DNA of 64,000 nt from Dyella jiangningensis (GTDB lineage Bacteria; Pseudomonadota; Gammaproteobacteria; Xanthomonadales; Rhodanobacteraceae), in NCBI GenBank assembly GCA_000632805.1, contig CP007444.1, positions 1,798,001 to 1,862,000 of the forward strand, in the 5' to 3' direction. Both the position numbers and the translations under genes were made by a program. A model generated the notes under the pieces. The model was given only the letters and a program-made list of their open reading frames with translations, was not told where the DNA came from and searched no databases. Positions 1-64,000 of this stretch are shown here, piece by piece (the stretch's first letter is position 1; every line of letters begins with the position of its first letter).

Positions 1-713
1 TCGCTGGCGAGCGCGTGCTGTTCACGCGAAATGGTGGTCGTGGTGACGTGGCAGCCATAGTGTTTGGCGGCATGCAGCGCGAATCCGCCCCAGCCCGTGC
101 CGATTTCCACGACGCGGTCGCCCGGTTTGAGGTCCAGCTTGCGGCAGATCACATCGAGCTTTCGCGTCGACGCGGATTCGAGGGTGTCCTCGCCATCGCT
201 CCACAAGGCCGACGAGTACATCAGGTCCGGCGACAGGAACAGCGAGAAGAATTCGTTGCCGAGGTCATAGTGCGCGGCGATGTTCCGGCAGGCGCCGGCG
301 CGGGTGTTTTCGCGCAGCGCGTGCCAGGCTCGCATGGCGAGGCCTCCGAGCTTGGCCATGCCGCCTTCCATGCCGTCGAGCAGATCGCGGTTGCGTACCA
401 GGAGCCTCACCAGGCCGACCGGGTCATCGCAGCGCCACCAGCCCTCGGCGTAGGCTTCACCCGCGCCAACACTGCCGTTGAGTGCGAGTGCGCGATAGAA
501 GCGCATGTCGTGGACGTGAACATGCACGCGCAAGGCATCCGGGCTTTCGCTGGCCGAGCCCACGTCGATGGCGCCGACGGCATCACGCAGGCATAGCACG
601 CCGTGGCGCAAGCCATTCATGGCCTTGAGCAGGCGTTCCCGCAACAGACGATCCAGCAGGCCAGGCTGGGTAGCGCCGGCGCCTACCAGTCGCTGCTTGG
701 CGATTTCGGTCAT
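1..713 (-). CDS. cfa: Cyclopropane-fatty-acyl-phospholipid synthase (C-terminus cut by window edge)
   Basis: SAM-dependent methyltransferase that adds a methylene bridge to unsaturated acyl chains of membrane phospholipids. The open frame runs from an ATG at 713 off the left edge, so only the N-terminal ~237 residues are present. Visible are the substrate-binding lead-in AYAEGWW, the segment NIAAHYDLGNEFFSLFL, DLMYSSALW, and the SAM-binding loop VVEIGTGWGGFA followed by TTTTISREQ, all diagnostic of Cfa. The start overlaps the stop of the upstream DUF1365 gene in an ATGA, so translation is probably coupled. It is the last visible gene of the lipid operon. A relative acting in branched or furan fatty acid synthesis cannot be excluded from this fragment. 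Confidence 0.93.
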   Translation of the reverse strand, partial: MTEIAKQRLVGAGATQPGLLDRLLRERLLKAMNGLRHGVLCLRDAVGAIDVGSASESPDALRVHVHVHDMRFYRALALNGSVGAGEAYAEGWWRCDDPVGLVRLLVRNRDLLDGMEGGMAKLGGLAMRAWHALRENTRAGACRNIAAHYDLGNEFFSLFLSPDLMYSSALWSDGEDTLESASTRKLDVICRKLDLKPGDRVVEIGTGWGGFALHAAKHYGCHVTTTTISREQHALAS

Positions 714-1498
714 GACTGTTCCCTTGGATGCGACGGCACATGGCCGGCTGGATGATCGTGGACGGGGGTGCGCTTGAGCCAAAGCTTGAACGCTTGCCAG
801 TGGATGGCGCCCATGACTTGCGCGGTCATGAGCGGATACCGCCACAGCACGCGTCCAAGGGCCTGGCGATCCAGTGCCCGGCGTTGCAAGGCCAGCGTGG
901 CATCGAATTCGCAGGCGTCGCCGTCGCGCACTTTCATGTGCACACGAAGATCGTCGGCGGGTGGCGTGAAGCGCCAGTCGTACTGGCGCGCCATGGCCAT
1001 GAATGGGGATACGTGGAATTGCTTGTCGAAGCGCCAGGCCAGCGCGCGGCCGCGGCGCAGCGCGCGGTCGGTCGCCAGTACATAGGCGTGGCGCTCGCCC
1101 CACGGCGTGTTGGTGATCTCCGCGACGATGCATGCGAGCGTTATGCCATCGCTTTCGTAGCAGTAATAGAAGGTGACCGGATTGAATACATACCCCGCAT
1201 AGCGCGGATGCGCGAGCATGCGAATGGGGCCGCTCAGCGCGATGCCTGCGTCGCTGCGCACACGTTCGCGGACAGCTTCCGCAAGCGGCATTCCGGCAGG
1301 TCCGAGGTAATCGTTCCGTCGCCATTCGGCAAGGTTGCGACGATTGGCCGACCACAGCGGGTGATGACGAAACACCGCTTCGATCTCGTCCAGATCCAGC
1401 AGCAGCTGCGCCATGCGATAGCGGAACGCGTGCGCGCGCGGGGCATGGCGTCGATGCGTCACCACGCCCTCGTAGACGGCGCTGGCGAGGGCGCTCAT
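710..1498 (-). CDS. DUF1365 family protein of the lipid-modification operon
   Basis: 262-residue protein of the DUF1365 family, recognised from the N-terminal pattern YEGVVTHRRHAPRAHAFRYRM, the GYVFNPVTFYYCY segment and the closing AFKLWLKRTP. Its biochemical role is not established. Across Proteobacteria the family nearly always lies between an FAD amine-oxidase-like gene and a Cfa-like gene, as here. Its ATG overlaps the stop of the upstream oxidoreductase (ATGA at 1495-1498) and its stop overlaps the cfa start (710-713), so three genes are joined by 4-base overlaps. A role in the same acyl-chain modification is inferred from context only. Confidence 0.9.
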   Translation of the reverse strand: MSALASAVYEGVVTHRRHAPRAHAFRYRMAQLLLDLDEIEAVFRHHPLWSANRRNLAEWRRNDYLGPAGMPLAEAVRERVRSDAGIALSGPIRMLAHPRYAGYVFNPVTFYYCYESDGITLACIVAEITNTPWGERHAYVLATDRALRRGRALAWRFDKQFHVSPFMAMARQYDWRFTPPADDLRVHMKVRDGDACEFDATLALQRRALDRQALGRVLWRYPLMTAQVMGAIHWQAFKLWLKRTPVHDHPAGHVPSHPREQS

Positions 1499-2769
1499 AC
1501 GTAGGTCACCCGCATGGCCTGCGGCAAGCGGCTCAGGGAGCAGAGCTTTTGTGCCACTTCCACCGCGCTGCGCATGCCATCCTCATGAAAACCCCAGCCC
1601 CAATAGGCGCCTGCAAACCATGTCCGCCGGCTTCCCTGGATCTCCGGCTTGCGCGCCTGCGCGGCGACGGAGCCCGTCGTATATACCGGATGGGCGTAGG
1701 TCATCTGGCGCAGTATCCGCTGGGGGTCGATGCGTTCGCTCTGGTTGAGGCTGACCACCAGCGGTTCGGGCGCATCGATGCGCTGCAAAAGGTTCATGCA
1801 GTAGCTGACCGTGCACGGCGCCTCCGGGTCTTCGGGAATCACCGCGTTCCAGGCCGCCCAGGCCTTGCGCGAGCGGGGCAGCACGCTTGCGTCGGTATGC
1901 AGCACCACGCGATTGGTCTGATAGGGCATGGCGCCGAGAATGTCGCGCTCACGCTCCGAAGCATCGGACAGCAATGCAAGAGCCTGGTCGCTATGGCATG
2001 CCATCACGACGTGGTCGACATATTCGATGCCCTGGTTGGAATCGATCGCCACGTGATCGTCATGGCGAACCACCGAGCGCACGGGCGAGCGCAGGCGCTC
2101 CTCGACGTTCCAGCGTTGACGCAGGGCGCGTACATAGGTCGACGACCCGCCTTTCACCACCTGCCATTGCGGGCGTCCGCTCACTTGCAGCATCTGGTGG
2201 TTCGCCATGAACTGCACGAGGTAACGCGCGGGAAACTGGAGTATCTGGCGCGACGGCGACGACCACAGGGCCGATGCCATGGGAACCAGGTGGTCGTCGC
2301 GGAACGCCGCGCCGTAGCCGTTCTGCCGGAGATAGTCGCCGAGTGTCGGACCTGCGTCGGACAGGTCGAGCAGCGCCGGCGCCTCTCGATAGAATCGAAA
2401 CAGGTCGCGCACCATGCCCCAGAAGCGCGGCGACAGCAGGTTGCGTCGCTGGCAGAACAACGTGTCGAGGGTGGTTGCGTTGTACTCCAGGCCGCTGGCC
2501 TCATGCCTGGCCGAGAAGCTCATGGTAGTTGGCTGCGATGACACGCCCAGTTCGTCGAACAAGGCATGCAGCAGGGGATAGTGCACGGGGTTGTGCACGA
2601 TGAACCCGGAGTCGATGTCGTAGTCCTCGCCTGCCAGCTGCACGCGATGCGTGTGCGTGTGGCCGCCGAGGTAATCGTTGGCTTCGTACAGGGTGACGGC
2701 ATGTTCACGGGACAGCAGCCACGCCGAGGCAAGCCCTGCGATGCCCGAACCGATGACGGCGACGCGCAT
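1495..2769 (-). CDS. FAD-dependent amine-oxidase-like oxidoreductase
   Basis: 424-residue flavoprotein of the NAD(P)-binding Rossmann / flavin amine oxidase superfamily. The start MRVAVIGSGIAG at 2769 puts the dinucleotide-binding GxGxxG motif at residues 7-12, followed by the acidic residue of LYEAND and by GGHTHTH. The open frame continues upstream of this ATG, but that part overlaps the desaturase and lacks similarity, so it was excluded. Homologues sit in clusters with DUF1365 and Cfa, some of which respond to singlet oxygen or light (the RpoE-ChrR regulon of Rhodobacter is the known case). The substrate is unknown; oxidation or desaturation of an acyl chain is an inference. It follows the desaturase after 2 bases and overlaps DUF1365. 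Confidence 0.9.
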   Translation of the reverse strand: MRVAVIGSGIAGLASAWLLSREHAVTLYEANDYLGGHTHTHRVQLAGEDYDIDSGFIVHNPVHYPLLHALFDELGVSSQPTTMSFSARHEASGLEYNATTLDTLFCQRRNLLSPRFWGMVRDLFRFYREAPALLDLSDAGPTLGDYLRQNGYGAAFRDDHLVPMASALWSSPSRQILQFPARYLVQFMANHQMLQVSGRPQWQVVKGGSSTYVRALRQRWNVEERLRSPVRSVVRHDDHVAIDSNQGIEYVDHVVMACHSDQALALLSDASERERDILGAMPYQTNRVVLHTDASVLPRSRKAWAAWNAVIPEDPEAPCTVSYCMNLLQRIDAPEPLVVSLNQSERIDPQRILRQMTYAHPVYTTGSVAAQARKPEIQGSRRTWFAGAYWGWGFHEDGMRSAVEVAQKLCSLSRLPQAMRVTYV

Positions 2770-2771
2770 GC

Positions 2772-3725
2772 CTAGTACTCCGCCTTGCGGTGCACCCACG
2801 CGGGCACGGGCTTGAGATCCCAGACCAGGCCGAGCAGGGCGAGAAGGCGCAGGCCGTACCAGGTGAGGTCGATCTCCCACCAGCGGAAGCCTTGCCGCGC
2901 CGAGCCGGGATAGAAATGGTGGTTGTTGTGCCACCCCTCGCCGAACGTGAGCAAGGCAAGCCAGGTGTTGTTGCGGCTGTCGTCGTTGGTCGGGAAACGA
3001 CGGCGCCCGAAGCGGTGGGCCAGGGAATTGATGGTGACCGTCGCGTGGAACAGCACGATGGTGGAGATGAAAAAGCCCCAGATGAGCATCTGCCCGCCAC
3101 TGGTTCCCCACGATGGCACCAGGGCGTGCAGCAGGGAGCCAAACCCGAACAGCAGCAGGGCGAGCGCGACGGGTATGGCGATGTCATAGCGGTCCAGCCA
3201 GCGGAGCTCCGGGTAGTCCCGGAGATCGGTCACGCGATCCAGATCGGTGCGGAAGGCCTCCGGCGTCAGAAACCAGCCGGCGTGGCTCCAGAGAAAGCCG
3301 TACACGGTCGGCGAGTGAGGGTCGAGTTCCGTGTCGGCGTGACGGTGGTGGTTGCGGTGATGCGCGGCCCACCACAACGGACCGCGCTGCACGCAGGATG
3401 CGCCGATCAATGCAAACGCGAATTGCACGGCGCGAGATGTGCGAAACGCGCGATGCGAGAAATACCGGTGGTAGAAGCCGGTAAGGGCAAACATGCGGAT
3501 GGCATATAGGGCGATGGCGGTCACCACGGCGACGGTCGACGTGCCGACCCAGATCACGCCAAGGCATGCCAGGTGCATGGCAACGAAGGGAATGGCGCGC
3601 ACCCAGTCGATGCGATGCGAGGCGCTGGACGTCGTGCCTTCGGATTCCGCGTCGAACCACTGGCGCACGCGCTGCGCCAGGGAACCGCTTTTCGACAAGG
3701 CTTGCGGGAAAAGCGGGTGGTTCAT
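2772..3725 (-). CDS. Acyl-CoA/lipid delta-9-type fatty acid desaturase
   Basis: 317-residue integral-membrane di-iron desaturase that introduces a cis double bond into a saturated acyl chain. The three histidine boxes of the family are present: HRYFSH (86-91), HRNHH (123-127) and HNNHH (266-270). Hydrophobic stretches lie around residues 45-80 and 180-235. It would provide the unsaturated bond on which the downstream Cfa acts, so desaturation and methylene addition are encoded in one transcript. It starts 63 bases after the periplasmic protein gene and ends 2 bases before the FAD oxidoreductase start. Confidence 0.93.
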   Translation of the reverse strand: MNHPLFPQALSKSGSLAQRVRQWFDAESEGTTSSASHRIDWVRAIPFVAMHLACLGVIWVGTSTVAVVTAIALYAIRMFALTGFYHRYFSHRAFRTSRAVQFAFALIGASCVQRGPLWWAAHHRNHHRHADTELDPHSPTVYGFLWSHAGWFLTPEAFRTDLDRVTDLRDYPELRWLDRYDIAIPVALALLLFGFGSLLHALVPSWGTSGGQMLIWGFFISTIVLFHATVTINSLAHRFGRRRFPTNDDSRNNTWLALLTFGEGWHNNHHFYPGSARQGFRWWEIDLTWYGLRLLALLGLVWDLKPVPAWVHRKAEY

Positions 3726-3788
3726 GGAAAGGTTCCGCAGTGGTATGTGACTTATACGTCGCGCGGCAGCGATCGGATGCAGCGCTTG

Positions 3789-4622
3789 TCAGGGTGGACA
3801 GTGAGAAGAGAGCGGCAGTCGAGCGGCCGATTCGACCTCGGCGCGTGCGGGTGCCGGTCCGACGGCGTCCAGGGGGAAGCGAATCTCTACGCGTTGGCGA
3901 TGGCCTCGCTCGTCGCGGATGTTGCTGATTCCCGCGAATTCCTCGAGACGGTGATCGGCGTTGGCGTAGGTCAGCTGTACCGACGGGGCGATGACGCCCA
4001 GGAAACTATCGAGGCCAAGACGGAATTGGCGCGAATCGCCGTGGGAGCTTGCCAGCGGCTTGAGTTTCAGGTCCAGGTAGCCAAGCCGGCCGGGCACCAC
4101 GAAGGCGGCTCGCACGCCCTCGGGTTGGGTCAATGCCGCCCAGTGGGATTGCACGAATGCGTCAAACCCCGCATCGACGACCGTGTCCGGTCGCGCCGGA
4201 AGATCCGCGGACTCCGTTGGTGCATCAGCGCGTTGCCTCACATAGACCCGCCATGCTCCCGGCAACCGCGTCGCGCCCTCCTGGTAGCCATCACGCGCGT
4301 CCTCGAAAGTGAAGTCGGGCGCCCAGGGTTGATCCGGGTAGTGCAGCCACTTCCGCGCAAACGGCTGCCCGCTCGGACAGCGATACAGGACAAGCCGCGT
4401 CAGCGTCCCTTGCTCCCGAAAGAGCCAATGCTCCTCCCGGTAGCGCAATGCGCCGCCATCGGCAGCGTACGCCATGCCCGAATAATGCGACGCGCCTTCG
4501 AACGAGCCGGCGTGCAATAGCCCCGACGCCATCACAAGACAGGGGGCGATCAGCCTGGGGAAGGTGATGCCAGGGGAGGTGCGGGGTGCCACTGGAGTGT
4601 GCGATACGCAGTGCCCGTTCAT
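3789..4622 (-). CDS. Conserved exported protein of unknown function
   Basis: 277 residues with a start at MNGHCVSHTPVAP. A hydrophobic export segment (PRLIAPCLVMASGLLHAG, about residues 22-39) ends just before GSFEGASHYSG, where the mature beta-rich part begins. I do not recognise a named family. The mature part contains recurring aromatic/charged patterns (YREEHWLFREQG, RLVLYRCPSGQPFARKWLHY, FTFEDARDGY) that look like a lipid- or membrane-associated periplasmic protein. It lies directly upstream of the desaturase in the same direction, so it probably belongs to the lipid operon. An alternative start at the internal Met before the signal core would still leave an export signal. Confidence 0.75.
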   Translation of the reverse strand: MNGHCVSHTPVAPRTSPGITFPRLIAPCLVMASGLLHAGSFEGASHYSGMAYAADGGALRYREEHWLFREQGTLTRLVLYRCPSGQPFARKWLHYPDQPWAPDFTFEDARDGYQEGATRLPGAWRVYVRQRADAPTESADLPARPDTVVDAGFDAFVQSHWAALTQPEGVRAAFVVPGRLGYLDLKLKPLASSHGDSRQFRLGLDSFLGVIAPSVQLTYANADHRLEEFAGISNIRDERGHRQRVEIRFPLDAVGPAPARAEVESAARLPLSSHCPP

Positions 4623-4627
4623 ATGGG

Positions 4628-4780
4628 TCAATGCCAACCCTGGGGCTCGGATGCGTTGCCGCGCGTGCGGGCGACGTGAGGCTGTATTGCGTGACCCATC
4701 GTGGACGACCACGCGGCACTCGCCGCGGCCCAAATCGTGGAGAGGAACACTATCGTCTGCATGACGCCATTGCCGCTCAT
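4628..4780 (-). CDS. Small secreted or membrane peptide, 50 aa, leading the lipid operon
   Basis: A 50-codon frame preceded by a good ribosome site (AAAGGGA, 6 bases before the ATG at 4780). It begins MSGNGVMQTIVFLSTIWAAA, a hydrophobic N-terminus, and ends in a polar tail with GNASEPQGWH. The stop lies only 5 bases before the next gene's ATG, which fits a first gene of the operon. I recognise no family. The support is the ribosome site, the signal-like hydrophobic core and the spacing. It could instead be a leader peptide or an unused frame. Confidence 0.5.
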   Translation of the reverse strand: MSGNGVMQTIVFLSTIWAAASAAWSSTMGHAIQPHVARTRGNASEPQGWH

Positions 4781-4948
4781 GAACGTCCCTTTCTCGCGTG
4801 GAGGTCATACCGTTACGAAAGAAGCGGGCGTTTGGATTCGCCATCCGGCGTCCACGACTGGCCTATGAGTTGATGCAAGTGCTGCCTTGCTGACCTGGTT
4901 GTGCAACGCACTGGCGATGCATGACGGCAGGCGACCGCGGAAGGCGCC
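4781..4948. other. Upstream region of the lipid operon
   Basis: 168 bases between the small peptide gene and the stop of the receiver gene on the same strand. It must hold the operon promoter if the receiver transcript stops first. I see no convincing sigma70 pair. Reading the minus strand there is a GAATCC box and a CGTAA box about 16 bases apart, loosely like an ECF-sigma promoter, but this is weak. Confidence 0.3.
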
Positions 4949-5344
4949 TCATCGCGCCTTCGAGCGATCAATCTCTGCAGCCAGCTCCCTCAGGTAGAAG
5001 GGTTTTGCCAGCACGGTGACGTCGTGAGGCAACTCGGCCAGCGCCTGTCCAGGCTCCGCAGTGACCACGATGATCAGCAATCGCTCGAAGAGCCTGCGGG
5101 CCATGGCGGCAAGAACAGAGCCGTCTATGGTGCCTGGCATGTTCACGTCGGTCAGCAGGAGGTCGAAGGGTCCGGCTGTATGCAGGAGGGCGAGTGCTTC
5201 ATCGGCATTGCTTGCGCCGGTGGCGGCAAAGCCGAGTGCACCCAGCATGGTGCAGAAGAGCTGCCGAAGGTCGTCGCTATCCTCCACGACCAAAGCCTGC
5301 GGGATGGCTGCTCCGACCTGGGTTTCGTTGTTAATTGAAGTCAT
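4949..5344 (-). CDS. Orphan single-domain response regulator (REC only)
   Basis: 131-residue receiver domain with no output domain. Start chosen at MTSINNETQ (5344) because AAAGG lies 6 bases upstream; the frame continues upstream without similarity. The acidic pocket is in VVEDSDD (20-25), the phosphoacceptor Asp is about residue 66 in LLTDVNMPG, the Thr switch is in IVVTAE and the Lys is in VLAKPF. It shares the unusual MPG-x-IDG turn with the receiver at 21438-21827, so both are probably paralogues. Such proteins relay phosphate from hybrid kinases; the partner is not adjacent, and the hybrid kinase at 19293 is one candidate. Confidence 0.88.
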   Translation of the reverse strand: MTSINNETQVGAAIPQALVVEDSDDLRQLFCTMLGALGFAATGASNADEALALLHTAGPFDLLLTDVNMPGTIDGSVLAAMARRLFERLLIIVVTAEPGQALAELPHDVTVLAKPFYLRELAAEIDRSKAR

Positions 5345-5888
5345 GACGACCTTTGGCGGTTCGTGGGATGCCATATCCGATGCGTGGCCTTTCCATGGAA
5401 GCGACCGAACGGCTCCGATGCGCTTCCTGGATATACGCACCCGGCCCGCGCTTGGATTCAGCGTGGAGTGCAGAATTGGCAGCAACCCATGAAATGAGTC
5501 GGCATGGTCGACGCGAACCGAGCTCAGCCACAGGCCATGAGAGCCGCGCGGCGGGCGGGTCACCGTGGCGAAAAAAAAGGCGGGGTGGGTGCCGGTCAAG
5601 CCGAAACGCCTTGCAATCGCCTTTCACGTGACCGCGGCGATATCACCGCGACACGGCGAACTCATGCGTGCGTCGTGGACTTTTGATCCCGTCGACAGTC
5701 TGGCGTTAGCGAGACACCGTAAGGTTGTCACCAAGCCGTTGTAGTTTCGTGTGTCGATTTGCGAGACGGGTGAGGTTTCCCCGCTTGCTGTTCGGCCGAT
5801 AAGGCCTGCTATCCATGGACGGTCTTGCGTTGCACTCGCGCGGGCGCTCATGAGTAGTGGGTCGGGGACCCACCAATAAGGACTACTG
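5345..5888. other. Divergent intergenic region before the TonB receptor
   Basis: 544 bases with no gene. It carries the control regions of the minus-strand receiver and the plus-strand receptor. Visible structure: a near-perfect palindrome CGCGGCGATATCACCGCG at 5633-5650 and a hairpin at 5857-5873 close to the receptor ribosome site. No clear -35/-10 pair stands out. Confidence 0.5.
5857..5873 (+). promoter_or_regulatory. Hairpin in the leader of the TonB receptor gene
   Basis: GTGGGTC-GGG-GACCCAC, a perfect 7-bp stem with a 3-base loop, ends 4 bases before the AAGGA ribosome site (5878-5882) of the Oar-like receptor. Flanking AGTAGT and ACTACT can extend the pairing around the ribosome site with a bulge. 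It could shield or expose the site; function is inferred. Confidence 0.45.
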
Positions 5889-8800
5889 ATGAGTAACCCG
5901 CTTCACCGCAGGGCGCTGCCTGTCGCCATCGCTTCGCTGCTCATTGCCACGCCGCTCATGGCCCAGAACATCACCACCTCTGGTGTGAATGGACGTGTCG
6001 TGGATGCCGCCGGCCACCCCGTTGCGGACGCCACCGTCACCATCGTCCACCAGCCATCGGGCACCACCAAGCAGGTCACCACCGATAGCGACGGTCGCTA
6101 CGCCGCGCAGGGCCTGCGCGTGGGTGGTCCGTTCGACATCACGGCCAGCAAGGCGGACATGGCGCCGGTGGAGCAGCACGACATCTACCTGCAGCTGGGC
6201 CAGCCGTCCTCGATCAACCTCAGCATGGGTGCGTCGGCGCAGTCGGCCAGCACGCTGGGCGCGGTGACGGTCAGCGCGTCGTCGCTCGCGCAGACGTTCA
6301 CGTCCGACAACAAGGGCTTGTCGACCAATCTTTCGCAGAAGCAGCTCGAGGCCACGCCGCAAGGCAATCGTTCGATCGATGACATTGCACGCGTCGATCC
6401 CCGCATCACGGTGATCGACCAGGGTGTTGGTTCGATTTCCGCCAACGGCATGAACAATCGCTACAACAACATCGCGGTGGATGGCGTGAGCCAGGGCGAT
6501 CCGTTCGGCCTGAACGCCAACGGCTTGCCCTACCAGAAGTCGCCCATCTCGCCGGAAGCCATCGCCGGCTACAACCTTTCCACCGCCAACTTCGACACCA
6601 CCTCCGATACGGTGGGTGCGGACGTCAACGCGGTGACCAAGTCCGGCACCAATCAGTATCACGGCTCGGTGTACTACTCCTATCGCAATGCCAGCAAGCT
6701 GGTGGGCGATGCCGGCTGGCTGCCAAGCAGCAATCCGGGTTACCAGTACAACGGCTACAAGAACGACTGGACCGGCGGCTTCAACGTCGGCGGCCCCATC
6801 CTCAAGGACAAGCTGTTCTTCTTCGTGTCCGCGGAACACGAGCGGACCAACGGCATCGGCGCCGACTCCGCCAATGGCCTGGATTACTCGCTCGGCAACG
6901 GCCCGTCGACCAGCAACAAGGTGTCGCCGGGCGATTTGCAGAAGATCATCGACGCCGCCACCAAGCTGGGCCTGAAGCCGGGCACCTTCGGTGGCGCGAC
7001 CGGCCTGGCCTACGACGACAAGCGTTACCTCGGCAAGGTGGACTGGAACATCACCAACGAGCACCGCGCCAGCTTCACCTATCAGCGCACCAAGGAAGAG
7101 TTGCCTGCCGTGGGCGGCAACAGTGCGAACAGCGTGGGCCTCACGAGCTACACCTATACCAAGGCCATCACCACGGACAACTACGTCCTGCACCTGTTCG
7201 ACGACTGGACCGACAATTTCTCCACGGAAACCAAGGTCGGTTACCAGAAGTTCGTGCAGGACACGACGGCGCCGTATCAGCAGCCGGCGGTGAACGTGAA
7301 CCTGTCTCCTGATGGCAAGGGTCCGTCGGTGAACCTCGGCGAGGAACGCTATCGCCACTACAACCACATCGATACCAAGAAGTTCAGCCTGTTCCTCGCC
7401 GGTACGTACGTCGCGGGCGACCACACCATCAAGGGCGGCATCGATTACCAGAGCAACAAGATCTACAACCTGTTCGGCCAGACGCAGTTCGGCCAGTACA
7501 ACTTCTGGGGCATCAACAATTTCCAGAACGCCAGCTACAACTCGTACATCCTGTATCACCCCGCGCCTGGTTATGCACTGAGCGACATTGCCGGTCGCTG
7601 GACATACAGCCAGTACAGCCCGTTCCTGCAGGACACCTGGCAGGTCAACGATCAGCTGTCACTGCAATACGGCGTGCGTGTCGACATTCCGGATGCCAAC
7701 GTCAAGCCTGAATACAATGCGTCGTTTGCCAAGGCGTTCGGCTATCCGAACAACTTCGCCATCGGCCCGGGCAATCGCGTCGTCGAGCCGCGCCTGTCAT
7801 TCAACTATCTGTTCGACAGCAGCTACCGCACGCAGCTGCGTGGCGGCGTGGGCCTGTTCCAGACGACACCGCCGATCGTGTGGCTCACCAATCCGTACCA
7901 GAACAACGGCGTCACGCTGTTGAACTACACGTCGTATGCGCCGGCGACGGCGCCGTTCAGCCCCGACCCGATGGCCCAGAACATTCCTGCTGGCGGTGGC
8001 GCGGGCTCGATCGACACGATCGACCCGAACTTCAAGATGCCGACGGTGTGGAAGGCGTCGCTCGCTTTCGATCGCGAGCTGCCGTGGTGGGGCCTGGTGG
8101 CTTCGGCGGAATACCAGCACATCAAGGTGCGTGACGGCATTCGCTACGAGGCGCTGAATTTCGGTACGCCGACCGGCACCTTGCCCGATGGGCGCGAACA
8201 GTTCTGGAAGACGCCGGGCGAGGCGCCCAAGACGGCCGATACGTTGGCCAACCAGAATCGCGCCTTCAGCAACCAGTCGACGTACCTGACCAACACCAAG
8301 AAGGGCAAGTCCGATACCTTCACCGTGGCGCTGAGCAAGGCGTTCGGCGAGGAATTCTCGGGAACCGTCAGCGCGACGCTGGGCCATGCCACCGACGTGG
8401 ATCCGGGCACGGACACCATCGCGTTCAACGGCTATTCGCGCGTTGCCCGCCGCAACCCCAACAGCGACGTGCTGGCCACGTCCAACTACAACGTGGCGCA
8501 GAGCCTGAAGGCGTCGCTGAACTGGCAGCACGCGTTCTTCGGAAGTTATTACACGCAGGTGTCGCTGTTCTACAACGGCCATACCGGAACGCCGTACACG
8601 TGGGTCTTCGCCAACGACGCCAACGGCGACACGATCTCGGGCTGGGATCCGGTGTACATCCCGGCGGTCAACGACCCGAAGGTGGCCTATGCGAAGGGCA
8701 CCAGCGCCCAGGTCATCCAGCAGTTCCAGGACTATCTGTCCAACAACGGCTACCTCAAGGATCACCGCGGGCAGATCGCGTCGCGCAACGGTGACACGAC

Positions 8801-9134
8801 GCCGTGGGTCAATCAGCTCGACATGAGCTTCTCGCAGGAAGTGCCGGGCATTTTCGCCGGCAACAAGGGCGTCATCCGCCTGGACATCTTCAACTTCCTC
8901 AACCTGCTCGACAAGCATTGGGGCGATGTGCGCAACACGGGCATCTACCCTACCCGCACCCTGGCGAGCTACGGCGGCGTGAATGCCCAAGGCCAGTACG
9001 TGTACTCGCTGCCTACCGACAAGAACGGCAATTATCAGCCGCAGCAGTTGACCACCTATGACGGCGGCTTCTACGACCCGAGCCGAGTGGTGTCGCGCTG
9101 GTCGGCGATGGTGACGCTGCGCTACAACTTCTGA
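5889..9134 (+). CDS. Oar-like TonB-dependent outer-membrane receptor
   Basis: 1081-residue outer-membrane transporter of the OmpA-related (Oar) TonB-dependent type. A signal peptide (ALPVAIASLLIATPLMAQ, cleavage about residue 25) is followed by a carboxypeptidase-regulatory-like beta-sandwich (about 33-115, VNGRVVDAAGHPVADATV), a plug domain (about 140-260, with NGMNNRYNNIAVDGV) and a large beta-barrel to the terminal aromatic residue of LRYNF. Ribosome site AAGGA lies before the ATG. Oar-type receptors in Xanthomonadales are thought to take up large or proteinaceous substrates; none can be assigned here. It is a single-gene unit closed by a strong terminator at 9163-9199. Confidence 0.92.
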   Translation: MSNPLHRRALPVAIASLLIATPLMAQNITTSGVNGRVVDAAGHPVADATVTIVHQPSGTTKQVTTDSDGRYAAQGLRVGGPFDITASKADMAPVEQHDIYLQLGQPSSINLSMGASAQSASTLGAVTVSASSLAQTFTSDNKGLSTNLSQKQLEATPQGNRSIDDIARVDPRITVIDQGVGSISANGMNNRYNNIAVDGVSQGDPFGLNANGLPYQKSPISPEAIAGYNLSTANFDTTSDTVGADVNAVTKSGTNQYHGSVYYSYRNASKLVGDAGWLPSSNPGYQYNGYKNDWTGGFNVGGPILKDKLFFFVSAEHERTNGIGADSANGLDYSLGNGPSTSNKVSPGDLQKIIDAATKLGLKPGTFGGATGLAYDDKRYLGKVDWNITNEHRASFTYQRTKEELPAVGGNSANSVGLTSYTYTKAITTDNYVLHLFDDWTDNFSTETKVGYQKFVQDTTAPYQQPAVNVNLSPDGKGPSVNLGEERYRHYNHIDTKKFSLFLAGTYVAGDHTIKGGIDYQSNKIYNLFGQTQFGQYNFWGINNFQNASYNSYILYHPAPGYALSDIAGRWTYSQYSPFLQDTWQVNDQLSLQYGVRVDIPDANVKPEYNASFAKAFGYPNNFAIGPGNRVVEPRLSFNYLFDSSYRTQLRGGVGLFQTTPPIVWLTNPYQNNGVTLLNYTSYAPATAPFSPDPMAQNIPAGGGAGSIDTIDPNFKMPTVWKASLAFDRELPWWGLVASAEYQHIKVRDGIRYEALNFGTPTGTLPDGREQFWKTPGEAPKTADTLANQNRAFSNQSTYLTNTKKGKSDTFTVALSKAFGEEFSGTVSATLGHATDVDPGTDTIAFNGYSRVARRNPNSDVLATSNYNVAQSLKASLNWQHAFFGSYYTQVSLFYNGHTGTPYTWVFANDANGDTISGWDPVYIPAVNDPKVAYAKGTSAQVIQQFQDYLSNNGYLKDHRGQIASRNGDTTPWVNQLDMSFSQEVPGIFAGNKGVIRLDIFNFLNLLDKHWGDVRNTGIYPTRTLASYGGVNAQGQYVYSLPTDKNGNYQPQQLTTYDGGFYDPSRVVSRWSAMVTLRYNF

Positions 9135-9162
9135 CGCTGACGCGTCTATCGGCAGGAACATC

Positions 9163-9199
9163 GGCGGGGCACGGAAAGAGCGTGCCCCGCCTTTTTTTT
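9163..9199 (+). terminator. Rho-independent terminator of the TonB receptor gene
   Basis: GGCGGGGCACG, a 7-base loop, CGTGCCCCGCC and a run of eight T. The 11-bp GC-rich perfect stem plus T tract 29 bases after the receptor stop is a textbook intrinsic terminator. Confidence 0.93.
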
Positions 9200-9451
9200 G
9201 CTCCCCGTGAGGCGGGCCGACCCGGCCCCATCCGCCACGCGCCACGGCGCGAGGAAAACTGCGGCCGCATGTTCGTTGGGATCGGGTTCGCCTTCAGCGC
9301 GAATCGGTGCATCCAAATCCGGCGAACGTTCGTAGAGCAAACGTCGGCGTCGACGTGACGAGCCGCCAGTTGCCTTTCGTGACATTTCGCAAGCCATCAC
9401 GGTCGCAAGCCATTCTTGCAGTCGGCCGGTGCCCGCCAAGGAGGTCTATTC

Positions 9452-9691
9452 GTGGTCATTCGTCATATCAAGCCCGCTTCCGAATGGACGGCGGCCTGGC
9501 TCGACAGTGTGGTGCTGGACAAGAACAGCATGACCCAGCGAAAGCTGACCTCCATCGACAGGCTGGGTGATGGGTTGGACGCCTTGCGGGTGGCGGCGCA
9601 GGAGCGTGGCGTGCATCTGCTGCTGGTGGAAAACGAACAAGGCGAGCAGATCGTCGCGGCGAGCGCAAAGCCGTTTACCGTGTTGTGTTGA
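9452..9691 (+). CDS. Small hypothetical protein with a GTG start
   Basis: 79 residues starting with GTG (VVIRHIKPASEW). The ribosome site AAGGAGG at 9438-9444 decides this start. The product is soluble, with no signal peptide, and contains LLLVENEQGEQIVAAS, which looks like a beta-hairpin. I do not recognise a family. It stands alone between the receptor terminator and the exported protein gene. Confidence 0.6.
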   Translation: MVIRHIKPASEWTAAWLDSVVLDKNSMTQRKLTSIDRLGDGLDALRVAAQERGVHLLLVENEQGEQIVAASAKPFTVLC

Positions 9692-9894
9692 TTGGGGCGT
9701 AGGTTTTCCAGTGGCAGCGCTGGCGCCGTCATCTGCAGGTTGAGTCGCGGGCCGAGGGGCGTTCGGCACGCAGCTGTCATCGGAAGACGCCTGGATCGTC
9801 TGTGACCCAAGCGCCGGGTGGCATCGCGGGCAGGCCACCCCAGGGGAGGGCTGCGCCCGAAGATCGTTCAAACCCTTTTGCGGAGGATCACGCC

Positions 9895-10500
9895 ATGTCA
9901 CGTGCGTCGCTGCTGTTGTCGCTTTCCCTGCTTGCCGGTTCCGCGCTTCTGTCAGCCCCTGCGGGCGCTGCGCCAACGGTGAATACCTATGTCGGCAATA
10001 CGACGGTCAACCTTTCGCCCGTCCTTCTCAACGCATTGAGCGCACTGCATGTCACACCCGGCAGGCAATTTCCCGCCGAGTTGAGCGGTGCGACTGCTCG
10101 GTTTCCCATTCCGACCGGACAGATCGACCTGGCGACCGCACATGGGGAAATCGTCCACGCGGGCGGCCTGAATCTCAAGGCGGGCAACACGACCGTGACG
10201 CTGTCCGATTTCGTGATCGATACCACCGGCACCGCGCCCGTGCTGACCGGACTGGTGGCGGCCAATGGCAGCCTGGTCGCGCGTTTGCCGCTGTTCTCCG
10301 TGACGCTGACGAAAACCCCTGTCGTGAAGAACTACGGCGTCGCCGGCCAGCTGTCGATTACAGGTGCAGCGTTGAGTCTAACGACCGACGCTGCCGCTGC
10401 CCTCAATCAGGCCTTTGGCGTCAGCGCGTTTAGCCAAGGCATCCCGGTAGGGACGGCATCGGTCAGTGCGCTTACTTTCAACCCGACGGCGGTTCGATAA
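9895..10500 (+). CDS. Exported beta-rich protein of unknown function
   Basis: 201 residues from MSRASLLLSLSLLAGSALL, with GGAGG 9 bases before the ATG. The signal peptide is cut near APAGAA (about residue 24). The mature protein is rich in Thr, Ala, Gly and Val with alternating hydrophobic strands (VNTYVGNTTVNLSP, NTTVTLSDFVID, LSITGAALSLTTD). The organisation recalls HtaA-like or surface beta-sandwich domains, but I cannot name the family. No catalytic motif, cysteine or heme motif is seen. It is a single-gene unit. Confidence 0.7.
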   Translation: MSRASLLLSLSLLAGSALLSAPAGAAPTVNTYVGNTTVNLSPVLLNALSALHVTPGRQFPAELSGATARFPIPTGQIDLATAHGEIVHAGGLNLKAGNTTVTLSDFVIDTTGTAPVLTGLVAANGSLVARLPLFSVTLTKTPVVKNYGVAGQLSITGAALSLTTDAAAALNQAFGVSAFSQGIPVGTASVSALTFNPTAVR

Positions 10501-10648
10501 GTCTCACGATGACTGGGCTACACGAGTGCCGGGCTTGGGGTGGCGCTCGTGCAGTGGAGGGTTCGGGTGCTGGCTGGTGCTGGTCGCGAGTCAGCGGCTC
10601 ACGCTCAGTGCGTAAGCTGGGCCGTGCAAGAGGGGGGCTGCCGAGCTC

Positions 10649-13120
10649 TCAGCGAAGAAAGGCCCCGAAATCCGCGGGTGGCACCGCCTCGCCGCACATA
10701 TAGCCCTGGTAGTGAAAGCAACCGTGCCGATAGAGGAAATCCATCTGCTCGGATGTCTCCACGCCTTCGGCCACGGCCTTGATGCCAAGGTTCTTGGCGA
10801 GGGAAATGATCATGCGCGTGATGGTCGCCCCTCTGCCTCCTTCATGGATGCCCTGGATGAAGGAGCGATCGACCTTGATTTCATCCAACGGCATGCGCTG
10901 CAGATAACTCAGCGAGGAATAACCCGTTCCAAAATCATCCAGGGCGAAGCGCACGCCACGTTCGCGCAACAGCATCATGCGCTCGATGATGGTCTCGATG
11001 TCTTCGGCGAAGAGGCTCTCGGTCACTTCAAGCACGAGGCGGGACGGATTGGCGCCGGTGCGTCGCAGTACGTCGAGTACGGAAGGGACGAACCCGGCAT
11101 CGTGCAATTGCCTCACGCTGGTATTCACCGACAAGGTCAGGCCTTCCGTGCGCGGATTGCCCGCCCAGGAGGCAAGCTGTCGGCAGGCCGTTTCCAGCAC
11201 CCATTCGCCGAGCGGCAGGATGAGCCCGGTAGCTTCGGCAAGCGGGATGAACTGCGCGGGTGGGACGTCGCCGCGGGTGGCGTGGTTCCATCGCAGGAGT
11301 GCTTCGGCACTGACCGTGCGGCCATCGCTGTCGACCTGCGGCTGCAGGTACATCCGCAGGCGGCGGGCGTGGAAATCCGTGCGCAGGTCATGCTCCAGCG
11401 CAAGGCGTTCCTGCATGGCCACTTCCATGGCCTTGTCGTAGACGCACACCTTGTTCTTGCCGGTGGACTTCGCGTGGCAAATGGCCAGGTCGGCGTGCTT
11501 GAGGGTGTCCTCCGTGCCGCGCTCACCATAATCGAACAGGGCGATGCCCACGCTTACCGTGCAGAGGTAGCTCAGGTCGTCCAGTGCGTAGGGCAGCGCG
11601 AGTGCACTCCAGGCCTCATGGGCCATGCTCTCGGCAGCCCGCAGGGCTGATGGCGGGTCGTGTCCAAGGTTGCCGAGCAGTACCACAAACTCATCGCCGC
11701 CAAGGCGCGCGAGCACGTCGTGCACGCGTACGTAGGACTCCAGACGCTGTGCGACCTGCTTGAGCAACAGGTCGCCGACCGCATGTCCCATCGAGTCGTT
11801 CAACAGCTTGAAATTGTCGACGTCGATGAAAAGGATGGCGCCCCATCCATGGGTGGTGACGGGCAAAGCCAGCATCTGGTCGAGCCGTTCCATCAACTTT
11901 CGGCGATTCGGCAAGCCGGTGAGAATGTCGTAGTACGCCAGCCGATAGATCTGATGCTCCGCTTCCTTGCGTTCGGTGAGGTCGGTGTTTGCGCCTGAAA
12001 TGCGCACGGCCTTGCCGTGGGCATCGCGCAGGATGAATCCGCGCGACAGCACCGGCACGTAGTGTCCTTGCCGATGGCGAAGCCGGAACTCCAGTTCGTA
12101 ACTCCCGATATCACTGCCCAGCAGATGTTCAAGCGCGGAGCCGATGCGTTGCGTGTCGTCCGGGTGCACTCGACGCTTCCACAGATCGGGGGTTGCCGGC
12201 AGCGCATCGGAGATGAGTCCGAGCATTTCCCACCAGCGTGGCGAGTAGTAGGTCTCGCCGGTGACCAGATCCCAATCCCAGGCGGCGTCGTTGGTGCCGC
12301 GCAGCACCAGGCTCAAGCGCAGCTCGGAATGCTTGAGGGCGCGCTCGGTCTGCTTCAGTCGGGTGACGTCGGTAAAGCTCACCACCACTTCGGTGGGTTC
12401 GCCGTTCTCGTCGAGGTTGGGTACGGCGTTGCACACCACCCACACCAGCTGTCGGTCGGCGCTGCGATGCAGGCCGATGACGTATTGCGAGACGGGCGCC
12501 CGTGTTTCGAGCACGCGGGCGACAGGAAATTCCTCCAGCGGCAACGGCGAGCCATCCTCGCGGATGAAGTCGAAGTGCTCGTCGGTATAGAACGCGCCCA
12601 GCAATTCGTCGTAGCGCATACCCAGCATGTCGAGCGCGGACTGGTTGGCGTAGATGATCTCGGTGCTCGCACGGTGCAGCACGATGCCCGCCTGCACGTG
12701 CTCGAACAGGAATCGGTACAGCCGCTCGCGCGAGGCCTGCGCCTCCAGTGCACTTTTGTGCGCCGTGCTGTCGCGTGCAATGCCGAGAAAGCCGGACAAC
12801 TCGCCTTGCTGGAAGATGGGCGTGATGGTCAGCCCGTTCCAGAAGGTTTCGCCTGACCGTGTGTAGTTGAGGATTTCGCCCGAATACGGCGTGCCGCCAC
12901 GGATGGCCGCCCGTATCGCGTCGACCTCGCCAGGATCCGTGGCGGGTCCTTGCAATACGCTGCAGGTCCGGCCCATCAGGTCGGTTGTGCGGTAACCGGT
13001 GAGGTCGGTGAACGACTGGTTGACGTACAGGACGCGACAGGCTTTATCGGTAATGACGATGCCATCCGCAACCGTCGAAAGTATCGGCGTGATGCTTCCG
13101 AGGTCCATCGCATTACCCAT
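10649..13120 (-). CDS. PAS-PAS-PAS-GGDEF-EAL cyclic-di-GMP protein
   Basis: 823-residue signalling protein without clear membrane segments. Three PAS/PAC modules (about residues 5-120, 130-255 and 265-385) precede a diguanylate cyclase domain and a phosphodiesterase domain. The cyclase signature GGDEF is intact (RLGGDEFVV, about residue 477). The EAL domain has EALLRW (about 607), DDFGTGYSSLSYL and EGVETSEQMDFL, so both halves could be active. The first PAS (ITDKACRVLYVNQSF, QGPATDPGEV) resembles the LOV/PAS family but has no NCRFLQ flavin-binding cysteine motif; it reads TCSVLQG. The direction of c-di-GMP turnover cannot be told from sequence. Confidence 0.93.
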   Translation of the reverse strand: MGNAMDLGSITPILSTVADGIVITDKACRVLYVNQSFTDLTGYRTTDLMGRTCSVLQGPATDPGEVDAIRAAIRGGTPYSGEILNYTRSGETFWNGLTITPIFQQGELSGFLGIARDSTAHKSALEAQASRERLYRFLFEHVQAGIVLHRASTEIIYANQSALDMLGMRYDELLGAFYTDEHFDFIREDGSPLPLEEFPVARVLETRAPVSQYVIGLHRSADRQLVWVVCNAVPNLDENGEPTEVVVSFTDVTRLKQTERALKHSELRLSLVLRGTNDAAWDWDLVTGETYYSPRWWEMLGLISDALPATPDLWKRRVHPDDTQRIGSALEHLLGSDIGSYELEFRLRHRQGHYVPVLSRGFILRDAHGKAVRISGANTDLTERKEAEHQIYRLAYYDILTGLPNRRKLMERLDQMLALPVTTHGWGAILFIDVDNFKLLNDSMGHAVGDLLLKQVAQRLESYVRVHDVLARLGGDEFVVLLGNLGHDPPSALRAAESMAHEAWSALALPYALDDLSYLCTVSVGIALFDYGERGTEDTLKHADLAICHAKSTGKNKVCVYDKAMEVAMQERLALEHDLRTDFHARRLRMYLQPQVDSDGRTVSAEALLRWNHATRGDVPPAQFIPLAEATGLILPLGEWVLETACRQLASWAGNPRTEGLTLSVNTSVRQLHDAGFVPSVLDVLRRTGANPSRLVLEVTESLFAEDIETIIERMMLLRERGVRFALDDFGTGYSSLSYLQRMPLDEIKVDRSFIQGIHEGGRGATITRMIISLAKNLGIKAVAEGVETSEQMDFLYRHGCFHYQGYMCGEAVPPADFGAFLR

Positions 13121-13422
13121 GGGCGTGTTGTCTCAGTTGAGCCTGGCAATGATGGTGTGACCTTGCACGAAGCGGGCCGGCCGTTGCGCCGCCGCCCAGC
13201 TACGCTACATCGCCACCCGGGCACTTACAACGGAGGTCGGGAGCGAGGTGGTTGCCGCTGACATGGACCTGACGCGATGCGGGAAAACATGCGCTGGTGG
13301 TTCCGCGCGAGAGCCCTTGAAAGCCGCCGGCGGCAACACTCGTGGGTACGAGTCACCCCGCTGTATCGTTCGGGCGCGCGCCGGCTTGAATGGACTTCAC
13401 CGGATGCATATGCGGGTCGTCG
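13121..13422. other. Intergenic region without a recognisable gene
   Basis: 302 bases between the c-di-GMP gene start and the stop of the VIT transporter gene, both on the minus strand. It should contain the promoter of the c-di-GMP gene. I see no convincing promoter pair, hairpin or reading frame. Confidence 0.5.
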
Positions 13423-14118
13423 TCACCCGGCGGCGCCGAACAGCGCACCCACGCTCGCCGTGATGATCATGGCGAGCGCGCCCCAGAACGTAATGCGCAG
13501 GGAGCCCTTGGCTATGCTGGCCCCGCCCGTGCGCGCGGCGATGCCGCCGAGCAGGGCAAGGAAGATCAGCGAGGTCACGAACACGAATGCCAGCAGACCC
13601 TTCGCGGGAGCGAGTGCGACCACCAGCAAGGGCAAGGCTGCACCCACGGCGAAACTGACGGCTGAAGCGGCGGCCGCCTGCAAAGGGCGCGCCTTGAGTG
13701 TTTCGGTGATGCCGAGCTCGTCACGCATGTGCGCGTCGAGCGCATCGTGCGCCATCAGCTGCCTGGCGACCTCGCGGGCCAGCTGAGGATCAAGGCCTCG
13801 CCGCACGTAGATTGCCGCGAGTTCCTTGTGCTCGCCCTCCGCATCCGCTTCGAGTTCCTTGCCCTCGCGGGCCAGGTCGGCCTGCTCGCTGTCGGCCTGG
13901 GAATGCACCGATACGTACTCGCCGGCGGCCATCGACATCGCGCCGGCGACCAGGCCTGCCGTGCCTGCCACCAGGATGGAAGACTGCGCGGCATGCGCCG
14001 CGGCCACGCCCATCACCAGGCTGGCCGTGGACACGATGCCGTCATTGGCGCCGAGCACCGCGGCACGAAGCCAGCCCATTCGCTCAGTGACATGACGCTC
14101 GCGGTGGCGATGCTGCAT
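13423..14118 (-). CDS. VIT1/CCC1 family iron or manganese transporter
   Basis: 231-residue membrane protein of the vacuolar iron transporter family. Membrane segments are visible at about 20-40 (LGANDGIVSTASLVMGVAAA), 45-65, 150-170, 175-195 and 205-228. The cytoplasmic helical insert (about 70-140) is rich in Glu and His, as in the metal-binding domain of the family. Such proteins move Fe2+ or Mn2+ out of the cytoplasm. It lies 54 bases downstream of the P-type ATPase gene in the same direction and may belong to the Anr-controlled operon. Confidence 0.85.
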   Translation of the reverse strand: MQHRHRERHVTERMGWLRAAVLGANDGIVSTASLVMGVAAAHAAQSSILVAGTAGLVAGAMSMAAGEYVSVHSQADSEQADLAREGKELEADAEGEHKELAAIYVRRGLDPQLAREVARQLMAHDALDAHMRDELGITETLKARPLQAAAASAVSFAVGAALPLLVVALAPAKGLLAFVFVTSLIFLALLGGIAARTGGASIAKGSLRITFWGALAMIITASVGALFGAAG

Positions 14119-14172
14119 CGGTCGAATCCTCTTTGGTCGTGAAGGATGGCATGAGCGGGCAGTGCGCTCTGG

Positions 14173-16686
14173 TCAGTCGATGGCGGCCAGGGGCGTCCGC
14201 CGGACAAGCAAACGCAGAAGTTCCAGCCAAAGCGTGCACACCGCCAGTATAGATAGTTCGAAAGCGACGGTGCCCGCCCCAATGGCGGCAAATCCAAGCA
14301 GGGAGCGCAGCGGCGGGATGCCCGCCACGGCGAGGAGTATCACCGCGAGGCCGCCCATCAGGACCTTCAGCGAAGGATTCTTTGCGAGGTCCTTGTCCCA
14401 GAGTGGCCGGGTCAGGTTCTGGTTCACCAGCGTCAACAGCAACACCGCGACGAGCAGGCCCAGGAATACGGCGGCTCGCCCCTGTTCGTCACCGAGGCCC
14501 AGGTGACTCCCATAGGCGTACGCGAACAACAGGATCATGGCTATGCCCGCTCCCTGCGCGATGCCGTAGCCAAGATTGGCGCCATGGAAAGGGGACTCGC
14601 CCATGGCGCGTGGCGGGCGCCGCATGATCGCCGATGAATCCGCTGTCGCCTCGAAGACGATGGAGCACGCCGGGTCGATCAGCAGCTGCAGCAGCACGAT
14701 CTGCACGGGCATCAGCAGGATGGGCCAATGGAGCAGGCTGGGTACCAGGGCCAGCGCGACCACGGGAACATGCACCGCCACGACGAAGCGCGTCGCCTTG
14801 GTGATGTTGTCGTAGATTCGCCGACCCTGTCGCACGGCCACGACGAGGCTGGCGAAATTGTCGTCCAGCAGCACCAGGGCGGCGGCGCCGCGTGCTACGT
14901 CCGTGCCGTGCTCGCCCATCGCGACGCCCACGTTGGCCGCTTTCAGGGCAGGCGCATCGTTGACGCCGTCGCCGGTCATGCCGACGATTTCGCCCAGGCC
15001 CTGCAGCACCTTCACGAGCCGCAGCTTCTGGCTGGGCTGGACGCGCGCGCAGACGTCGACACCGCGCAGCCGGTCACTCAGTTGCGGATCGGTCAAGGCA
15101 TCCATCTCGCTGCCGGTCATCAGCACGGGGGCATCGCTCAGGCCGACCTGCGTGGCGATGGCGCGCGCAGTCGTCGGGTGGTCGCCCGTCATCATGATGA
15201 CGCGAATACCCGCATTGAAGCACTCCGCCATGGCTGCAGTGGCCTCAGGTCGAGGGGGATCCATCAGCCCCATCAGTCCGGCGAAGCGATAACTGAAGGC
15301 GCGTTGCGTCACGGGCCATTCGGCATTGCTCCATGCTGCCGTGGCGACGGCAATGACGCGCAGCCCACGCTGCGCCATGGCATGCACTTCATCGCCCAGC
15401 TGTTGTTGTTCCGCTACGTCGAGCTTGCAGAGCTCGATGATGGTTTCGGGCGCACCCTTGGCGAAGAGTTCATACGGCTGGCCGCCGGTAAGGTCGAACG
15501 CGCGCGTCATGGTGAGCAATCCCGGGTCGAGGCCATATTCCCTTACCGGCGTGGCCGAGGCCGCGTCACGCTCGCGCGCAGGCAACAGTGCGGCCAATGA
15601 AAGAATGGCTTGCTCCATCGGGTCGTTGGTATCGGCAGGGGTTGCGAGCAGGGCAGCGCGCACCAGCGATCGACAGGCGGAGGGCACCTCACGCTCATGG
15701 ATGGTGTGGTGTTGATGGTGGACGCTCAGCTCGGCGACGCGCATGCGGTTGCAGGTCAGCGTGCCGGTCTTGTCCACCGCCAGCACCGTGATCGCGCCCA
15801 GGGCTTCGACGGCGGACATGCGGCGCGTGAGCACGTTCTGTTTCGCGATACGCCACGCGCCCAGCGCGAGAAACACGGTAAGGATGACCGGGAACTCCTC
15901 CGGCAGGATGGCCATGGCAAGGGCGATCGCCGATAGCAGGCTGTCCATGAGGCTGTGCCGATCCCACAGCCAGTTGATGAGCCAGAGACTGATCGCGCAG
16001 AAGACGGCCGCCAGGGCGAACAGGCGAACTATGCGCGTGGACGCCTTCTGAAGCCCGGACGTGGCTTCCATCGTTTCGCTCAAGTCACGTCCTATGCGCC
16101 CCATGGCAGTGGCCGCGCCTGTGGCACTTACCCGCGCCAGGCCGCGTCCCTTGGTCACCACGGTGCCGGCAAGGACGCTGGCATCACCGGCACGTGGCAC
16201 TTTGCCTACCGGCACGGATTCCCCCGTCAACAGCGATTCGTCGACCTCCAGGTGTCCGCTCACGAGCAAGCCATCGGCGGCAATGCGGTCGCCCTCCCGC
16301 AGCGAGAGGAGGTCGTCCACGACGACCGCGGCAGAAGAAATCGGGATGTTCCTGCCATCGCGGATGACGCGGGCCTGCGGTGCCGATAGGTCACGCAAGG
16401 CTTCCAGCGCCCGCTGCGTCTTGCGCTGTTGGGCCAGGGTGATGCCGATGATCACCAACACCGACATGAGCAGGAAGATGGCTTCAGCCAGATCGCCCAG
16501 CGCGAGATATAGGCCGCCCGCCACCAGCAACATCAGGAACATCGGTTCGAGCAGCACGTCCCGGGCGATCAGCCACAGCGATTTCGCCTCGCTCCCGGGC
16601 AGCGCATTGGGGCCGTCGCGTTCCAGTCTTGCCTTTGCCTCGGTCTCGCTGAGGCCGTCGTAAGGCGAGGCGCCGGCGTCACGCAT
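14173..16686 (-). CDS. Cation-translocating P-type ATPase
   Basis: 837-residue P2-type cation pump. Start chosen at MRDAGASPYDGLS (16686) since AAGGAG lies 7 bases upstream; the ORF extends 17 codons further without a ribosome site. In order: N-terminal cation-ATPase segment, TGES actuator loop (154-157), PEEFP in the fourth membrane helix (262-266), phosphorylation motif DKTGTLT (D about 305), MTGDGVNDAPAL hinge, and C-terminal membrane helices. PEEFP replaces the PEGLP of SERCA-like pumps, marking a bacterial subgroup of unsettled ion specificity. It lies between cytochrome b561 and a VIT transporter. Confidence 0.92.
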   Translation of the reverse strand: MRDAGASPYDGLSETEAKARLERDGPNALPGSEAKSLWLIARDVLLEPMFLMLLVAGGLYLALGDLAEAIFLLMSVLVIIGITLAQQRKTQRALEALRDLSAPQARVIRDGRNIPISSAAVVVDDLLSLREGDRIAADGLLVSGHLEVDESLLTGESVPVGKVPRAGDASVLAGTVVTKGRGLARVSATGAATAMGRIGRDLSETMEATSGLQKASTRIVRLFALAAVFCAISLWLINWLWDRHSLMDSLLSAIALAMAILPEEFPVILTVFLALGAWRIAKQNVLTRRMSAVEALGAITVLAVDKTGTLTCNRMRVAELSVHHQHHTIHEREVPSACRSLVRAALLATPADTNDPMEQAILSLAALLPARERDAASATPVREYGLDPGLLTMTRAFDLTGGQPYELFAKGAPETIIELCKLDVAEQQQLGDEVHAMAQRGLRVIAVATAAWSNAEWPVTQRAFSYRFAGLMGLMDPPRPEATAAMAECFNAGIRVIMMTGDHPTTARAIATQVGLSDAPVLMTGSEMDALTDPQLSDRLRGVDVCARVQPSQKLRLVKVLQGLGEIVGMTGDGVNDAPALKAANVGVAMGEHGTDVARGAAALVLLDDNFASLVVAVRQGRRIYDNITKATRFVVAVHVPVVALALVPSLLHWPILLMPVQIVLLQLLIDPACSIVFEATADSSAIMRRPPRAMGESPFHGANLGYGIAQGAGIAMILLFAYAYGSHLGLGDEQGRAAVFLGLLVAVLLLTLVNQNLTRPLWDKDLAKNPSLKVLMGGLAVILLAVAGIPPLRSLLGFAAIGAGTVAFELSILAVCTLWLELLRLLVRRTPLAAID

Positions 16687-16744
16687 GTCGCGCTCCTTTG
16701 GTGATCGCCAGGGCATGCGCGTCGTGATGCGGCGCAAAATGCCC

Positions 16745-17398
16745 TCAACTGCCTGACGTCCACAGCAGCCACCAGAATTCCACCAGGATTCCGCAGAGAA
16801 TGGCGGCCACGAGCCACATGGCGCGCTCGATCGAGTCCGCCGGATTTCCCGGCTTGCGCCCGCTGATCATGGCGCCGATCAGGTTCTCGTGATGGAGCCA
16901 GCTGCCGGTGAGCACGCCTATGACATGCACGCCGACGACGACCAGCATGAGGTTGGCGACGAGCTCATGGAATTCTTCGGCCCAGCCGCCGTCTCCTTGG
17001 CGATAGGTCATCCAGCCTGACGCGGTGACCAGGGCGGCCATGCCAAGCAGCGTGACAATCGCCAGGGCGCCCGCGGGGTTGTGGCCGACGTAATGTTTCG
17101 GACGACCGGCGAGCAACGTGCGCACGTAACGGCCGACCGCGCGAGGTCCGCGCACGAAATTCTTGAACAGTGCGTACCGCGTGCCTATCACGCCCCAGAA
17201 GAGCCGGAATGCGACCAGGATCGCCAGCGTGTAGCCCAGCGCAACGTGCAGTGATCGCAGTTTGTCTTCCTCGGCGGTCAGGTATGCGCCGAAGAAGCAG
17301 ATCACCATTGCCCAATGCGTTACGCGAACCGGCGCATCCCAGACCAGGACGCGGCCCTTCGTTTCCTTGGGTTGATCGGGAAGGGCTGCAATAGCCAT
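16745..17398 (-). CDS. Cytochrome b561-type membrane cytochrome
   Basis: 217-residue di-heme b-type cytochrome of the inner membrane. Start at MAIAALPDQ (17398). Membrane helices fall at about 22-42 (VRVTHWAMVICFFGAYL), 48-70, 110-130, 145-165 and 190-212. Candidate heme ligands are His in VTHWA, SLHVALGY, EFHELVANL and VGVHVIGV. Such proteins pass electrons from quinol or a periplasmic c-type cytochrome, but no partner cytochrome is adjacent. It is the first gene of a three-gene minus-strand unit, 58 bases before the ATPase start, with an Anr/FNR-type site about 92 bases upstream. Confidence 0.88.
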   Translation of the reverse strand: MAIAALPDQPKETKGRVLVWDAPVRVTHWAMVICFFGAYLTAEEDKLRSLHVALGYTLAILVAFRLFWGVIGTRYALFKNFVRGPRAVGRYVRTLLAGRPKHYVGHNPAGALAIVTLLGMAALVTASGWMTYRQGDGGWAEEFHELVANLMLVVVGVHVIGVLTGSWLHHENLIGAMISGRKPGNPADSIERAMWLVAAILCGILVEFWWLLWTSGS

Positions 17399-17806
17399 GA
17401 TCTCGCTCCGGTAGCTGAAAGAACGCCTGGAACGAAGTCCCGGGCCATCTCCCACGGGGACATTAGGAGCCGGCGCGCATGGTGACAGACTGATCGCGAT
17501 CAGCTTCTTGCGCGATGCATGACTATCTTTGGGCGCCCATGTCATTGCCGCCGAATAGGCAGGCCGAACCGGGCCGAACCATGACTCGGAAAGGCCACGA
17601 GGCGGTTGCCTGAATCGGCAGCTGAACCGGCGGGCGTGGCCAGTTCAGGGGCGGGACATCGCCGCAAATCCCGGTTGGGGCCTTGTTTGCGCAGTTCCGG
17701 AGGCAATGCCGGGCCCGTGGCCGTGGACGAACATTTCACCACCTGTCCACAAGGTCATAGCGTCTGGTGACAACTAATACGGGCTCTCTCAGGCTTGAGT
17801 GTGCCC
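17399..17806. other. Divergent control region between cytochrome b561 and KaiC-like genes
   Basis: 408 bases without a gene. It holds the Anr/FNR-type promoter of the minus-strand operon (17460-17503). For the plus-strand KaiC-like gene no clear promoter or strong ribosome site is seen. Confidence 0.5.
17460..17503 (-). promoter_or_regulatory. Anr/FNR-type box and class II promoter
   Basis: CTGATCGCGATCAG at 17490-17503 is a perfect palindrome matching the Anr/FNR consensus TTGAT-N4-ATCAA at 8 of 10 defined bases. On the minus strand a -10-like TAATGT lies at 17465-17460. The implied start (about 17453) puts the box centre near -43, the class II activation distance (-41.5). This predicts oxygen-limitation control of the cytochrome-ATPase-VIT operon. 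The positions are seen; the regulator is inferred. Confidence 0.6.
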
Positions 17807-19300
17807 ATGTCCTCCATTCGTCGCTGTCGTTTTGGCGTCCCCGGCCTCGATACGATCCTGCAAGGCGGATTGCCCGCCGGGCGCCTCTACTTGCTCGAGG
17901 GGCAGCCAGGATCGGGAAAGACCACGCTCTCGCTCCAGTTCCTTCGTGAGGGCGTGCGACAGGGCGAACGATGCCTCTACGTGACACTGTCCGAAACCGC
18001 GGAAGAGCTGAGGGAAGTGGCCACCTCCCACGGATGGGACTTGAAAGGCATCGACCTGTTCGAACTGTCGTCAGTCGAACAGGTGTTGGGTGAGGGGCGA
18101 AACCAGTCCATCTTTCACTCCTGGGAGGTAGAGCTGGGCGAAACGGTGCGGCTCATCAAGCAGGAGGTGGATCGTCTGGAGCCGGTCCGTGTTGTTTTCG
18201 ATAGTCTCTCCGAGCTGCGATTGCTGGCGCAGGACCCCTTGCGTTATCGCCGGCAGGTGTTGGCGCTCAAGCAGTTTTTCTCGCCACGCAGCGCGACCGT
18301 GCTCTTCATCGATGACCTGACCAGCGAGGGCAGGGATCGCGACACTCATCTGCACAGCATCAGCCATGGCGTCATTTCGCTGGAGCGTTTCGCGTTGGAA
18401 TTCGGCGCAGCCCGTCGTCGCCTGCAGGTTCAGAAGATGCGCGGCGCAACGTTTCTTGCCGGCTACCATGACCTGAGCATCCAGACCGGGGGCGTGGAGG
18501 TCTATCCGCGGCTCGTCGCCGCCGAGTACCACAACGATTTTGCAAACGAGCCGACGCTCAGCGGCGTGCCTCAACTGGACGCCCTGATGGGCGGCGGTTT
18601 CCTGCGCGGCACCAGTACGTTGTTGACCGGCCCGGCGGGTACCGGAAAAACCACGCTTGCCCTGCAATACATCGGTGCCGCGTGCTCGCGAGGCGAGCGT
18701 TGCCACGTCTATGAATTCGATGAGCGTATCGACACGCTCATGAAGCGTGCGGAGGCCATGGGCGTCAATCTGGCGCGCTTCATGGATGAGGGCCTGCTCG
18801 AGATCACGCAGGTCGACCCCGCCGAAATGCCGCCTGGCGAATTCGCCTGGAATGTCTTCCAGGCAGTCCAGGAGAAGCATTGCACCATGGTCGTCATCGA
18901 CAGCCTCAATGGCTATCTCTCGGCCATGCCGCAAGAGAAGCACCTGCTTCTGCAGATGCACGAGCTGCTGGCCTTCCTCAACCAGTCGGGCGTCACCACC
19001 TTCCTGATCAATCCGCAGTTCGGCCTGGTCGGCTCGATGGATACCGGGCCACTCAACGTGTCGTACGTCGCCGATGCGGTGATACTTTTACGCTTCTTCG
19101 AGGCGCAGGGCCGCATCAGGAAGGCCATTTCCGTCATCAAGAACCGCAGCGGCAAGCACGAGGACACGATCCGCGAGCTTTTCATCGATAGCAAAGGCCT
19201 GCGCGTCGGCGAGCCGCTGGCCGACTTCCGCGGGGTATTGACCGGAACGCCCGAGTTCGTGGGCAACGATGCGCCGTTGCTGGAAACCCGGGATGCATAG
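17807..19300 (+). CDS. KaiC-like double-domain RecA-type ATPase
   Basis: 497 residues with two KaiC domains. The first Walker A is GQPGSGKTT (about 32-40) in the context GLDTILQGGLPAGRLYLLEG; the second is GPAGTGKTT (about 275) after LDALMGGGFLRGT. Walker B-like stretches are VRVVFDSLSEL and CTMVVIDSLNGYL. In the second domain the KaiC phosphorylation pair (S431-T432 of Synechococcus, HISTITD) appears to read NVSYVAD, so dual phosphorylation looks unlikely. Start taken at ATG 17807; GTG 17801 is an alternative. No KaiA or KaiB gene is near. The stop overlaps the hybrid kinase start, so the two proteins probably act together. Confidence 0.9.
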   Translation: MSSIRRCRFGVPGLDTILQGGLPAGRLYLLEGQPGSGKTTLSLQFLREGVRQGERCLYVTLSETAEELREVATSHGWDLKGIDLFELSSVEQVLGEGRNQSIFHSWEVELGETVRLIKQEVDRLEPVRVVFDSLSELRLLAQDPLRYRRQVLALKQFFSPRSATVLFIDDLTSEGRDRDTHLHSISHGVISLERFALEFGAARRRLQVQKMRGATFLAGYHDLSIQTGGVEVYPRLVAAEYHNDFANEPTLSGVPQLDALMGGGFLRGTSTLLTGPAGTGKTTLALQYIGAACSRGERCHVYEFDERIDTLMKRAEAMGVNLARFMDEGLLEITQVDPAEMPPGEFAWNVFQAVQEKHCTMVVIDSLNGYLSAMPQEKHLLLQMHELLAFLNQSGVTTFLINPQFGLVGSMDTGPLNVSYVADAVILLRFFEAQGRIRKAISVIKNRSGKHEDTIRELFIDSKGLRVGEPLADFRGVLTGTPEFVGNDAPLLETRDA

Positions 19301-21350
19301 GGAGGCAGCGCGCGGTTATCGGGTGCAGGTCATCGCGCCCTGGCAACGTGATGGAGAGAGCCTGGTCGACGTGCTGAGCGCCGACGGTTACCACGCGTTC
19401 CTGTACCCGGACCTGGTGGCGTTGGCCAGTGACATTGATGAAAGCACCGGTGTCGTGGTTCTCACGCAGGAGGCGCTGGAATTTGGCGTCGATGCGATCC
19501 AGCAGTCGCTTGAGGCGCAACCGACCTGGTCGGACGTGCCCTTTGTCGTTTTGCAATCGCCCCACCCCGGGCGCGACGTGCGGCTGTCGCCACTGCCAAG
19601 CTCGGTGCTCAACCGGATCGAACTCGAGCGCCCCGTCGGCGGGGCTTCGCTGCTCAGTGCAGTGGCGACCGCCATGCGGTCCAGGCAAAAACAGTTCGAA
19701 ATCAAGGACCACATGGAAGAGCTCGCCGCCAGCCGGCGGGCCCTTGCAGAGAGTGAAGCCGAGCTGCGGCGCATCACCGACTCTCTTCCGGTCCTGATCG
19801 CGCTCATCGACTCCGATTTTCGCTATCGCTTCGCCAACCGGGCCTACAAGGACTGGTTTGACGTCGACCCGCGCGACATGCTCGGGAGAACCGTCGAAGA
19901 AGTGCTGGGCAAGACCCAATGGGAAGCCCGCAGAGACCCTCTCACGCGAGCCCTGGCTGGCGAACCGGGGACGGCTGAGCTGTCCTGGACGCTTCCTGAC
20001 GGCAGGCGACGCGACGCCGAGATTCGATACATTCCGCGACGCCTGGACGACGGCCGGATCGATGGTGCGCACCTCTTCGCCACCGACATTACCGAGCGAA
20101 AGGAGGCCCTGGAAGCGCTCGGCCAGGCTGCCGCACGGCTCGAACAGAAAGTGGCCGAGCGGACGGAAGCCTTGCGCGCGGAAATGCATGCGCGTTCGGA
20201 AAGCGAAAACGCGCTGCGTCAGGCCCAGAAGATGGAAGCCGTGGGGCAACTCACCGGAGGCATCGCGCACGACTTCAATAACATGCTCACCAGTATCATC
20301 GGTGCGCTGGATATCGTGAGCAACCGTGTCCAGGACGAACTCATCGGCAAGGTGGTGGGGGCCGCCACGGAGGCGGCAGGGCGCGCCGCGGCATTGACCC
20401 AGCGCCTGCTTGCTTTTTCACGACGGCAATCGCTCGATCCCAGTCCCGTCGACGTGAACGCACTCATCCGCTCGATGCATATGCTGCTCAGCCAGACGCT
20501 GGGCGAGCGCATCCACATCCATGTCGATCTGGCCGAGCCGCTGGAGCGGGCGCAAGTCGACGTCAATCAGCTCGAAAGCGCACTCCTGAACCTGTGCATC
20601 AACGCGAGGGACGCCATGCCCTACGGCGGAACGCTGGGCATCTCCACGAAATGCTCGGCGACGCCTCCGTTTGTGCGCACCGGCACAGAGGCCAATGCAG
20701 ACGGCTACGTGGTGGTTGAGGTGGCGGACAACGGGGTGGGGATGGAGCCCGCCATCAAGGATCACGTCTTTGAGCCCTTCTTCACGACCAAGCCGATCGG
20801 GCAGGGTACCGGCCTGGGACTCTCCATGATCTATGGATTCATGCAGCAGTCGAAAGGTTATATCGATCTGCAGTCGACCCTGGGCAGTGGAACGGCCATT
20901 TCGCTCTACCTTCCCGTCGCGCCCGCAGACGCCGAGATCGCTTCACCGGAGGCGGACGAGCAGGCGCCCAAGGGAGACGGACAGCTTGTCCTTGTGGTCG
21001 AGGACGACGACCAGGTGAGGTTGCTGGTCAGTTTTCTGCTTGAAGAGCTTGGCTATGCGGTGCTCACCGCGCGGGACGCGAACGCGGCACTGTCCCACAT
21101 GGCATCCCATCGTATCGATCTTCTGATTTCGGATGTCGGCCTTCCCGGCATGAACGGAAGGCAGCTTGCCGAGGCGTTTCGCGAGGGACATCCGTCCACA
21201 CCGGTTCTCCTGATGACCGGCTATGCAGAGAGTGCAGCCGTGAAATCGGAGTTCCTGGGCCACAACATGACCATGATCGCCAAACCCTTCGCCATGGATG
21301 CGTTCAGCAAGGCGATACGGGATGCGTTTGCCGGTGCGGTGAACGTCTAG
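19293..21350 (+). CDS. Hybrid PAS sensor histidine kinase with receiver domain
   Basis: 685 residues, start at MHREAARGY inside the end of the KaiC-like gene (8-base overlap). An N-terminal receiver-like region without a clear acceptor Asp (about 1-135) is followed by a PAS domain (about 155-270), coiled coil, HisKA with phospho-His in GGIAHDFNN (about 326), HATPase with N box NLCINARDAMP, VADNGVGM and GTGLGLS, and a C-terminal receiver (VVEDDDQV; acceptor Asp about 614 in ISDVGLPG; K in IAKPF). No membrane segment, so it senses a cytoplasmic cue. A likely phosphate acceptor is the orphan receiver encoded convergently at 21438. Confidence 0.92.
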   Translation: MHREAARGYRVQVIAPWQRDGESLVDVLSADGYHAFLYPDLVALASDIDESTGVVVLTQEALEFGVDAIQQSLEAQPTWSDVPFVVLQSPHPGRDVRLSPLPSSVLNRIELERPVGGASLLSAVATAMRSRQKQFEIKDHMEELAASRRALAESEAELRRITDSLPVLIALIDSDFRYRFANRAYKDWFDVDPRDMLGRTVEEVLGKTQWEARRDPLTRALAGEPGTAELSWTLPDGRRRDAEIRYIPRRLDDGRIDGAHLFATDITERKEALEALGQAAARLEQKVAERTEALRAEMHARSESENALRQAQKMEAVGQLTGGIAHDFNNMLTSIIGALDIVSNRVQDELIGKVVGAATEAAGRAAALTQRLLAFSRRQSLDPSPVDVNALIRSMHMLLSQTLGERIHIHVDLAEPLERAQVDVNQLESALLNLCINARDAMPYGGTLGISTKCSATPPFVRTGTEANADGYVVVEVADNGVGMEPAIKDHVFEPFFTTKPIGQGTGLGLSMIYGFMQQSKGYIDLQSTLGSGTAISLYLPVAPADAEIASPEADEQAPKGDGQLVLVVEDDDQVRLLVSFLLEELGYAVLTARDANAALSHMASHRIDLLISDVGLPGMNGRQLAEAFREGHPSTPVLLMTGYAESAAVKSEFLGHNMTMIAKPFAMDAFSKAIRDAFAGAVNV

Positions 21351-21437
21351 ACGTCCCAAACGCCCGGGCGCGGCCTCACGGCGCAGGTGCGCTCACGCAA
21401 GCGCCGGGCGATGACGCCGCACCCGGGCTGGAGGGCG

Positions 21438-21827
21438 TCATCCATCAAACGCAGGTTCGCCCAGGCGGGCGATGAGTTCCTGGAGATCCTTGAGCCGGAA
21501 AGGCTTCTTCAGGATCGGCGTGTCATCAGGAATGGCCGTAGCCCTTTCCCCGGCGAACCCGGTCATGATGACTACCTGCATCACGGGATACAGGGTTCGT
21601 GCGGTGCGAGCCAATACCGGTCCGTCGATGTGTCCGGGCATGCGAATGTCCGTCATCATCAAGTCGAACGATTCGCCTGAAGCCAGCAGGGTCAGGGCTT
21701 CGGCGCCGTTGCTGGTGGACTTCACCTGCAGCCCCAGGAGCTGAAGCATTTCCCCCAGCAGCAACCTAAGGTTGTTGTCGTCATCGACAATAAGGGCCGT
21801 GGAGATTTTTCGGCGCGAAAGCGGCAT
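21438..21827 (-). CDS. Orphan single-domain response regulator (REC only)
   Basis: 129 residues starting at MPLSRRKIS (21827), where AAAGGGAAGG precedes the ATG; a longer frame to 21947 lacks a ribosome site. Acidic pocket IVDDDNN, acceptor Asp about residue 60 in MMTDIRMPG, Thr in IMTGFAG, Lys in ILKKPF. It shares the MPG-x-IDG turn with the receiver at 4949-5344. It is convergent with the KaiC/hybrid-kinase pair 88 bases away and is the natural candidate for its output. Confidence 0.87.
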   Translation of the reverse strand: MPLSRRKISTALIVDDDNNLRLLLGEMLQLLGLQVKSTSNGAEALTLLASGESFDLMMTDIRMPGHIDGPVLARTARTLYPVMQVVIMTGFAGERATAIPDDTPILKKPFRLKDLQELIARLGEPAFDG

Positions 21828-22163
21828 GCCTTCCCTTTGGGTGATCCTGTCAAGAAGAGAAGTATCGGCCTGGTCGTGTGCAAAGCGGATCACCACGCCT
21901 CCCTCTGAGTCCGAATGTGCCCGTCGAAGCAAGCCGTCTGTTGTCATCTAACCCTATTGAAGGTTTAGGCTGGATCAAAATTCCTGCAACGTAGCCGTGA
22001 GTAAAGTCGTGCTGGCGTCCGTACAGCCCTGTTCTATTGGATGAGGCGCCGAAGCCCGTCGGCGACCGAGCCATGACGCGAGCGTGGTCGGCCGCGTAAG
22101 ATCCGGCCGACCTGGCGGACCGGTCCGTTGCCAGCATGCGCAAGCCAACTTGGGGGAACCTGG

Positions 22164-22616
22164 ATGAAGCGACCATCGATTGTTCTGCTCTGCCTCACCG
22201 CGCTTTCACTGCCCAGCTTTGCGCCGGCGGCGCCTTCACCGCCGGCCGGGCACGTCACCGGCGTCGGCGGCATCTTTTTCAAGGCGAAAGATCCCAAGGC
22301 GCTGGCCGCCTGATATCGCGACGTGCTCGGCATGCCCGTAGAGGCTTGGGGCGGCGCGGCGCTGCATTATGACGCCCCGAAGCATCCGGCCACGCTGGCA
22401 TGGAACGCGTTTCCCGCCACCACGGACTATTTCGCGCCATCGACCAGCGGGCTGATGATCAATTACGCGGTGGATGACATGAATGCCATGCTCGCGCGAC
22501 TGCGGGCCAAGGGCGTCACGGTTATCAAGCGCGACGATCACGACCCGAACGGCCGCTTTGCGTGGATCCTTGATCCCGAAGGAAACAAGGTCGAGCTTTG
22601 GGAGCCAAAGCGCTAG
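22164..22616 (+). pseudogene. Exported VOC/glyoxalase-fold protein interrupted by one TGA
   Basis: Starts MKRPSIVLLCLTALSLPSFAPAA, a signal peptide, then GHVTGVGGIFFKAKDPKALAA followed by a TGA at 22311-22313. The same frame continues YRDVLGMPVEAWGG and runs to FAWILDPEGNKVELWEPKR, a typical vicinal-oxygen-chelate ending. The family has Trp at this point (WYRDVLGM), so a TGG to TGA change explains the stop. Everything else, including start and frame, is intact over 151 codons. The gene is either newly inactivated, read through at low level, or affected by a base-call error. Confidence 0.85.
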
Positions 22617-22773
22617 GTTCGACGCTTCATTATCGCCCGCCGGAGGGGCAATTCACCGAGCGATCGGCCAGGCTTACCTTGGAAGGCTGCGGCGGTGCGA
22701 TGACGAGTGCTCGCGTTCGGCGAACCGCTGGCGAGCGCTTCCGTGACATCAAGGGGTGCTGGGGGCAAACATC

Positions 22774-23247
22774 ATGAGTCGTTGCGCCATTCGCGTGTTG
22801 GTCGTCGTGCTCGCGTCGCTGTGCGTGGAGTCTGCATTCGCTGAGGATCTTCCGGCGACGGACGGGCCAGTGGCGCAATGGATGATCGTCAAGGAGCGTG
22901 CCTGGGCCAACATGGCCTGCGGTGGTGAATGGGTGGCGACGGAAATCCTCGCGGACGACTTTCAAGGGACGTCACCCAAAGGCACGCGCTACGGCAAGCC
23001 GGCGAGCGCGCCAGCCTATGATCCCAAGACGCCATGGTCTACCGATTGCCGCCTGGATAGCGCGGAAGTGCGGTTCTTCTCGGCAGACGCCGCGGTGGTG
23101 TATGGATCGGAGTCCAAGACGGTGACCTTGCCGGATGCAAAGCACGAGCGGCGCTGCCTGGCCTGGAGCGACATGTGGCTGCGGCGCAATGGAAAGTGGC
23201 AGATCATCGCGGTGCAGGACAACCGCATCGACTGCCCGACGAAGTAG
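22774..23247 (+). CDS. Exported NTF2-like (SnoaL/DUF4440) protein
   Basis: 157 residues with a signal peptide (IRVLVVVLASLCVESAFAED, cleavage about residue 23). The mature part follows the NTF2-like layout: an early helix (VAQWMIVKERAWANM), EILADDFQGTSPKGTRYGK, then strands ending DMWLRRNGKWQIIAVQDNRID, the usual closing motif. Four Cys in the mature part could form two disulfides. The ligand is unknown. Nothing in the flanks explains its role. Confidence 0.75.
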   Translation: MSRCAIRVLVVVLASLCVESAFAEDLPATDGPVAQWMIVKERAWANMACGGEWVATEILADDFQGTSPKGTRYGKPASAPAYDPKTPWSTDCRLDSAEVRFFSADAAVVYGSESKTVTLPDAKHERRCLAWSDMWLRRNGKWQIIAVQDNRIDCPTK

Positions 23248-23407
23248 CGGTTTGGCATGAATCATCGGTGCGCTCTGCTGCCGGCGAGCGACGCGAGCCC
23301 TGTCATTCCAGGGTGACCGATGGCATCAAGTGACGAACGACACCCTGGTGCGCGCGGTTGTGACTTGATGATCCACAGGCGCGCGCATTGATGGCCCCTG
23401 GCGCAGG

Positions 23408-23984
23408 ATGTGCGCTTTTCATGGGAAGGTCAGGGGCGACCGGCAGTTTTTGCGCACTCGCGACTTGGCCACCGTGTTAGTTGTCGTGGCCGGATGGAGC
23501 TTTCTTGCCTGGCGGCACAGTCATGGTGGCGTGGTCAGCCACCACCTTTTCGCCCGCCCGGACATGCCGGCCGTTTCCAATGGATAGGGCGGGCTGGCTC
23601 TTCCGTTGATGGCATGGTTCTTATTGGGGCGAACGTGGCGGCGAGTGGCGTTGCAAGGCGATCCGTCGAGGCGTCACGCGTTGTTTTGGTTTCATGGGTG
23701 CGTTGGCCTTCGGTGCACTGCTTTCCGTCTTCTTCGCGCACGGCAACGAACAGGCCACGGGCGTCATGTTCCCGTCGATATTCCTGATTGCGTGGGTGGC
23801 TCCCATCTGCCGCGCCGAATACGCGCAGGGCTTCGTGATCGGCATGGCTTAGACGTTCGGCGGCGTGCTGCCATCCATCGTCGGATCGGCGCTGGTGCTG
23901 ATCGCGTTGGTGATCTATCGACACATCCGCACGCCGTTGTTGTGGCTCGCGCAGAAATGGATCGTCGGAGCGGGGCGGGCTTGA
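23408..23984 (+). pseudogene. Decayed five-helix membrane protein gene
   Basis: A reading frame from ATG 23408 (MCAFHGKVRGDRQFLRTRD) encodes hydrophobic helices such as LATVLVVVAGWSFLAW, but meets TAG at 23585. It resumes as GGLALPLMAWFLLGRTWRRV and HALFWF, needs removal of one base near 23693 to continue as MGALAFGALLSVFFAHGN and VMFPSIFLIAWVAP, meets another TAG at 23850, and resumes TFGGVLPSIVGSALVLIALVIYR to a stop at 23984. The conserved hydrophobic pattern across three lesions shows a genuine but dead gene. I cannot name its family. Confidence 0.7.
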
Positions 23985-24628
23985 CGCCTGCACTGCGCGC
24001 CACACGCGCTATCGCCGCTGGTGGACGCTTCGCGCTGCGTAACGACGCACGCGATCATGGAGTGCCGACACATCTGTCGGCACTTGGCCAGATGGTTGCA
24101 TGGTGATCGCTGACAGGCGCGGCGTCTGCCGTTTGCTACTTTCGGCAGGCTGCTGCGGCATAGGTAACGGCGTGCTGCAAGTGGCCTCGACCGCAAGGTC
24201 GGGAAGCGCGGATCGCACGAGTAGCACCTCATGCGATCCGCTGACCATCACCAACACCAAGAGTTGATCATGGCTATCCGCGATCATACGGGACGCGTTC
24301 GCCCGTCCATTTCCCTCGATGCCCCCCTCATTTCCTGCCCCGGCGTCTTGCGTGCGAAGGGCGGTGCGGTTGATTGCCGTGCTTGTGGGCGCTTGCCTAC
24401 AGCAGCCATCGGCTACGGATAAAGCCTGCGCTTCTCGTCAAATGGCCGGAAGTCGGGCCTGAAGTGAGCCCATCACACGCCCCGTGATCGTTTCCGCGAT
24501 GCATCGGTCCATGGGTCGATGCGTTGCAGCAAGGCGATCGCTTACATCGTCCCTGGCGTGCGCCGACACGGATGCCTGTAAGGCTTGATCCGTAGTCGAG
24601 CCGCGCCTGACAGGAAAGGAAGTCCTCC
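23985..24628. other. Non-coding or decayed stretch before the HigA-like gene
   Basis: 644 bases with no convincing gene. A perfect inverted repeat AGTGCCGACA-CATC-TGTCGGCACT lies at 24061-24084 with no T tract on either side. A 50-codon frame from ATG 24270 (MAIRDHTGRVRPS) has only a weak ribosome site and no recognisable features. Confidence 0.5.
24061..24084. repeat. Perfect 10-bp inverted repeat (stem-loop)
   Basis: AGTGCCGACA, a 4-base loop and TGTCGGCACT. No T tract follows on either strand, so a simple intrinsic terminator is unlikely. It lies in the decayed region and its role is unknown. Confidence 0.6.
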
Positions 24629-24940
24629 ATGTGCCTCATTCAGATCGATCCGCTGATGGACTTTGATCCATCGGTATTGTTGCGCAGTCCCGGCGAAGTG
24701 CTGCTGACCGATCACCTGCAGCCCTGCGCGATTCCACTTGCCCGGTTCGCGCGTCGCACCGGCATCTCGTTGACCACGTTGCGGCAGATCACCCTGGGCC
24801 GTCGGCGCATCAATGCGGAATACGCGCTGCGCCTGTCGCTCATCACGGATCCCACGCCGGCGTACTGGTTGTTGTTGCAGGCGCGGTACGACCTGGCCAC
24901 GGTAAGTGCATTGCGTGAGGTGCGGCGATCTACGCCGTAG
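24629..24940 (+). CDS. Orphan HigA-like antitoxin / XRE-type HTH protein
   Basis: 103 residues with AGGAAAGGAAG before the ATG. The region SPGEVLLTDHLQP matches the HigA family opening (PGEVLREHL), followed by an HTH: LARFARRTGISLTTLRQITLGRRRINAEYALRLSLI, then YWLLLQARYDL. A HigB-type toxin normally precedes HigA; none is seen in the ~640 bases upstream, so this is an orphan antitoxin-like regulator or the survivor of a decayed pair. The surrounding decay supports the second view. Confidence 0.8.
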   Translation: MCLIQIDPLMDFDPSVLLRSPGEVLLTDHLQPCAIPLARFARRTGISLTTLRQITLGRRRINAEYALRLSLITDPTPAYWLLLQARYDLATVSALREVRRSTP

Positions 24941-25123
24941 TCGCTGCCGATTCGTGGGCGGCCGGTTTGGCGTGTTTCGATTGTCGTGCCCGTGAGGTGA
25001 CGAAGCTTTGCCCGGCGCCGGTGGCCGAGGCGGACAAAGGTTGCCGAAAACGGCTGGTCTTGAGTGGGGTCGATAAATGCCCAGCGTCATCGTGGCAGGC
25101 ATGCGTCGCGGAGAAGAGGCCGC

Positions 25124-25149
25124 GTCGCGCGACGGTTCCGGCGCGCGAC
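25124..25149. terminator. Stem-loop between convergent higA-like and iclR genes
   Basis: GTCGCGCG at 25124-25131 pairs with CGCGCGAC at 25142-25149 across a 10-base loop. It lies between a plus-strand gene ending at 24940 and a minus-strand gene ending at 25174, where a two-way terminator is expected. There is no T tract, so this is tentative. Confidence 0.4.
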
Positions 25150-25173
25150 GTCGAGCACCAGTCAGCAGATGCG

Positions 25174-25953
25174 TCAATTGCCCAGGGATGGTGTCGGCCG
25201 ATGGGCCAGTGCTTCCGACACTTCGTTGGCCGCATCGACCAGCAGGCGCGTCGTGGTGGCGATGTTCATCGCGGAGCCGCGGCGCTCGATGAAAGGAATG
25301 GTCATCGCGCTCGTGGCCCGGCCGTGCTGCATGACCGGCGCGGAGATGTCGGTGACGCCGTCGACCACCTGGCTGGCGATGGTCGCGAAGCCGGCCGCGC
25401 GGATGCCGCTGATGGCCTTGTCGATCGGTGCGCGCTGCAACTGGGGCTCGTGCGCGATCATCATGGTGAACCAGCGTTCGCGCGTTTCGTCGTCCTGCCA
25501 TGCCAGCAGCACATGGCCCGAAGCGGAATGGGAAATCGGGCGTCGATGACCCACGCGCACCACCAGGCCGATTTCGCCAGGCGGGTCGACGCGCGCAATC
25601 ACCACGATCTGCTCCTGCGAAGGCACTACAAGGTGGCAGGACTGGTCAATGTCGTCCGCTAGCCTATGCATGATGGGCAGGGCGGTTTCCACCATGCTCT
25701 TGACCGGTGGCTGCTCCATGCCGAGGCGGAACAGGCGTGGCGTGAGCGAGTAGCGTCCTTCACCATCCGGACGGCTGATGTAGTCGCGTTCTTCCAGCAC
25801 CTGCAGCATGCGAAAGATTTCCCCGCGCGAACGCCCCACGCCCTCGGAGATCTCGGCGATGGTCAGCGGCGAGACGGCCCGCGCCAGCAACTCGAGGATG
25901 TCCAATCCCTTGTCGAGGGCGGGTGCGCGATATTTGGGAGACTCTGCGGCCAT
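25174..25953 (-). CDS. IclR-family transcriptional regulator of the fucose regulon
   Basis: 259 residues starting at MAAESPKYRAPALDKGLDILELLA (25953). N-terminal winged helix (about 10-70: TIAEISEGVGRSRGEIFRMLQVLEERDYI) and a C-terminal IclR effector domain (about 80-250: HLVVPSQEQIVVIARVD, PISHSASGHVLLAW, ISAPVMQHGRATSAMTIPF). It is divergent from the fucose permease gene, and the shared intergenic region contains the same 14-base motif as the control region of the catabolic and glycosidase operons. It is therefore the best candidate regulator, probably a repressor released by fucose or a pathway acid; the effector is inferred. Confidence 0.9.
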   Translation of the reverse strand: MAAESPKYRAPALDKGLDILELLARAVSPLTIAEISEGVGRSRGEIFRMLQVLEERDYISRPDGEGRYSLTPRLFRLGMEQPPVKSMVETALPIMHRLADDIDQSCHLVVPSQEQIVVIARVDPPGEIGLVVRVGHRRPISHSASGHVLLAWQDDETRERWFTMMIAHEPQLQRAPIDKAISGIRAAGFATIASQVVDGVTDISAPVMQHGRATSAMTIPFIERRGSAMNIATTTRLLVDAANEVSEALAHRPTPSLGN

Positions 25954-26048
25954 GGGCGTCCCTGGAATGAAGTGGCTCGTCGAACGGAGCAGCGATGACA
26001 TGTGGGTGTTCGCTTACGGCCCGCGAAGGAACATGCTGCACTGCAACT

Positions 26049-26092
26049 TGTTATACAGGTAAATTATAAGTTCATATTTGCACACCTGTCGC
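26049..26092. promoter_or_regulatory. Divergent iclR/fucP promoters with a shared IclR-type operator motif
   Basis: AT-rich island in GC-rich DNA. Minus strand: GCGACA (26092-26087), 18-base spacer, TATAAT (26068-26063). Plus strand: TTGTTA (26049-26054), 18-base spacer, CATATT (26073-26078). Between and over them: CAGGT (26056-26060) and ACCTG (26084-26088) arms, and on the minus strand TGTGCAAATATGAA (26084-26071). That 14-mer recurs with two changes upstream of the fucose catabolic operon (34469-34482). An operator overlapping both promoters would allow autoregulation. The boxes are seen; binding is inferred. Confidence 0.6.
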
Positions 26093-26140
26093 GCCCGGTG
26101 CACTAGGGCCGCATTCGCCAATCGCCGGAGGATGACATCT

Positions 26141-27442
26141 ATGCACCCACAACCCGCGTCGACAACGGCGGGTGGTTCCTTGCGCGGCAGCACGCCCCTG
26201 CTGCCCCTGGCTTTGATCGTAAGTCTTTTCTTTCTCTGGGGCGTAGCCAACAACCTCAACGACGTGCTGGTGGCGCAGTTCAAGAAGGCCTTCACGCTGT
26301 CCGATTTCCAGGCGGCGCTGGTGCAGAGTGCGTTCTATCTCGGCTATTTCATCGTGGCGCTGCCTGCGGGCGCGTACATGCGGCGCTACGGTTACAAGTC
26401 GGCGGTGCTGTTTGGCCTGGGCCTGTATGGCGTCGGCGCCTTGCTGTTCTGGCCGGCGGCGGCCTACGCGACATATGGGATGTTTCTGGCGGCACTCTTC
26501 GTGATCGCCTGCGGGTTGGCTTTTCTCGAGACCTCGGCCAATCCCTATGTCACGCTGCTGGGGCCCGCGTCGTCGGCGGCTGCGCGGCTCAACCTCGCCC
26601 AGGCCTTCAACCCCTTGGGCTCAATCGCCGGCGTGCTCATCGGGCAGCATTTCATCTTCACCGGCGTGGAGCACACGCCCGGCGAAATGGCGGCCATGAG
26701 CGCTGGCGCGCACGAGGCCTTCATGAAGAGCGAGGCTGCCGCGGTGCAGCTGCCGTATCTGGTGATCGGGCTGGGCGTGCTCGCGTGGGGCCTGGTGATC
26801 TGGATGACGCGGTTTCCTTCCGTGGCGCATCGTGAGGAAGGCGCCCCGCCGTCGCGCGCCGTGCTCGGACGGCTGCTGCGCGATGGGCGCCTGCTCGGCG
26901 CAGTCGCGGCGCAGTTCTTCTACGTGGGCGCGCAGGTCGCCGTGTTCAGCCACATGATCCGCTACGCCCAGGCGACCATGCCGGGCACGTCGGCAAAGGA
27001 TGCTGCCGGCTTCGTGACGGCGGGCCTGGTCTTTTTCATGGTGGGCCGCTTTGCCGGTGCCGCCTTGATGAAGCACCTGAAGGCGTCGCGCGTGCTGGCG
27101 CTGTTTGCGCTGGCCAATGTGGTGCTGATGGCGGTGGCGGCGTTTGTGCCCGGCCACGCGGGCATCTATGCACTGGTGGCGTCGAGCTTCTTCATGTCGG
27201 TGATGTATCCGACCATCTTCGCGCTGGGCGTGGAGGGCAAGGGTGATGACGAACGCAAGTTCGCGGCGGCCTTGCTGGTGATGGCCATCATCGGTGGCGC
27301 CGTGCTCACCGCGGCCATGGGCGTGGCTTCCGATCGCGTCGGCATTGCGCACGCGATGCTGGTGCCGGCCGTCTGCTTCATCGCGATTCTTCTGTTTGCC
27401 CAGCAGCACTGGCAGCGTGCGACGGCCGGGGTGACCGCATGA
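26141..27442 (+). CDS. fucP: L-fucose:H+ symporter, MFS family
   Basis: 433-residue inner-membrane permease of the FHS (fucose-galactose-glucose) subfamily of the major facilitator superfamily. Start at 26141 because GGAGG at 26127-26131 is correctly spaced; an ATG 9 bases earlier is too close to it. Visible FucP-family features: SLFFLWGVANNLNDVLVAQFKKAF in helix 1, FYLGYFIVALPAGAYMRRYGYKSAV, GLAFLETSANPYVTLLG and LNLAQAFNPLGSIAG. Twelve hydrophobic segments are evident. It imports fucose freed by the exported glycosidases. Its stop overlaps the mutarotase start (ATGA). Confidence 0.92.
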   Translation: MHPQPASTTAGGSLRGSTPLLPLALIVSLFFLWGVANNLNDVLVAQFKKAFTLSDFQAALVQSAFYLGYFIVALPAGAYMRRYGYKSAVLFGLGLYGVGALLFWPAAAYATYGMFLAALFVIACGLAFLETSANPYVTLLGPASSAAARLNLAQAFNPLGSIAGVLIGQHFIFTGVEHTPGEMAAMSAGAHEAFMKSEAAAVQLPYLVIGLGVLAWGLVIWMTRFPSVAHREEGAPPSRAVLGRLLRDGRLLGAVAAQFFYVGAQVAVFSHMIRYAQATMPGTSAKDAAGFVTAGLVFFMVGRFAGAALMKHLKASRVLALFALANVVLMAVAAFVPGHAGIYALVASSFFMSVMYPTIFALGVEGKGDDERKFAAALLVMAIIGGAVLTAAMGVASDRVGIAHAMLVPAVCFIAILLFAQQHWQRATAGVTA

Positions 27443-27789
27443 CCTGGCAATGCCTGGCGCTTGACCTGCGCGACGACCCCGCGCTCATCGCCGAATACGA
27501 GCGCTGGCATCGGCGCGAAAACATCTGGCCGGAGATCGTGACCTCCATTCGCGAGGCCGGCATTCTCGACCTGCAGATTTTTCGCACCGGCACGCGGCTG
27601 GTGATGCTGATGCGCGTGTCGCCCGATTTTGACGCTGACGCCAAGGCTGCGGCAGACGCGGCCAGCGAGCGCGTGCAGGCATGGGAGGCTTTGATGTCCA
27701 CCTTCCAGCAGCCGTTGCCATGGGCTGGGGCGGGGCAGAAGTGGGTGCCGATGCAAAGGATTTTCGACCTGGCCGAGTGTGCCGGGTGA
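27439..27789 (+). CDS. L-fucose/L-rhamnose mutarotase (RhaM/DUF718 family)
   Basis: 116 residues, family length about 105-115. Opens with LALDLRDDPALIAEYERWHRRENIWPEI and ends PMQRIFDLAE, the layout of the RhaM-type mutarotases, with the catalytic His expected in ERWHR. It interconverts alpha and beta anomers of the imported sugar; next to fucP the substrate is probably L-fucose, as for the related protein in the Xanthomonas campestris fucose pathway. Its ATG overlaps the fucP stop in an ATGA, so it is translationally coupled. Confidence 0.88.
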   Translation: MTWQCLALDLRDDPALIAEYERWHRRENIWPEIVTSIREAGILDLQIFRTGTRLVMLMRVSPDFDADAKAAADAASERVQAWEALMSTFQQPLPWAGAGQKWVPMQRIFDLAECAG

Positions 27790-27810
27790 CACGTTGGTGT
27801 AGCCGCTTCA

Positions 27811-28267
27811 TGTAGGGCGCAGTGGGTGCGCGAAAAGCCTGCGAAGCGGTGCTGTCGAGGTTCTGCGGTCGCGCACTGGGTGCGCTCCTACAGTCGAGGT
27901 AGCTGGTTCCGTCGCACGCGCCACTTCCTTCGCCCCGACCCTCTCCTGGCAGGTAGAGGGGAAGGCAGGTGGGGCGTTCGCGCCACGCACTGCGACCGTC
28001 TTGTCCTGTAGGAGCGCACCCAATGCGCGATGGCGTGCGAGGCGCTGCATTGGAATTCTGCAGTCGCGCGCAAGTGTTCCGGTTGTGGTTCCGCCGCGAG
28101 CACCCGCGCCCTCACCCCAACCCTCTCCCCGGAGGGGAGGGGGAGTAGGGATCTGCGGCAGCTTCACGCGCTGCATCATCCCTTGTAGGGGCGTACCCAG
28201 TGCGCGAAAGGCCTACGGAGCGCTGTTATTGAAGCTCTGCTGTCGCGCACGGGGTGCGCTCCTATAG
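27811..28267. repeat. Cluster of five REP-like repeats between convergent operons
   Basis: Five copies of a ~25-bp unit related to TGTAGGAGCGCACCCAGTGC: 27811-27833 (+), 27868-27893 (-), 28006-28030 (+), 28184-28207 (+) and 28241-28267 (-). Each contains a small inverted repeat (GCGCAC..GTGCGC). Two copies of a second element rich in CCCTCTCC/GGAGAGGG lie at 27931-27964 and 28108-28145. They fill the space between the ends of the convergent mutarotase and lactate dehydrogenase genes. Such units are common in Xanthomonadales and may act as transcription or mRNA-stability barriers; no mobilising gene is seen here. Confidence 0.75.
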
Positions 28268-28317
28268 GGGACGGTGCACTGGTGAATCCGCCAGCGAGAG
28301 GAACGCCTTCGCCCGAA

Positions 28318-29463
28318 TCAAGCGCTGCGCCAGATCACGTCGCGCGAAATGCGCGAGGCGTCGCGTTGGCCAGTGAGTGCCATGGTGACGCTCAGCTCGC
28401 GACGGATCAGCTCGATGGCTTGCGTTACGCCTTGCTGCCCGTTTGCACCGAGGCCATAGAGAAATGCTTTGCCGATGAGTCCGGCGCGTGCGCCGAGGGC
28501 GAGTGCCTTGAGCAGGTCCTGGCCGCTGGTGATGCCGCTGTCGAAAAGCACTTCTGTCTTGCCTTGGACGGCATCGACGATCGCGGGCAGGACATCGATG
28601 GTGCCGGGTGTGCCGTCGAGCTGTCGTCCGCCGTGGTTGGACACGACAATGGCGTCGACGCCGTGCTGCACCGCGAGGCGCGCGTCCTCCGGATCAAGGA
28701 TGCCCTTGACGATCAGCTTGCCCGGCCATTCCTCGCGTATCCACGCCAGGTCGTTCCAGTTCAAGGTGGGATCGAACTGGCTGGCGATCCATTGCGCGAG
28801 GGTGGTCAGGCTATCGGCGCCGCCGATGCGGCCTTCGAGGTTGCCGAACGATCGGCTGGGCGCCTTGAGCACATTCCACGCCCAGCGCGGCTTGCTGGCG
28901 ATGTCGAGCAGGTTGCGCAGCGTGACCTTGGGCGGCACCGACAGGCCATTCTTGATCTCGCGATGCCGCTGTCCCTGCACGGTGAGATCAGCAGTCAACA
29001 TCAGCGCCGAGCATTGCGCTGCACGGGCGCGCCGGATCAGCTCGCGGGTGAAGCCGCGGTCGCGCATGACGTAGACCTGGAACCAGAACGGCGTGTCGCA
29101 CGCGGCGCGCACCTGTTCGATTGAGCAGATGGACATCGTGCTGAGGCAGAACGGAATACGCGCCTCGGCGGCCGCGCGTGCGCCGAGGATCTCGCCGCTG
29201 CCATGCTGCAGGCCGGTCAGTCCGGTGGGTGCGATGGCGAGCGGCATGCTGACCGCTTGGCCGAGAAGGGTGGTCGCCAGCGAGCGATTGTCCACGTCCA
29301 GCATGACGCGCTGCCGAAGCTGCAGGCGGTCGAGCGAGCGACGGTTCTCGCGCAATGTCGCTTCATCGTACGAGCCGCGGTCGGCGTATTCGAAGAACGC
29401 GCGGGGCACCCGCCGGCGAGCGATGGCGCGCAGGTCGGCGATGTTCGTCACTGGCGTTTTCAT
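28318..29463 (-). CDS. lldD: FMN-dependent L-lactate dehydrogenase / alpha-hydroxy-acid oxidase
   Basis: 381-residue TIM-barrel flavoenzyme that oxidises L-lactate to pyruvate and feeds electrons to the respiratory chain. Family marks: N-terminal FFEYADRGSYDEATLREN, PLAIAPTGLTG, FWFQVYVMRDRG, LIVKGILDPEDARLAVQHGVDAIVVSNHGGRQLDG with the catalytic His, and LFDSGITSGQDLLKALALGAR. It is the last gene of the fucose operon, 3 bases after fuconate dehydratase. Oxidative fucose catabolism yields pyruvate plus L-lactate, so this placement explains itself. A different alpha-hydroxy acid is possible but less likely. Confidence 0.9.
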   Translation of the reverse strand: MKTPVTNIADLRAIARRRVPRAFFEYADRGSYDEATLRENRRSLDRLQLRQRVMLDVDNRSLATTLLGQAVSMPLAIAPTGLTGLQHGSGEILGARAAAEARIPFCLSTMSICSIEQVRAACDTPFWFQVYVMRDRGFTRELIRRARAAQCSALMLTADLTVQGQRHREIKNGLSVPPKVTLRNLLDIASKPRWAWNVLKAPSRSFGNLEGRIGGADSLTTLAQWIASQFDPTLNWNDLAWIREEWPGKLIVKGILDPEDARLAVQHGVDAIVVSNHGGRQLDGTPGTIDVLPAIVDAVQGKTEVLFDSGITSGQDLLKALALGARAGLIGKAFLYGLGANGQQGVTQAIELIRRELSVTMALTGQRDASRISRDVIWRSA

Positions 29464-29466
29464 GGT

Positions 29467-30786
29467 TCACCCCATCGCGGTCTTGGGAGCGCTCTTCCAT
29501 ACGATGCCATCGGGAAACAGGTGGTCGCGCACCGAGTCTTCATGCATGCGGGCGGAGAAGCCGGGGGCCCTGGGTGCAAGGTAACGCCCCGCGGCGATCG
29601 TCACCGGTTCTTCGAAGTGCTCATGCAGGTGGTCGACGAACTCGATCGCCCGATCCTCCTTCTTGCCCGTAATGGCGACGAAATCGGCCATGGCCAGATG
29701 CTGCACCAGCTCGCACAGGCCCACCCCGCCGGCATGCGGAAACACGCGCACGCCAAAATGGGCGGCCAGCAGCAGGATGGCCAGATTCTCGTTGACGCCG
29801 CCGACACGGGCCGCGTCGATCTGGATCAGGTCGATGGCCTGCGCCTGCAGCAGCTGCTTGAAGAGTACGCGGTTCTGCCCGTGCTCGCCGGTGGAGATGG
29901 GGATGGGCGACACGCCCTGGCGGATGGCGGCGTGGCCGAGCACGTCGTCGGGATTGGTCGGCTCTTCGACCCAGGCGAGGCCGATGTCCTTCAAGGGCTT
30001 GAGCCACTCGATGGCCGTCTGGACGTCCCAGCGCTGGTTGGCGTCGACGGCAATGGCGACGTCGGGGCCCACGGCTTCGCGCGCGAGCCGGCAGCGGCGC
30101 AGGTCGTCTTCCATGCGCAGGCCGACCTTGAGCTTGATGGTGCGAAAGCCATCCGTCACGGCCTTGCGGGCGAGGCGCTGCATCTTTTCGTCGGAATAGC
30201 CCAGCCAGCCGGGCGACGTGGTGTAGGCGGGATAGCCCTCGGCCTCCAGCTGTGCAATGCGCGCCTGCTTGTGCGGCTCGGCGTCACGCAAAATCGCCAG
30301 CGCCTGTGCGGGCGTGAGCGCATCCGTGATGTAGCGAAAATCGATCTGGTCGACCAATTGCTCGGGCGTCATGTCGGCAATGAAGCGCCACACGGGCTTG
30401 CCTGCCATGCGCGCGGACAGGTCCCACGCGGCGTTGATGACGGCGCCGATCGCCATGTGCATCACGCCTTTCTCGGGGCCGAGCCAGCGCAGCTGCGAGT
30501 CGCCCGTCAACTGGCGCGCGAAAGCGCCCAGGTCGTTGGCGATCTCGGCCACGTGGCGCCCGACGACCATGGGGCGCAGCGCCGCGAGCGCAGCGGTCTC
30601 GATCTCGTTGCCGCGGCCGATGGTGAACACCAGCCCGTAGCCGGCCAGGCCGTCGGCTGCATCGGTCTTCAGTACGACGTACGCGGCGGAGTAGTCCGGG
30701 TCCGGGTTCATGGCGTCCGAGCCGTCGTGCGCCAACGACGTGGGAAAGCGCACGTCGTATGTTTCCAGGGCCGTAATTTTCACCAT
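29467..30786 (-). CDS. L-fuconate dehydratase (enolase superfamily)
   Basis: 439 residues, matching the ~440-residue length of the characterised Xanthomonas campestris enzyme. Converts L-fuconate to 2-keto-3-deoxy-L-fuconate. Enolase-superfamily residues: Lys pair in [10 protein letters not shown], metal ligands in [19 protein letters not shown] and STGEHGQN, and the late catalytic His in [16 protein letters not shown]. The N-terminus [28 protein letters not shown] is typical of this family. It follows the diketo-acid hydrolase after 53 bases and precedes lldD. Confidence 0.93.
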
Positions 30787-30839
30787 CGTGGCCGGCCTCC
30801 TGTGCCGGAAACGAAATCAAGAGGAATGGCTCGAGGCGC

Positions 30840-31697
30840 TCAGGCGCGCGATGCGGGATGGGCGAGCACGTCCTGCCGCTGCTGCCCGAGGCCTTCGATG
30901 CCCAGTTCGATGACGTCGCCGGGTTTCAGGTAGGTCGGTGGATGCAAGCCCAGGCCGACACCGGCAGGCGTGCCGGTGCTGATCACGTCGCCCGGCATCA
31001 GTGTCATGTAACGGCTGATATAGCTCACCAGGTGGGCCACGCCGAACACCATCGTGCGGGTGTTGCCGTTCTGGTAGCGATGGCCGTTTACTTCGAGCCA
31101 GAGCGAGAGGTTTTGCGGGTTGGGCACATCGTCTTTGGTGACCAGCCACGGACCGATGGGGCCGAAGGTGTCGCAGCTCTTGCCCTTCACCCATTGGCCG
31201 CCGTGCTCCAGCTGGAATTCGCGCTCGGACACATCGTTGATCACGGCGTAGCCGGCCACGTAGTCGAGGGCATCGTCGATGGAAACATCGCGCGTCACTT
31301 CGCCGATGATCACCCCCAGCTCCACTTCCCAATCGGTCTTTACCGAGCCGCGCGGAATGACGATGGCGTCGTTGGCGCCGCCGATGGCCGTGGTCGCCTT
31401 CATGAAAAGCACAGGCTGCTCGGGCACCGGCGCGTTGGTTTCGGCGGCATGGTCGGCGTAGTTCATGCCCACGCAGAGCATCTTGCCGACGTGCGCCACG
31501 GGCGTGCCGAAGCGCGGCTTGCCTTCGACGAAGGGCAGGGTGGAAGGATCGAGCGCAGCCAGCTTTCGCAGACCTTCGCGACTCAGCACATCGGCGTTGA
31601 TGTCGTCGATGGCGGCGGAGAGGTCGCGGATCGCACCATCACGATCGATCAGGCCGGGCTTTTCCGCGCCGGGTTCTCCATAACGGCAAAGTTTCAT
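30840..31697 (-). CDS. 2,4-diketo-3-deoxy-L-fuconate hydrolase (FAH superfamily)
   Basis: 285 residues, the usual length. Start at MKLCRYGEPGAEKPGLID (31697); upstream codons overlap the dehydrogenase gene and were excluded. Fumarylacetoacetate-hydrolase fold with metal ligands in DWEVELGVIIGE and YAVINDVSEREFQ, plus GKMLCVGMNYADHAAET and STGTPAGVGLGLHPP. It cleaves the diketo acid to pyruvate and L-lactate, the last step of the non-phosphorylating fucose route. 13 bases after the SDR gene. Confidence 0.9.
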   Translation of the reverse strand: MKLCRYGEPGAEKPGLIDRDGAIRDLSAAIDDINADVLSREGLRKLAALDPSTLPFVEGKPRFGTPVAHVGKMLCVGMNYADHAAETNAPVPEQPVLFMKATTAIGGANDAIVIPRGSVKTDWEVELGVIIGEVTRDVSIDDALDYVAGYAVINDVSEREFQLEHGGQWVKGKSCDTFGPIGPWLVTKDDVPNPQNLSLWLEVNGHRYQNGNTRTMVFGVAHLVSYISRYMTLMPGDVISTGTPAGVGLGLHPPTYLKPGDVIELGIEGLGQQRQDVLAHPASRA

Positions 31698-31710
31698 GCG
31701 GGCACTTCCA

Positions 31711-32457
31711 TCAGTTCGACCAACCACCATCCACGACGTGGATGGTGCCGGTGGTAAAGGACGATTCGTCGGAGGCGAGGTAGAGCGCGAGCGCGGCGAT
31801 TTCCTCGGGTTCACCCAGTCGACCCATCGGCTGGCGCGAGGTGAAGCCGCGCCAGGCGGCTTCCTCGTCGCCGCCCAGGGCGCGCACGCGTTCGGCAAGC
31901 GAGGGTGTCTTCACCGTGCCGGGGCAGATGGCGTTGCAACGGATGCCTGCCGCCACGTAATCGGCGGCAATGGCGCGCGTCAGTCCGATCACCGCGGCCT
32001 TGGTGGCGCCGTAGGCGAAACGGTTCGGCACGCCCTTGATGCTCGATGCCACCGAGGACATGTTGATGATGCTGCCGGCGCCGCGCGCGATCATGCCCGG
32101 GAGCAGGGCGCGGCAAAGGTGGAACATGCTGTCCACGTTGATGGCGAACGAGCGCCGCCAGCTTGCGTCGTCCGTATCGAGGATCGTGCCGGCATGCACG
32201 TAGCCGGCGCAGTTGAACAGCACGTCGACGCGTTCGACGGCTTCTGCCAGCGACTGGATCGCCGTCGCGTCGGTGACGTCGAGGATGCGCGTGCTGATGC
32301 GCGAATGGCTGCCCGCCAGCGTGGCGAGACTTTCTTCGTGGATGTCCGTCGCCAGCACCGTGGCGCCGGCTTCGGCGAAGGCGAGGGCCGTGGCGCGACC
32401 GATGCCTGCGCCGGCGGCCGTCACGAGGGCGTGCTTGCCTGCCAGGCGGCCGCTCAT
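31711..32457 (-). CDS. 2-keto-3-deoxy-L-fuconate 4-dehydrogenase (SDR)
   Basis: 248-residue NAD-dependent short-chain dehydrogenase. Start at ATG 32457 ([18 protein letters not shown]); a GTG three codons upstream is an alternative. Cofactor motif [12 protein letters not shown] (residues about 80), catalytic Ser in NMSSVASS, YxxxK in YGATK, and the closing VVDGGWSN. It oxidises 2-keto-3-deoxy-L-fuconate to the 2,4-diketo acid. Its ATG overlaps the TGA of a 17-codon mini-frame that itself overlaps the fuconolactonase stop. Confidence 0.9.
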
Positions 32458-32507
32458 GCCTTGCACTCGGCGTGGGTTGACATGGAGCTCATGACACAGG
32501 TGTTCAT
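32454..32507 (-). CDS. 17-codon coupling mini-ORF in the fucose operon
   Basis: Reads [17 protein letters not shown] then TGA. Its ATG overlaps the fuconolactonase stop (ATGA, 32504-32507), is preceded by TTAGGGAGAACGGC (a good ribosome site inside the fuconolactonase end), and its TGA overlaps the SDR start (ATGA, 32454-32457). It probably hands ribosomes from one gene to the next. A peptide function cannot be claimed. Confidence 0.4.
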
Positions 32508-33353
32508 GCCGTTCTCCCTAATGCCGTCGTGCGGCCGTGGAGTGAGTAGATGGAGGTGGCGTTGCCGCCGAACACGGCCGCCTCGTGGCGTGGCGCAAAA
32601 CGGCGCACCAGCGCCTGCGCGCGGGCTTTCCACTGTTCATAGGTGGCGTGCGTGGTGACTACGGGCCAGTCGCTTCCCCACATCACGCGCTGGCCGCCGA
32701 AGCTTTCGAAAACGTGGGCGACAAACGGCTCGATGGCGGTGGCGTCGCTGCCTGGCGCAGTGAGCGTGAGCAGGCCCGACAGCTTGCAGGCGACATCGGG
32801 CACCTGGGCGACACGCGCGATGGCACTGGCCCATGCCGCGAATTCCCGGTCGGCGATGTTGGGCTTGGCGGCGTGATCCACGACCGTGATCAACCCGGGA
32901 TGGCGCGTGAGTCGATGCGACAGCGCGCGCAGGTGCCGGTTGTCCACCAGTGCGTCAAAGACGAGGCCGTGATCGCGCAGGCAATCGAACGCGCGATCGA
33001 GCGAAGGGCGCGCCAGCCACTCCGTATCCGGAATGTCCTGCACCATCGGGCGGATGCCGCACAGCAGCCCCTTGCCCCCGCTCGATGAGTTCTTCGATGC
33101 GCTGCGTGGCGTCGTCCGCTTCCATCTCCACCCAGCCGACGACGCCCAGCACACCTTCGGTCTGCCGCGCCAGGTCGAACAGGAACAGCGTTTCGCGCTC
33201 GTCCGGCGCGGCCTGCACCAGAATGCACGCGTCCCGAATCGCGCCGATGTCGGGCGGCAGGAAACTGCATTGCAACGCGGCCGGCGCGTGCGCCAGCCAG
33301 CCGTACTCCAGTCGCGATGGGTCCCAATAGTGGCGATGCGCGTCGATGATCAC
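32504..33353 (-). pseudogene. L-fuconolactonase, frameshifted by one base
   Basis: Amidohydrolase-family lactonase turning L-fucono-lactone into L-fuconate. It starts with GTG at 33353 (VIIDAHRHYWDPSRLEYGW; the stop of the preceding gene overlaps in GTGA) and reads normally to RIEELIERG. There a run of five C (33076-33080, plus strand) throws it out of frame. With four bases the protein continues KGLLCGIRPMVQDIPDTEW and runs cleanly to GWGSDWPV-type and GGNATSIY motifs (MWGSDWPVVTTH, FGGNATSIYSL) and the stop at 32504. All other features, including metal-site HRHYW and VVDHAAKP, are intact. Either a homopolymer sequencing error or a real, possibly reversible, inactivation of one pathway step. 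Confidence 0.88.
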
Positions 33354-34375
33354 GGCACGGGCACTCCCGCCTCGATCAGCCCGGCTTCCGCCAGCGCCGT
33401 CCATGTGGCGGCCGGAACCCTTTCGCGAATACGTTCGACGGCGCTGTCGACTTCGGCGCTGGAGCGCAGTCCGCACACGACCTTGGCCACGGCCGGATGC
33501 GCCATGGGAAATTGCAGTGCCGCCGCGCCCACGCTTGCGCCCGTGTGCGCGCAAACGTCATAGAACTGCTGCGCGCGCGCCTTGATGGCTGGCGGCGCCG
33601 GTGCGTAGTCATAGGTGTCGCCCGGGCCTGCATCCGAGCCGAGCAGGCCGGAGTTGTAGGGGCCGGCGATCAGTACGGACACGCCTTCGGCCTGCGCTTT
33701 CGCCATGACGGCCCTGCTGTGCGACTGCTCGAACAGCGTGTAACGACCGGCGAGCATGATGGCGTCCAGCGGAAAACGCTGCATCACTTCCAGGCAGACC
33801 GCCTCTTCATTGACGCCAAGGCCAATGGCGCCGACGACGCCCTGGTCGCGCAACTCGGCCATGGCCGGTAATGCTTCGTTCAATGCCTGGGCGAGCACCT
33901 GCGGATGGCGCGGGCCATGCGTGAGCTCGCCGATGTCATGCAGCAGCAGCAGATCGATGCGCCCGGTGCGCAGTCGACGGAGGCTGCTTTCGAAACTGCG
34001 GAGTACGCCGTCGCGCGTGTAATCGAAATAGGCACGGCGCCCGTCCACGGCAAAACCATCGCTGCGATCGTGCCGATCCTGGTCGACGTCGATGAGTCGC
34101 CCCGCCTTGGTCGAGAGCGTATAGGTGGCCCGGTCGATGCCTGCGAGGGCGTCGCCGATGCGGGTCTCGCTGAGCCCGTAACCGTAATAAGGAGCGGTAT
34201 CGAAATGCCGGATGCCTTCGCGCCAGGCGTGCCCGATCGCGTCGCGGGCGTCCGCATCGTTCACGCCCGTATACAGGTTGCCGGCCGGCGCCCCGCCAAA
34301 GGCGAGTGAGGCGAGCCGTGCCGTGCCCGCGTCAGGCTTGCCGGATGGATCCTGGTCGTGGTGCTGAACCGGCAT
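33350..34375 (-). CDS. L-fucose 1-dehydrogenase (aldo/keto reductase)
   Basis: 341-residue NAD(P)-dependent aldo/keto reductase of the D-threo-aldose 1-dehydrogenase type. Start at MPVQHHDQDPSG (34375). Active-site parts: FDTAPYYGYGLSE with Asp and Tyr, STKAGR with Lys, LLLLHDIGE with His. LAFGGAPAGNLYTG and VLIAGPYNSGLLG are typical of fucose/galactose dehydrogenases of this group. It oxidises L-fucose to the lactone and is the first gene of the catabolic operon, reading away from the divergent promoter at 34468-34507. Confidence 0.88.
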   Translation of the reverse strand: MPVQHHDQDPSGKPDAGTARLASLAFGGAPAGNLYTGVNDADARDAIGHAWREGIRHFDTAPYYGYGLSETRIGDALAGIDRATYTLSTKAGRLIDVDQDRHDRSDGFAVDGRRAYFDYTRDGVLRSFESSLRRLRTGRIDLLLLHDIGELTHGPRHPQVLAQALNEALPAMAELRDQGVVGAIGLGVNEEAVCLEVMQRFPLDAIMLAGRYTLFEQSHSRAVMAKAQAEGVSVLIAGPYNSGLLGSDAGPGDTYDYAPAPPAIKARAQQFYDVCAHTGASVGAAALQFPMAHPAVAKVVCGLRSSAEVDSAVERIRERVPAATWTALAEAGLIEAGVPVP

Positions 34376-34467
34376 CAAAGCTCCCGAGCTCGCCCCATGA
34401 AGAGACGAAGAAGTATGCGACGGGCCCCGGCCTCAAGGGTCTGGCCGCCCGGCTTTCATCGTACTAC

Positions 34468-34507
34468 TTGTGCACATATAAAAACTAGGTTTATATATGA
34501 TCGTCAA
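34468..34507. promoter_or_regulatory. Overlapping divergent promoters and operator of the fucose and glycosidase operons
   Basis: AT-rich island. Plus strand: TTGTGC (34468-34473), 17-base spacer, TTATAT (34491-34496). Minus strand: TTGACG (34507-34502), 18-base spacer, TTTTAT (34483-34478). A near-perfect palindrome with arms CATATAAAAAC and GTTTATATATG around TAG occupies 34475-34499. TGTGCACATATAAA (34469-34482) matches 12 of 14 bases of the motif in the iclR/fucP region. One bound dimer could block both promoters. Confidence 0.65.
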
Positions 34508-34647
34508 GACGAGGCGTGATTTCGGCGCTCCGCACCGTGATTCCGCGCACGGCCGCAACCCGGCCGGCTCGCCCGAATCGCGCGCAAGCGCTTGGTTTCT
34601 CGACACATGGGCCCGGGCAGGGCATGCCCGATAGTGGGGATGAAGCG

Positions 34648-35709
34648 ATGATGCCGTTGTCGGATGAGGGCCGCGGGCCCGTGCACACCGATCGCTCACC
34701 CATCCCTGGCGAGCTCTTTGTCGCCGGTGACCTGCAACGTTCGGCAGGCGATCGCTCTCCGTTTCTGGCTGCAGACATCGGCGGCACGCACGCACGCATC
34801 GGGCTGGTAGTGCAGCAAGCCGCCACGGGGCTGCCGGATATCGCCGCGTACCAGACCTATCGCTGCGCCGACTACACCTCGCTCGCCGACATCCTCGGAA
34901 GTTTCTGCCGCGATCACGCGGTGCATCCGGATACGCTGGTGCTGGCCTGCGCAGGCTTCGTCGAGCGCGGTGTCGTCGTCAACGAGAACCTGGCGTGGCC
35001 GGTGGTGCTGGACCACCTGAAGCTGGAAGCCGGCTTCGCCACCGTCGACGTGCTCAACGACTTCGAGGCGTTTGCTCACGCCATGGGGCAGTTTGCCGAG
35101 CAGGATGCCATCACCATCGTGGATGGGGTTGCCGATCCGCGCGGGCCGATCGCCGTTGTGGGCCCCGGCACCGGGTTGGGCGCTGCGCTCTGGCTGCCCG
35201 GGCGACCGGCTCGCGTGCTGCATGCCGAGGCGGGGCAGATGGAACTGGCCGCGCGTCCCGGCATTGAGCAAGCCATCCGCGCCGAATTGGGTCCGGTGGA
35301 TGGCTACGTCTCCTATGAACATGTATTGAGTGGCCCCGGTTTGCGCCGCCTTTATCGCGCCGTGGCCACCGTGCGAGGCGCGCCGGCACTACTGGACGAT
35401 CCGGGCGACATCACCGCCATGGCCTTGGCTGGAACAGACGCCGTCGCCGTGGAGACCGTCGATTACTTCTGTCGCTGGCTCGGCGCATTCTGCGGCGACG
35501 TGGCGGTTGCCTTCAGTGCGAGCGGCGGTGTTTGCCTCGCCGGAGGTTTTCTTGCGCGACTCACGCGCGTACTTCGCGCGGGGCCGTTTACCGAGCGATT
35601 CACGGACAAGGGCGTGATGCGCTCGTTCTTGAACAGCACGCCCGTGTACGTCGTCGAGCACGGGCAACTGGGCGTGCTGGGTGCGGCGCACTGGAAGCTG
35701 GCTCAATGA
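34648..35709 (+). CDS. glk: Glucokinase (Glk, hexokinase-type bacterial family)
   Basis: 353 residues from ATG 34648, chosen because GGGGATGAAG precedes it; in-frame starts at 34516 and 34624 give only low-complexity extensions. Phosphorylates glucose with ATP. Family motifs: LAADIGGTHARIGLV (phosphate 1 loop), VLNDFEAFAHAM with catalytic Asp, VVGPGTGLGAALW, HAEAGQMELA, YEHVLSGPGLRRLY and GVCLAGGF. It heads the glycosidase operon, so it may prepare glucose freed from the glycans; activity on other hexoses such as GlcNAc has not been excluded. The N-terminal 30 residues before the first strand are longer than usual. Confidence 0.9.
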   Translation: MMPLSDEGRGPVHTDRSPIPGELFVAGDLQRSAGDRSPFLAADIGGTHARIGLVVQQAATGLPDIAAYQTYRCADYTSLADILGSFCRDHAVHPDTLVLACAGFVERGVVVNENLAWPVVLDHLKLEAGFATVDVLNDFEAFAHAMGQFAEQDAITIVDGVADPRGPIAVVGPGTGLGAALWLPGRPARVLHAEAGQMELAARPGIEQAIRAELGPVDGYVSYEHVLSGPGLRRLYRAVATVRGAPALLDDPGDITAMALAGTDAVAVETVDYFCRWLGAFCGDVAVAFSASGGVCLAGGFLARLTRVLRAGPFTERFTDKGVMRSFLNSTPVYVVEHGQLGVLGAAHWKLAQ

Positions 35710-35785
35710 TGACGTGCCCGACGACAGGGTGTCGCGCATCGATGGATGCCATGTCGTCGACGTGTTCCGGTGAGGTCGCGCAGTG

Positions 35786-37918
35786 ATGTGGCGCAGCGTG
35801 CTCATCGTGCTGTCGTTGATGCTGGCATGGCCGATGGTCGGCCAGGCGCAGGTGCGTATCGACCTGGATCACGATTGGCGTTTCCGTACCGATGTCGGCA
35901 ACGCAGGCGTTGCCGCCGGCTGGCCCGGCGCCACACCCGCGGATACGCGCCAGGTGGACGTACCGCACAGCTGGAACATCGGTCGGGACGACGACTACGA
36001 AGGTGTCGCCTGGTACTTCAAGACCTTCGTCGTCCCCGCATCGCTGCTGTCGTCCCACGTGGAGCTGCACTTCGGCGCCACGTTCTATCGCAGTCGCGTG
36101 TGGGTCAACGGCGTGGAAGTCGGCGGGCACGAGGGTGGACACACGGCCTACGCTTTCGATATCGGCAAACAACTCCACGCGGGCGAAAACCGTATCGCAG
36201 TGCGGCTCGACAACCGGCCCGGCATGGCGACCATTCCCGGCTATGCCATGCGTCAGGCTGCCAGCGGCAACGCGTGGTACGACTGGTGGCACTACGGCGG
36301 CATCGTCCGTGATGTCTGGCTGAGCGCCAACGAGCATGCCTTGATCCGGCGCCAGCGCATCGCGAGCAGGCTCAGTGGCGACGCGGCAAGCGTGAGCACC
36401 CAGGTATCTGTCGAGAACCTCGACCACGACGGCGGCCGCTATGTCTTGACCGCCAGCATCATCGATCCCGGCGGCAACACGGTTGCCCAGGCGCGCTCGA
36501 ACGTGCAGGCAGGGGCGGGGCAGCCGGTGACGGCAACCTTGCACGTGAATCTGCCGCACCCTCAGCGCTGGAACATCGGCGATGGCCGGCTCTACCAATG
36601 GGTCACGCAACTGCATGCTTCCGAGGGCACCGTGCTCGACTCGCGCAGCGATACGTTCGGCGTGCGCGACATCGCCATCCGCAACCGTCGGCTTTACGTC
36701 AATGGCAGGCAGGTGCGCCTGAGCGGCTTGACGCGACACGAGGATTCGCCCTGGGAAGGCCTGGCCGAATCGGTCGGAACCATCCGCCACGACTGGCAGG
36801 ACATGGTCGCGCTGCATACGACGCTGACGCGGCCCGTGCATTATCCGCAGAATGATGCGGTGCTGGATTTCGCCGACCGCCACGGCATTCTGCTGGTGCC
36901 GGAAATTCCCGTGTGGCAATTCAGCGAGGCGCAGCTGAAGGCCCCGGCGCTGCTTGCGCTCGCCAAGGCCATGATGCGCGAGATGATCGAGCAGGACGGC
37001 AACCACGCCAGCATCTTCGCCTGGAGCGTATGCAACGAAAGCGATGCCTCCACGCCGGGCGGCCGTGCCTATGTGGACGCCATGGCATCGCTGATCCACG
37101 AGATCGACCCGGCGCGTTACGTGACCTTCGCCGATGCCGATATCAGCATCAAGCCGTGGAAGGCCGCGCCAGTGATGCATGACGTCGATTTCATCATGGC
37201 CAACGCCTACTTCGGATCCTGGAGCGGCGGTGGCAGCGAAGTGGATGGCTGGCTGGATTTCATGGATCGCACCTATCCCGACAAGATGGTGATCATCTCG
37301 GAGTTCGGCTATCCGGGTGTGTTCTCGCCTGACGCGGCGTCCGCGGACAAGGCGCGCAGCGAGAACCTCGTGCAGCAGATGGATGCCTTCCAGCGACGCA
37401 GTTTCGTTGGCGGCGTGATCTTCTGGACCTATCAGGACTACAAGTCGCACCGCAACCTTTGGCCGGGCCAGACCGAAGGCTATGTTGACCATGGCGTGGT
37501 CGATGAGAACCGGCAACGCAAGCCGTCCTACTTCGTCTACGAGTCGCGCAACCGCCCCTTGTCGGTGACCACGCAATGGCGGGCCGACAACGATGGCCTG
37601 CGCGGATTTCAGGCAACGGTGACCGGCCATGCCATCACGCAGCTGCCTTCGTATCCCATGCAAGGCTACGTCGCGCATTGGCGCGCGGTGGATGATCGCG
37701 GCCATGAGCTCGGGCATGGCGAAAAGACGCTGGCCGACCTGTCGCAACCGGCGCAGTTCGATGGCGCATGGCCTGCCATTGGCAGGAATGCCGCCGTGCA
37801 CCTGGCGGTGGATGTGACGTCACCGGACGGTGCACGGGCCGGTGGCGTCGCGAGCGACTACCACCCGCTGAATATCGGCAGCGCCCACTTTCTTCCCACC
37901 GGGGACAAGCAACCATGA
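35786..37918 (+). CDS. Exported GH2 beta-glycosidase (galactosidase/mannosidase-like)
   Basis: 710 residues with a signal peptide (VLIVLSLMLAWPMVGQAQ, cut about residue 22). Domain order: jelly-roll sugar-binding (about 25-190, with DVPHSWN and VWVNGVEVGGHEGG), Ig-like (about 200-295), TIM barrel (about 300-600). Acid/base Glu in WSVCNESD (about 416) and nucleophile Glu in IISEFGYPG (about 504). GH2 covers beta-galactosidase, beta-glucuronidase and beta-mannosidase; sequence alone does not decide. Start at 35786. Its stop overlaps the next gene's ATG (ATGA), and the gene follows glk after 76 bases. Confidence 0.9.
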   Translation: MWRSVLIVLSLMLAWPMVGQAQVRIDLDHDWRFRTDVGNAGVAAGWPGATPADTRQVDVPHSWNIGRDDDYEGVAWYFKTFVVPASLLSSHVELHFGATFYRSRVWVNGVEVGGHEGGHTAYAFDIGKQLHAGENRIAVRLDNRPGMATIPGYAMRQAASGNAWYDWWHYGGIVRDVWLSANEHALIRRQRIASRLSGDAASVSTQVSVENLDHDGGRYVLTASIIDPGGNTVAQARSNVQAGAGQPVTATLHVNLPHPQRWNIGDGRLYQWVTQLHASEGTVLDSRSDTFGVRDIAIRNRRLYVNGRQVRLSGLTRHEDSPWEGLAESVGTIRHDWQDMVALHTTLTRPVHYPQNDAVLDFADRHGILLVPEIPVWQFSEAQLKAPALLALAKAMMREMIEQDGNHASIFAWSVCNESDASTPGGRAYVDAMASLIHEIDPARYVTFADADISIKPWKAAPVMHDVDFIMANAYFGSWSGGGSEVDGWLDFMDRTYPDKMVIISEFGYPGVFSPDAASADKARSENLVQQMDAFQRRSFVGGVIFWTYQDYKSHRNLWPGQTEGYVDHGVVDENRQRKPSYFVYESRNRPLSVTTQWRADNDGLRGFQATVTGHAITQLPSYPMQGYVAHWRAVDDRGHELGHGEKTLADLSQPAQFDGAWPAIGRNAAVHLAVDVTSPDGARAGGVASDYHPLNIGSAHFLPTGDKQP

Positions 37919-39546
37919 TCAGACCGGCCGTTCGCTGCTCACTGCTCGCAGCCTGGCTCGTGTGCACATCCGCGCTGGCGCAATCGGCCACCGCGCCCAC
38001 GGCGGACAGCTTGTCGCCTGCCGCACAGAGCGACGCCTGGCAACAGGCCGCCGCGAAGTTCGCGCCGCAGCGAAAGGCCGTGCTCGATCACGTGGCGGCA
38101 GCCGCCAACCAGGGGCCGTTCCGCAGCGACTGGACCTCGCTGAAGAAGTACCGCTCGCCCGCGTGGTACGACGATGCCAAGTTCGGCATCTTCATTCATT
38201 GGGGCGTCTATTCCGTGCCGGCGTTCGGCAGCGAGTGGTATTCGCGCAACATGTACCAGCAGGGCACCAAGGAGTTCGCCCACCACGTGGCGACGTACGG
38301 ACCGCAGGCGAAGTTCGGCTACAAGGACTTCGTGCCGATGTTCAAGGCCGAGCACTTCGATCCGAAGGCATGGGCGCAGCTTTTCCGCGAGGCAGGCGCA
38401 CGCTACGTGGTGCCGGTGGCCGAGCATCACGATGGCTTCGCCATGTACGACTCCGCGTTGTCGGACTGGACGGCCGTAAAAAAAGGCCCGAAGCGCGACG
38501 TGATCGGCGAACTGGAGCATGCCGTGCGCGGACAGGGCATGCACTTCGGCGTGTCTTCCCATCGCGCGGAGCACGACTGGTTCTTCGATGGCGGGCGCCA
38601 GTTCGATTCGGACGTCAATGACCCGCGCAATGCCGAACTGTATGGGCCGGCCGTGGCCCACCTGGGCACGGGCGACGACCAGAACCTTGCAGAGGACTGG
38701 ACCTATGTTTCGCAGGCATGGCTGGACGACTGGTTGGCGCGCACGGTCGAGCTCACCGACAAATACCATCCTGACCTGATCTATTTCGACTGGTGGATCG
38801 GCCACCCAACCTTCCGCAATACGCTGCCGACCTTCCTTTCGTATTACTACAACGATGGCGCCAGGCGCGACGGCGTGGTCGTGAACTACAAGCTGGGCGA
38901 CTTCCCCGAAGGCGCCGGCACGCTGGACATCGAGCGCGGCCAGTTGCGCGGCATCCACGCCACGCATTGGCAGACCGACACCTCGATCAGCAACGACTCG
39001 TGGGGCTATATCGAGCACGACACGTACAAGTCGCCGACCTTCATCATCCACCTGCTGGCGGACGTGGTCAGCAAGAATGGCAACCTCATGCTCAACGTCG
39101 GGCCACGCGCGGACGGCACCATTCCACAGGGCGCGCAGGACACGCTGCGCAGCATCGGGCGCTGGTTGAAGGCGAACGGCGAGGCGATCTATGGCAGCAA
39201 GCCGTGGCGCACGTTCGGCGAAGGTCCGACCGAAGTCGCAACGGGCACGTTCCAGGACACCAAGACCAAGCCGTATACCGCCGAGGATTTCCGCTTCACC
39301 ACGCATGCCGGCAATCTCTATGCGATCGAGCTTGGTTGGCCCGCCAAGGCGGAGGCGACGATCCATTCGATAAAAACGGACGACAAGGTGATCCGCGTCG
39401 AATCGGTGGCCGATGGCCGCTCGCTTGCATTTACCCAGGACGCCGGCGGCTTGCACGTGCGTCTTCCCTCCCGCCCCTTCGGCAGCGATGCGTACGTTTA
39501 TCGCATCCGCTTCTCCTCGCCGAATTCGCTCAAGGCCGCGCCATGA
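37915..39546 (+). CDS. Exported alpha-L-fucosidase, GH29
   Basis: 543 residues with a signal peptide (CSLLAAWLVCTSALAQ, cut about residue 23). Retaining fucosidase: WYDDAKFGIFIHWGVYSVPAFGSEWYSRNM and AEHHDGFAMYDS are GH29 hallmarks and the nucleophile Asp is in LIYFDWWIG (about 291). A C-terminal beta-domain (about 420-543) follows the barrel. This architecture is the GH29-A type that removes alpha-linked fucose from diverse acceptors. It supplies the substrate for the divergent catabolic operon. Overlaps the genes on both sides by ATGA. Confidence 0.93.
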   Translation: MIRPAVRCSLLAAWLVCTSALAQSATAPTADSLSPAAQSDAWQQAAAKFAPQRKAVLDHVAAAANQGPFRSDWTSLKKYRSPAWYDDAKFGIFIHWGVYSVPAFGSEWYSRNMYQQGTKEFAHHVATYGPQAKFGYKDFVPMFKAEHFDPKAWAQLFREAGARYVVPVAEHHDGFAMYDSALSDWTAVKKGPKRDVIGELEHAVRGQGMHFGVSSHRAEHDWFFDGGRQFDSDVNDPRNAELYGPAVAHLGTGDDQNLAEDWTYVSQAWLDDWLARTVELTDKYHPDLIYFDWWIGHPTFRNTLPTFLSYYYNDGARRDGVVVNYKLGDFPEGAGTLDIERGQLRGIHATHWQTDTSISNDSWGYIEHDTYKSPTFIIHLLADVVSKNGNLMLNVGPRADGTIPQGAQDTLRSIGRWLKANGEAIYGSKPWRTFGEGPTEVATGTFQDTKTKPYTAEDFRFTTHAGNLYAIELGWPAKAEATIHSIKTDDKVIRVESVADGRSLAFTQDAGGLHVRLPSRPFGSDAYVYRIRFSSPNSLKAAP

Positions 39547-40601
39547 AACGTTGGATGTTGTTCGCCCTGTCCCTGTGCCTCGGACTGGTGTCGTCAGGCG
39601 CCTTTGCCAAGGCGCCGACGGCGCTGTTCTACATGATGGAAACGCAGAAATCGATCAACTCGTTCGAGGCGCACATCGACAAGATCGACCTGCTCGTTCC
39701 CACGTGGTTCGGCGTGGACGAGAACGGCCTGGTGTCGGGCGCGCCCAACATGTACGTGCTGAACCTGGCCAAGGCACATCGCCTGGCGGTGATGCCGATC
39801 ATTTCCGCCGGCGGCGACCGCAAGAAGTTCCACGAGCTGCTGACGAACGAAACGGCGAAGAAGGCCATGATCAGCGGCATGATCGAGCAGGCCAGGCTGT
39901 ACGGCTTCACGGGCTTCCAGTTCGATTTCGAGAACATTGCCTGGACCGATCGGGATGCGCTGACCTTGCTGACGCGACAGACTGCCGAGGCGCTGCACAA
40001 GCAGGGGTTGAAGCTGTCGATGGCGGTGGTGCCCAATGCGCCGGGCTACGCGGGCCGCGGCCCGTTCGGCAAGTGGATGTGGGAATACTGGCGCGGCGCC
40101 TATGACCTCAAGGCGCTGGGCCAGGCGCTCGACCTCGTCTGCCTGATGACCTACGACCAGCACACCCGCTGGACCACGCCGGGCCCGGTGGCCGGCATGC
40201 CGTGGGTGATGGACAACCTGCAGTACGCGCTGAAGCAGGTGCCGAAGGAAAAGCTGTCGCTGGGCATCGCGCTCTACGGTTATCACTGGTTCGCCGGCGA
40301 TCCAGTGGGCGAGGATGGCAAGGAGAAATCGAACATCTCTGCGCAGTACATCGATGCCGACGAATCGTTTCCGCTCGCCAAGCAGTTCAACGCGACCATG
40401 CAGTGGGATCCGGTCGAGCACGAGTCATGGTTCTACTTCTATCGCGACCAGATGCGCGAATGGGTGTTCCTGCCTGACGCCCGCGCATTCCGCGATCGCT
40501 ACGACGTGGTCAAGCAATACGGCCTGGAAGGCTTCTGCGCATGGGTGCTGGGCGCGGAAGATCCGAAGGTATGGGAGGAGCTGCCCGATGCCGTTCGCTG
40601 A
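39543..40601 (+). CDS. Exported GH18 glycosidase (chitinase / endo-N-acetylglucosaminidase fold)
   Basis: 352 residues. Start at MKRWMLFALSLCLGLVSSGAFA, a signal peptide, at 39543; a long open frame upstream overlaps the fucosidase and was rejected. GH18 catalytic motif FTGFQFDFENI (about 121-131) has the DxxE-type acid Glu. LDLVCLMTYDQH and the C-terminal GFCAWVLGAEDPKVWE match family strands. It resembles the compact single-domain GH18 enzymes that cut chitobiose cores (ENGase or YaaH-like) rather than large chitinases. In this context release of N-glycans is the favoured role, but chitin fragments are possible. Confidence 0.85.
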   Translation: MKRWMLFALSLCLGLVSSGAFAKAPTALFYMMETQKSINSFEAHIDKIDLLVPTWFGVDENGLVSGAPNMYVLNLAKAHRLAVMPIISAGGDRKKFHELLTNETAKKAMISGMIEQARLYGFTGFQFDFENIAWTDRDALTLLTRQTAEALHKQGLKLSMAVVPNAPGYAGRGPFGKWMWEYWRGAYDLKALGQALDLVCLMTYDQHTRWTTPGPVAGMPWVMDNLQYALKQVPKEKLSLGIALYGYHWFAGDPVGEDGKEKSNISAQYIDADESFPLAKQFNATMQWDPVEHESWFYFYRDQMREWVFLPDARAFRDRYDVVKQYGLEGFCAWVLGAEDPKVWEELPDAVR

Positions 40602-42909
40602 TGTTCGACGACACGCCGCGCAGGGCATGGCCCTGGTCTGCCTGCTCGCCTTTGCTTGCGGCGCGCAGGCGGCCACGCCATCGATCATTCCCTTGCCAGC
40701 CAAGATGACGGTGGAGCAGGGCAGCTATACGATCAGCTCCGCGGCCGTCATCCATGTGAGGCCTGGCGATCGCGCCGCGGCTGACGCAGCGCGCTATCTC
40801 GCCGATCTGCTGGTGCGTACGCGCGGACTTTCGTTGCCGGTGGTCGAGGATGCATCGGCAGCGAGCCGGGGCGACATCGTGATCCGCAGCGACGCGGCCG
40901 CTAGTGTTTCGCAGGCGGAGGGTTATGTGCTCGACGTCGATGCGCGCGGGATGGATATCCGTGCGCGTGACGCCGCTGGCCTGTTCTATGGCGCGGTCAG
41001 TGCCTGGCAGCTGCTGACGCCCGACGCCGCCAAGGGCGCCGTCGCGGTGCCTTATGTGCACATCGCGGACTGGCCGCGTTTCGCCTGGCGCGGCCTGATG
41101 CTCGACGTCGCGCGCCACTTCGAACCACCCGCCGAAGTGAAGCGCGTGCTGGATGCCATGGCGCAGCACAAGCTCAATGTCTTCCATTGGCACCTCACCG
41201 ACGACCAGGGCTGGCGCCTGGAGATTCGCCGTTATCCCAAGCTGACGCAGATCGGTGCATGGCGACAGCCGCCCGGTGCCGATGCCAAACCCTACGGCGG
41301 CTATTACACGCAGGCCGAAGTGCGCGACATCGTCGCCTACGCTGCTGCACGCCATATCACCGTCGTGCCCGAGATCGACATGCCCGGCCACGCACAGGCC
41401 GCCGTGGCGGCGTACCCCGAGATCGGCGTGACCGGCGAACGCCCGGTGGTATCGATCGACTGGGGCGTGAACCCGTATCTCTTCAACGTCGACGACCGGA
41501 CGATCAGCTTCCTGCACAACGTGCTGGACGAGGTGATGGAGCTGTTTCCGTCCACCTTTATCCACGTGGGCGGCGATGAGGCGATCAAGGACCAGTGGCA
41601 GGCATCGGCCGCCGTGCAGGCACGCATGCATTCGCTCGGCATCAAGGACGAGAATGCGTTGCAGAGCTGGTTCATCGAACGCATGGGGCAATACCTCGCG
41701 CAGCACGGCCGGCGGTTGATCGGCTGGGACGAAATCCTGGAGGGCGGCATACCGCCATCCGCTTCGGTAATGTCGTGGCGAGGGACCCAGGGTGCGATCG
41801 ATGCAGCGCGCCTTGGGCATGATGTGGTGCTGTCGCCGGCGCCGACGCTCTATCTCGACAACCTGCAAAGCGCCCGGGACGATGAGCCGTCCGGACGCCT
41901 GTCGGTGCAGTCGCTCGCGACCGTCTACCATTTCGAGACCGTGCCGGCGAGCCTGTCTGCCGAGCAGGCCAGGCATGTGCTTGGCGCGCAGGCCAATATC
42001 TGGGCCGAATACCTCAATGCGCCATGGCAGGTGGAGCACGCGGCGTTCCCGCGCATGGATGCTCTCGCCGAGACGGTGTGGACCCCGGCGAACGAACGTC
42101 ACTACGACGACTTCCTCGCGCGGTTGCCCGCGCAGTTCAGTCGCTACGACCAGCTGGGCATTACCTATGCGGACAGCGCGTTCGCCGTGGGCATGCGGGC
42201 GCAGCCGTCCGTGGGCAAGGCCCGCAAGGTCGTGGTGGCGCTTAGCGCACAGGAGCCTTCCGCCACCATCCGTTACACCACGGACGGCAGCGTGCCGGGG
42301 CCGCAGTCGCCGGTCTACCGGCAGCCCATCGATCTCGCGCTGCCGGCCACCGTCAGCGCCACGTCGTTCGCCGCGGATGGGCGGCAACTGGCGCGCGTGC
42401 GTACCGAGCGCTTTGACGCCAGCACGCTTGGCATCATCGATGGCAGCGGCTTCGAGGGCTGCCCCACGGGCGGCCTTGGCGTGCGCGTGCCGTTGCTGCC
42501 AGATGCGACCGCACCAGCCCCGGTCTACGACGTCGATGTGATCAGCAGCTGCTGGAAACTGCCGCAGGTGTCGCTGGATGGCGCCTCCACGATCACCATC
42601 GACGGCGCCTGGCTGGCCCGCAACTACGGCCTGGCGGGTGACGCGTCGAAGGTCGTGTCCCGCGCGGCGCGCACGCCCGCTGGTGAGCTGGAAGTGCACG
42701 TCGATCGTTGTGATGGGCCGCTGGCGGCAAGCCTGCCGTTGCCGGCGAAGACGACGCCAGGCACGACCTTCCATCTCACCACGGCGTGGCCGGCGCACAC
42801 GGGCAAGCATGATCTCTGCGTGTTCTCCACGGCGCCGATCCACGGGTCGCTGTCCGCCATCGGCCGCGTATCGTTTGGCGCCTCGTCGACATCGGGCGCA
42901 ACGCCATGA
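40588..42909 (+). CDS. Exported GH20 beta-N-acetylhexosaminidase
   Basis: 773 residues from ATG 40588, placed by GGAGGAG at 40574-40580 and overlapping the GH18 gene by 14 bases. Signal peptide GMALVCLLAFACGAQAAT. An N-terminal GH20b domain (about 30-155), then the TIM barrel (WRGLMLDVARHFEP, FHWHLTDDQGWRLEI, VPEIDMPGHAQA) with the catalytic pair in FIHVGGDEA (D-E about 330). A C-terminal extension (about 540-773) with a chitobiase-like beta-sandwich follows (TIRYTTDGSVPG). It removes terminal GlcNAc or GalNAc. Its stop links to GH3 through an 8-codon mini-frame. Confidence 0.93.
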   Translation: MPFADVRRHAAQGMALVCLLAFACGAQAATPSIIPLPAKMTVEQGSYTISSAAVIHVRPGDRAAADAARYLADLLVRTRGLSLPVVEDASAASRGDIVIRSDAAASVSQAEGYVLDVDARGMDIRARDAAGLFYGAVSAWQLLTPDAAKGAVAVPYVHIADWPRFAWRGLMLDVARHFEPPAEVKRVLDAMAQHKLNVFHWHLTDDQGWRLEIRRYPKLTQIGAWRQPPGADAKPYGGYYTQAEVRDIVAYAAARHITVVPEIDMPGHAQAAVAAYPEIGVTGERPVVSIDWGVNPYLFNVDDRTISFLHNVLDEVMELFPSTFIHVGGDEAIKDQWQASAAVQARMHSLGIKDENALQSWFIERMGQYLAQHGRRLIGWDEILEGGIPPSASVMSWRGTQGAIDAARLGHDVVLSPAPTLYLDNLQSARDDEPSGRLSVQSLATVYHFETVPASLSAEQARHVLGAQANIWAEYLNAPWQVEHAAFPRMDALAETVWTPANERHYDDFLARLPAQFSRYDQLGITYADSAFAVGMRAQPSVGKARKVVVALSAQEPSATIRYTTDGSVPGPQSPVYRQPIDLALPATVSATSFAADGRQLARVRTERFDASTLGIIDGSGFEGCPTGGLGVRVPLLPDATAPAPVYDVDVISSCWKLPQVSLDGASTITIDGAWLARNYGLAGDASKVVSRAARTPAGELEVHVDRCDGPLAASLPLPAKTTPGTTFHLTTAWPAHTGKHDLCVFSTAPIHGSLSAIGRVSFGASSTSGATP

Positions 42910-42932
42910 CCCGCGCGGTTGCATGGCGATGA
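42906..42932 (+). other. 8-codon stop-start relay between GH20 and GH3
   Basis: ATG at 42906 overlaps the GH20 stop (ATGA) and reads MTRAVAWR before a TGA that overlaps the second possible GH3 start (ATGA, 42929-42932). The arrangement repeats the one at 32454-32507 and suggests reinitiation coupling, not a peptide. Confidence 0.35.
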
Positions 42933-45520
42933 AGCGGGTGAAACGTCGAGGTGCGATCGCCGGCATGGCTGGCGCCTGGTTGCTGGCCACCGCCGTGTCG
43001 GCATGGGGCGACAACGATCACGCGACGGAGCAGGCGCGCCGTCTCGTGGCGCAGATGACGCCTGCGGAAAAAATCGCGCAACTGCAAAGCGCGTCACCTG
43101 CGATTCCACGGCTGAACCTGCCGGCCTACGAGTGGTGGAGCGAAGGCCTGCATGGCTTCGCACGTGATGGTGAAGCCACTGTCTTCCCGCAGGCGATCGG
43201 TCTGGCCGCCAGTTGGGATCCCGCCCTCCTGCATGCCGTGGGCGGCGTGGTGGCGGCGCAGGCGCGCGACAAGTTCCTGGCTACCGGATGGCGCAAGGAT
43301 CATGGCCGCTACAACGGCCTCACCATCTGGTCGCCCAACATCAACATCTTCCGCGATCCCCGCTGGGGGCGAGGGCAGGAGACCTATGGCGAAGATCCAC
43401 ACCTGACGGCAACCCTCGGCGTCGCGTTCATCGAGGGCTTGCAGGGTGACGACCCGGAGCATCCCACGGTCATCGCCACTCCCAAGCACTTTGTCGTGCA
43501 CTCGGGGCCGGAGCCGGGGCGCCACGGTTTCGACGTGGATGTTTCCCCGCACGATCTGGAGGATACGTATCTTCCGGCCTTTCGTGCGGCCATCGTGGAT
43601 GGACATGCCGGCTCGATCATGTGCGCCTACAACGCCATCCATGGCGTGCCGGCATGCGCGTTGCCGTGGTTGCTTGGTGAACGGCTTCGCGGCGATTGGG
43701 GCTTCAAGGGGTTCGTCGTCACCGATTGCGATGCGGTGGACGACATGACGAAGTTCCATTACTACCGCAGGGACAATGCCGGTTCGTCGGCAAGCGCGCT
43801 GCGCGCAGGCACGGATCTCAATTGCGGCACGGCCTACGACGGGCTGCGCGCGGCGCTGGCCGATCGGCAGATCACCCAGGACGACCTTGACGTGGCAGCA
43901 ATCCGCCTGTTCGCGGCGCGCTATCGACTGGGCATGTTCGAAGCCTCGGCGCCAAAGCCGCGTGTCGATCCGGCGGCGCAAACGGCACTCGCGCTGCGCG
44001 CGGCCGGCGAATCCATCGTGCTTCTCAAGAATCGCGCGGACACCTTGCCCCTGAGGCCGGGCATGCGCATCGCCGTCGTCGGGCCCAATGCGGATGCCTT
44101 GTCCGTGCTGGAGGCCAACTATCACGGTACCGCGCGTCATCCCGTGACGCCGCTGGACGGCATGCGTCAGCAGTTTGGTGCGCAACGGGTGCGCTATGCG
44201 CAAGGGGCGACGCTTGCCCAGGGCGTGCCCGTGCCCATTCCCGTTACAGCGCTGCGCAGCGCTCCAGGCGCTTTCGGCCTGAAAGGCGAGTACTTTCGTA
44301 GCGCAGACCTGTCCGGCAAGCCAGTGACGACGCGCATCGATGCGAAAGTCGACATGGACACGGATCACGCATCGCCGGCAAAAGGCCTGGGCGATTCGAG
44401 TTACGCCGTGCGCTGGTCGGGACAGCTGCTGCCGCCGGGTCCCGGTGATTACACCTTGTCCGTGCGCGTCGACCGCTGCTTCGACTGCCGCGCACACGAC
44501 CCGGTGCGCCTGTACCTGGACGGCCGATTGATTTCCGCCACCGAAGGCAGCGAAGAGCCGGCAGCGGCGAACGTCCATTTTGCGGATACGCAACCGCATG
44601 ATGTTCGGCTGGAGTGGCAGCACAGCGGCGAGGACCAGGGCATCCATCTGCAATGGATGGCCCCGGCGGATGCGCAGCTGGCGGAGGCCACGCGTGCGGC
44701 CAGCGACGCCGACGTCGTGGTGGCGTTCGTGGGACTGTCACCGGATATCGAAGGCGAGGAACTCAAGGTCGATGTCCCCGGCTTCCTGGGCGGCGACCGC
44801 ACCGACATCGGGCTGCCGCCGGCGCAGCGCAAGTTGCTCGAGACCGTGTCCGCCAGCGGCAAGCCGCTCGTGGTGGTCTTGATGAGTGGAAGTGCCGTGG
44901 CCATGACCTGGGCCAAGGACCACGCGGACGCGATACTTGCGGCCTGGTATCCGGGTGAGCAGGGCGGTGTCGCCATCGCACAGACGCTTGCAGGCGCGAT
45001 GAACCCCGCCGGCCGCGTGCCGGTGACCTTCTATCGCGATGCGCGCGACCTGCCGCCATTCATCGATTACGGCATGAAGGGGCGCACGTATCGCTATTTC
45101 GATGGCGAGCCGTTGTATGCCTTCGGTGACGGCTTGAGCTACACGACCTTCTCCTATGCCGCACCCGCTCTGTCCGCCACGCAATTGAAGGCTGGCGACT
45201 CACTGGATGTCACCGTGAATGTACGCAACACGGGCACGCGTAGCGGGGACGAGGTGGCGCAGCTGTATCTTGCGTACCCCGGCGTCGCTGGTGCACCGCG
45301 ACGTGCCTTGGTGGGCTTTCAGCGCATAGCGCTGGCGGCGGGAGAGCAGCGCGCCGTGCGATTCCACCTCGATGCACGCGCCTTGAGCCTTGTCGACGCC
45401 GATGGCGTTCGCACCGTGAGAGCGGGGCGCTATGAGTTGTATGCAGGCGGGCGCCAGCCTGCAGTGGGGCAGGTGCCGGCAGCGTTCACCATTACCGGGC
45501 AAGCTGGCGTGCCGCGCTGA
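42923..45520 (+). CDS. Exported GH3 beta-glycosidase with PA14 domain (xylosidase/glucosidase)
   Basis: 865 residues from ATG 42923 (or 863 from 42929); the longer frame upstream overlaps GH20. Signal peptide with AGMAGAWLLATAVSAWG. GH3 N-domain with YEWWSEGLHGFARDG, NINIFRDPRWGRGQETYGEDP, KHFVVHSGPE and nucleophile Asp in GFVVTDCDAVDD (about 270). A PA14 sugar-binding insert (about 452-580: GLKGEYFRSADLSGKP) interrupts the C-domain, and a fibronectin III-like domain ends it. YEWWSEGLHG is typical of the xylosidase-type clade; the nix cluster of Xanthomonas includes a GH3 beta-xylosidase acting on plant N-glycans. Last gene of the operon. Confidence 0.9.
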   Translation: MAMKRVKRRGAIAGMAGAWLLATAVSAWGDNDHATEQARRLVAQMTPAEKIAQLQSASPAIPRLNLPAYEWWSEGLHGFARDGEATVFPQAIGLAASWDPALLHAVGGVVAAQARDKFLATGWRKDHGRYNGLTIWSPNINIFRDPRWGRGQETYGEDPHLTATLGVAFIEGLQGDDPEHPTVIATPKHFVVHSGPEPGRHGFDVDVSPHDLEDTYLPAFRAAIVDGHAGSIMCAYNAIHGVPACALPWLLGERLRGDWGFKGFVVTDCDAVDDMTKFHYYRRDNAGSSASALRAGTDLNCGTAYDGLRAALADRQITQDDLDVAAIRLFAARYRLGMFEASAPKPRVDPAAQTALALRAAGESIVLLKNRADTLPLRPGMRIAVVGPNADALSVLEANYHGTARHPVTPLDGMRQQFGAQRVRYAQGATLAQGVPVPIPVTALRSAPGAFGLKGEYFRSADLSGKPVTTRIDAKVDMDTDHASPAKGLGDSSYAVRWSGQLLPPGPGDYTLSVRVDRCFDCRAHDPVRLYLDGRLISATEGSEEPAAANVHFADTQPHDVRLEWQHSGEDQGIHLQWMAPADAQLAEATRAASDADVVVAFVGLSPDIEGEELKVDVPGFLGGDRTDIGLPPAQRKLLETVSASGKPLVVVLMSGSAVAMTWAKDHADAILAAWYPGEQGGVAIAQTLAGAMNPAGRVPVTFYRDARDLPPFIDYGMKGRTYRYFDGEPLYAFGDGLSYTTFSYAAPALSATQLKAGDSLDVTVNVRNTGTRSGDEVAQLYLAYPGVAGAPRRALVGFQRIALAAGEQRAVRFHLDARALSLVDADGVRTVRAGRYELYAGGRQPAVGQVPAAFTITGQAGVPR

Positions 45521-45572
45521 TTGCGCCGGCCGGGACGCAGCGCCATGCATCGATCTCGACGCACATGGCTGG

Positions 45573-45591
45573 CCCCGGCATGCTGCCGGGG
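45573..45591. terminator. Stem-loop between convergent GH3 and GH29 genes
   Basis: CCCCGGCA-TGC-TGCCGGGG, a perfect 8-bp stem, lies between the GH3 stop (45520) and the stop of the convergent GH29 gene (45641). No T tract follows on either strand, so termination is plausible but unproven. Confidence 0.45.
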
Positions 45592-45640
45592 CGGTCACCC
45601 GGTGTCCGGCGCGCGGACGTTGCCTCGTGCCTGCAGCAAC

Positions 45641-47008
45641 TCAGCGCGAAGGCAGCGCGGCCGCGTTGAACACCTGGAACTCGCGTATGGATGCATCGCC
45701 CACGCTGGAAAGGATGTTCAGGCGCACCCGTTGGGCCGTGACCTTGGGAAACACATCGATCTTCATGTGGCCGATGGCTTCGGCGCCGGCGACCGGGCGC
45801 CAGCCCTTGCCGTCGAACACTTCGATCGCGTACTTGCGCACGTGCTGGCCATCGTCCAGCCACTCCATGGCGAGCGTGCGATCGAACGTCACGGGGCGCC
45901 CGAAATCCACTTCGATCGTTGCGTGTCGCGAACCGGCGGGCGCGGACCAGAAGGTGTCCTTGTTGCCGTCGAGTGCCGCCTCGGTGTTGTCGTCCGTCGC
46001 CACGTGATGACGGGCCAGGTTGCTGGCATCGCCATAGCGCTCGCGCAATGCCTTGCCAAACGCGTCGAGTCGCGCGACATCGGCATCCGGGAGACGGCCG
46101 TGTCGATCCGGCGCAATGCCCAGCATCAGCTGGCCGCCGCGCCCGACGCTGTTCTCCCAGGTGTCCACGAGCTTCGCCACGCTCTTGAGCGTGCCCTCGT
46201 CGTTCGGGTGCCAGAACCAGTGCAGGTCATGCAGCGGCGTATCCACTTCGACCGGGCGCCAGCGCTCATAGCCATGGCGGTCGATGACATTCCAGTTCTC
46301 GCCGCGGATGTAGCCGTCCTCCTGGCCCACCCAGCGGATATCCCCGTACTCGAACAGCCCCATGTCGGCGAATACCATGGCATTCGCCTGGTAGGTGCGC
46401 AGCGTTTCGATGTAGCGGGGAAAATCATAGACATGCCCGGCGCTGCCTGCGCCATCCAGCCACCACTCCACGAGCGGCCCGTAGTGCTGCGCCAGCTCCT
46501 CGACCTGCGCCTGGTAGTAGGCGTCATACGCTTTCGGATCGTGGTAACGCGGTTCGTGCCGATCCCACGGCGAGAGATAGACGCCAAACTCGAGGCCTTC
46601 GGCGCGCGCCGCATCCGACGCAAGCTTGACCAGGTCGCCCTTGCCACCCATCCACGGGCTGCTTTTCACCGAGTAGTCGCTCTGGGCCGTCGGGAACAGG
46701 GCAAAGCCATCGTGGTGCTTGGCCACCATCACCATGTACCGCGCTCCAGCGGCACGGCTCGCCCGCGCCCATTGCGCCGTATCCACGTGGTCGGGATTGA
46801 ACACCTTGGGGTCCGCGGTGCCGTCGCCCCATTCGCGGTCGAGAAACGTGTTTGTGCCGAAATGCACGATGACGCCGAACTCGAGATCCTGCCAATGGAT
46901 CTGCTGCGGGGATGGCCTGATGTCTGACGCACTCTGCGCCACGGAAGTCGCGGGGAGGAAGGCGCACGCCATGGCGGCACCCAGTAGGGATCGGTGGAGT
47001 CGATTCAT
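45641..47008 (-). CDS. Exported alpha-L-fucosidase, GH29, with C-terminal CBM32-like domain
   Basis: 455 residues from MNRLHRSLLGAAMACAFLPATSVAQ (47008), with AAAGGCAAG upstream. Short GH29-B-type layout: HFGTNTFLDREWGDG, MVMVAKHHDGFALF, nucleophile Asp in LVEWWLDGAGS (about 184). A C-terminal F5/8-type beta-sandwich (about 335-455; DNTEAALDGNKDTFWSAP, ATIEVDFGRPVTF) would bind sugar. GH29-B enzymes usually prefer branched alpha-1,3/4-fucose on GlcNAc, as in Lewis structures, so this enzyme may complement the GH29 at 37915. It is transcribed alone toward the glycosidase operon. Confidence 0.9.
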   Translation of the reverse strand: MNRLHRSLLGAAMACAFLPATSVAQSASDIRPSPQQIHWQDLEFGVIVHFGTNTFLDREWGDGTADPKVFNPDHVDTAQWARASRAAGARYMVMVAKHHDGFALFPTAQSDYSVKSSPWMGGKGDLVKLASDAARAEGLEFGVYLSPWDRHEPRYHDPKAYDAYYQAQVEELAQHYGPLVEWWLDGAGSAGHVYDFPRYIETLRTYQANAMVFADMGLFEYGDIRWVGQEDGYIRGENWNVIDRHGYERWRPVEVDTPLHDLHWFWHPNDEGTLKSVAKLVDTWENSVGRGGQLMLGIAPDRHGRLPDADVARLDAFGKALRERYGDASNLARHHVATDDNTEAALDGNKDTFWSAPAGSRHATIEVDFGRPVTFDRTLAMEWLDDGQHVRKYAIEVFDGKGWRPVAGAEAIGHMKIDVFPKVTAQRVRLNILSSVGDASIREFQVFNAAALPSR

Positions 47009-47351
47009 GTCTTGCCTTTTTTCAGGCCGTTTGGCCGTAAAAACGTCCAAGGACTATACCGCATAGGGGGTCAGAAAACGGCATTGGATCAAGCAAAAAT
47101 CGGATCAAAAGACCAGTGAAACCCCAGGGGTTTCGCGCCGGTGGTGCTTTATCCGTTGCCGGGTTTGTTCGCGTCCATTGGCGGGTTCTTCAGGGGCGCC
47201 GATTGCAGTGCGGCGCGCTACCGGTGCCGGCTTCAAGTCGGTCCACGTGATGCTTGTCGAATCGAGTAAGGTTCTCGCCGAAACCTGGAACGGCTAACCG
47301 CGAGCACCCGACAACGAAAGCAAGGGTTCGCCAGCGGCAGCGAATGGATTG
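47009..47351. other. Upstream region of the second GH29 gene
   Basis: 343 bases without a gene. On the minus strand a -10-like TATAGT lies at 47058-47053, without a convincing -35. GGATCAA occurs twice (47086-47092 and 47102-47108), a possible regulator site. The 14-base motif of the fucose control regions was not found here. Confidence 0.4.
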
Positions 47352-47699
47352 CTACTGGGATGCGCGTTGTTTGGTGACCTCGGTGAAGTAGGCCGCCAAA
47401 GGCTCCACTTCGGTGTCCAGGATGGGGGCGCCATAGGCGCTGCGCATCTTGTTGATCACGGCCTTCCACTGATCCTGCGAGAGCGGAGGCTGCCGAAGCA
47501 CCATGCCGGCGGAATGGCAGATCAGGCATTTGCCCGCGACGTCAGAGCCGATGCCCGGCGGAAAAGACGCGGTGCTCGCCGGAAGATCGACATTGACGGA
47601 ATGGATCGCTATCGGCGGCGGTTTGGCCTGCTGGGCGGAGACCGATGCGCCTGCCAACAGGGAGCCAAGCAGGTATGTGCGAATAATCAAGGCATTCAT
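47352..47699 (-). CDS. Monoheme cytochrome c subunit of sulfite dehydrogenase
   Basis: 115 residues with a signal peptide (IIRTYLLGSLLAGASVSAQ). The heme c site is CLICH (about residue 66-70) and a Met ligand is available in INKMRSAYGAP. The length and the position 10 bases after the molybdenum enzyme gene fit SorB, the electron acceptor of periplasmic sulfite oxidation. Start at MNALIIRTY. Confidence 0.82.
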   Translation of the reverse strand: MNALIIRTYLLGSLLAGASVSAQQAKPPPIAIHSVNVDLPASTASFPPGIGSDVAGKCLICHSAGMVLRQPPLSQDQWKAVINKMRSAYGAPILDTEVEPLAAYFTEVTKQRASQ

Positions 47700-47709
47700 G
47701 GCTTGGCCC

Positions 47710-48951
47710 TCAGGCGACAACGAGTTTGGTGCGCTCGACTACGTTGCGCATGAAGCCGCCGCCATTCCAGTTGGGCTCCACGGGCTGCTCTACGCCGTCC
47801 GAGTTGATGACTTTGACCATCAGCTCCATGTCGCCGCGCTTGGCGGGTGTGAAACGGGCATTCCAGCGCCGGAATGCATACCTGCCGTGATCCGCTTCCA
47901 GTTCGGCATCGAGCCAACGCGCTCCGCCGTCGCTCGACCACAGCACTTTCCTGACCCCCGCGTCGCCACCGAATGCGATGCCGCGAATGGCGACGGCGTG
48001 GCCTGCCACGACCTTGTCCCCGTCGCGCAGATTGGTGATGAATGAGCGGGGCACCAGACGATTGATCGGCACGCTCTTGAAGCCTGTCTGGCCGGGCGCG
48101 GCGTTGGCGTGTGGCGTGTCGGGGATCAGATACGCCTTCGCCATCCAGTAATTGTCGTCGGCCTTGTCCAGCACCTCGATGTCGTTGAGCATCTTCACCC
48201 AGTAGGTGGAATACCAACCGGGAACGACCAGGCGGAGCGGGAACCCGTTCAGCAGTGGCAATGCCTCGCCGTTCATGCCGTAGGCAAGCATGACCTCGCC
48301 ATCCCTGGCGTGTTCGATGTCGAGGGACTTCAGGAAGTCCGGGGTTGCCTGCAGGTTGCCGCTATCCATGCCATTGAAGCGCACCTGTACGGCACCGGCG
48401 TTGACGCCGGCGCGATCCAGTACGTCCTTGAGCCGCACGCCCGTCCATCGCGCGCAGCCCATCGCGCCATTGGCCCACTGTCCGCCAGGGACGCGCGGTT
48501 GGAAGAAACCACGCGAATTGCCGGAACACTGGTTCACGGCGGCGATCTCAAACGGCTCGAACTCCGTCATGAGCTGCCTGAGGCTGAGCGAAAGCGGTTT
48601 GCCGACCTGTCCTCGCACCGCCAACCGAAATGCGTCGGCATCGACCTGGGTGGGCATGTACCCGAGGTGCCAGCGTACGAAGAAGCGATCGTTTGGCGTG
48701 AACACGCCCCGGTCAAACACGTCGAACGGCGTTTCGAGCATGGGTGGCCGCGTGCGCAACAGGATCATTTCCCCCTTTTGCGGGAAGGCCCGCGTCAAGT
48801 CACGCATGCCATTGGCAAAAGGCAGGTGGACGGAGCCTGCTTGGGCGTCGAGGGCGGACACGCCGCCGACGAGACACGCCGATCCCGCCAAGCCTGTGGC
48901 TTGCAGAAAGCGGCGCCGCGACATTGCCCCGGGACCCAGGTGCTCGCTCAT
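47710..48951 (-). CDS. Periplasmic molybdenum sulfite dehydrogenase-like oxidoreductase (SorA type)
   Basis: 413 residues with a Tat signal (SRRRFLQATGLAGSACLVGG). Sulfite-oxidase-fold molybdopterin domain (about 60-290) with the Mo-binding Cys in AAVNQCSGNSRGFF (about 140), and NGFPLRLVVPGWYSTYWVKML, then a C-terminal Ig-like dimerisation domain (about 300-413). It oxidises sulfite to sulfate and passes electrons to the cytochrome encoded downstream. Start at MSEHLGPG (48951); further upstream codons overlap non-coding DNA. The pair is an operon. Confidence 0.87.
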   Translation of the reverse strand: MSEHLGPGAMSRRRFLQATGLAGSACLVGGVSALDAQAGSVHLPFANGMRDLTRAFPQKGEMILLRTRPPMLETPFDVFDRGVFTPNDRFFVRWHLGYMPTQVDADAFRLAVRGQVGKPLSLSLRQLMTEFEPFEIAAVNQCSGNSRGFFQPRVPGGQWANGAMGCARWTGVRLKDVLDRAGVNAGAVQVRFNGMDSGNLQATPDFLKSLDIEHARDGEVMLAYGMNGEALPLLNGFPLRLVVPGWYSTYWVKMLNDIEVLDKADDNYWMAKAYLIPDTPHANAAPGQTGFKSVPINRLVPRSFITNLRDGDKVVAGHAVAIRGIAFGGDAGVRKVLWSSDGGARWLDAELEADHGRYAFRRWNARFTPAKRGDMELMVKVINSDGVEQPVEPNWNGGGFMRNVVERTKLVVA

Positions 48952-49250
48952 GACAGTCGTTACCCCGAATGAATACCAGCGTGCTTCGCAAGAGTCGGGC
49001 ACCCATTGGGCGCCCGTGCATGGTTCACCACGTTCGATCGTGCACCCGGCTACGTGATCGTTGCGAAAATATAGATCGTCAGTCGGGGCGCCTTGCAAGT
49101 GCCCTTGTGTTGGCAGGCCCGTCGTTGGCGGCGGCGCCAACCGCCTCGTGTCAGGTTGCCTGGCGGGATGGGTTGCCCCCGTTCTTTTGCGTTTCTCAGT
49201 GATGCCCCATGGCCGGCCCCATGCTGGATTCCCGCCTGGACATCTGAAGA

Positions 49251-51578
49251 TTATTGGCGAACGTATACAAGATCGATCGAAGGAGCGATGGCCTGGCGCT
49301 CGATGTCTTTCGGAAAGAACGGGACGTGCACCCATGTCTTCCTGGCGTAGAGCGCCGCCTGATCGGCGTACCACGGGGATGCCGTGTCGCCTGACTGCGA
49401 ATTGACCAGAAGCGTATCGGCCTTCGGGCCGCGGTTATCGAAACTCACGACCTGCATGTACGAGTCGGCGGAACCCATGGGTTCGGTGTATCCGATGTTG
49501 GGCGTCAGCGTAAGGCTGATGCGGTTGAATATCAGGCCGCCGTGCAGCGCTATGCGTTTGCCATTCCGTTCGATGAACTGCACGTCGCCGAGTGGCGCAT
49601 CCAACGGGACGCCCGCCTTGCCAAGCCGTTCGGCAGCCCGCTGAAGCGCCTCAAGCGGGGCGCTGGTTGCGGTGTTCAAGCCGCGAGGCGTATCCAGCGG
49701 CTTGCCGGGTTCGAAAGGCACCGACCAGAGTGCCGCGGCGTTGGATGCGTCCTCTTCGCCTGCGGGCTTCACCTCGCGGGCAAACTCGCGAAAGAGCGCG
49801 GCGCCCCGGCTGTCGACATTGTCCTTTCGATCCCAGCGCGCAAGGACGCTGCAGGATGCAGAAAGGGACGACCTGTATTGCTCGTCGTCCGTTCGTTGCA
49901 TGGTGTCGTTGCATTCCTTGAGCAGGTCGTCGAGCACCAGTTCGGCGAAATAGTCGCGATTGGAAAACAGCGCGTTTTCCATGCGCTGCATGTCTTCCTC
50001 TTCGCTGCTGTCCGGCTGTGAACGGCCGAAATCCTTGGCGATAAGGTGTCCGAAGCGAGTTCGCAGATTCAGCGGAGAACGCTCCCGCCCGATCATGGGT
50101 GAATACCCTTCCAGGGGAGTTTTCTCGTTGACCAGCCAGTAACTGGCGTTGGAGTTCTCCACATAGTCGCGCGTAATCAGCGCCGGCTTCTCGTCGGGTG
50201 GCATGGTATTGCCGCTGTTGGAACGGCGATCGTCTCGCCACCGGCAAGCGCTTCTTGAGCCGTCCATGACGTTGGCCAGTGTCGCCTGCGGGAACGATAT
50301 GCGCGTCGTGCACGCATCAAAGACCTGCTTCGGAACGTTGGGAATCGCGTTGTAGTCGGCATAGAGCACCTCGCCGCCAGCATCGGCCGCGATGGTGTTC
50401 ACCCAGACCAGGCCCATCGTTTGCGCCAGGGTGCGCTTGAGCTCCCGCACGCTGCCGGCTTCACCCATGCCGATCAGCTGGCGCAGGTAGCGCGTGTCCC
50501 GCGCATTGCCATCAGCCAGGGCATAGGCCTTCGTTGTCGTCCACGGCAGCTTGGCGGACTGGATGACCGGCCCGTACTCGGTTAGCCAAAAGAGATGCTT
50601 GGACCGGGCCACGCTGCCATCGGGCTGGCGCACGTCGATGCTGATCTCGCGGCGGAGCATGGGCCGGGGCTTGCCGTCCACGATGTAACGCGTGGGGTCG
50701 GCGGGATCCAGGAGCAGTTCGTAGATCGTCGCGCGATAGTCGGTGGCGACCGTATGCGTCCAGGCCATCGATTTGTTGTAGCCGATATTGATCAACGGCA
50801 TGCCCAGCACCGACGCACCGCTTACGTCGTAGACGCCCGGAACGGTAAGGTGTGCCTGCATGAAACGATTCGGAACTCCCCAGAACCAGTGGGGATTGCC
50901 CAGCAGCAAGCCGCGGCCGTGACTGGTGTGCGCGGAGCCAAGGGCGAGCGCGTTGCTTCCCGCATCAGTGGGTTCGATGGGGGCGACTGCGTCACGCATG
51001 GCTACCGCCCCGGCCCCTGGAGGATGCGCGTCGTACAACTCGACGTCGAACATGCCGCTGACGAATACCGCGCTCGCGACACGGCGAAGGACGTCGTCGG
51101 AAGTGATCGGCTGAACCCACGCAGCGCCGCGGCAGGCCGGCGGCCGCTTTTCGTCCGGGGTGTCATGCAAGTAGCGGTTGAAGCCATCGGCGTAGCCTTG
51201 AATCAAGTCCCTGGCTTGCGGCGTGAGCCCGGCGCGCTGCGCCGCGACAGCCTCATCGTCGATGAGAAGGCGGGTCGTGAAATCGTTGACGACATTTTCG
51301 GAAGTACGCTTCAACAGCGCGCTTCCGTTCTGCGCCGAAGCACCCAGATACCTGGCACGCTCACCACGGACGTCAAGGAAGACCTCCGATAGCGCGCACA
51401 GATCGAGCGACGCGGCGGCATACCCGTAGCCGTAGCCCAATCCGGCAAAGTCTGAAGACCGCACATGGGGGATGCCGTGCTCGGTGAACGTTATGGTGGC
51501 CCGACTATCCGATGCGTGTGATCCGGCGGTGCAGGCAAGGGCAATGACGGCGACGGCCGTCAGGTAATTCGGCTTCAT
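49251..51578 (-). CDS. Exported penicillin-acylase-family hydrolase (Ntn superfamily)
   Basis: 775 residues with a signal peptide (LTAVAVIALACTAGSHAS). The proenzyme layout is visible: alpha chain to about 208, then the autoprocessing site DAGSNALALG, where the Ser after Gly becomes the N-terminal nucleophile of the beta chain, and the beta chain with LLGNPHWFWGVPNRFMQAHL and YNKSMAWTHTV. Relatives hydrolyse penicillins, acyl-homoserine lactones (PvdQ/QuiP) or other amides; the substrate cannot be read from sequence. Monocistronic by position, 298 bases upstream of sorA and on the same strand. Confidence 0.88.
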   Translation of the reverse strand: MKPNYLTAVAVIALACTAGSHASDSRATITFTEHGIPHVRSSDFAGLGYGYGYAAASLDLCALSEVFLDVRGERARYLGASAQNGSALLKRTSENVVNDFTTRLLIDDEAVAAQRAGLTPQARDLIQGYADGFNRYLHDTPDEKRPPACRGAAWVQPITSDDVLRRVASAVFVSGMFDVELYDAHPPGAGAVAMRDAVAPIEPTDAGSNALALGSAHTSHGRGLLLGNPHWFWGVPNRFMQAHLTVPGVYDVSGASVLGMPLINIGYNKSMAWTHTVATDYRATIYELLLDPADPTRYIVDGKPRPMLRREISIDVRQPDGSVARSKHLFWLTEYGPVIQSAKLPWTTTKAYALADGNARDTRYLRQLIGMGEAGSVRELKRTLAQTMGLVWVNTIAADAGGEVLYADYNAIPNVPKQVFDACTTRISFPQATLANVMDGSRSACRWRDDRRSNSGNTMPPDEKPALITRDYVENSNASYWLVNEKTPLEGYSPMIGRERSPLNLRTRFGHLIAKDFGRSQPDSSEEEDMQRMENALFSNRDYFAELVLDDLLKECNDTMQRTDDEQYRSSLSASCSVLARWDRKDNVDSRGAALFREFAREVKPAGEEDASNAAALWSVPFEPGKPLDTPRGLNTATSAPLEALQRAAERLGKAGVPLDAPLGDVQFIERNGKRIALHGGLIFNRISLTLTPNIGYTEPMGSADSYMQVVSFDNRGPKADTLLVNSQSGDTASPWYADQAALYARKTWVHVPFFPKDIERQAIAPSIDLVYVRQ

Positions 51579-51641
51579 GGACGGGAATCTTTGCGTTGCG
51601 TGACGGTTCGTTTGGGTGGCCGTTTGCCGTGCATGAGTGAG

Positions 51642-52058
51642 TCAGCCGGAGCCTGGCACGGCCTCTCGGATATCCCCATCAAACGCAGGCTCGGGCGCCC
51701 CGGGGTGCAACTGGGCTGGGTCGTAATAGAAGCGTTCGTACACGATCTTTCCGTCGGCCCACTGCTGCACGGCCACTTCATCCAGGAGGATGCGCACGCT
51801 GTCCGCGTAGAACCCGAAACGCCAATTGATGACGACGTGGTCGCCGTCGATCACCACCCGGGCGGCGTGCGCAGTCACGGTCGCAAAACGCGCAAGCACC
51901 TGGTGCTCGTTTTCCATCAGCGCATCCAGGCCCGTGCGCGACTGCCGCAGGTTCTCCCACACCACGGCGGCGGGATGGTAGTAGCGCTGCAATGCATCGA
52001 TGAATCGGCCGCCTTCAACCAGCGAAACAAATGCTTTGACGGTGTGGCGCTCAGGCAT
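51642..52058 (-). CDS. SnoaL/NTF2-like protein
   Basis: 138 residues starting at MPERHTVKAFVSL (52058), with CAGGGAT upstream. Pattern FVSLVEGGRFIDALQRYYHPAAVVWENL and VVIDGDHVVINWRFGFY followed by VQQWADGKIVYERFYYDP matches the SnoaL-like polyketide-cyclase fold. Cytoplasmic, no catalytic residues assignable. Divergent from the GlxA-type regulator gene, which may control it. Confidence 0.78.
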   Translation of the reverse strand: MPERHTVKAFVSLVEGGRFIDALQRYYHPAAVVWENLRQSRTGLDALMENEHQVLARFATVTAHAARVVIDGDHVVINWRFGFYADSVRILLDEVAVQQWADGKIVYERFYYDPAQLHPGAPEPAFDGDIREAVPGSG

Positions 52059-52437
52059 GGCTGATCCCTGAAGAATGGATATTCGATGGCGGCTGGTGAG
52101 GTACGCGGGGAAGCGTTCGCGCACCAGATCGGCGGGGAGAATCGACGGCGGCCAGCCTAGGTTGACGGTATTCCCACGTCACCGGGCGCCAGCGACAGAT
52201 CCGCGGCCAATTCCGCCGCGCATCCGCCATACGCATGTGCAATCTCGCCAATCTTTTCGCTGGCGCCGCCACCATCGCGCTGGCGCAAGCGCCGGATCTG
52301 ATGCGTAACCCGTTGAACACAAGAGTGCTTTTCAAAGGTTTGCCCGGCGCGTGGCGCGACGGCCTCCACAACGAAGCGCTTGACGGGCAGGGCGAAATCG
52401 CCACGCTAGGCATACGACGTCATCGTAAGGAGCTGCC
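52059..52437. other. Divergent region between SnoaL-like and GlxA-type genes
   Basis: 379 bases. Short frames here lack ribosome sites and family features. No palindrome or promoter pair is clear enough to report; the ribosome site of the plus-strand gene is AAGGAG at 52427-52432. Confidence 0.4.
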
Positions 52438-53421
52438 GTGCGGGTCGCCATTCTTGCCTACGACGGATGCATGGGCGCCGAGGTTCTAGGACTCTCGGAC
52501 GTCCTGCTCGTGGCCAATCGCATCAGCAGCTTGCGCACGCCTGACGCGCCGGTGCCGTTCGCCGTGTCCATCATCGGCGCGCAGGCAGGACTGGTGCGGC
52601 TCGCGGGCGGGGCCCGTCTCTCAGTCAGCGCGCCTACGGCATTCGATCTGCTCGTGGTGCCTGCCTTCGACTTCAACAACGGCGAAGACATCAGCGTCGC
52701 ACTCGCTGGCCTTGAGGAAGAGAAGACACTCATTCGTCGCGCCGCAGAGCAGCGCAAGGTGGCCTCCATTTGCGGGGGCAGCCTCTTGCTTGCGGAAACC
52801 GGCATCCTGGACGGTCGGCAGGCCACCACGGCGTGGGCGCTGGCCGGTGAGATGGCGCGACGTTACCCGCAGGTGGACGTGGTGCCCGACGCGGTACTGG
52901 TTCGCGATGGGGAGATCGTCACATGCGGCGCATTCACGGCCTATGGAGACCTTGCGTTGCAGCTGATCCGCGATTGCGTGGGGACCAGCCTCGCTCGCGC
53001 GGTGGGCAGGTTCAGCCTGATCGACCACAGCCCGCGCAGCCAGGCGCCTTATCTCGACCACCGCTTCAGCCACAGGCGCCGCGAGTCCTTTGCGCGCGCG
53101 GTAAGCACGTGGTTCGAGAAGCACCTCGCCGAACGCTACCGGCTGGATGTCTTGGCGGATGCATTCAACCTTTCCAGTCGAACGTTGCTGCGCAGGTTTC
53201 GTGCCGAAACAGGGCGCTCGCCATTGGATCTGCTGCATGATCTCCGCGTCGAGCGCGCCAAACTGTTGCTGGAAACGACCACGCTCAGCGTCGCGCAGGT
53301 GGCTTCGGAGGTGGGTTACCTTGACGTGGCGACATTCTCGCGTTTGTTCACGCGACGCACGCATCTCACGCCCGCTGCGTTCCGCAAGCGCTTCCAGACT
53401 GCCGATGTGACTGTGTTCTGA
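52438..53421 (+). CDS. GlxA-type AraC-family regulator (DJ-1/PfpI + HTH)
   Basis: 327 residues from a GTG start set by AAGGAG. N-terminal DJ-1/PfpI-like domain (about 1-185), with the Cys-containing elbow SICGGSLLLAETG, and a C-terminal double HTH of the AraC type (about 225-320: LADAFNLSSRTLLRRFRAETGRSP and VASEVGYLDVATFSRLFTRRT). Such regulators often control nearby catabolic or detoxification genes. Likely targets are the divergent SnoaL-like gene and the downstream hydrolase; the effector is unknown. Confidence 0.9.
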   Translation: MRVAILAYDGCMGAEVLGLSDVLLVANRISSLRTPDAPVPFAVSIIGAQAGLVRLAGGARLSVSAPTAFDLLVVPAFDFNNGEDISVALAGLEEEKTLIRRAAEQRKVASICGGSLLLAETGILDGRQATTAWALAGEMARRYPQVDVVPDAVLVRDGEIVTCGAFTAYGDLALQLIRDCVGTSLARAVGRFSLIDHSPRSQAPYLDHRFSHRRRESFARAVSTWFEKHLAERYRLDVLADAFNLSSRTLLRRFRAETGRSPLDLLHDLRVERAKLLLETTTLSVAQVASEVGYLDVATFSRLFTRRTHLTPAAFRKRFQTADVTVF

Positions 53422-53548
53422 CATCCCGTCGTGCGATGGCGGTGTCGCCCATCAAACTGGCCGGTGCGGCTGCTTACCCGTCTCTTCGCCACTGCTAACG
53501 TCGATCACGCAACTAGCTCTCCCGTTCTTTCCAGGAAGCGTGATCATC

Positions 53549-54559
53549 ATGACGTCGCCACATTCGCCGCGTACTCCAGCCAGCCCTTCCACGCCGCCAT
53601 GGATTCGACCATGGCAGCGACTGCTCCAGGCAGGCATGCGCGTACTCGGTGCAGTCAGTCCGCCACATGCAGCAAAGGTGATGGATCGTCTTTGGTTCGC
53701 CGCGCCGAGGACCCTGCCGCGCATGTCCGATCAGGCCGTGCTCGCGTCGGGTGAAAGGTTGTCGTTCCGAGTCCATGGTCGGCGGGTTGCGGCATGGGCG
53801 TGGGGTGAGGGTGGGCCGACGATTATCCTTTTGCATGGCTGGGGCGGGCATGCGGGTCAGTTGCGGTCGTTCGTGCTGCCATTGCGTGAGGCGGGATTTC
53901 GTGTCGTTGCCTTTGACGCACCATCGCATGGTTCATCCGAGGCAAGCTGGCATGGCGGACGTCGGGTAACCTTTTTCGAGTTCGCCGACGCATTGAAAGC
54001 CGTCACGTCGGGCGAAACCTCGGTTGCCGGGATCATTGCCCACTCCGGTGGATGCACCGCCGTTTCACTTGCCTTGCGTGCGGGATGGACACCGCCCGCC
54101 AGCATGGTGTTCGTCGCGCCCTTCGTGCGTCCCGCGGCAGCCATCGATGGCTTCGCGCATGCCATTGGTGCGAACGAGCGCGTGGTTGCCGCGTTTCGCG
54201 CGCGCGTCGAGCGCTGGCTCGGACAGCCGTGGTCCTATCTAGATATCGCCGTGCCGGGCGATGCGCACAAGCTGCAGCGGCTTCTGGTCGTCCATGACGA
54301 AGACGACAAGGAAGTGCCCTTGGCGCATGCACGCGCCTTGGCGGCATCCTGGCCGTCGGCGCGTTTGATGGTGACGCAAGGGTTGGGCCATCGACGCGTG
54401 TTGCGAGAACCGGCGGTTGTTGAGAAGGTGCTTGGCTTCCTCACGGACGACATGACCGGGAAAGCGCCAACTTACCTCCCGCGGGACTCGCGTGCTTCCC
54501 TCGACGAGGCTTATGAGGCGTGCGTCGGACGCCGTTCGTCTGCCGTTGCCCGGCGATGA
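53549..54559 (+). CDS. Alpha/beta hydrolase
   Basis: 336 residues starting at MTSPHSPRTPA (53549), since AGGAAG is 10 bases upstream. Alpha/beta-hydrolase fold: oxyanion-hole LLHGWGGHAGQ, elbow GIIAHSGGCTAVSLAL with nucleophile Ser, Asp in VVHDEDDKEV, His in QGLGHRRVLREPAV. The N-terminal ~60 residues are Pro-rich and lack a signal peptide. Substrate unknown. It follows the GlxA-type regulator in the same direction after 127 bases. Confidence 0.82.
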   Translation: MTSPHSPRTPASPSTPPWIRPWQRLLQAGMRVLGAVSPPHAAKVMDRLWFAAPRTLPRMSDQAVLASGERLSFRVHGRRVAAWAWGEGGPTIILLHGWGGHAGQLRSFVLPLREAGFRVVAFDAPSHGSSEASWHGGRRVTFFEFADALKAVTSGETSVAGIIAHSGGCTAVSLALRAGWTPPASMVFVAPFVRPAAAIDGFAHAIGANERVVAAFRARVERWLGQPWSYLDIAVPGDAHKLQRLLVVHDEDDKEVPLAHARALAASWPSARLMVTQGLGHRRVLREPAVVEKVLGFLTDDMTGKAPTYLPRDSRASLDEAYEACVGRRSSAVARR

Positions 54560-54663
54560 TCGGGGTTGCCGGCAACGGGCGGAGGCCGGCCTGAACATGA
54601 TGTTTGTGCGAACGCTGGCGGGGCGCGTATCTTCCCGGTCTCACCCGTTCACACAGGCAAATC

Positions 54664-55506
54664 ATGCTGCGTCGCCCATTCAAGCAGGTGGATGTCTTTT
54701 CTGATCAGGCATTTCGCGGGAACCCGGTGGCCGTCGTATTCGACGCCGAAGGGTTGGATGACGATCAGATGCGCACCATTGCCCGCTGGACCAACCTCAG
54801 CGAGACGGTCTTCGTGCTGCCGCCGCGAAGCGCGCGAGCCGACTATCGGCTGCGGATCTTCACCACGTTGGAAGAACTCGCTTTCGCCGGTCATCCGACG
54901 CTTGGCGCATGCCATGCGTGGCTCGAGCGCGGGGGCATGCCTGCCGGGGATGATGTTATCCAGGAGTGCGGCATTGGATTGGTCCAGATTCGCCGCACTG
55001 ATCATGGCCTTGCTTTCCTGTCGCCGCCGCTGCTGCGCAATGAACAAGTCGACCACGGCACTACGCAAACGATGCTTGAAGTACTGGGTATCGGTGATGC
55101 AAAGGTGCTGGGTGCGCGCTTTCTGGATAACGGCATTCCTTGGCCGGCGCTCTGGCTTGCTCATGCCGAGGATGTGCTGCGCGCAAAGCCGGACTACGCA
55201 CGGCTGCATGGCGCGCACATCGGCCTGTTTGCGCCCTGGCCGGCGGATGGCGGCGGCGTGCCGGAGTACGAAGCGCGCACGTTCATCGGGGGAGATGCCA
55301 TGCCCGAAGATCCTGTGACGGGCAGCTTCATTGCGGGCGTTGCCACCTGGCTGACCCGGGAAGGGCTGGCTCCCGGCCGCTTCGTGGTCAATCAGGGACG
55401 CGTGATTGGACGATCAGGCCGTGTCCACGCGACCATGGATAAAGACGGCCTCTGGATCGGCGGTCACGCCACGACGCGCGTTGATGGCGAGCTGCGTTGC
55501 GCATAG
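54664..55506 (+). CDS. PhzF-family isomerase-like protein
   Basis: 280 residues with the PhzF layout: FKQVDVFSDQAFRGNPVAVVFDAEGL, the catalytic Glu in NLSETVFVLPP, LRIFTTLEELAFAGHPTLGACHAWL, and EDPVTGSFIAGVATWL with the second half of the diaminopimelate-epimerase fold. PhzF proper is an isomerase of phenazine synthesis, but no phenazine genes are present, so this is one of the many housekeeping relatives of unknown substrate. Ribosome site weak. Confidence 0.88.
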   Translation: MLRRPFKQVDVFSDQAFRGNPVAVVFDAEGLDDDQMRTIARWTNLSETVFVLPPRSARADYRLRIFTTLEELAFAGHPTLGACHAWLERGGMPAGDDVIQECGIGLVQIRRTDHGLAFLSPPLLRNEQVDHGTTQTMLEVLGIGDAKVLGARFLDNGIPWPALWLAHAEDVLRAKPDYARLHGAHIGLFAPWPADGGGVPEYEARTFIGGDAMPEDPVTGSFIAGVATWLTREGLAPGRFVVNQGRVIGRSGRVHATMDKDGLWIGGHATTRVDGELRCA

Positions 55507-55635
55507 CTGCGTGGTGATCGACTGATCTCTGGTCGATACATGCGTCCTTCAAAAAGGCCCGTGTGGCGAGCGTGAGGCGATGTCGCTCGGCGAGCTTCGA
55601 CGCCGACGTGCCCTCAAGCGACCGAAGCCCGCGCA

Positions 55636-56544
55636 TCATGTCGAACCGCTTCGCCATTGCGCTGCATGGTCCCGGATCAGTTGCCATAGTTGATTGGCGA
55701 CGGGGCCGTGCGGTCGATCATGGCGCCGCGCAGCCACCAGTTCTTGCACGCTGCCTGGCAGGTATCGCCCCGCCAGCGATATCAGGCTGCCATCCCGCAG
55801 CTCCTGCTCGACCAGGAAGCGAGGCAGGTGGCCCCACGCCATGCCTTGCAGGATCACCTCCTTCTTCATGAGCTGATCGGCGACGGTGCACTGGGGTGCG
55901 CCTTCCACCACGAAGTAACTTCGTGACTCGGGATTTTGCGCCGTGTCCCGCATGATGCATTGCGTCAGCTCGCGCAGCTGCTTGGGCCGCACCGCACGGC
56001 TCGCACGAAACGGCAGAAAGCCTGGCGCAGCCACCGGAACGAACGGTACGGGGCAGAGGTCCAGCCATTCGATACGCGCATCGTGCTTGTCCACGCGATG
56101 GAAGATCAGGTCGGCCTCGTCGTTGAAGAGCCGCTCCCACGGCCCGGTGACCGCTTCGAAGTGCAGATGCAGCCGGGTGCTGGGATGCTGTGCGAAGAAC
56201 CCGCTCAGCAAGCCCAGCGTTTGCGGCACGGGACACATGTCGCCGATGACGACACGCAAATCACTTTCCGCCCCCATCGCCAGTTGCGTCGCATGGGCGT
56301 GCAGGCTCTCCAGCTCGCGCAGCAAGGCTTGCGCACGACGGTGAAAGGAACGTCCCGCCGCCGTGGGTTGCGCGCGGTAGCCGCCGCGATCCAGCAGCGC
56401 GACGCCCAGTTGCCGTTCGAGCTTGGCGACAGCGGCGAACACCGCGGGGTGCGAGCGATTCATGACCTGGGCGGCGGCCTGAAAACCGCCTGCCTTGACC
56501 ACGGCATCGAAGCATTGGAGGTCGTGCAGGGTGAATGGGCTCAT
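55636..56544 (-). CDS. LysR-family transcriptional regulator
   Basis: 302 residues. N-terminal winged HTH (about 1-60: FTLHDLQCFDAVVKAGGFQAAAQVMNRSHPAVFAAVAKLERQLG) and a LysR substrate domain (about 90-295). Divergent from the enol-lactonase-like gene with 114 bases between, the usual arrangement for a LysR regulator and its target. The motif TTACA-N16-TGTAA at 56556-56581 lies in between. Effector unknown. Confidence 0.9.
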   Translation of the reverse strand: MSPFTLHDLQCFDAVVKAGGFQAAAQVMNRSHPAVFAAVAKLERQLGVALLDRGGYRAQPTAAGRSFHRRAQALLRELESLHAHATQLAMGAESDLRVVIGDMCPVPQTLGLLSGFFAQHPSTRLHLHFEAVTGPWERLFNDEADLIFHRVDKHDARIEWLDLCPVPFVPVAAPGFLPFRASRAVRPKQLRELTQCIMRDTAQNPESRSYFVVEGAPQCTVADQLMKKEVILQGMAWGHLPRFLVEQELRDGSLISLAGRYLPGSVQELVAARRHDRPHGPVANQLWQLIRDHAAQWRSGST

Positions 56545-56554
56545 GTCCGTTTTA

Positions 56555-56582
56555 TTTACAGTGTTGTTTCAAAGTTTGTAAT
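56555..56582 (+). promoter_or_regulatory. Promoter and inverted repeat of the enol-lactonase-like gene
   Basis: TTTACA (56555-56560), 16-base spacer, TGTAAT (56577-56582) is a good sigma70 pair, 77 bases before the start at 56659. The same bases form the inverted repeat TTACA-N16-TGTAA, so the LysR protein might bind over the promoter. The long T/A-rich stretch is distinct in this GC-rich region. Confidence 0.5.
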
Positions 56583-56658
56583 TTCTATCAGAAACCCCGG
56601 CGCCTAGCATGCCTCCTGTACCGGGCACCGCCCGGCTTCCGCAAAGGAGCGGCGCATC

Positions 56659-57507
56659 ATGAACACCACGACGTTCGTCACCACCGGCGACGGTTATCGT
56701 TTGGCTTACCGTCTTGACGGAGACGCGAGCAAACCCGTGCTTGTCCTGTCCAATTCCATTGCCACGACGCTGCATATGTGGGATGGCCAGACAGGTGCAT
56801 TGGCCAAGCACTTCCGCGTGCTCCGCTACGACGCCCGCGGCCATGGCGAATCGGATGCGCCTGCAGGTGCCTATTCGATGGATCGACTGGGGCGCGACGT
56901 CATCGAGCTGCTCGATGCGCTGGGTATCGAACACGCCCATTTCCTGGGCCTCTCGCTGGGCGGGTTCGTGGGGCAGTGGCTGGGCATCCATGCGCCGGAG
57001 CGCATCGACAGGCTGATCCTGAGCAACACCTCGCCCCGCCTTGGCCCGCCCAGCGAGTTCGATGCGCGCATCGAGGCCCTGCGAGTATCACCCGACATGG
57101 CCGCCGTGGCGGAAGCGTTCCTGGCCAACTGGTTCCCCGCCAGCATGATCGAAGCCGGGCATCCGGCGATCGAGCCGTTTCGCGACATGCTGCTGTCCAC
57201 CTCGCCCCGGGGCCTGGCGGGATCCTACGCCGCGGTACGCGATGCGGACATGCGGCGGACGATTGCGCTCATCCAGCGTCCCACTTTGGTCATCGCTGGT
57301 GCAAATGACACCGTCACCTTGGCCAGCCATGGCGAATACATTGCGGCAAACGTACCGGGCGCGCGTCTGGTGATACTTCCGGTCGTCCATTTGCCCAACG
57401 TCGAGCACACGGATCGTTATGTGCAGACCGTGCTCGACTTTCTGCTGGAGGATGGCGCCGGGAGCTCCGCGGAAGCTGCAGGCGACTCTTTGCGAGTTGT
57501 CGCCTGA
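56659..57507 (+). CDS. 3-oxoadipate enol-lactonase-like alpha/beta hydrolase
   Basis: 282 residues with GGAGCGG-type ribosome site 9 bases upstream. PcaD layout: GYRLAYRLDGD, LVLSNSIATTLHMWDGQ, RYDARGHGESDAP, elbow FLGLSLGGFVGQWL with nucleophile Ser (about 99), LILSNTSPRLG, VIAGANDTV with Asp and VVHLPNVEHTD with His. PcaD hydrolyses 3-oxoadipate enol-lactone in the protocatechuate pathway. No other pca genes are nearby, so a different lactone or ester is possible. Confidence 0.85.
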   Translation: MNTTTFVTTGDGYRLAYRLDGDASKPVLVLSNSIATTLHMWDGQTGALAKHFRVLRYDARGHGESDAPAGAYSMDRLGRDVIELLDALGIEHAHFLGLSLGGFVGQWLGIHAPERIDRLILSNTSPRLGPPSEFDARIEALRVSPDMAAVAEAFLANWFPASMIEAGHPAIEPFRDMLLSTSPRGLAGSYAAVRDADMRRTIALIQRPTLVIAGANDTVTLASHGEYIAANVPGARLVILPVVHLPNVEHTDRYVQTVLDFLLEDGAGSSAEAAGDSLRVVA

Positions 57508-57869
57508 CACGCTTTGGTCGAGATGCGGCCTTGCACGTCGCATCTCGGCAAAGGGGGCTCTTGATCCAATGGCATGGGCATGCGCTGGATGATCCAGGAA
57601 GAGTGGTGCGGAGCGCATGCTCCGCCGGCTCCTGGGTGAGGCAGATCCCGCATGACGGCGATCCAGGATGTTCGCGTGCAGGGACGAATGTTGACGTGGC
57701 GCAATCGACTCATTGAGACTAAGCGCGCATCGTTGATGCGATAGCCAATCATGACGCGCAACCCGACGGTTGCGCTGTCGTCATCGAGGGGTGCTGCGAC
57801 GGACGCGATCCGCCACGCTCGGTGTCGATGGATCCGACAAGGGCGCCCTCCATTGATGGAGGTTTTGCC
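57508..57869. other. Intergenic region with a stem-loop
   Basis: 362 bases without a gene. A perfect GCGGAGC-GCAT-GCTCCGC stem-loop (57608-57625) follows the enol-lactonase-like gene by about 100 bases, without a T tract. The rest carries the promoter region of the ATP-grasp gene, in which no box is obvious. Confidence 0.4.
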
Positions 57870-58742
57870 GTGTCCGTCCCTGTCAATCGTCGCCTTGCTG
57901 TCGCCACGTCGTCCATCGTGCCGGGCATCCACCCGGATGATGCTCATCTGGCAACGACTCTGCGCCGCCTCGGTATCGAGGCTATCCCTTGCGTCTGGAA
58001 CGATCCTGACGTGGACTGGGAGCAATATGACGCCGTGCTGATGCGCTCCACTTGGGACTATTTCAAGCATTATGCCGCGTTTACCGGGTGGCTCGACGCG
58101 CTGCCCATTCCTACCATCAACAACAAGACGCTGTTGCGGTGGAATAGCGACAAGTGTTACCTGACCCAGCTCGCGGCGTTGGGCGTCGACATCATTCCCA
58201 CTGAAGTGACGCCCGCAAAGCATCTGCGGCAAGCGTTGACAAGGAGGGCCGGGCAGCAGGTGGTCATCAAGCCGACGATAAGCGGCACGGCCTGGCATAC
58301 CGCCCGCGGCAAGGTGGGCGATGCCGCGTTTGATCAGGCGATTGCTCAACTGCCGGACACATTTGAATATCTCGTGCAACCCTTCGTGCCCGAGGTCGTC
58401 AGTGATGGCGAGTGGTCCCTGGTGTTTTTCGACGGCGAATACAGCCACTCCGTGATCAAGCGCCCGGCGGTCGGCGACTACCGCGTGCAATCGGAATTCG
58501 GCGGCAGCTCCGAGGCCGTACACCCTGACGCATCGCTTATCGCAGGTGCACAACGCGCCCTGTCGGCGGCATCTGCGCTAGGGCACCCCGACGTTGCCTA
58601 CGCGCGCGTGGACGGCGTGGTCTCCCAGGGCCGTTTTCTGTTGATGGAGTTGGAGATGATCGAGCCCTTTTTGCACCTGGGCGTCTCACCAGCAGCGGCG
58701 GAACGCTTCGCAGGCAACCTGCAGAAGCGGCTGGCTGCCTGA
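57870..58742 (+). CDS. ATP-grasp ligase (RimK / DcsG-like)
   Basis: 290 residues from a GTG start (57870) set by GGAGG 7 bases upstream; in-frame upstream ATG and GTG codons lack a ribosome site. The N-terminal substrate domain (NRRLAVATSSIVPGIHPDDAHLATTL, DYFKHYAAFTGWLDAL) and ATP-grasp domain (TINNKTLLRWNSDKCYL, VVIKPTISGTAWHT, QPFVPEVVSDGEWSLVFFDGEYSHSV, LMELEMIEPFLHL with Mg-binding Glu) resemble RimK-like and O-ureido-serine cyclo-ligase DcsG proteins. A peptide-like or amide bond is formed with ATP; the substrate is unknown and there are no neighbouring biosynthetic genes. Confidence 0.85.
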   Translation: MSVPVNRRLAVATSSIVPGIHPDDAHLATTLRRLGIEAIPCVWNDPDVDWEQYDAVLMRSTWDYFKHYAAFTGWLDALPIPTINNKTLLRWNSDKCYLTQLAALGVDIIPTEVTPAKHLRQALTRRAGQQVVIKPTISGTAWHTARGKVGDAAFDQAIAQLPDTFEYLVQPFVPEVVSDGEWSLVFFDGEYSHSVIKRPAVGDYRVQSEFGGSSEAVHPDASLIAGAQRALSAASALGHPDVAYARVDGVVSQGRFLLMELEMIEPFLHLGVSPAAAERFAGNLQKRLAA

Positions 58743-58821
58743 CTGCCAGGCTTTTGCTCGGCCCGAGCTTACGGGCATCGATGACGATGCATGCGTGCAG
58801 CGTTTCACGTGCCAGGGAAGG

Positions 58822-59367
58822 TCACGATGATTGCGCCGTGGTGCCGACCAGCATGCCGAATATGTTGTCGTCGTAGTCTTTTCCGCCGACGTTGAATTTT
58901 CGGCTGCCTAGCTGGGTGAAGCCCATGCGTTGATAAAAGGAGACCGCTTTCTGATTGCCTGCATAGACACCGAGAAGTAGCCGATCGGCCTCGACGTCGC
59001 TGGCATGCGACACGGCGGCGGTGACCAGGCGCCGTCCCAGGCCGCTGCCCTGGAGCTTTCCGAGCAGGTAAATCCGCTTGAGTTCCAGGTCACCCGGTGT
59101 TGTGGGCATGGGCAGGTCGGGTGGAGACACCACCATGTAGCCCACCGGTGCGCCGCCGGGAGCTATCTCCGCCACCCACAGTGCATAGTCGGGGTTCTCG
59201 AGCCACGCATGGTATTGCTGGATCGAGTGTGCCTTCGCGCAATGCGTAACGATGGCGTCGCCGTCGAGTATCCCTGCGAACGTTTCCAGGAAGGTCGCCT
59301 GACCGACGAGTGACAGCGCCGCTTCGTCGCCATGATTGCACCGCCTGATCTTCAGCTCATCGCTCAT
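58822..59367 (-). CDS. GNAT-family N-acetyltransferase
   Basis: 181 residues starting at MSDELKIRRCNHGDEAALS (59367), with AAAGG upstream. GNAT motif A is in LKRIYLLGKLQGSGLGRRLVTAAVSHA (Q/R-x-x-G-x-G/A pattern) and motif B in LLLGVYAGNQKAVSFYQRMGFTQLG. Acetyl-CoA dependent; substrate unknown (polyamine, aminoglycoside or peptide). Stands alone, convergent with the ATP-grasp gene. Confidence 0.85.
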   Translation of the reverse strand: MSDELKIRRCNHGDEAALSLVGQATFLETFAGILDGDAIVTHCAKAHSIQQYHAWLENPDYALWVAEIAPGGAPVGYMVVSPPDLPMPTTPGDLELKRIYLLGKLQGSGLGRRLVTAAVSHASDVEADRLLLGVYAGNQKAVSFYQRMGFTQLGSRKFNVGGKDYDDNIFGMLVGTTAQSS

Positions 59368-59920
59368 CGGAAACCTTTGCCGGCTTGCTGGACGTGGATG
59401 GCGGGCCGCGCGAAGGCGATGACGCATCCATTCGGCGAATGATCTTATGGCATCCGCTTATCCCGAGGGACGTTGACGATCGCACGACGCACTGTCATTT
59501 GGTTGACTTGCCAGATGCGAGGTCGACTTCGCCGTGACGCCGCCTTCGTGCGTAAGCAGCGTTTCGGCGGCCGCGAGCGGGGTGTGCATCATGCTTGCTG
59601 CTTTCAAAGGCGAAGCAGTGCGGGCCTTGTCACGCAAAGCGGCCACGCCGATATGGTTTCTCACGTAACTACGCGGGCAAGCCATGCGCGCTGATTCTGG
59701 CCGAAGCGCTGATGTGCGCCATGATCGATGACTGAAGCACTGAAGCTTTCGGCTTGCGATCGAACACGGATACGGTTCCGTACGCTGATGTGCGCGTCGC
59801 TCGTTATGGGATCGCAGCGACAAATATCGCCCGTGAGCGGCTCACCTTGATCCTTTGATCACGTTGCAGCCAGAATGCTGCGCTTCGGATATCGACAGCC
59901 AACTCGGGGTTGCTTTGCCC
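59368..59920. other. Intergenic region without a recognisable gene
   Basis: 553 bases between the divergent GNAT and Gfo/Idh/MocA genes. Short frames on both strands have no ribosome site or family features, and no repeat, hairpin or transposon end was noticed. It is long for this genome and may contain decayed coding material. Confidence 0.4.
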
Positions 59921-61504
59921 ATGACGGATGAATCGAAGATCGCGAACGAAACAGAAGGCCAGCGCGCGGGGGAAGACTCCGGAAGAACGGAGGCAAGCGG
60001 CAAGCTCTCACGCCGTGAATTTCTCACGGGCACGGCCATCGCCGCAGCCGGATTGATGATCGTACCCCGCCATGTGCTGGGCGGGCCGGGACATACGGCG
60101 CCCAGCGACCGCTTGAACATTGCCGGCATCGGCGTAGGCGGCATGGGCATGCACAACATGCGTGCGTTGGCCAGCGAGAACATAGTCGCCCTGTGCGATG
60201 TGGACTGGCGCTATACAGACAAGTCTTTCCGCGGAATGGTCGACGGCCTGGGAAAGACGCAGGCACGTCTCGACAAGGCGCAGACCGCCAAGGAACGCCA
60301 GAAGCTGCAGGGCGAGATCGATCAGACCAGGCTGCTTTCCGGCAAGTTCAATGCGATCAAGCGCTATACCGACTATCGCCGGATGCTGGAGCAGCAAAAG
60401 GACATCGACGCGGTGGTCATCGCGACGCCGGATCACCTGCACGCGGTGATCGCCAGCGCCGCGATGAGCCACGGCAAGCACGTGTATCTGCAGAAGCCAC
60501 TCACCTGGTCGATCTACGAAGCCCGTGAACTGTCCAGGAAAGCGAAGGACAACCCCAGGCTCGTCACGCAGATGGGAAACCAGGGGCACTCGACCGACGA
60601 TGCCCGGTTGATCAACGAGTACATCGCGGCCGGAGCGATCGGCGAGGTACGCGAGGTCCACGCCTGGACGAACCGTCCGCTCGCCTACTGGCCGCAGGGA
60701 ATTCCACGTCCGCAAGTGAGGCCTCGGCCAGACGACGCGAACTGGAACGAGGATGCAGTGATGGATCGGCTCGCCAGCGCCATGGCGGGCAATTATCCGA
60801 AACCGGAAGGGCTGGCATGGGATCTTTTTCTTGGCCCTGGCCCCGTCGTCGAGTACCACCCGCTGTATCACCCGTTCAACTGGCGCGGCTGGGTGGATTG
60901 GGGCGTAGGCGCCATCGGCGACATGGGGGCACACCTGATCGATTCGCCGTTCTGGTCGCTGGACCTGGGCTTCCCGACATCCGTGGAAACCGTCTCGACG
61001 CCGTTCAACCATGAGTCGTATCCCATGGCGACGATGACGTACTACGACTTCCCCGCGCGCGGCAGCAGGCCGCCGGTGAAGCTCACCTGGTATGACGGCG
61101 CGCTGCTGCCGCCCGGGCTGCAAGCGTTGGGAGCGGGGCAGCTAAGCAAGGACGGTGGCGTGCTTTACGTGGGCGAGAAGGGCAAGCTGATCCACGAGAC
61201 CTACGGCGCCAACCCACGACTGCTGCCGCAGTCGCTGCATGATTCGGTCGGTACGCCTCCCCAGAAGTACGCACGCATCCATACGTCGCACGAGATGAAT
61301 TGGGTCGATGCCTGCAAGGGAAAGGCAGAAGCGTCGTCGCCATTCCCGTATGCCGCGCAGCTGACGGAGGTCATGCTGCTGGGGGTCGTGTCTCTTCGCG
61401 CGGGTGGCAGGATCGAATACGACGCGGCGAACATGCGCGTCACCAACATGCCCGAGGCCAACGCGTTCCTGCGTCGCGAGTATCGCGAAGGGTGGACCCT
61501 CTGA
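59921..61504 (+). CDS. Tat-exported Gfo/Idh/MocA-family oxidoreductase
   Basis: 527 residues from MTDESKIAN (59921). A twin-arginine signal ([19 protein letters not shown]) at about 47-70 targets the folded protein to the periplasm. NAD(P)-binding domain (about 80-240: [53 protein letters not shown], where the EKP of the family reads QKP) and a C-terminal beta-domain ([21 protein letters not shown]). Family members act on sugars or sugar-like polyols, here outside the cytoplasm. The substrate is unknown. A weak ribosome site and a long spacer upstream. Confidence 0.88.
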
Positions 61505-61582
61505 CCTGACGTTGAAGGGACTCACGGTGCGCGGTGGTCTTCCGCGCGCCATGAGCCGGTGGCCGTCCGTTTCGCATGGTTG

Positions 61583-61622
61583 TAGGCAGATCGGTTCGCT
61601 GGCATGCGAGCTGATCTGCCTA
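61583..61622. terminator. Two-way stem-loop between convergent oxidoreductase and Cyc2-like genes
   Basis: TAGGCAGATC at 61583-61592 pairs perfectly with GATCTGCCTA at 61613-61622; the loop can pair further (TCGC/GCGA). It sits between the plus-strand stop at 61504 and the minus-strand stop at 61642, the place for a shared terminator. No T tract of note. Confidence 0.5.
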
Positions 61623-61641
61623 TCGTTGTGCGCGAGCGAAA

Positions 61642-63024
61642 CTAGAGCGCGAGCCAGGCGTACACGTAGAGCGTGTTGTTATCCGATGCGCGCCTTCCTG
61701 CGCCGTCCACGTTGTGTACCAGGCCACTGAAGCGGGCGTACCAGGTGTACTGGAGGCCCAGTCTGAGATTGGCATAGGGCTGTGCCCAGGAACTTGCCTG
61801 GCCAAAGGGGTTGTAGTTCAGCTCGACGACACCGCCCTGCGTGTTGGGACGGCCGTTGTTGCCATACAGCGTCTCGTCCGCGCTGCCGTTATCGATAAAA
61901 CCGCCCAGGGTGGCGCCCCAGGTGTTCTTGTACCAGTAGCTGGCGTTGAGATTCAGCGCGCGGAGATTGTTGCTTAGATTCGACGAGCCGCCCGCATCGT
62001 AGGTTGCGTCCAGATGCTGTTGCTCGTTGATGAAGAGCCCATTCACCGTGACAAGGTGGTCGCCACCCGAGAGAAACTGATAGCTCGCATCGACGCCGTA
62101 GTCATCGAACTTGTCGGTTGCGCCCGAGATTGCCGCGGCGTTGCCGTCCGCGTTGGTCCCTACAAGGCCGCGCGCCGCATGGAGCAGGAAGCCGCCCACC
62201 TCGACGTTGCCCGACGGTATGGTCCAGGTGTAGGAGACTCTCGCGTAGGGCGCCGTGCCCGAAATTCGCCCGCCGAAATCGGCGTTGACGGCACGCAGGA
62301 AAGCCGGCGACAAACTGCGATACAGACCCCCTTCGAGATACAGCGCGCCCTTGACCTGGGTGTAGATGTTGACGCCTACCACCTGTCCTGCGAATCCACC
62401 CATCAACATCGGCGTCGCCGGCGCTCCCGGCGCCAGGTCGGGCGCCATATAGGGAAACTGCCATGCGGGTGCCGTGTTGAAGACGTCCGTGACGGTGGGA
62501 TTGTTGTTGAGCGACACGCCCCATATCGCCGATTGCCCGGCAATGGAATAGGGGTGCGCATAGCGCAGGTCACTGTTGTCCCAGCCGAGCAGGCCGCCGT
62601 TCTCCGAATACGTGGCCTGCGCCATGACGCCGAGATGGTCGCTCAGCCGGCTCGCCAGAAACACCGATGCCTGCTGCAGCTCCGTATTGTTGTTCGTGCT
62701 GAAATCGTCCGCGGGCGGCGAGGTCTGCGCCTTCTGCGTCTTGGTGAAGCTCTCTACCAGCATCATCGACAACGGCACCTTGGTATCGTCGCCCGCCTTC
62801 AGCGTGTACCCCAGCAACTTGAACTGACGGCCGAACGGCGTGAGCTGAGGCCCAAAGCCGCCGACGTGGCAGGCCACGCATGGCTGATGGGTCTGCCGCG
62901 CAAAGGAGGGTACGGCTCGCGCATGCGGTGCCCAGGCGAGCAATGCGCATAGCAGGAAGAGCCATGCCGGCAGGGTACGGCGATGCCACGTCCAGCCTGC
63001 AGCCGTCACGAAAGTCATGTTCAT
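61642..63024 (-). CDS. Cyc2-like monoheme cytochrome-porin fusion, outer membrane
   Basis: 460 residues. Signal peptide (LPAWLFLLCALLAWAPHARA, cut about residue 37), then VPSFARQTHQPCVACHVGGFGPQLTPFGRQFKLLGYTLKAG. The heme c site CVACH (49-53) followed by LTPFGRQFKLLGY is the Cyc2 signature. The remaining ~380 residues alternate like an outer-membrane beta-barrel with many aromatic girdle positions and end in YVYAWLAL. Cyc2 proteins of iron oxidisers take electrons from Fe(II) across the outer membrane; for this branch the function is not established. Divergent from a HiPIP gene. The ribosome site (GGGAGA) is inside a stem-loop at 63033-63064. Confidence 0.82.
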   Translation of the reverse strand: MNMTFVTAAGWTWHRRTLPAWLFLLCALLAWAPHARAVPSFARQTHQPCVACHVGGFGPQLTPFGRQFKLLGYTLKAGDDTKVPLSMMLVESFTKTQKAQTSPPADDFSTNNNTELQQASVFLASRLSDHLGVMAQATYSENGGLLGWDNSDLRYAHPYSIAGQSAIWGVSLNNNPTVTDVFNTAPAWQFPYMAPDLAPGAPATPMLMGGFAGQVVGVNIYTQVKGALYLEGGLYRSLSPAFLRAVNADFGGRISGTAPYARVSYTWTIPSGNVEVGGFLLHAARGLVGTNADGNAAAISGATDKFDDYGVDASYQFLSGGDHLVTVNGLFINEQQHLDATYDAGGSSNLSNNLRALNLNASYWYKNTWGATLGGFIDNGSADETLYGNNGRPNTQGGVVELNYNPFGQASSWAQPYANLRLGLQYTWYARFSGLVHNVDGAGRRASDNNTLYVYAWLAL

Positions 63025-63030
63025 GATGCG

Positions 63031-63064
63031 TCTCCCAAGCAGCGAGCCTGTCGGCAGCTTGGGA
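63031..63064 (-). promoter_or_regulatory. Stem-loop covering the ribosome site of the Cyc2-like gene
   Basis: TCCCAAGC and GCTTGGGA arms (8 bp, 16-base loop) at 63033-63064 end directly in the ribosome site GGGAGA (63036-63031), 6 bases before the ATG at 63024. In RNA the 3' arm would hide the site, so translation may depend on temperature, a ligand, or an sRNA. The structure is seen; the control is inferred. Confidence 0.5.
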
Positions 63065-63221
63065 GCATGGGTAAACGGTTCATTGACGGAAATCAGCTAA
63101 ACCGCGGGTCGGTTCCTTATCGTGGCATCAGGCGGCGGATGTCCGGGTCGCCGTGGTTGGTACACCTGAATCGTCGTGATGCCGCATGGCCGAAGGTCCA
63201 TGCCGCCAAGGAGAAACGTCC

Positions 63222-63554
63222 ATGTCCACGCAAAACGAAGGGTGCGAAGCGCGCCGCCATTTTCTGAAACTGAGCGCCACGGCCGCGGCTATCGCGTGGG
63301 TCGGGACGATACCCAGGGAGTCCCGCGCCTCCGAGGCGCCCCACCTCGCCGAGGACGATGCCACCGCGAAAGTCCTCGGTTATGTCGAGGATGCAAGCAA
63401 ATCCAAGGACGCCAGGTTCAAGGCCGGCCAGAAGTGCGCCTCTTGCCAGCTCTATACGGGCGGTCCGAGCGGCTACGGCCCGTGCCAGATATTCCCGGGA
63501 AAGACCGTCAACGCCGAGGGATGGTGCAGCTCGTACATGCCGAAGAAGGCCTGA
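63222..63554 (+). CDS. High-potential iron-sulfur protein (HiPIP)
   Basis: 110 residues from ATG 63222, with AAGGAG 9 bases upstream. A Tat-type signal (RRHFLKLSATAAAIAWVG) exports the folded protein. The mature protein holds the four Cys ligands of the 4Fe-4S cluster: C72 and C75 (KCASCQLY), C88 (GYGPCQIF) and C102 (EGWCSSY), with exact HiPIP spacing and the conserved Tyr/Trp around them. HiPIPs are soluble periplasmic electron carriers, and in Acidithiobacillus one (Iro) is linked to Fe(II) oxidation. The divergent Cyc2-like gene makes this a likely electron acceptor for it; no direct evidence is in the sequence. Confidence 0.93.
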   Translation: MSTQNEGCEARRHFLKLSATAAAIAWVGTIPRESRASEAPHLAEDDATAKVLGYVEDASKSKDARFKAGQKCASCQLYTGGPSGYGPCQIFPGKTVNAEGWCSSYMPKKA

Positions 63555-63562
63555 TGGGGAAG

Positions 63563-63596
63563 GGTGCCACGGCTTGCGGCTTCACGGCGTGGCACC
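63563..63596. terminator. Two-way stem-loop between convergent HiPIP and MgtA genes
   Basis: GGTGCCACG (63563-63571) pairs perfectly with CGTGGCACC (63588-63596) around a 16-base loop. It lies 8 bases past the HiPIP stop and 20 before the stop of the minus-strand ATPase. The plus-strand sequence after it is moderately T-rich. Confidence 0.55.
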
Positions 63597-63616
63597 ACCT
63601 CCGTCAGCTTCTTTCT

Positions 63617-64000
63617 TCAGGTCAGTCCGAAGCGCCGGTGCAGCCATCGCTTGACCACGTAGGTCAGCGCAAGATAGGCGGTCAGCACGAATCCCAGCAG
63701 TGGCCAATAGGCGGCGGGCAGGGGCGCAAAGCCCAGGAGCCCGCGAAGCGGCGAATGAGGCAGCCATAGCCCGACCAGGCAGATGGAGACGCTCGTGACA
63801 GCCAAGGGAAGGCTGGGCCGGCTTTCCACGAACGGCGTGCGCGCGGTGCGAATGACGTGGATGATCAGGGTCTGCGACAGCAGCGACTCGACGAACCAAC
63901 CGGTCTGGAACAAGGCGGCCTGCGCGGGCGTATGGGCGCCGAGCAGGTAGAACATGATGCCGAACGTCGCGTAATCGAAGATCGAACTGATCGGCCCGAT
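63617..64000 (-). CDS. Mg2+ P-type ATPase (MgtA/MgtB type), C-terminus only
   Basis: The window edge cuts the gene, leaving about 127 C-terminal residues: IGPISSIFDYATFGIMFYLL then FQTGWFVESLLSQTLIIHVIRTARTPFVES and three more membrane helices to the stop. FQTGWFVESL..Q is the signature of Mg2+-translocating P-type ATPases of the MgtA/MgtB family, which import Mg2+ in low-magnesium conditions. Catalytic domains lie outside the window. Confidence 0.9.
   Translation of the reverse strand: MGPISSIFDYATFGIMFYLLGAHTPAQAALFQTGWFVESLLSQTLIIHVIRTARTPFVESRPSLPLAVTSVSICLVGLWLPHSPLRGLLGFAPLPAAYWPLLGFVLTAYLALTYVVKRWLHRRFGLT

Follow-up and report, generated by a model that had tools for sequence, protein, structure and literature searches.

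The locus at positions 25174–47008 of the window (the stretch of 64,000 nucleotides of the Dyella jiangningensis genome that was analyzed) probably represents that half of a plant N-glycan system of the nix type which deals with fucose and the antennae, placed under a fucose regulator. All the gene families named in it by an earlier sequence-only reading were found with Pfam and NCBIfam, and the coordinates given in that reading were correct. The gene order was kept in Dyella sp. EPa41, D. kyungheensis and D. japonica (L004–L006, picked up by a GH2 search among named genomes; the EPa41 contig stops short of fucP), so the arrangement is not due to chance. Further enzymes and a TonB receptor lie in a second locus elsewhere in the genome, and a conserved palindrome is shared by two intergenic gaps of the first locus and a distal receptor gene. 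The system is real and conserved; it varies the nix type in being joined to fucose catabolism and, apparently, controlled together with it. Its reading as a single locus misjudged it because half of the enzymes, as well as the receptors, are located elsewhere. The regulon, its operator candidate and an enzyme swap stand out clearly and can be tested; no new biochemistry is shown. The functions given below for all the genes of the locus are those that we infer.

Genes for Fucose Uptake and Catabolism

The left end of the locus is occupied by an IclR-family gene (25174–25953, minus strand; Pfam HTH_IclR and IclR_C), the proposed fucose regulator, which adjoins fucP in the 13/13 fucose loci where the gap between both genes was read. 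It is followed on the plus strand by fucP, coding for an L-fucose:H+ symporter (26141–27442; TIGR00885 above cut-off), and by a fucose/rhamnose mutarotase gene of the RhaM type (27439–27789; Pfam rhaM).

The minus-strand operon begins with an aldo/keto reductase, by context the L-fucose dehydrogenase (33350–34375; Pfam Aldo_ket_red), and continues with the L-fuconolactonase, also assigned by context (32504–33353; Amidohydro_2 in the C-terminal part), an SDR that by context would be the 2-keto-3-deoxyfuconate dehydrogenase (31711–32466; Pfam adh_short_C2), an FAA-family hydrolase, by context the 2,4-diketo-3-deoxyfuconate hydrolase (30840–31697; Pfam FAA_hydrolase), an L-fuconate dehydratase of the enolase superfamily (29467–30786) and an enzyme of the FMN L-lactate dehydrogenase type (28318–29463; FMN_dh, with NF008398 above cut-off). 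In the PDB search, the best solved relatives of the dehydratase were proteins named L-fuconate dehydratase (2hxt, 1yey and 2hne, E about 1e-223), the source of which we take to be X. campestris. No NCBIfam model was above cut-off for the FAA hydrolase, the aldo/keto reductase, the dehydratase or the GH2 protein, nor, among the 25 matches listed, for the SDR, and none was found for the second GH29.

The fucose route had been called complete. All the families of the non-phosphorylating L-fucose pathway (dehydrogenase, lactonase, dehydratase, SDR and hydrolase) do co-occur here with a fucose permease, but the lactonase gene is split over two reading frames in the D. jiangningensis assembly, while in L004–L006 it is one open frame of 283 codons each. 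The frame break is possibly a sequencing error. Compared to the known pathway, the Dyella locus differs in this broken lactonase and in the glycosidases joined on to it.

Glycosidases of the Locus

Divergently from the fucose operon, the plus strand carries a glucokinase-family sugar kinase gene, glk (34624–35709; Pfam Glucokinase, with NF009073 above cut-off), and five glycosidase genes recognized with Pfam: GH2, a proposed β-galactosidase by its Pfam GH2 domains and by comparison of the slot that it occupies, which in relatives holds a receptor (35783–37918); GH29a, NixE-like and a proposed core α-1,3-fucosidase, sharing 70–72% identity with the GH29 found in three genomes from another family of the order (37915–39546); GH18, of the YaaH/SleL type and NixF-like (39543–40601); GH20, a β-hexosaminidase (40627–42909); and GH3 with a PA14 domain, proposed as a β-xylosidase since its top two PDB matches are β-xylosidases (42929–45520). 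The second GH29, GH29b, lies on the minus strand (45641–47008; Pfam); it has an F5/8C domain and is of the α-1,3/4-fucosidase type, as are its best PDB matches. The N-termini of these six proteins resemble export signals when judged by eye, and the glycosidases are apparently exported. The combination of GH18 and GH20 suits GlcNAc-bearing glycans. Support was obtained for the claim that fucose catabolism is joined here to glycosidases, apparently exported ones, directed at fucosylated glycans that bear GlcNAc.

Concerning specificity, the nearest solved relatives of GH29a include an exo-α-L-galactosidase alongside a fucosidase, and those of GH2 are of the glucuronidase type. A glucuronidase function of GH2 was rejected, because the segment of the NxK motif, which we take to be the marker of the glucuronidase type in this comparison, is replaced in the alignments with three glucuronidase-type structures. 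Three neighbourhoods of GH2 homologs in Acidobacteria were examined, a fourth contig being too short, and in two of the three contigs the homolog adjoins rhamnosidase-type and beta-helix genes.

The FDFE sequence of GH18 was conserved in 11/11 aligned orthologs. Its predicted structure has modest confidence (mean pLDDT 69.6); in a Foldseek search with this model, chitinase 5jh8 and SleL ranked first, and no GH18 endoglycosidase was among the best 50 matches listed. The NixF protein is assigned to the GlcNAc-GlcNAc bond in PMC5700972, and, according to a 2023 review, plant N-glycan-active GH18 or GH85 enzymes had not yet been described (PMC10154615).

The substrates suggested before were plant N-glycans, xyloglucan and arabinogalactan. 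Plant N-glycan is the one now favoured. The families that mark xyloglucan utilization are GH74, GH31 and GH95; none of them was present among the locus proteins scanned, a scan of the locus only, and xyloglucan was set back as the main target.

Second Locus and Distribution in the Order

Neither mannosidases nor a TonB receptor nor GH35 lie inside 25174–47008. The absence of mannosidases had been noted before and holds for the locus, but not for the genome: a second locus at C1:3451.6–3467.1 kb contains GH92, a TonB receptor, GH29, glk, GH92, GH125 and GH2, the latter with mannosidase-type Ig domains (β-mannosidase type). The genome search proposed by the earlier reading gave six GH92 matches and one GH125, and there is also one PNGase-A-family gene unlinked to the locus. 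Likewise, the reported lack of a TonB receptor is true of the locus, while one receptor is present in the second locus and another, distal one is preceded by a one-mismatch palindrome (see below). The GH29 of the second locus is 59% identical to GH29a of the window, and the GH29s of four relatives (G101, G145, G130 and G074) are 69–82% identical to the window copy versus 59–61% to the second copy.

The search for the GH18 covered 151 genomes of the order, the own genome among them, and gave eight with a match at E≤1e-30, five belonging to the same family as Dyella (f1) and three to another family (f2). The fuconate dehydratase (E≤1e-100) and GH125 were each found in 17/151 genomes, and both sets include all the eight genomes with GH18. 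Finding 8/8 within 17/151 has a probability of 4e-9 under independence, which genomes do not meet; counted by genus, 5/5 within 14/64 has a probability of 3e-4. On the other hand, GH18 was missing from 9/17 of the GH125 genomes and from 9/17 of those with the dehydratase. Both GH18 and the dehydratase were missing from three further genomes of the own genus, two of which had GH125. PNGase A occurred in four of the eight GH18 genomes.

Three layouts were seen in the other seven GH18 genomes. In G145 and G130 (f1), one island holds IclR, fucP, mutarotase, fucose operon, glk and TonB receptor together with GH29a, GH18, GH20, a mannosidase-type GH2, GH3, GH125 and GH29b, with GH92 and GH35 in addition in G130. 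In G074 and G135 (f1), the fucose genes, receptor, GH29a, GH18, GH29b, GH35, GH3 and GH20 are together, and GH2-GH125-GH92 are located elsewhere, like in Dyella. In G101, G141 and G061 (f2), of which the first two appear Xanthomonas-like, the receptor, GH29a, GH18, GH20, GH2, GH3, GH125, GH92 and GH35 form a nix-like locus without fucose genes, and the fucose operon is far apart or on a different contig. The GH29a-GH18-GH20-GH3 order of Dyella matches that of the nix-like cluster in these three f2 genomes, with 56–72% identity, which bears out the kinship to nix claimed by the sequence-only reading.

In the nix cluster of X. campestris and X. citri, the GH29 gene is also directly followed by that of the GH18-type hydrolase, the order of GH20 and GH3 being kept too, as seen through the three f2 genomes. 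The X. citri table of PMC5700972 places nixE (α-L-fucosidase) directly before nixF (COG3858 hydrolase) and nixL (β-galactosidase, COG1874) further along, and the cluster is described there as one TonB receptor and nine hydrolase genes; a review lists NixE in its table of GH29 enzymes (PMC10154630). Compared to this cluster, the Dyella locus has no mannosidase, receptor or GH35, its GH2 is of a different kind, fucose catabolism is attached with a shared palindrome, and there is an extra, Lewis-type GH29b.

GH2 in the Receptor Slot of Dyella

The slot beside GH29a is occupied by GH2 in Dyella and by a TonB receptor in its relatives. That a locus without a receptor is unusual, as had been remarked, was borne out by the 7/7 other nix-like loci, which have next to GH29a a receptor of one ortholog group. 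GH35 was present in six of these seven loci, the exception being G145 (46 kb read). Searching the window and L004–L006 at E≤1e-30 gave no match to the slot receptor or to GH35, and the best match of the slot receptor in the own genome had 35% identity. Conversely, the 711-aa GH2 of the window occurs in all the four Dyella loci (window and L004–L006) and in 0/7 of the others. The Dyella GH2 presumably fills the role of GH35, but the Acidobacteria neighbourhoods of its homologs and its glucuronidase-type solved relatives call for caution.

The absence of the slot receptor and GH35, together with the different GH2, also speaks for another view, in which the target is a different fucosylated polymer (arabinogalactan protein, xyloglucan, or a fungal or bacterial exopolysaccharide) and, once the mannosidases and the receptor had left the locus, enzymes derived from a nix cluster took on a new purpose. 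The rhamnosidase-type genes near the GH2 homologs in 2/3 Acidobacteria neighbourhoods point in the same direction, as does the lack of the palindrome at the mannosidase locus. However, GH29a, GH18, GH20 and GH3 retain the nix order, GH125 is in all the eight GH18 genomes, the xyloglucan marker families were missing among the locus proteins scanned, and GlcNAc-bearing glycans match GH18 plus GH20. A target of this other kind seems rather unlikely.

Candidate Operator

The motif TRAAN7TTYATATNTG was drawn by eye from a comparison of eight loci in their intergenic gaps. Only two places of the 5.4 Mb genome match this palindrome exactly, both in the window: 26060–26080 (plus strand) in the IclR/fucP gap and 34473–34499 (both strands) in the divergent gap between the fucose operon and glk. 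One mismatch added three more hits at two places (C1:1767681–1767707 and C1:1482300). The reversed motif, used as a control, gave 0 matches in the genome, and the number expected for the window is 0.02.

With up to one mismatch, the palindrome was found in the IclR/fucP gap of 13/13 loci where it was read (window, L005, L006, G074, G135, G145, G130, G101, G141, G061, G111, G053 and G080) and in the divergent fucose/glk gap of 8/8 fused loci (window, L004–L006, G074, G135, G145 and G130). The agreement is partly built in for the eight loci used to build the motif, while G101, G141, G061, G111, G053 and G080 were independent of its making. A distal TonB-receptor gene (C1:1764270–1767284) has the one-mismatch copy of C1:1767681 about 400 bp upstream. 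An upstream copy accompanies the receptor ortholog in 5/6 relatives that have one, at about 140–440 bp (L004, L005, L006, G074 and G130); in the sixth, G145, there was no palindrome in the stretch read, and G135 had no ortholog at E≤1e-150. A second element, GTTGCANYGCARCTTG, is beside the receptor palindrome in 4/6 of the receptor genes that have the palindrome, own included.

One site type described for the IclR family is TGRAACAN1-2TGTTYCA (PMC8222616). An A/T-rich palindrome such as TRAAN7TTYATATNTG is compatible with sites of this family.

The candidate operator is common to fucP, the fucose/glk gap and the distal receptor, with the second GH29 left out. No palindrome with up to two mismatches was found in the own mannosidase locus, and none with up to one in the corresponding loci of G074 and G135 or in the three f2 nix-like regions (40 kb), these f2 genomes having it limited to the separate fucose locus. 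The genome scan did not find it upstream of GH29b either. Instead, GH29b has just upstream a different conserved palindrome-like element (47033–47047, minus strand), seen by eye as common to six loci. Of the proposal of one regulon made of three transcripts, the part that stands is that two of them share the palindrome; the third, the second GH29 (45641–47008), has another, and a single regulator of all three was discarded on this ground. Control is not unified, as the palindrome is missing from both the mannosidase locus and GH29b. The GH29b element was also considered as the mark of a wider regulon and rejected, because its two other exact genome copies fall inside one gene. These two copies correspond to one gene read twice owing to a repeated stretch.

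The relation between both halves of the locus can also be understood as that of independent neighbours: the palindrome would serve only the fucose operon, and the glycosidases would answer to a different signal, e.g., GlcNAc. This would agree with the units being far apart or on different contigs in three f2 genomes, and with G080 and G053, where the palindrome is upstream of the AKR gene of the fucose operon without the GH operon. It is nevertheless improbable: no more than about 10 kb separate the fucose operon from GH18 in the 5/5 f1 genomes of the sample that have the latter, a single palindrome sits between the two divergent genes in 8/8 fused loci, and the palindrome is also at the distal receptor.

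Proposed Pathway and Comparison with Known Systems

For the favoured reading, a nix-type plant N-glycan system with fucose control, the enzyme specificities, the export, the IclR protein as the binder, the inducer and the order of steps are those that we infer. GH29b would take off the antennary fucose, GH2 would then remove galactose, and GH20 the antennary GlcNAc. The mannosidases of the second locus (GH92, GH125 and GH2) would trim the core, assisted by GH3 as xylosidase and GH29a as core fucosidase, and the chitobiose core would be cut by GH18. L-Fucose would be imported via FucP, and the enzymes of the minus-strand operon would oxidize it by way of fuconate, yielding pyruvate and L-lactate. 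Three copies of TRAAN7TTYATATNTG would be bound by the IclR protein, namely those of fucP, of the divergent promoter between the fucose and glycosidase genes and of the distal TonB-receptor gene; by this binding, fucose or a product of it would be the signal that turns on jointly the uptake, the breakdown of the sugar and some of the deglycosylation.

A bolder version can be advanced tentatively, with less confidence than the general reading: a fucose-responsive IclR regulator captured a plant N-glycan cluster, and the NixF-type GH18 opens the α-1,3-fucosylated chitobiose core. Fucose from plant glycoproteins would then signal to a dispersed regulon made up of the distal import receptor, fucose oxidation and the core-directed glycosidases. 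If true, this GH18 would have an activity for which the 2023 review lists no GH18 or GH85 (PMC10154615). The specificities of the NixF-type GH18 and of the Dyella GH2 are directly testable. A cluster known from Xanthomonas appears here in a different wiring, and the use of N-glycans in connection with fucose by soil Gammaproteobacteria gains a named regulon and a specific operator candidate.

The plant N-glycan pathway of Bacteroides massiliensis (PMC9522356) draws on the same families of enzymes, encoded at several separate loci, and proceeds by antennary GH29, GH2 β-1,3-galactosidase, GH20, GH92, GH3 β-1,2-xylosidase and core GH29. The two Dyella loci combined contain these families. The Bacteroides pathway starts with a type II PNGase and SusC/D loci (PMC9522356), whereas in Dyella there is a link to fucose catabolism, and the PNGase, which lies apart, belongs to the PNGase-A family. 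Concerning control, Campylobacter jejuni FucR is likewise an IclR-family regulator adjoining a fucose operon; FucR is described for the fucose operon (PMC12566272), to which the Dyella proposal adds glycosidases and a TonB receptor. In an open-licence paper collection, searches on IclR, fucose and Xanthomonadales and on Dyella and fucosidase found no title on such an arrangement. An N-glycanase, PNGase H+, is described from Dyella japonica (PMC7348039), and the D. jiangningensis genome has its PNGase-A-family gene.

Fucosidase genes and candidate regulatory elements

A GH29 gene different from GH29a, the NixE-like gene of the window (37915–39546, plus strand), sits between the dehydratase and mutarotase genes in the fucose operons of two genomes of family f1, to which D. 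jiangningensis also belongs: at positions 11305–12555 of locus L100 (genome G053) and 10405–11715 of locus L101 (G080). Both stand at 31–34% in comparison with GH29a. The recruitment of fucosidases by fucose operons seems to be recurrent.

Directly upstream of the second GH29 gene of the window, GH29b, there is a GGACGTnnnnACGTCC-like element (47033–47047), present in six loci and carrying one mismatch in the window copy. It may act as an operator or form an RNA hairpin close to the start codon. A further copy of TRAAN7TTYATATNTG, the proposed IclR operator, was found with one mismatch at 1482300–1482320 of contig C1 in the same genome.

The L-fuconolactonase reading frame is broken in the window (32504–33353), and it is intact in the loci of Dyella sp. 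EPa41, D. kyungheensis and D. japonica. The gap between the mutarotase and lactate dehydrogenase genes (27815–28267) contains two copies, 78% alike, of a 79-nt repeat rich in GCGCAC/GTGCGC.

Probable redundancy of the contig ends

Two pairs of C1 stretches were identical in sequence, 320001–340000 with 5372005–5392004 and 38001–50000 with 5090001–5102000, with a common offset of about 5,052,004. The stretches concerned are the first and last ~345 kb, and the window falls outside the repeated end stretch. The start of C1 is probably repeated at its end, either as an untrimmed circle or as a duplication, which may explain the contamination figure of 8.39% for this genome.
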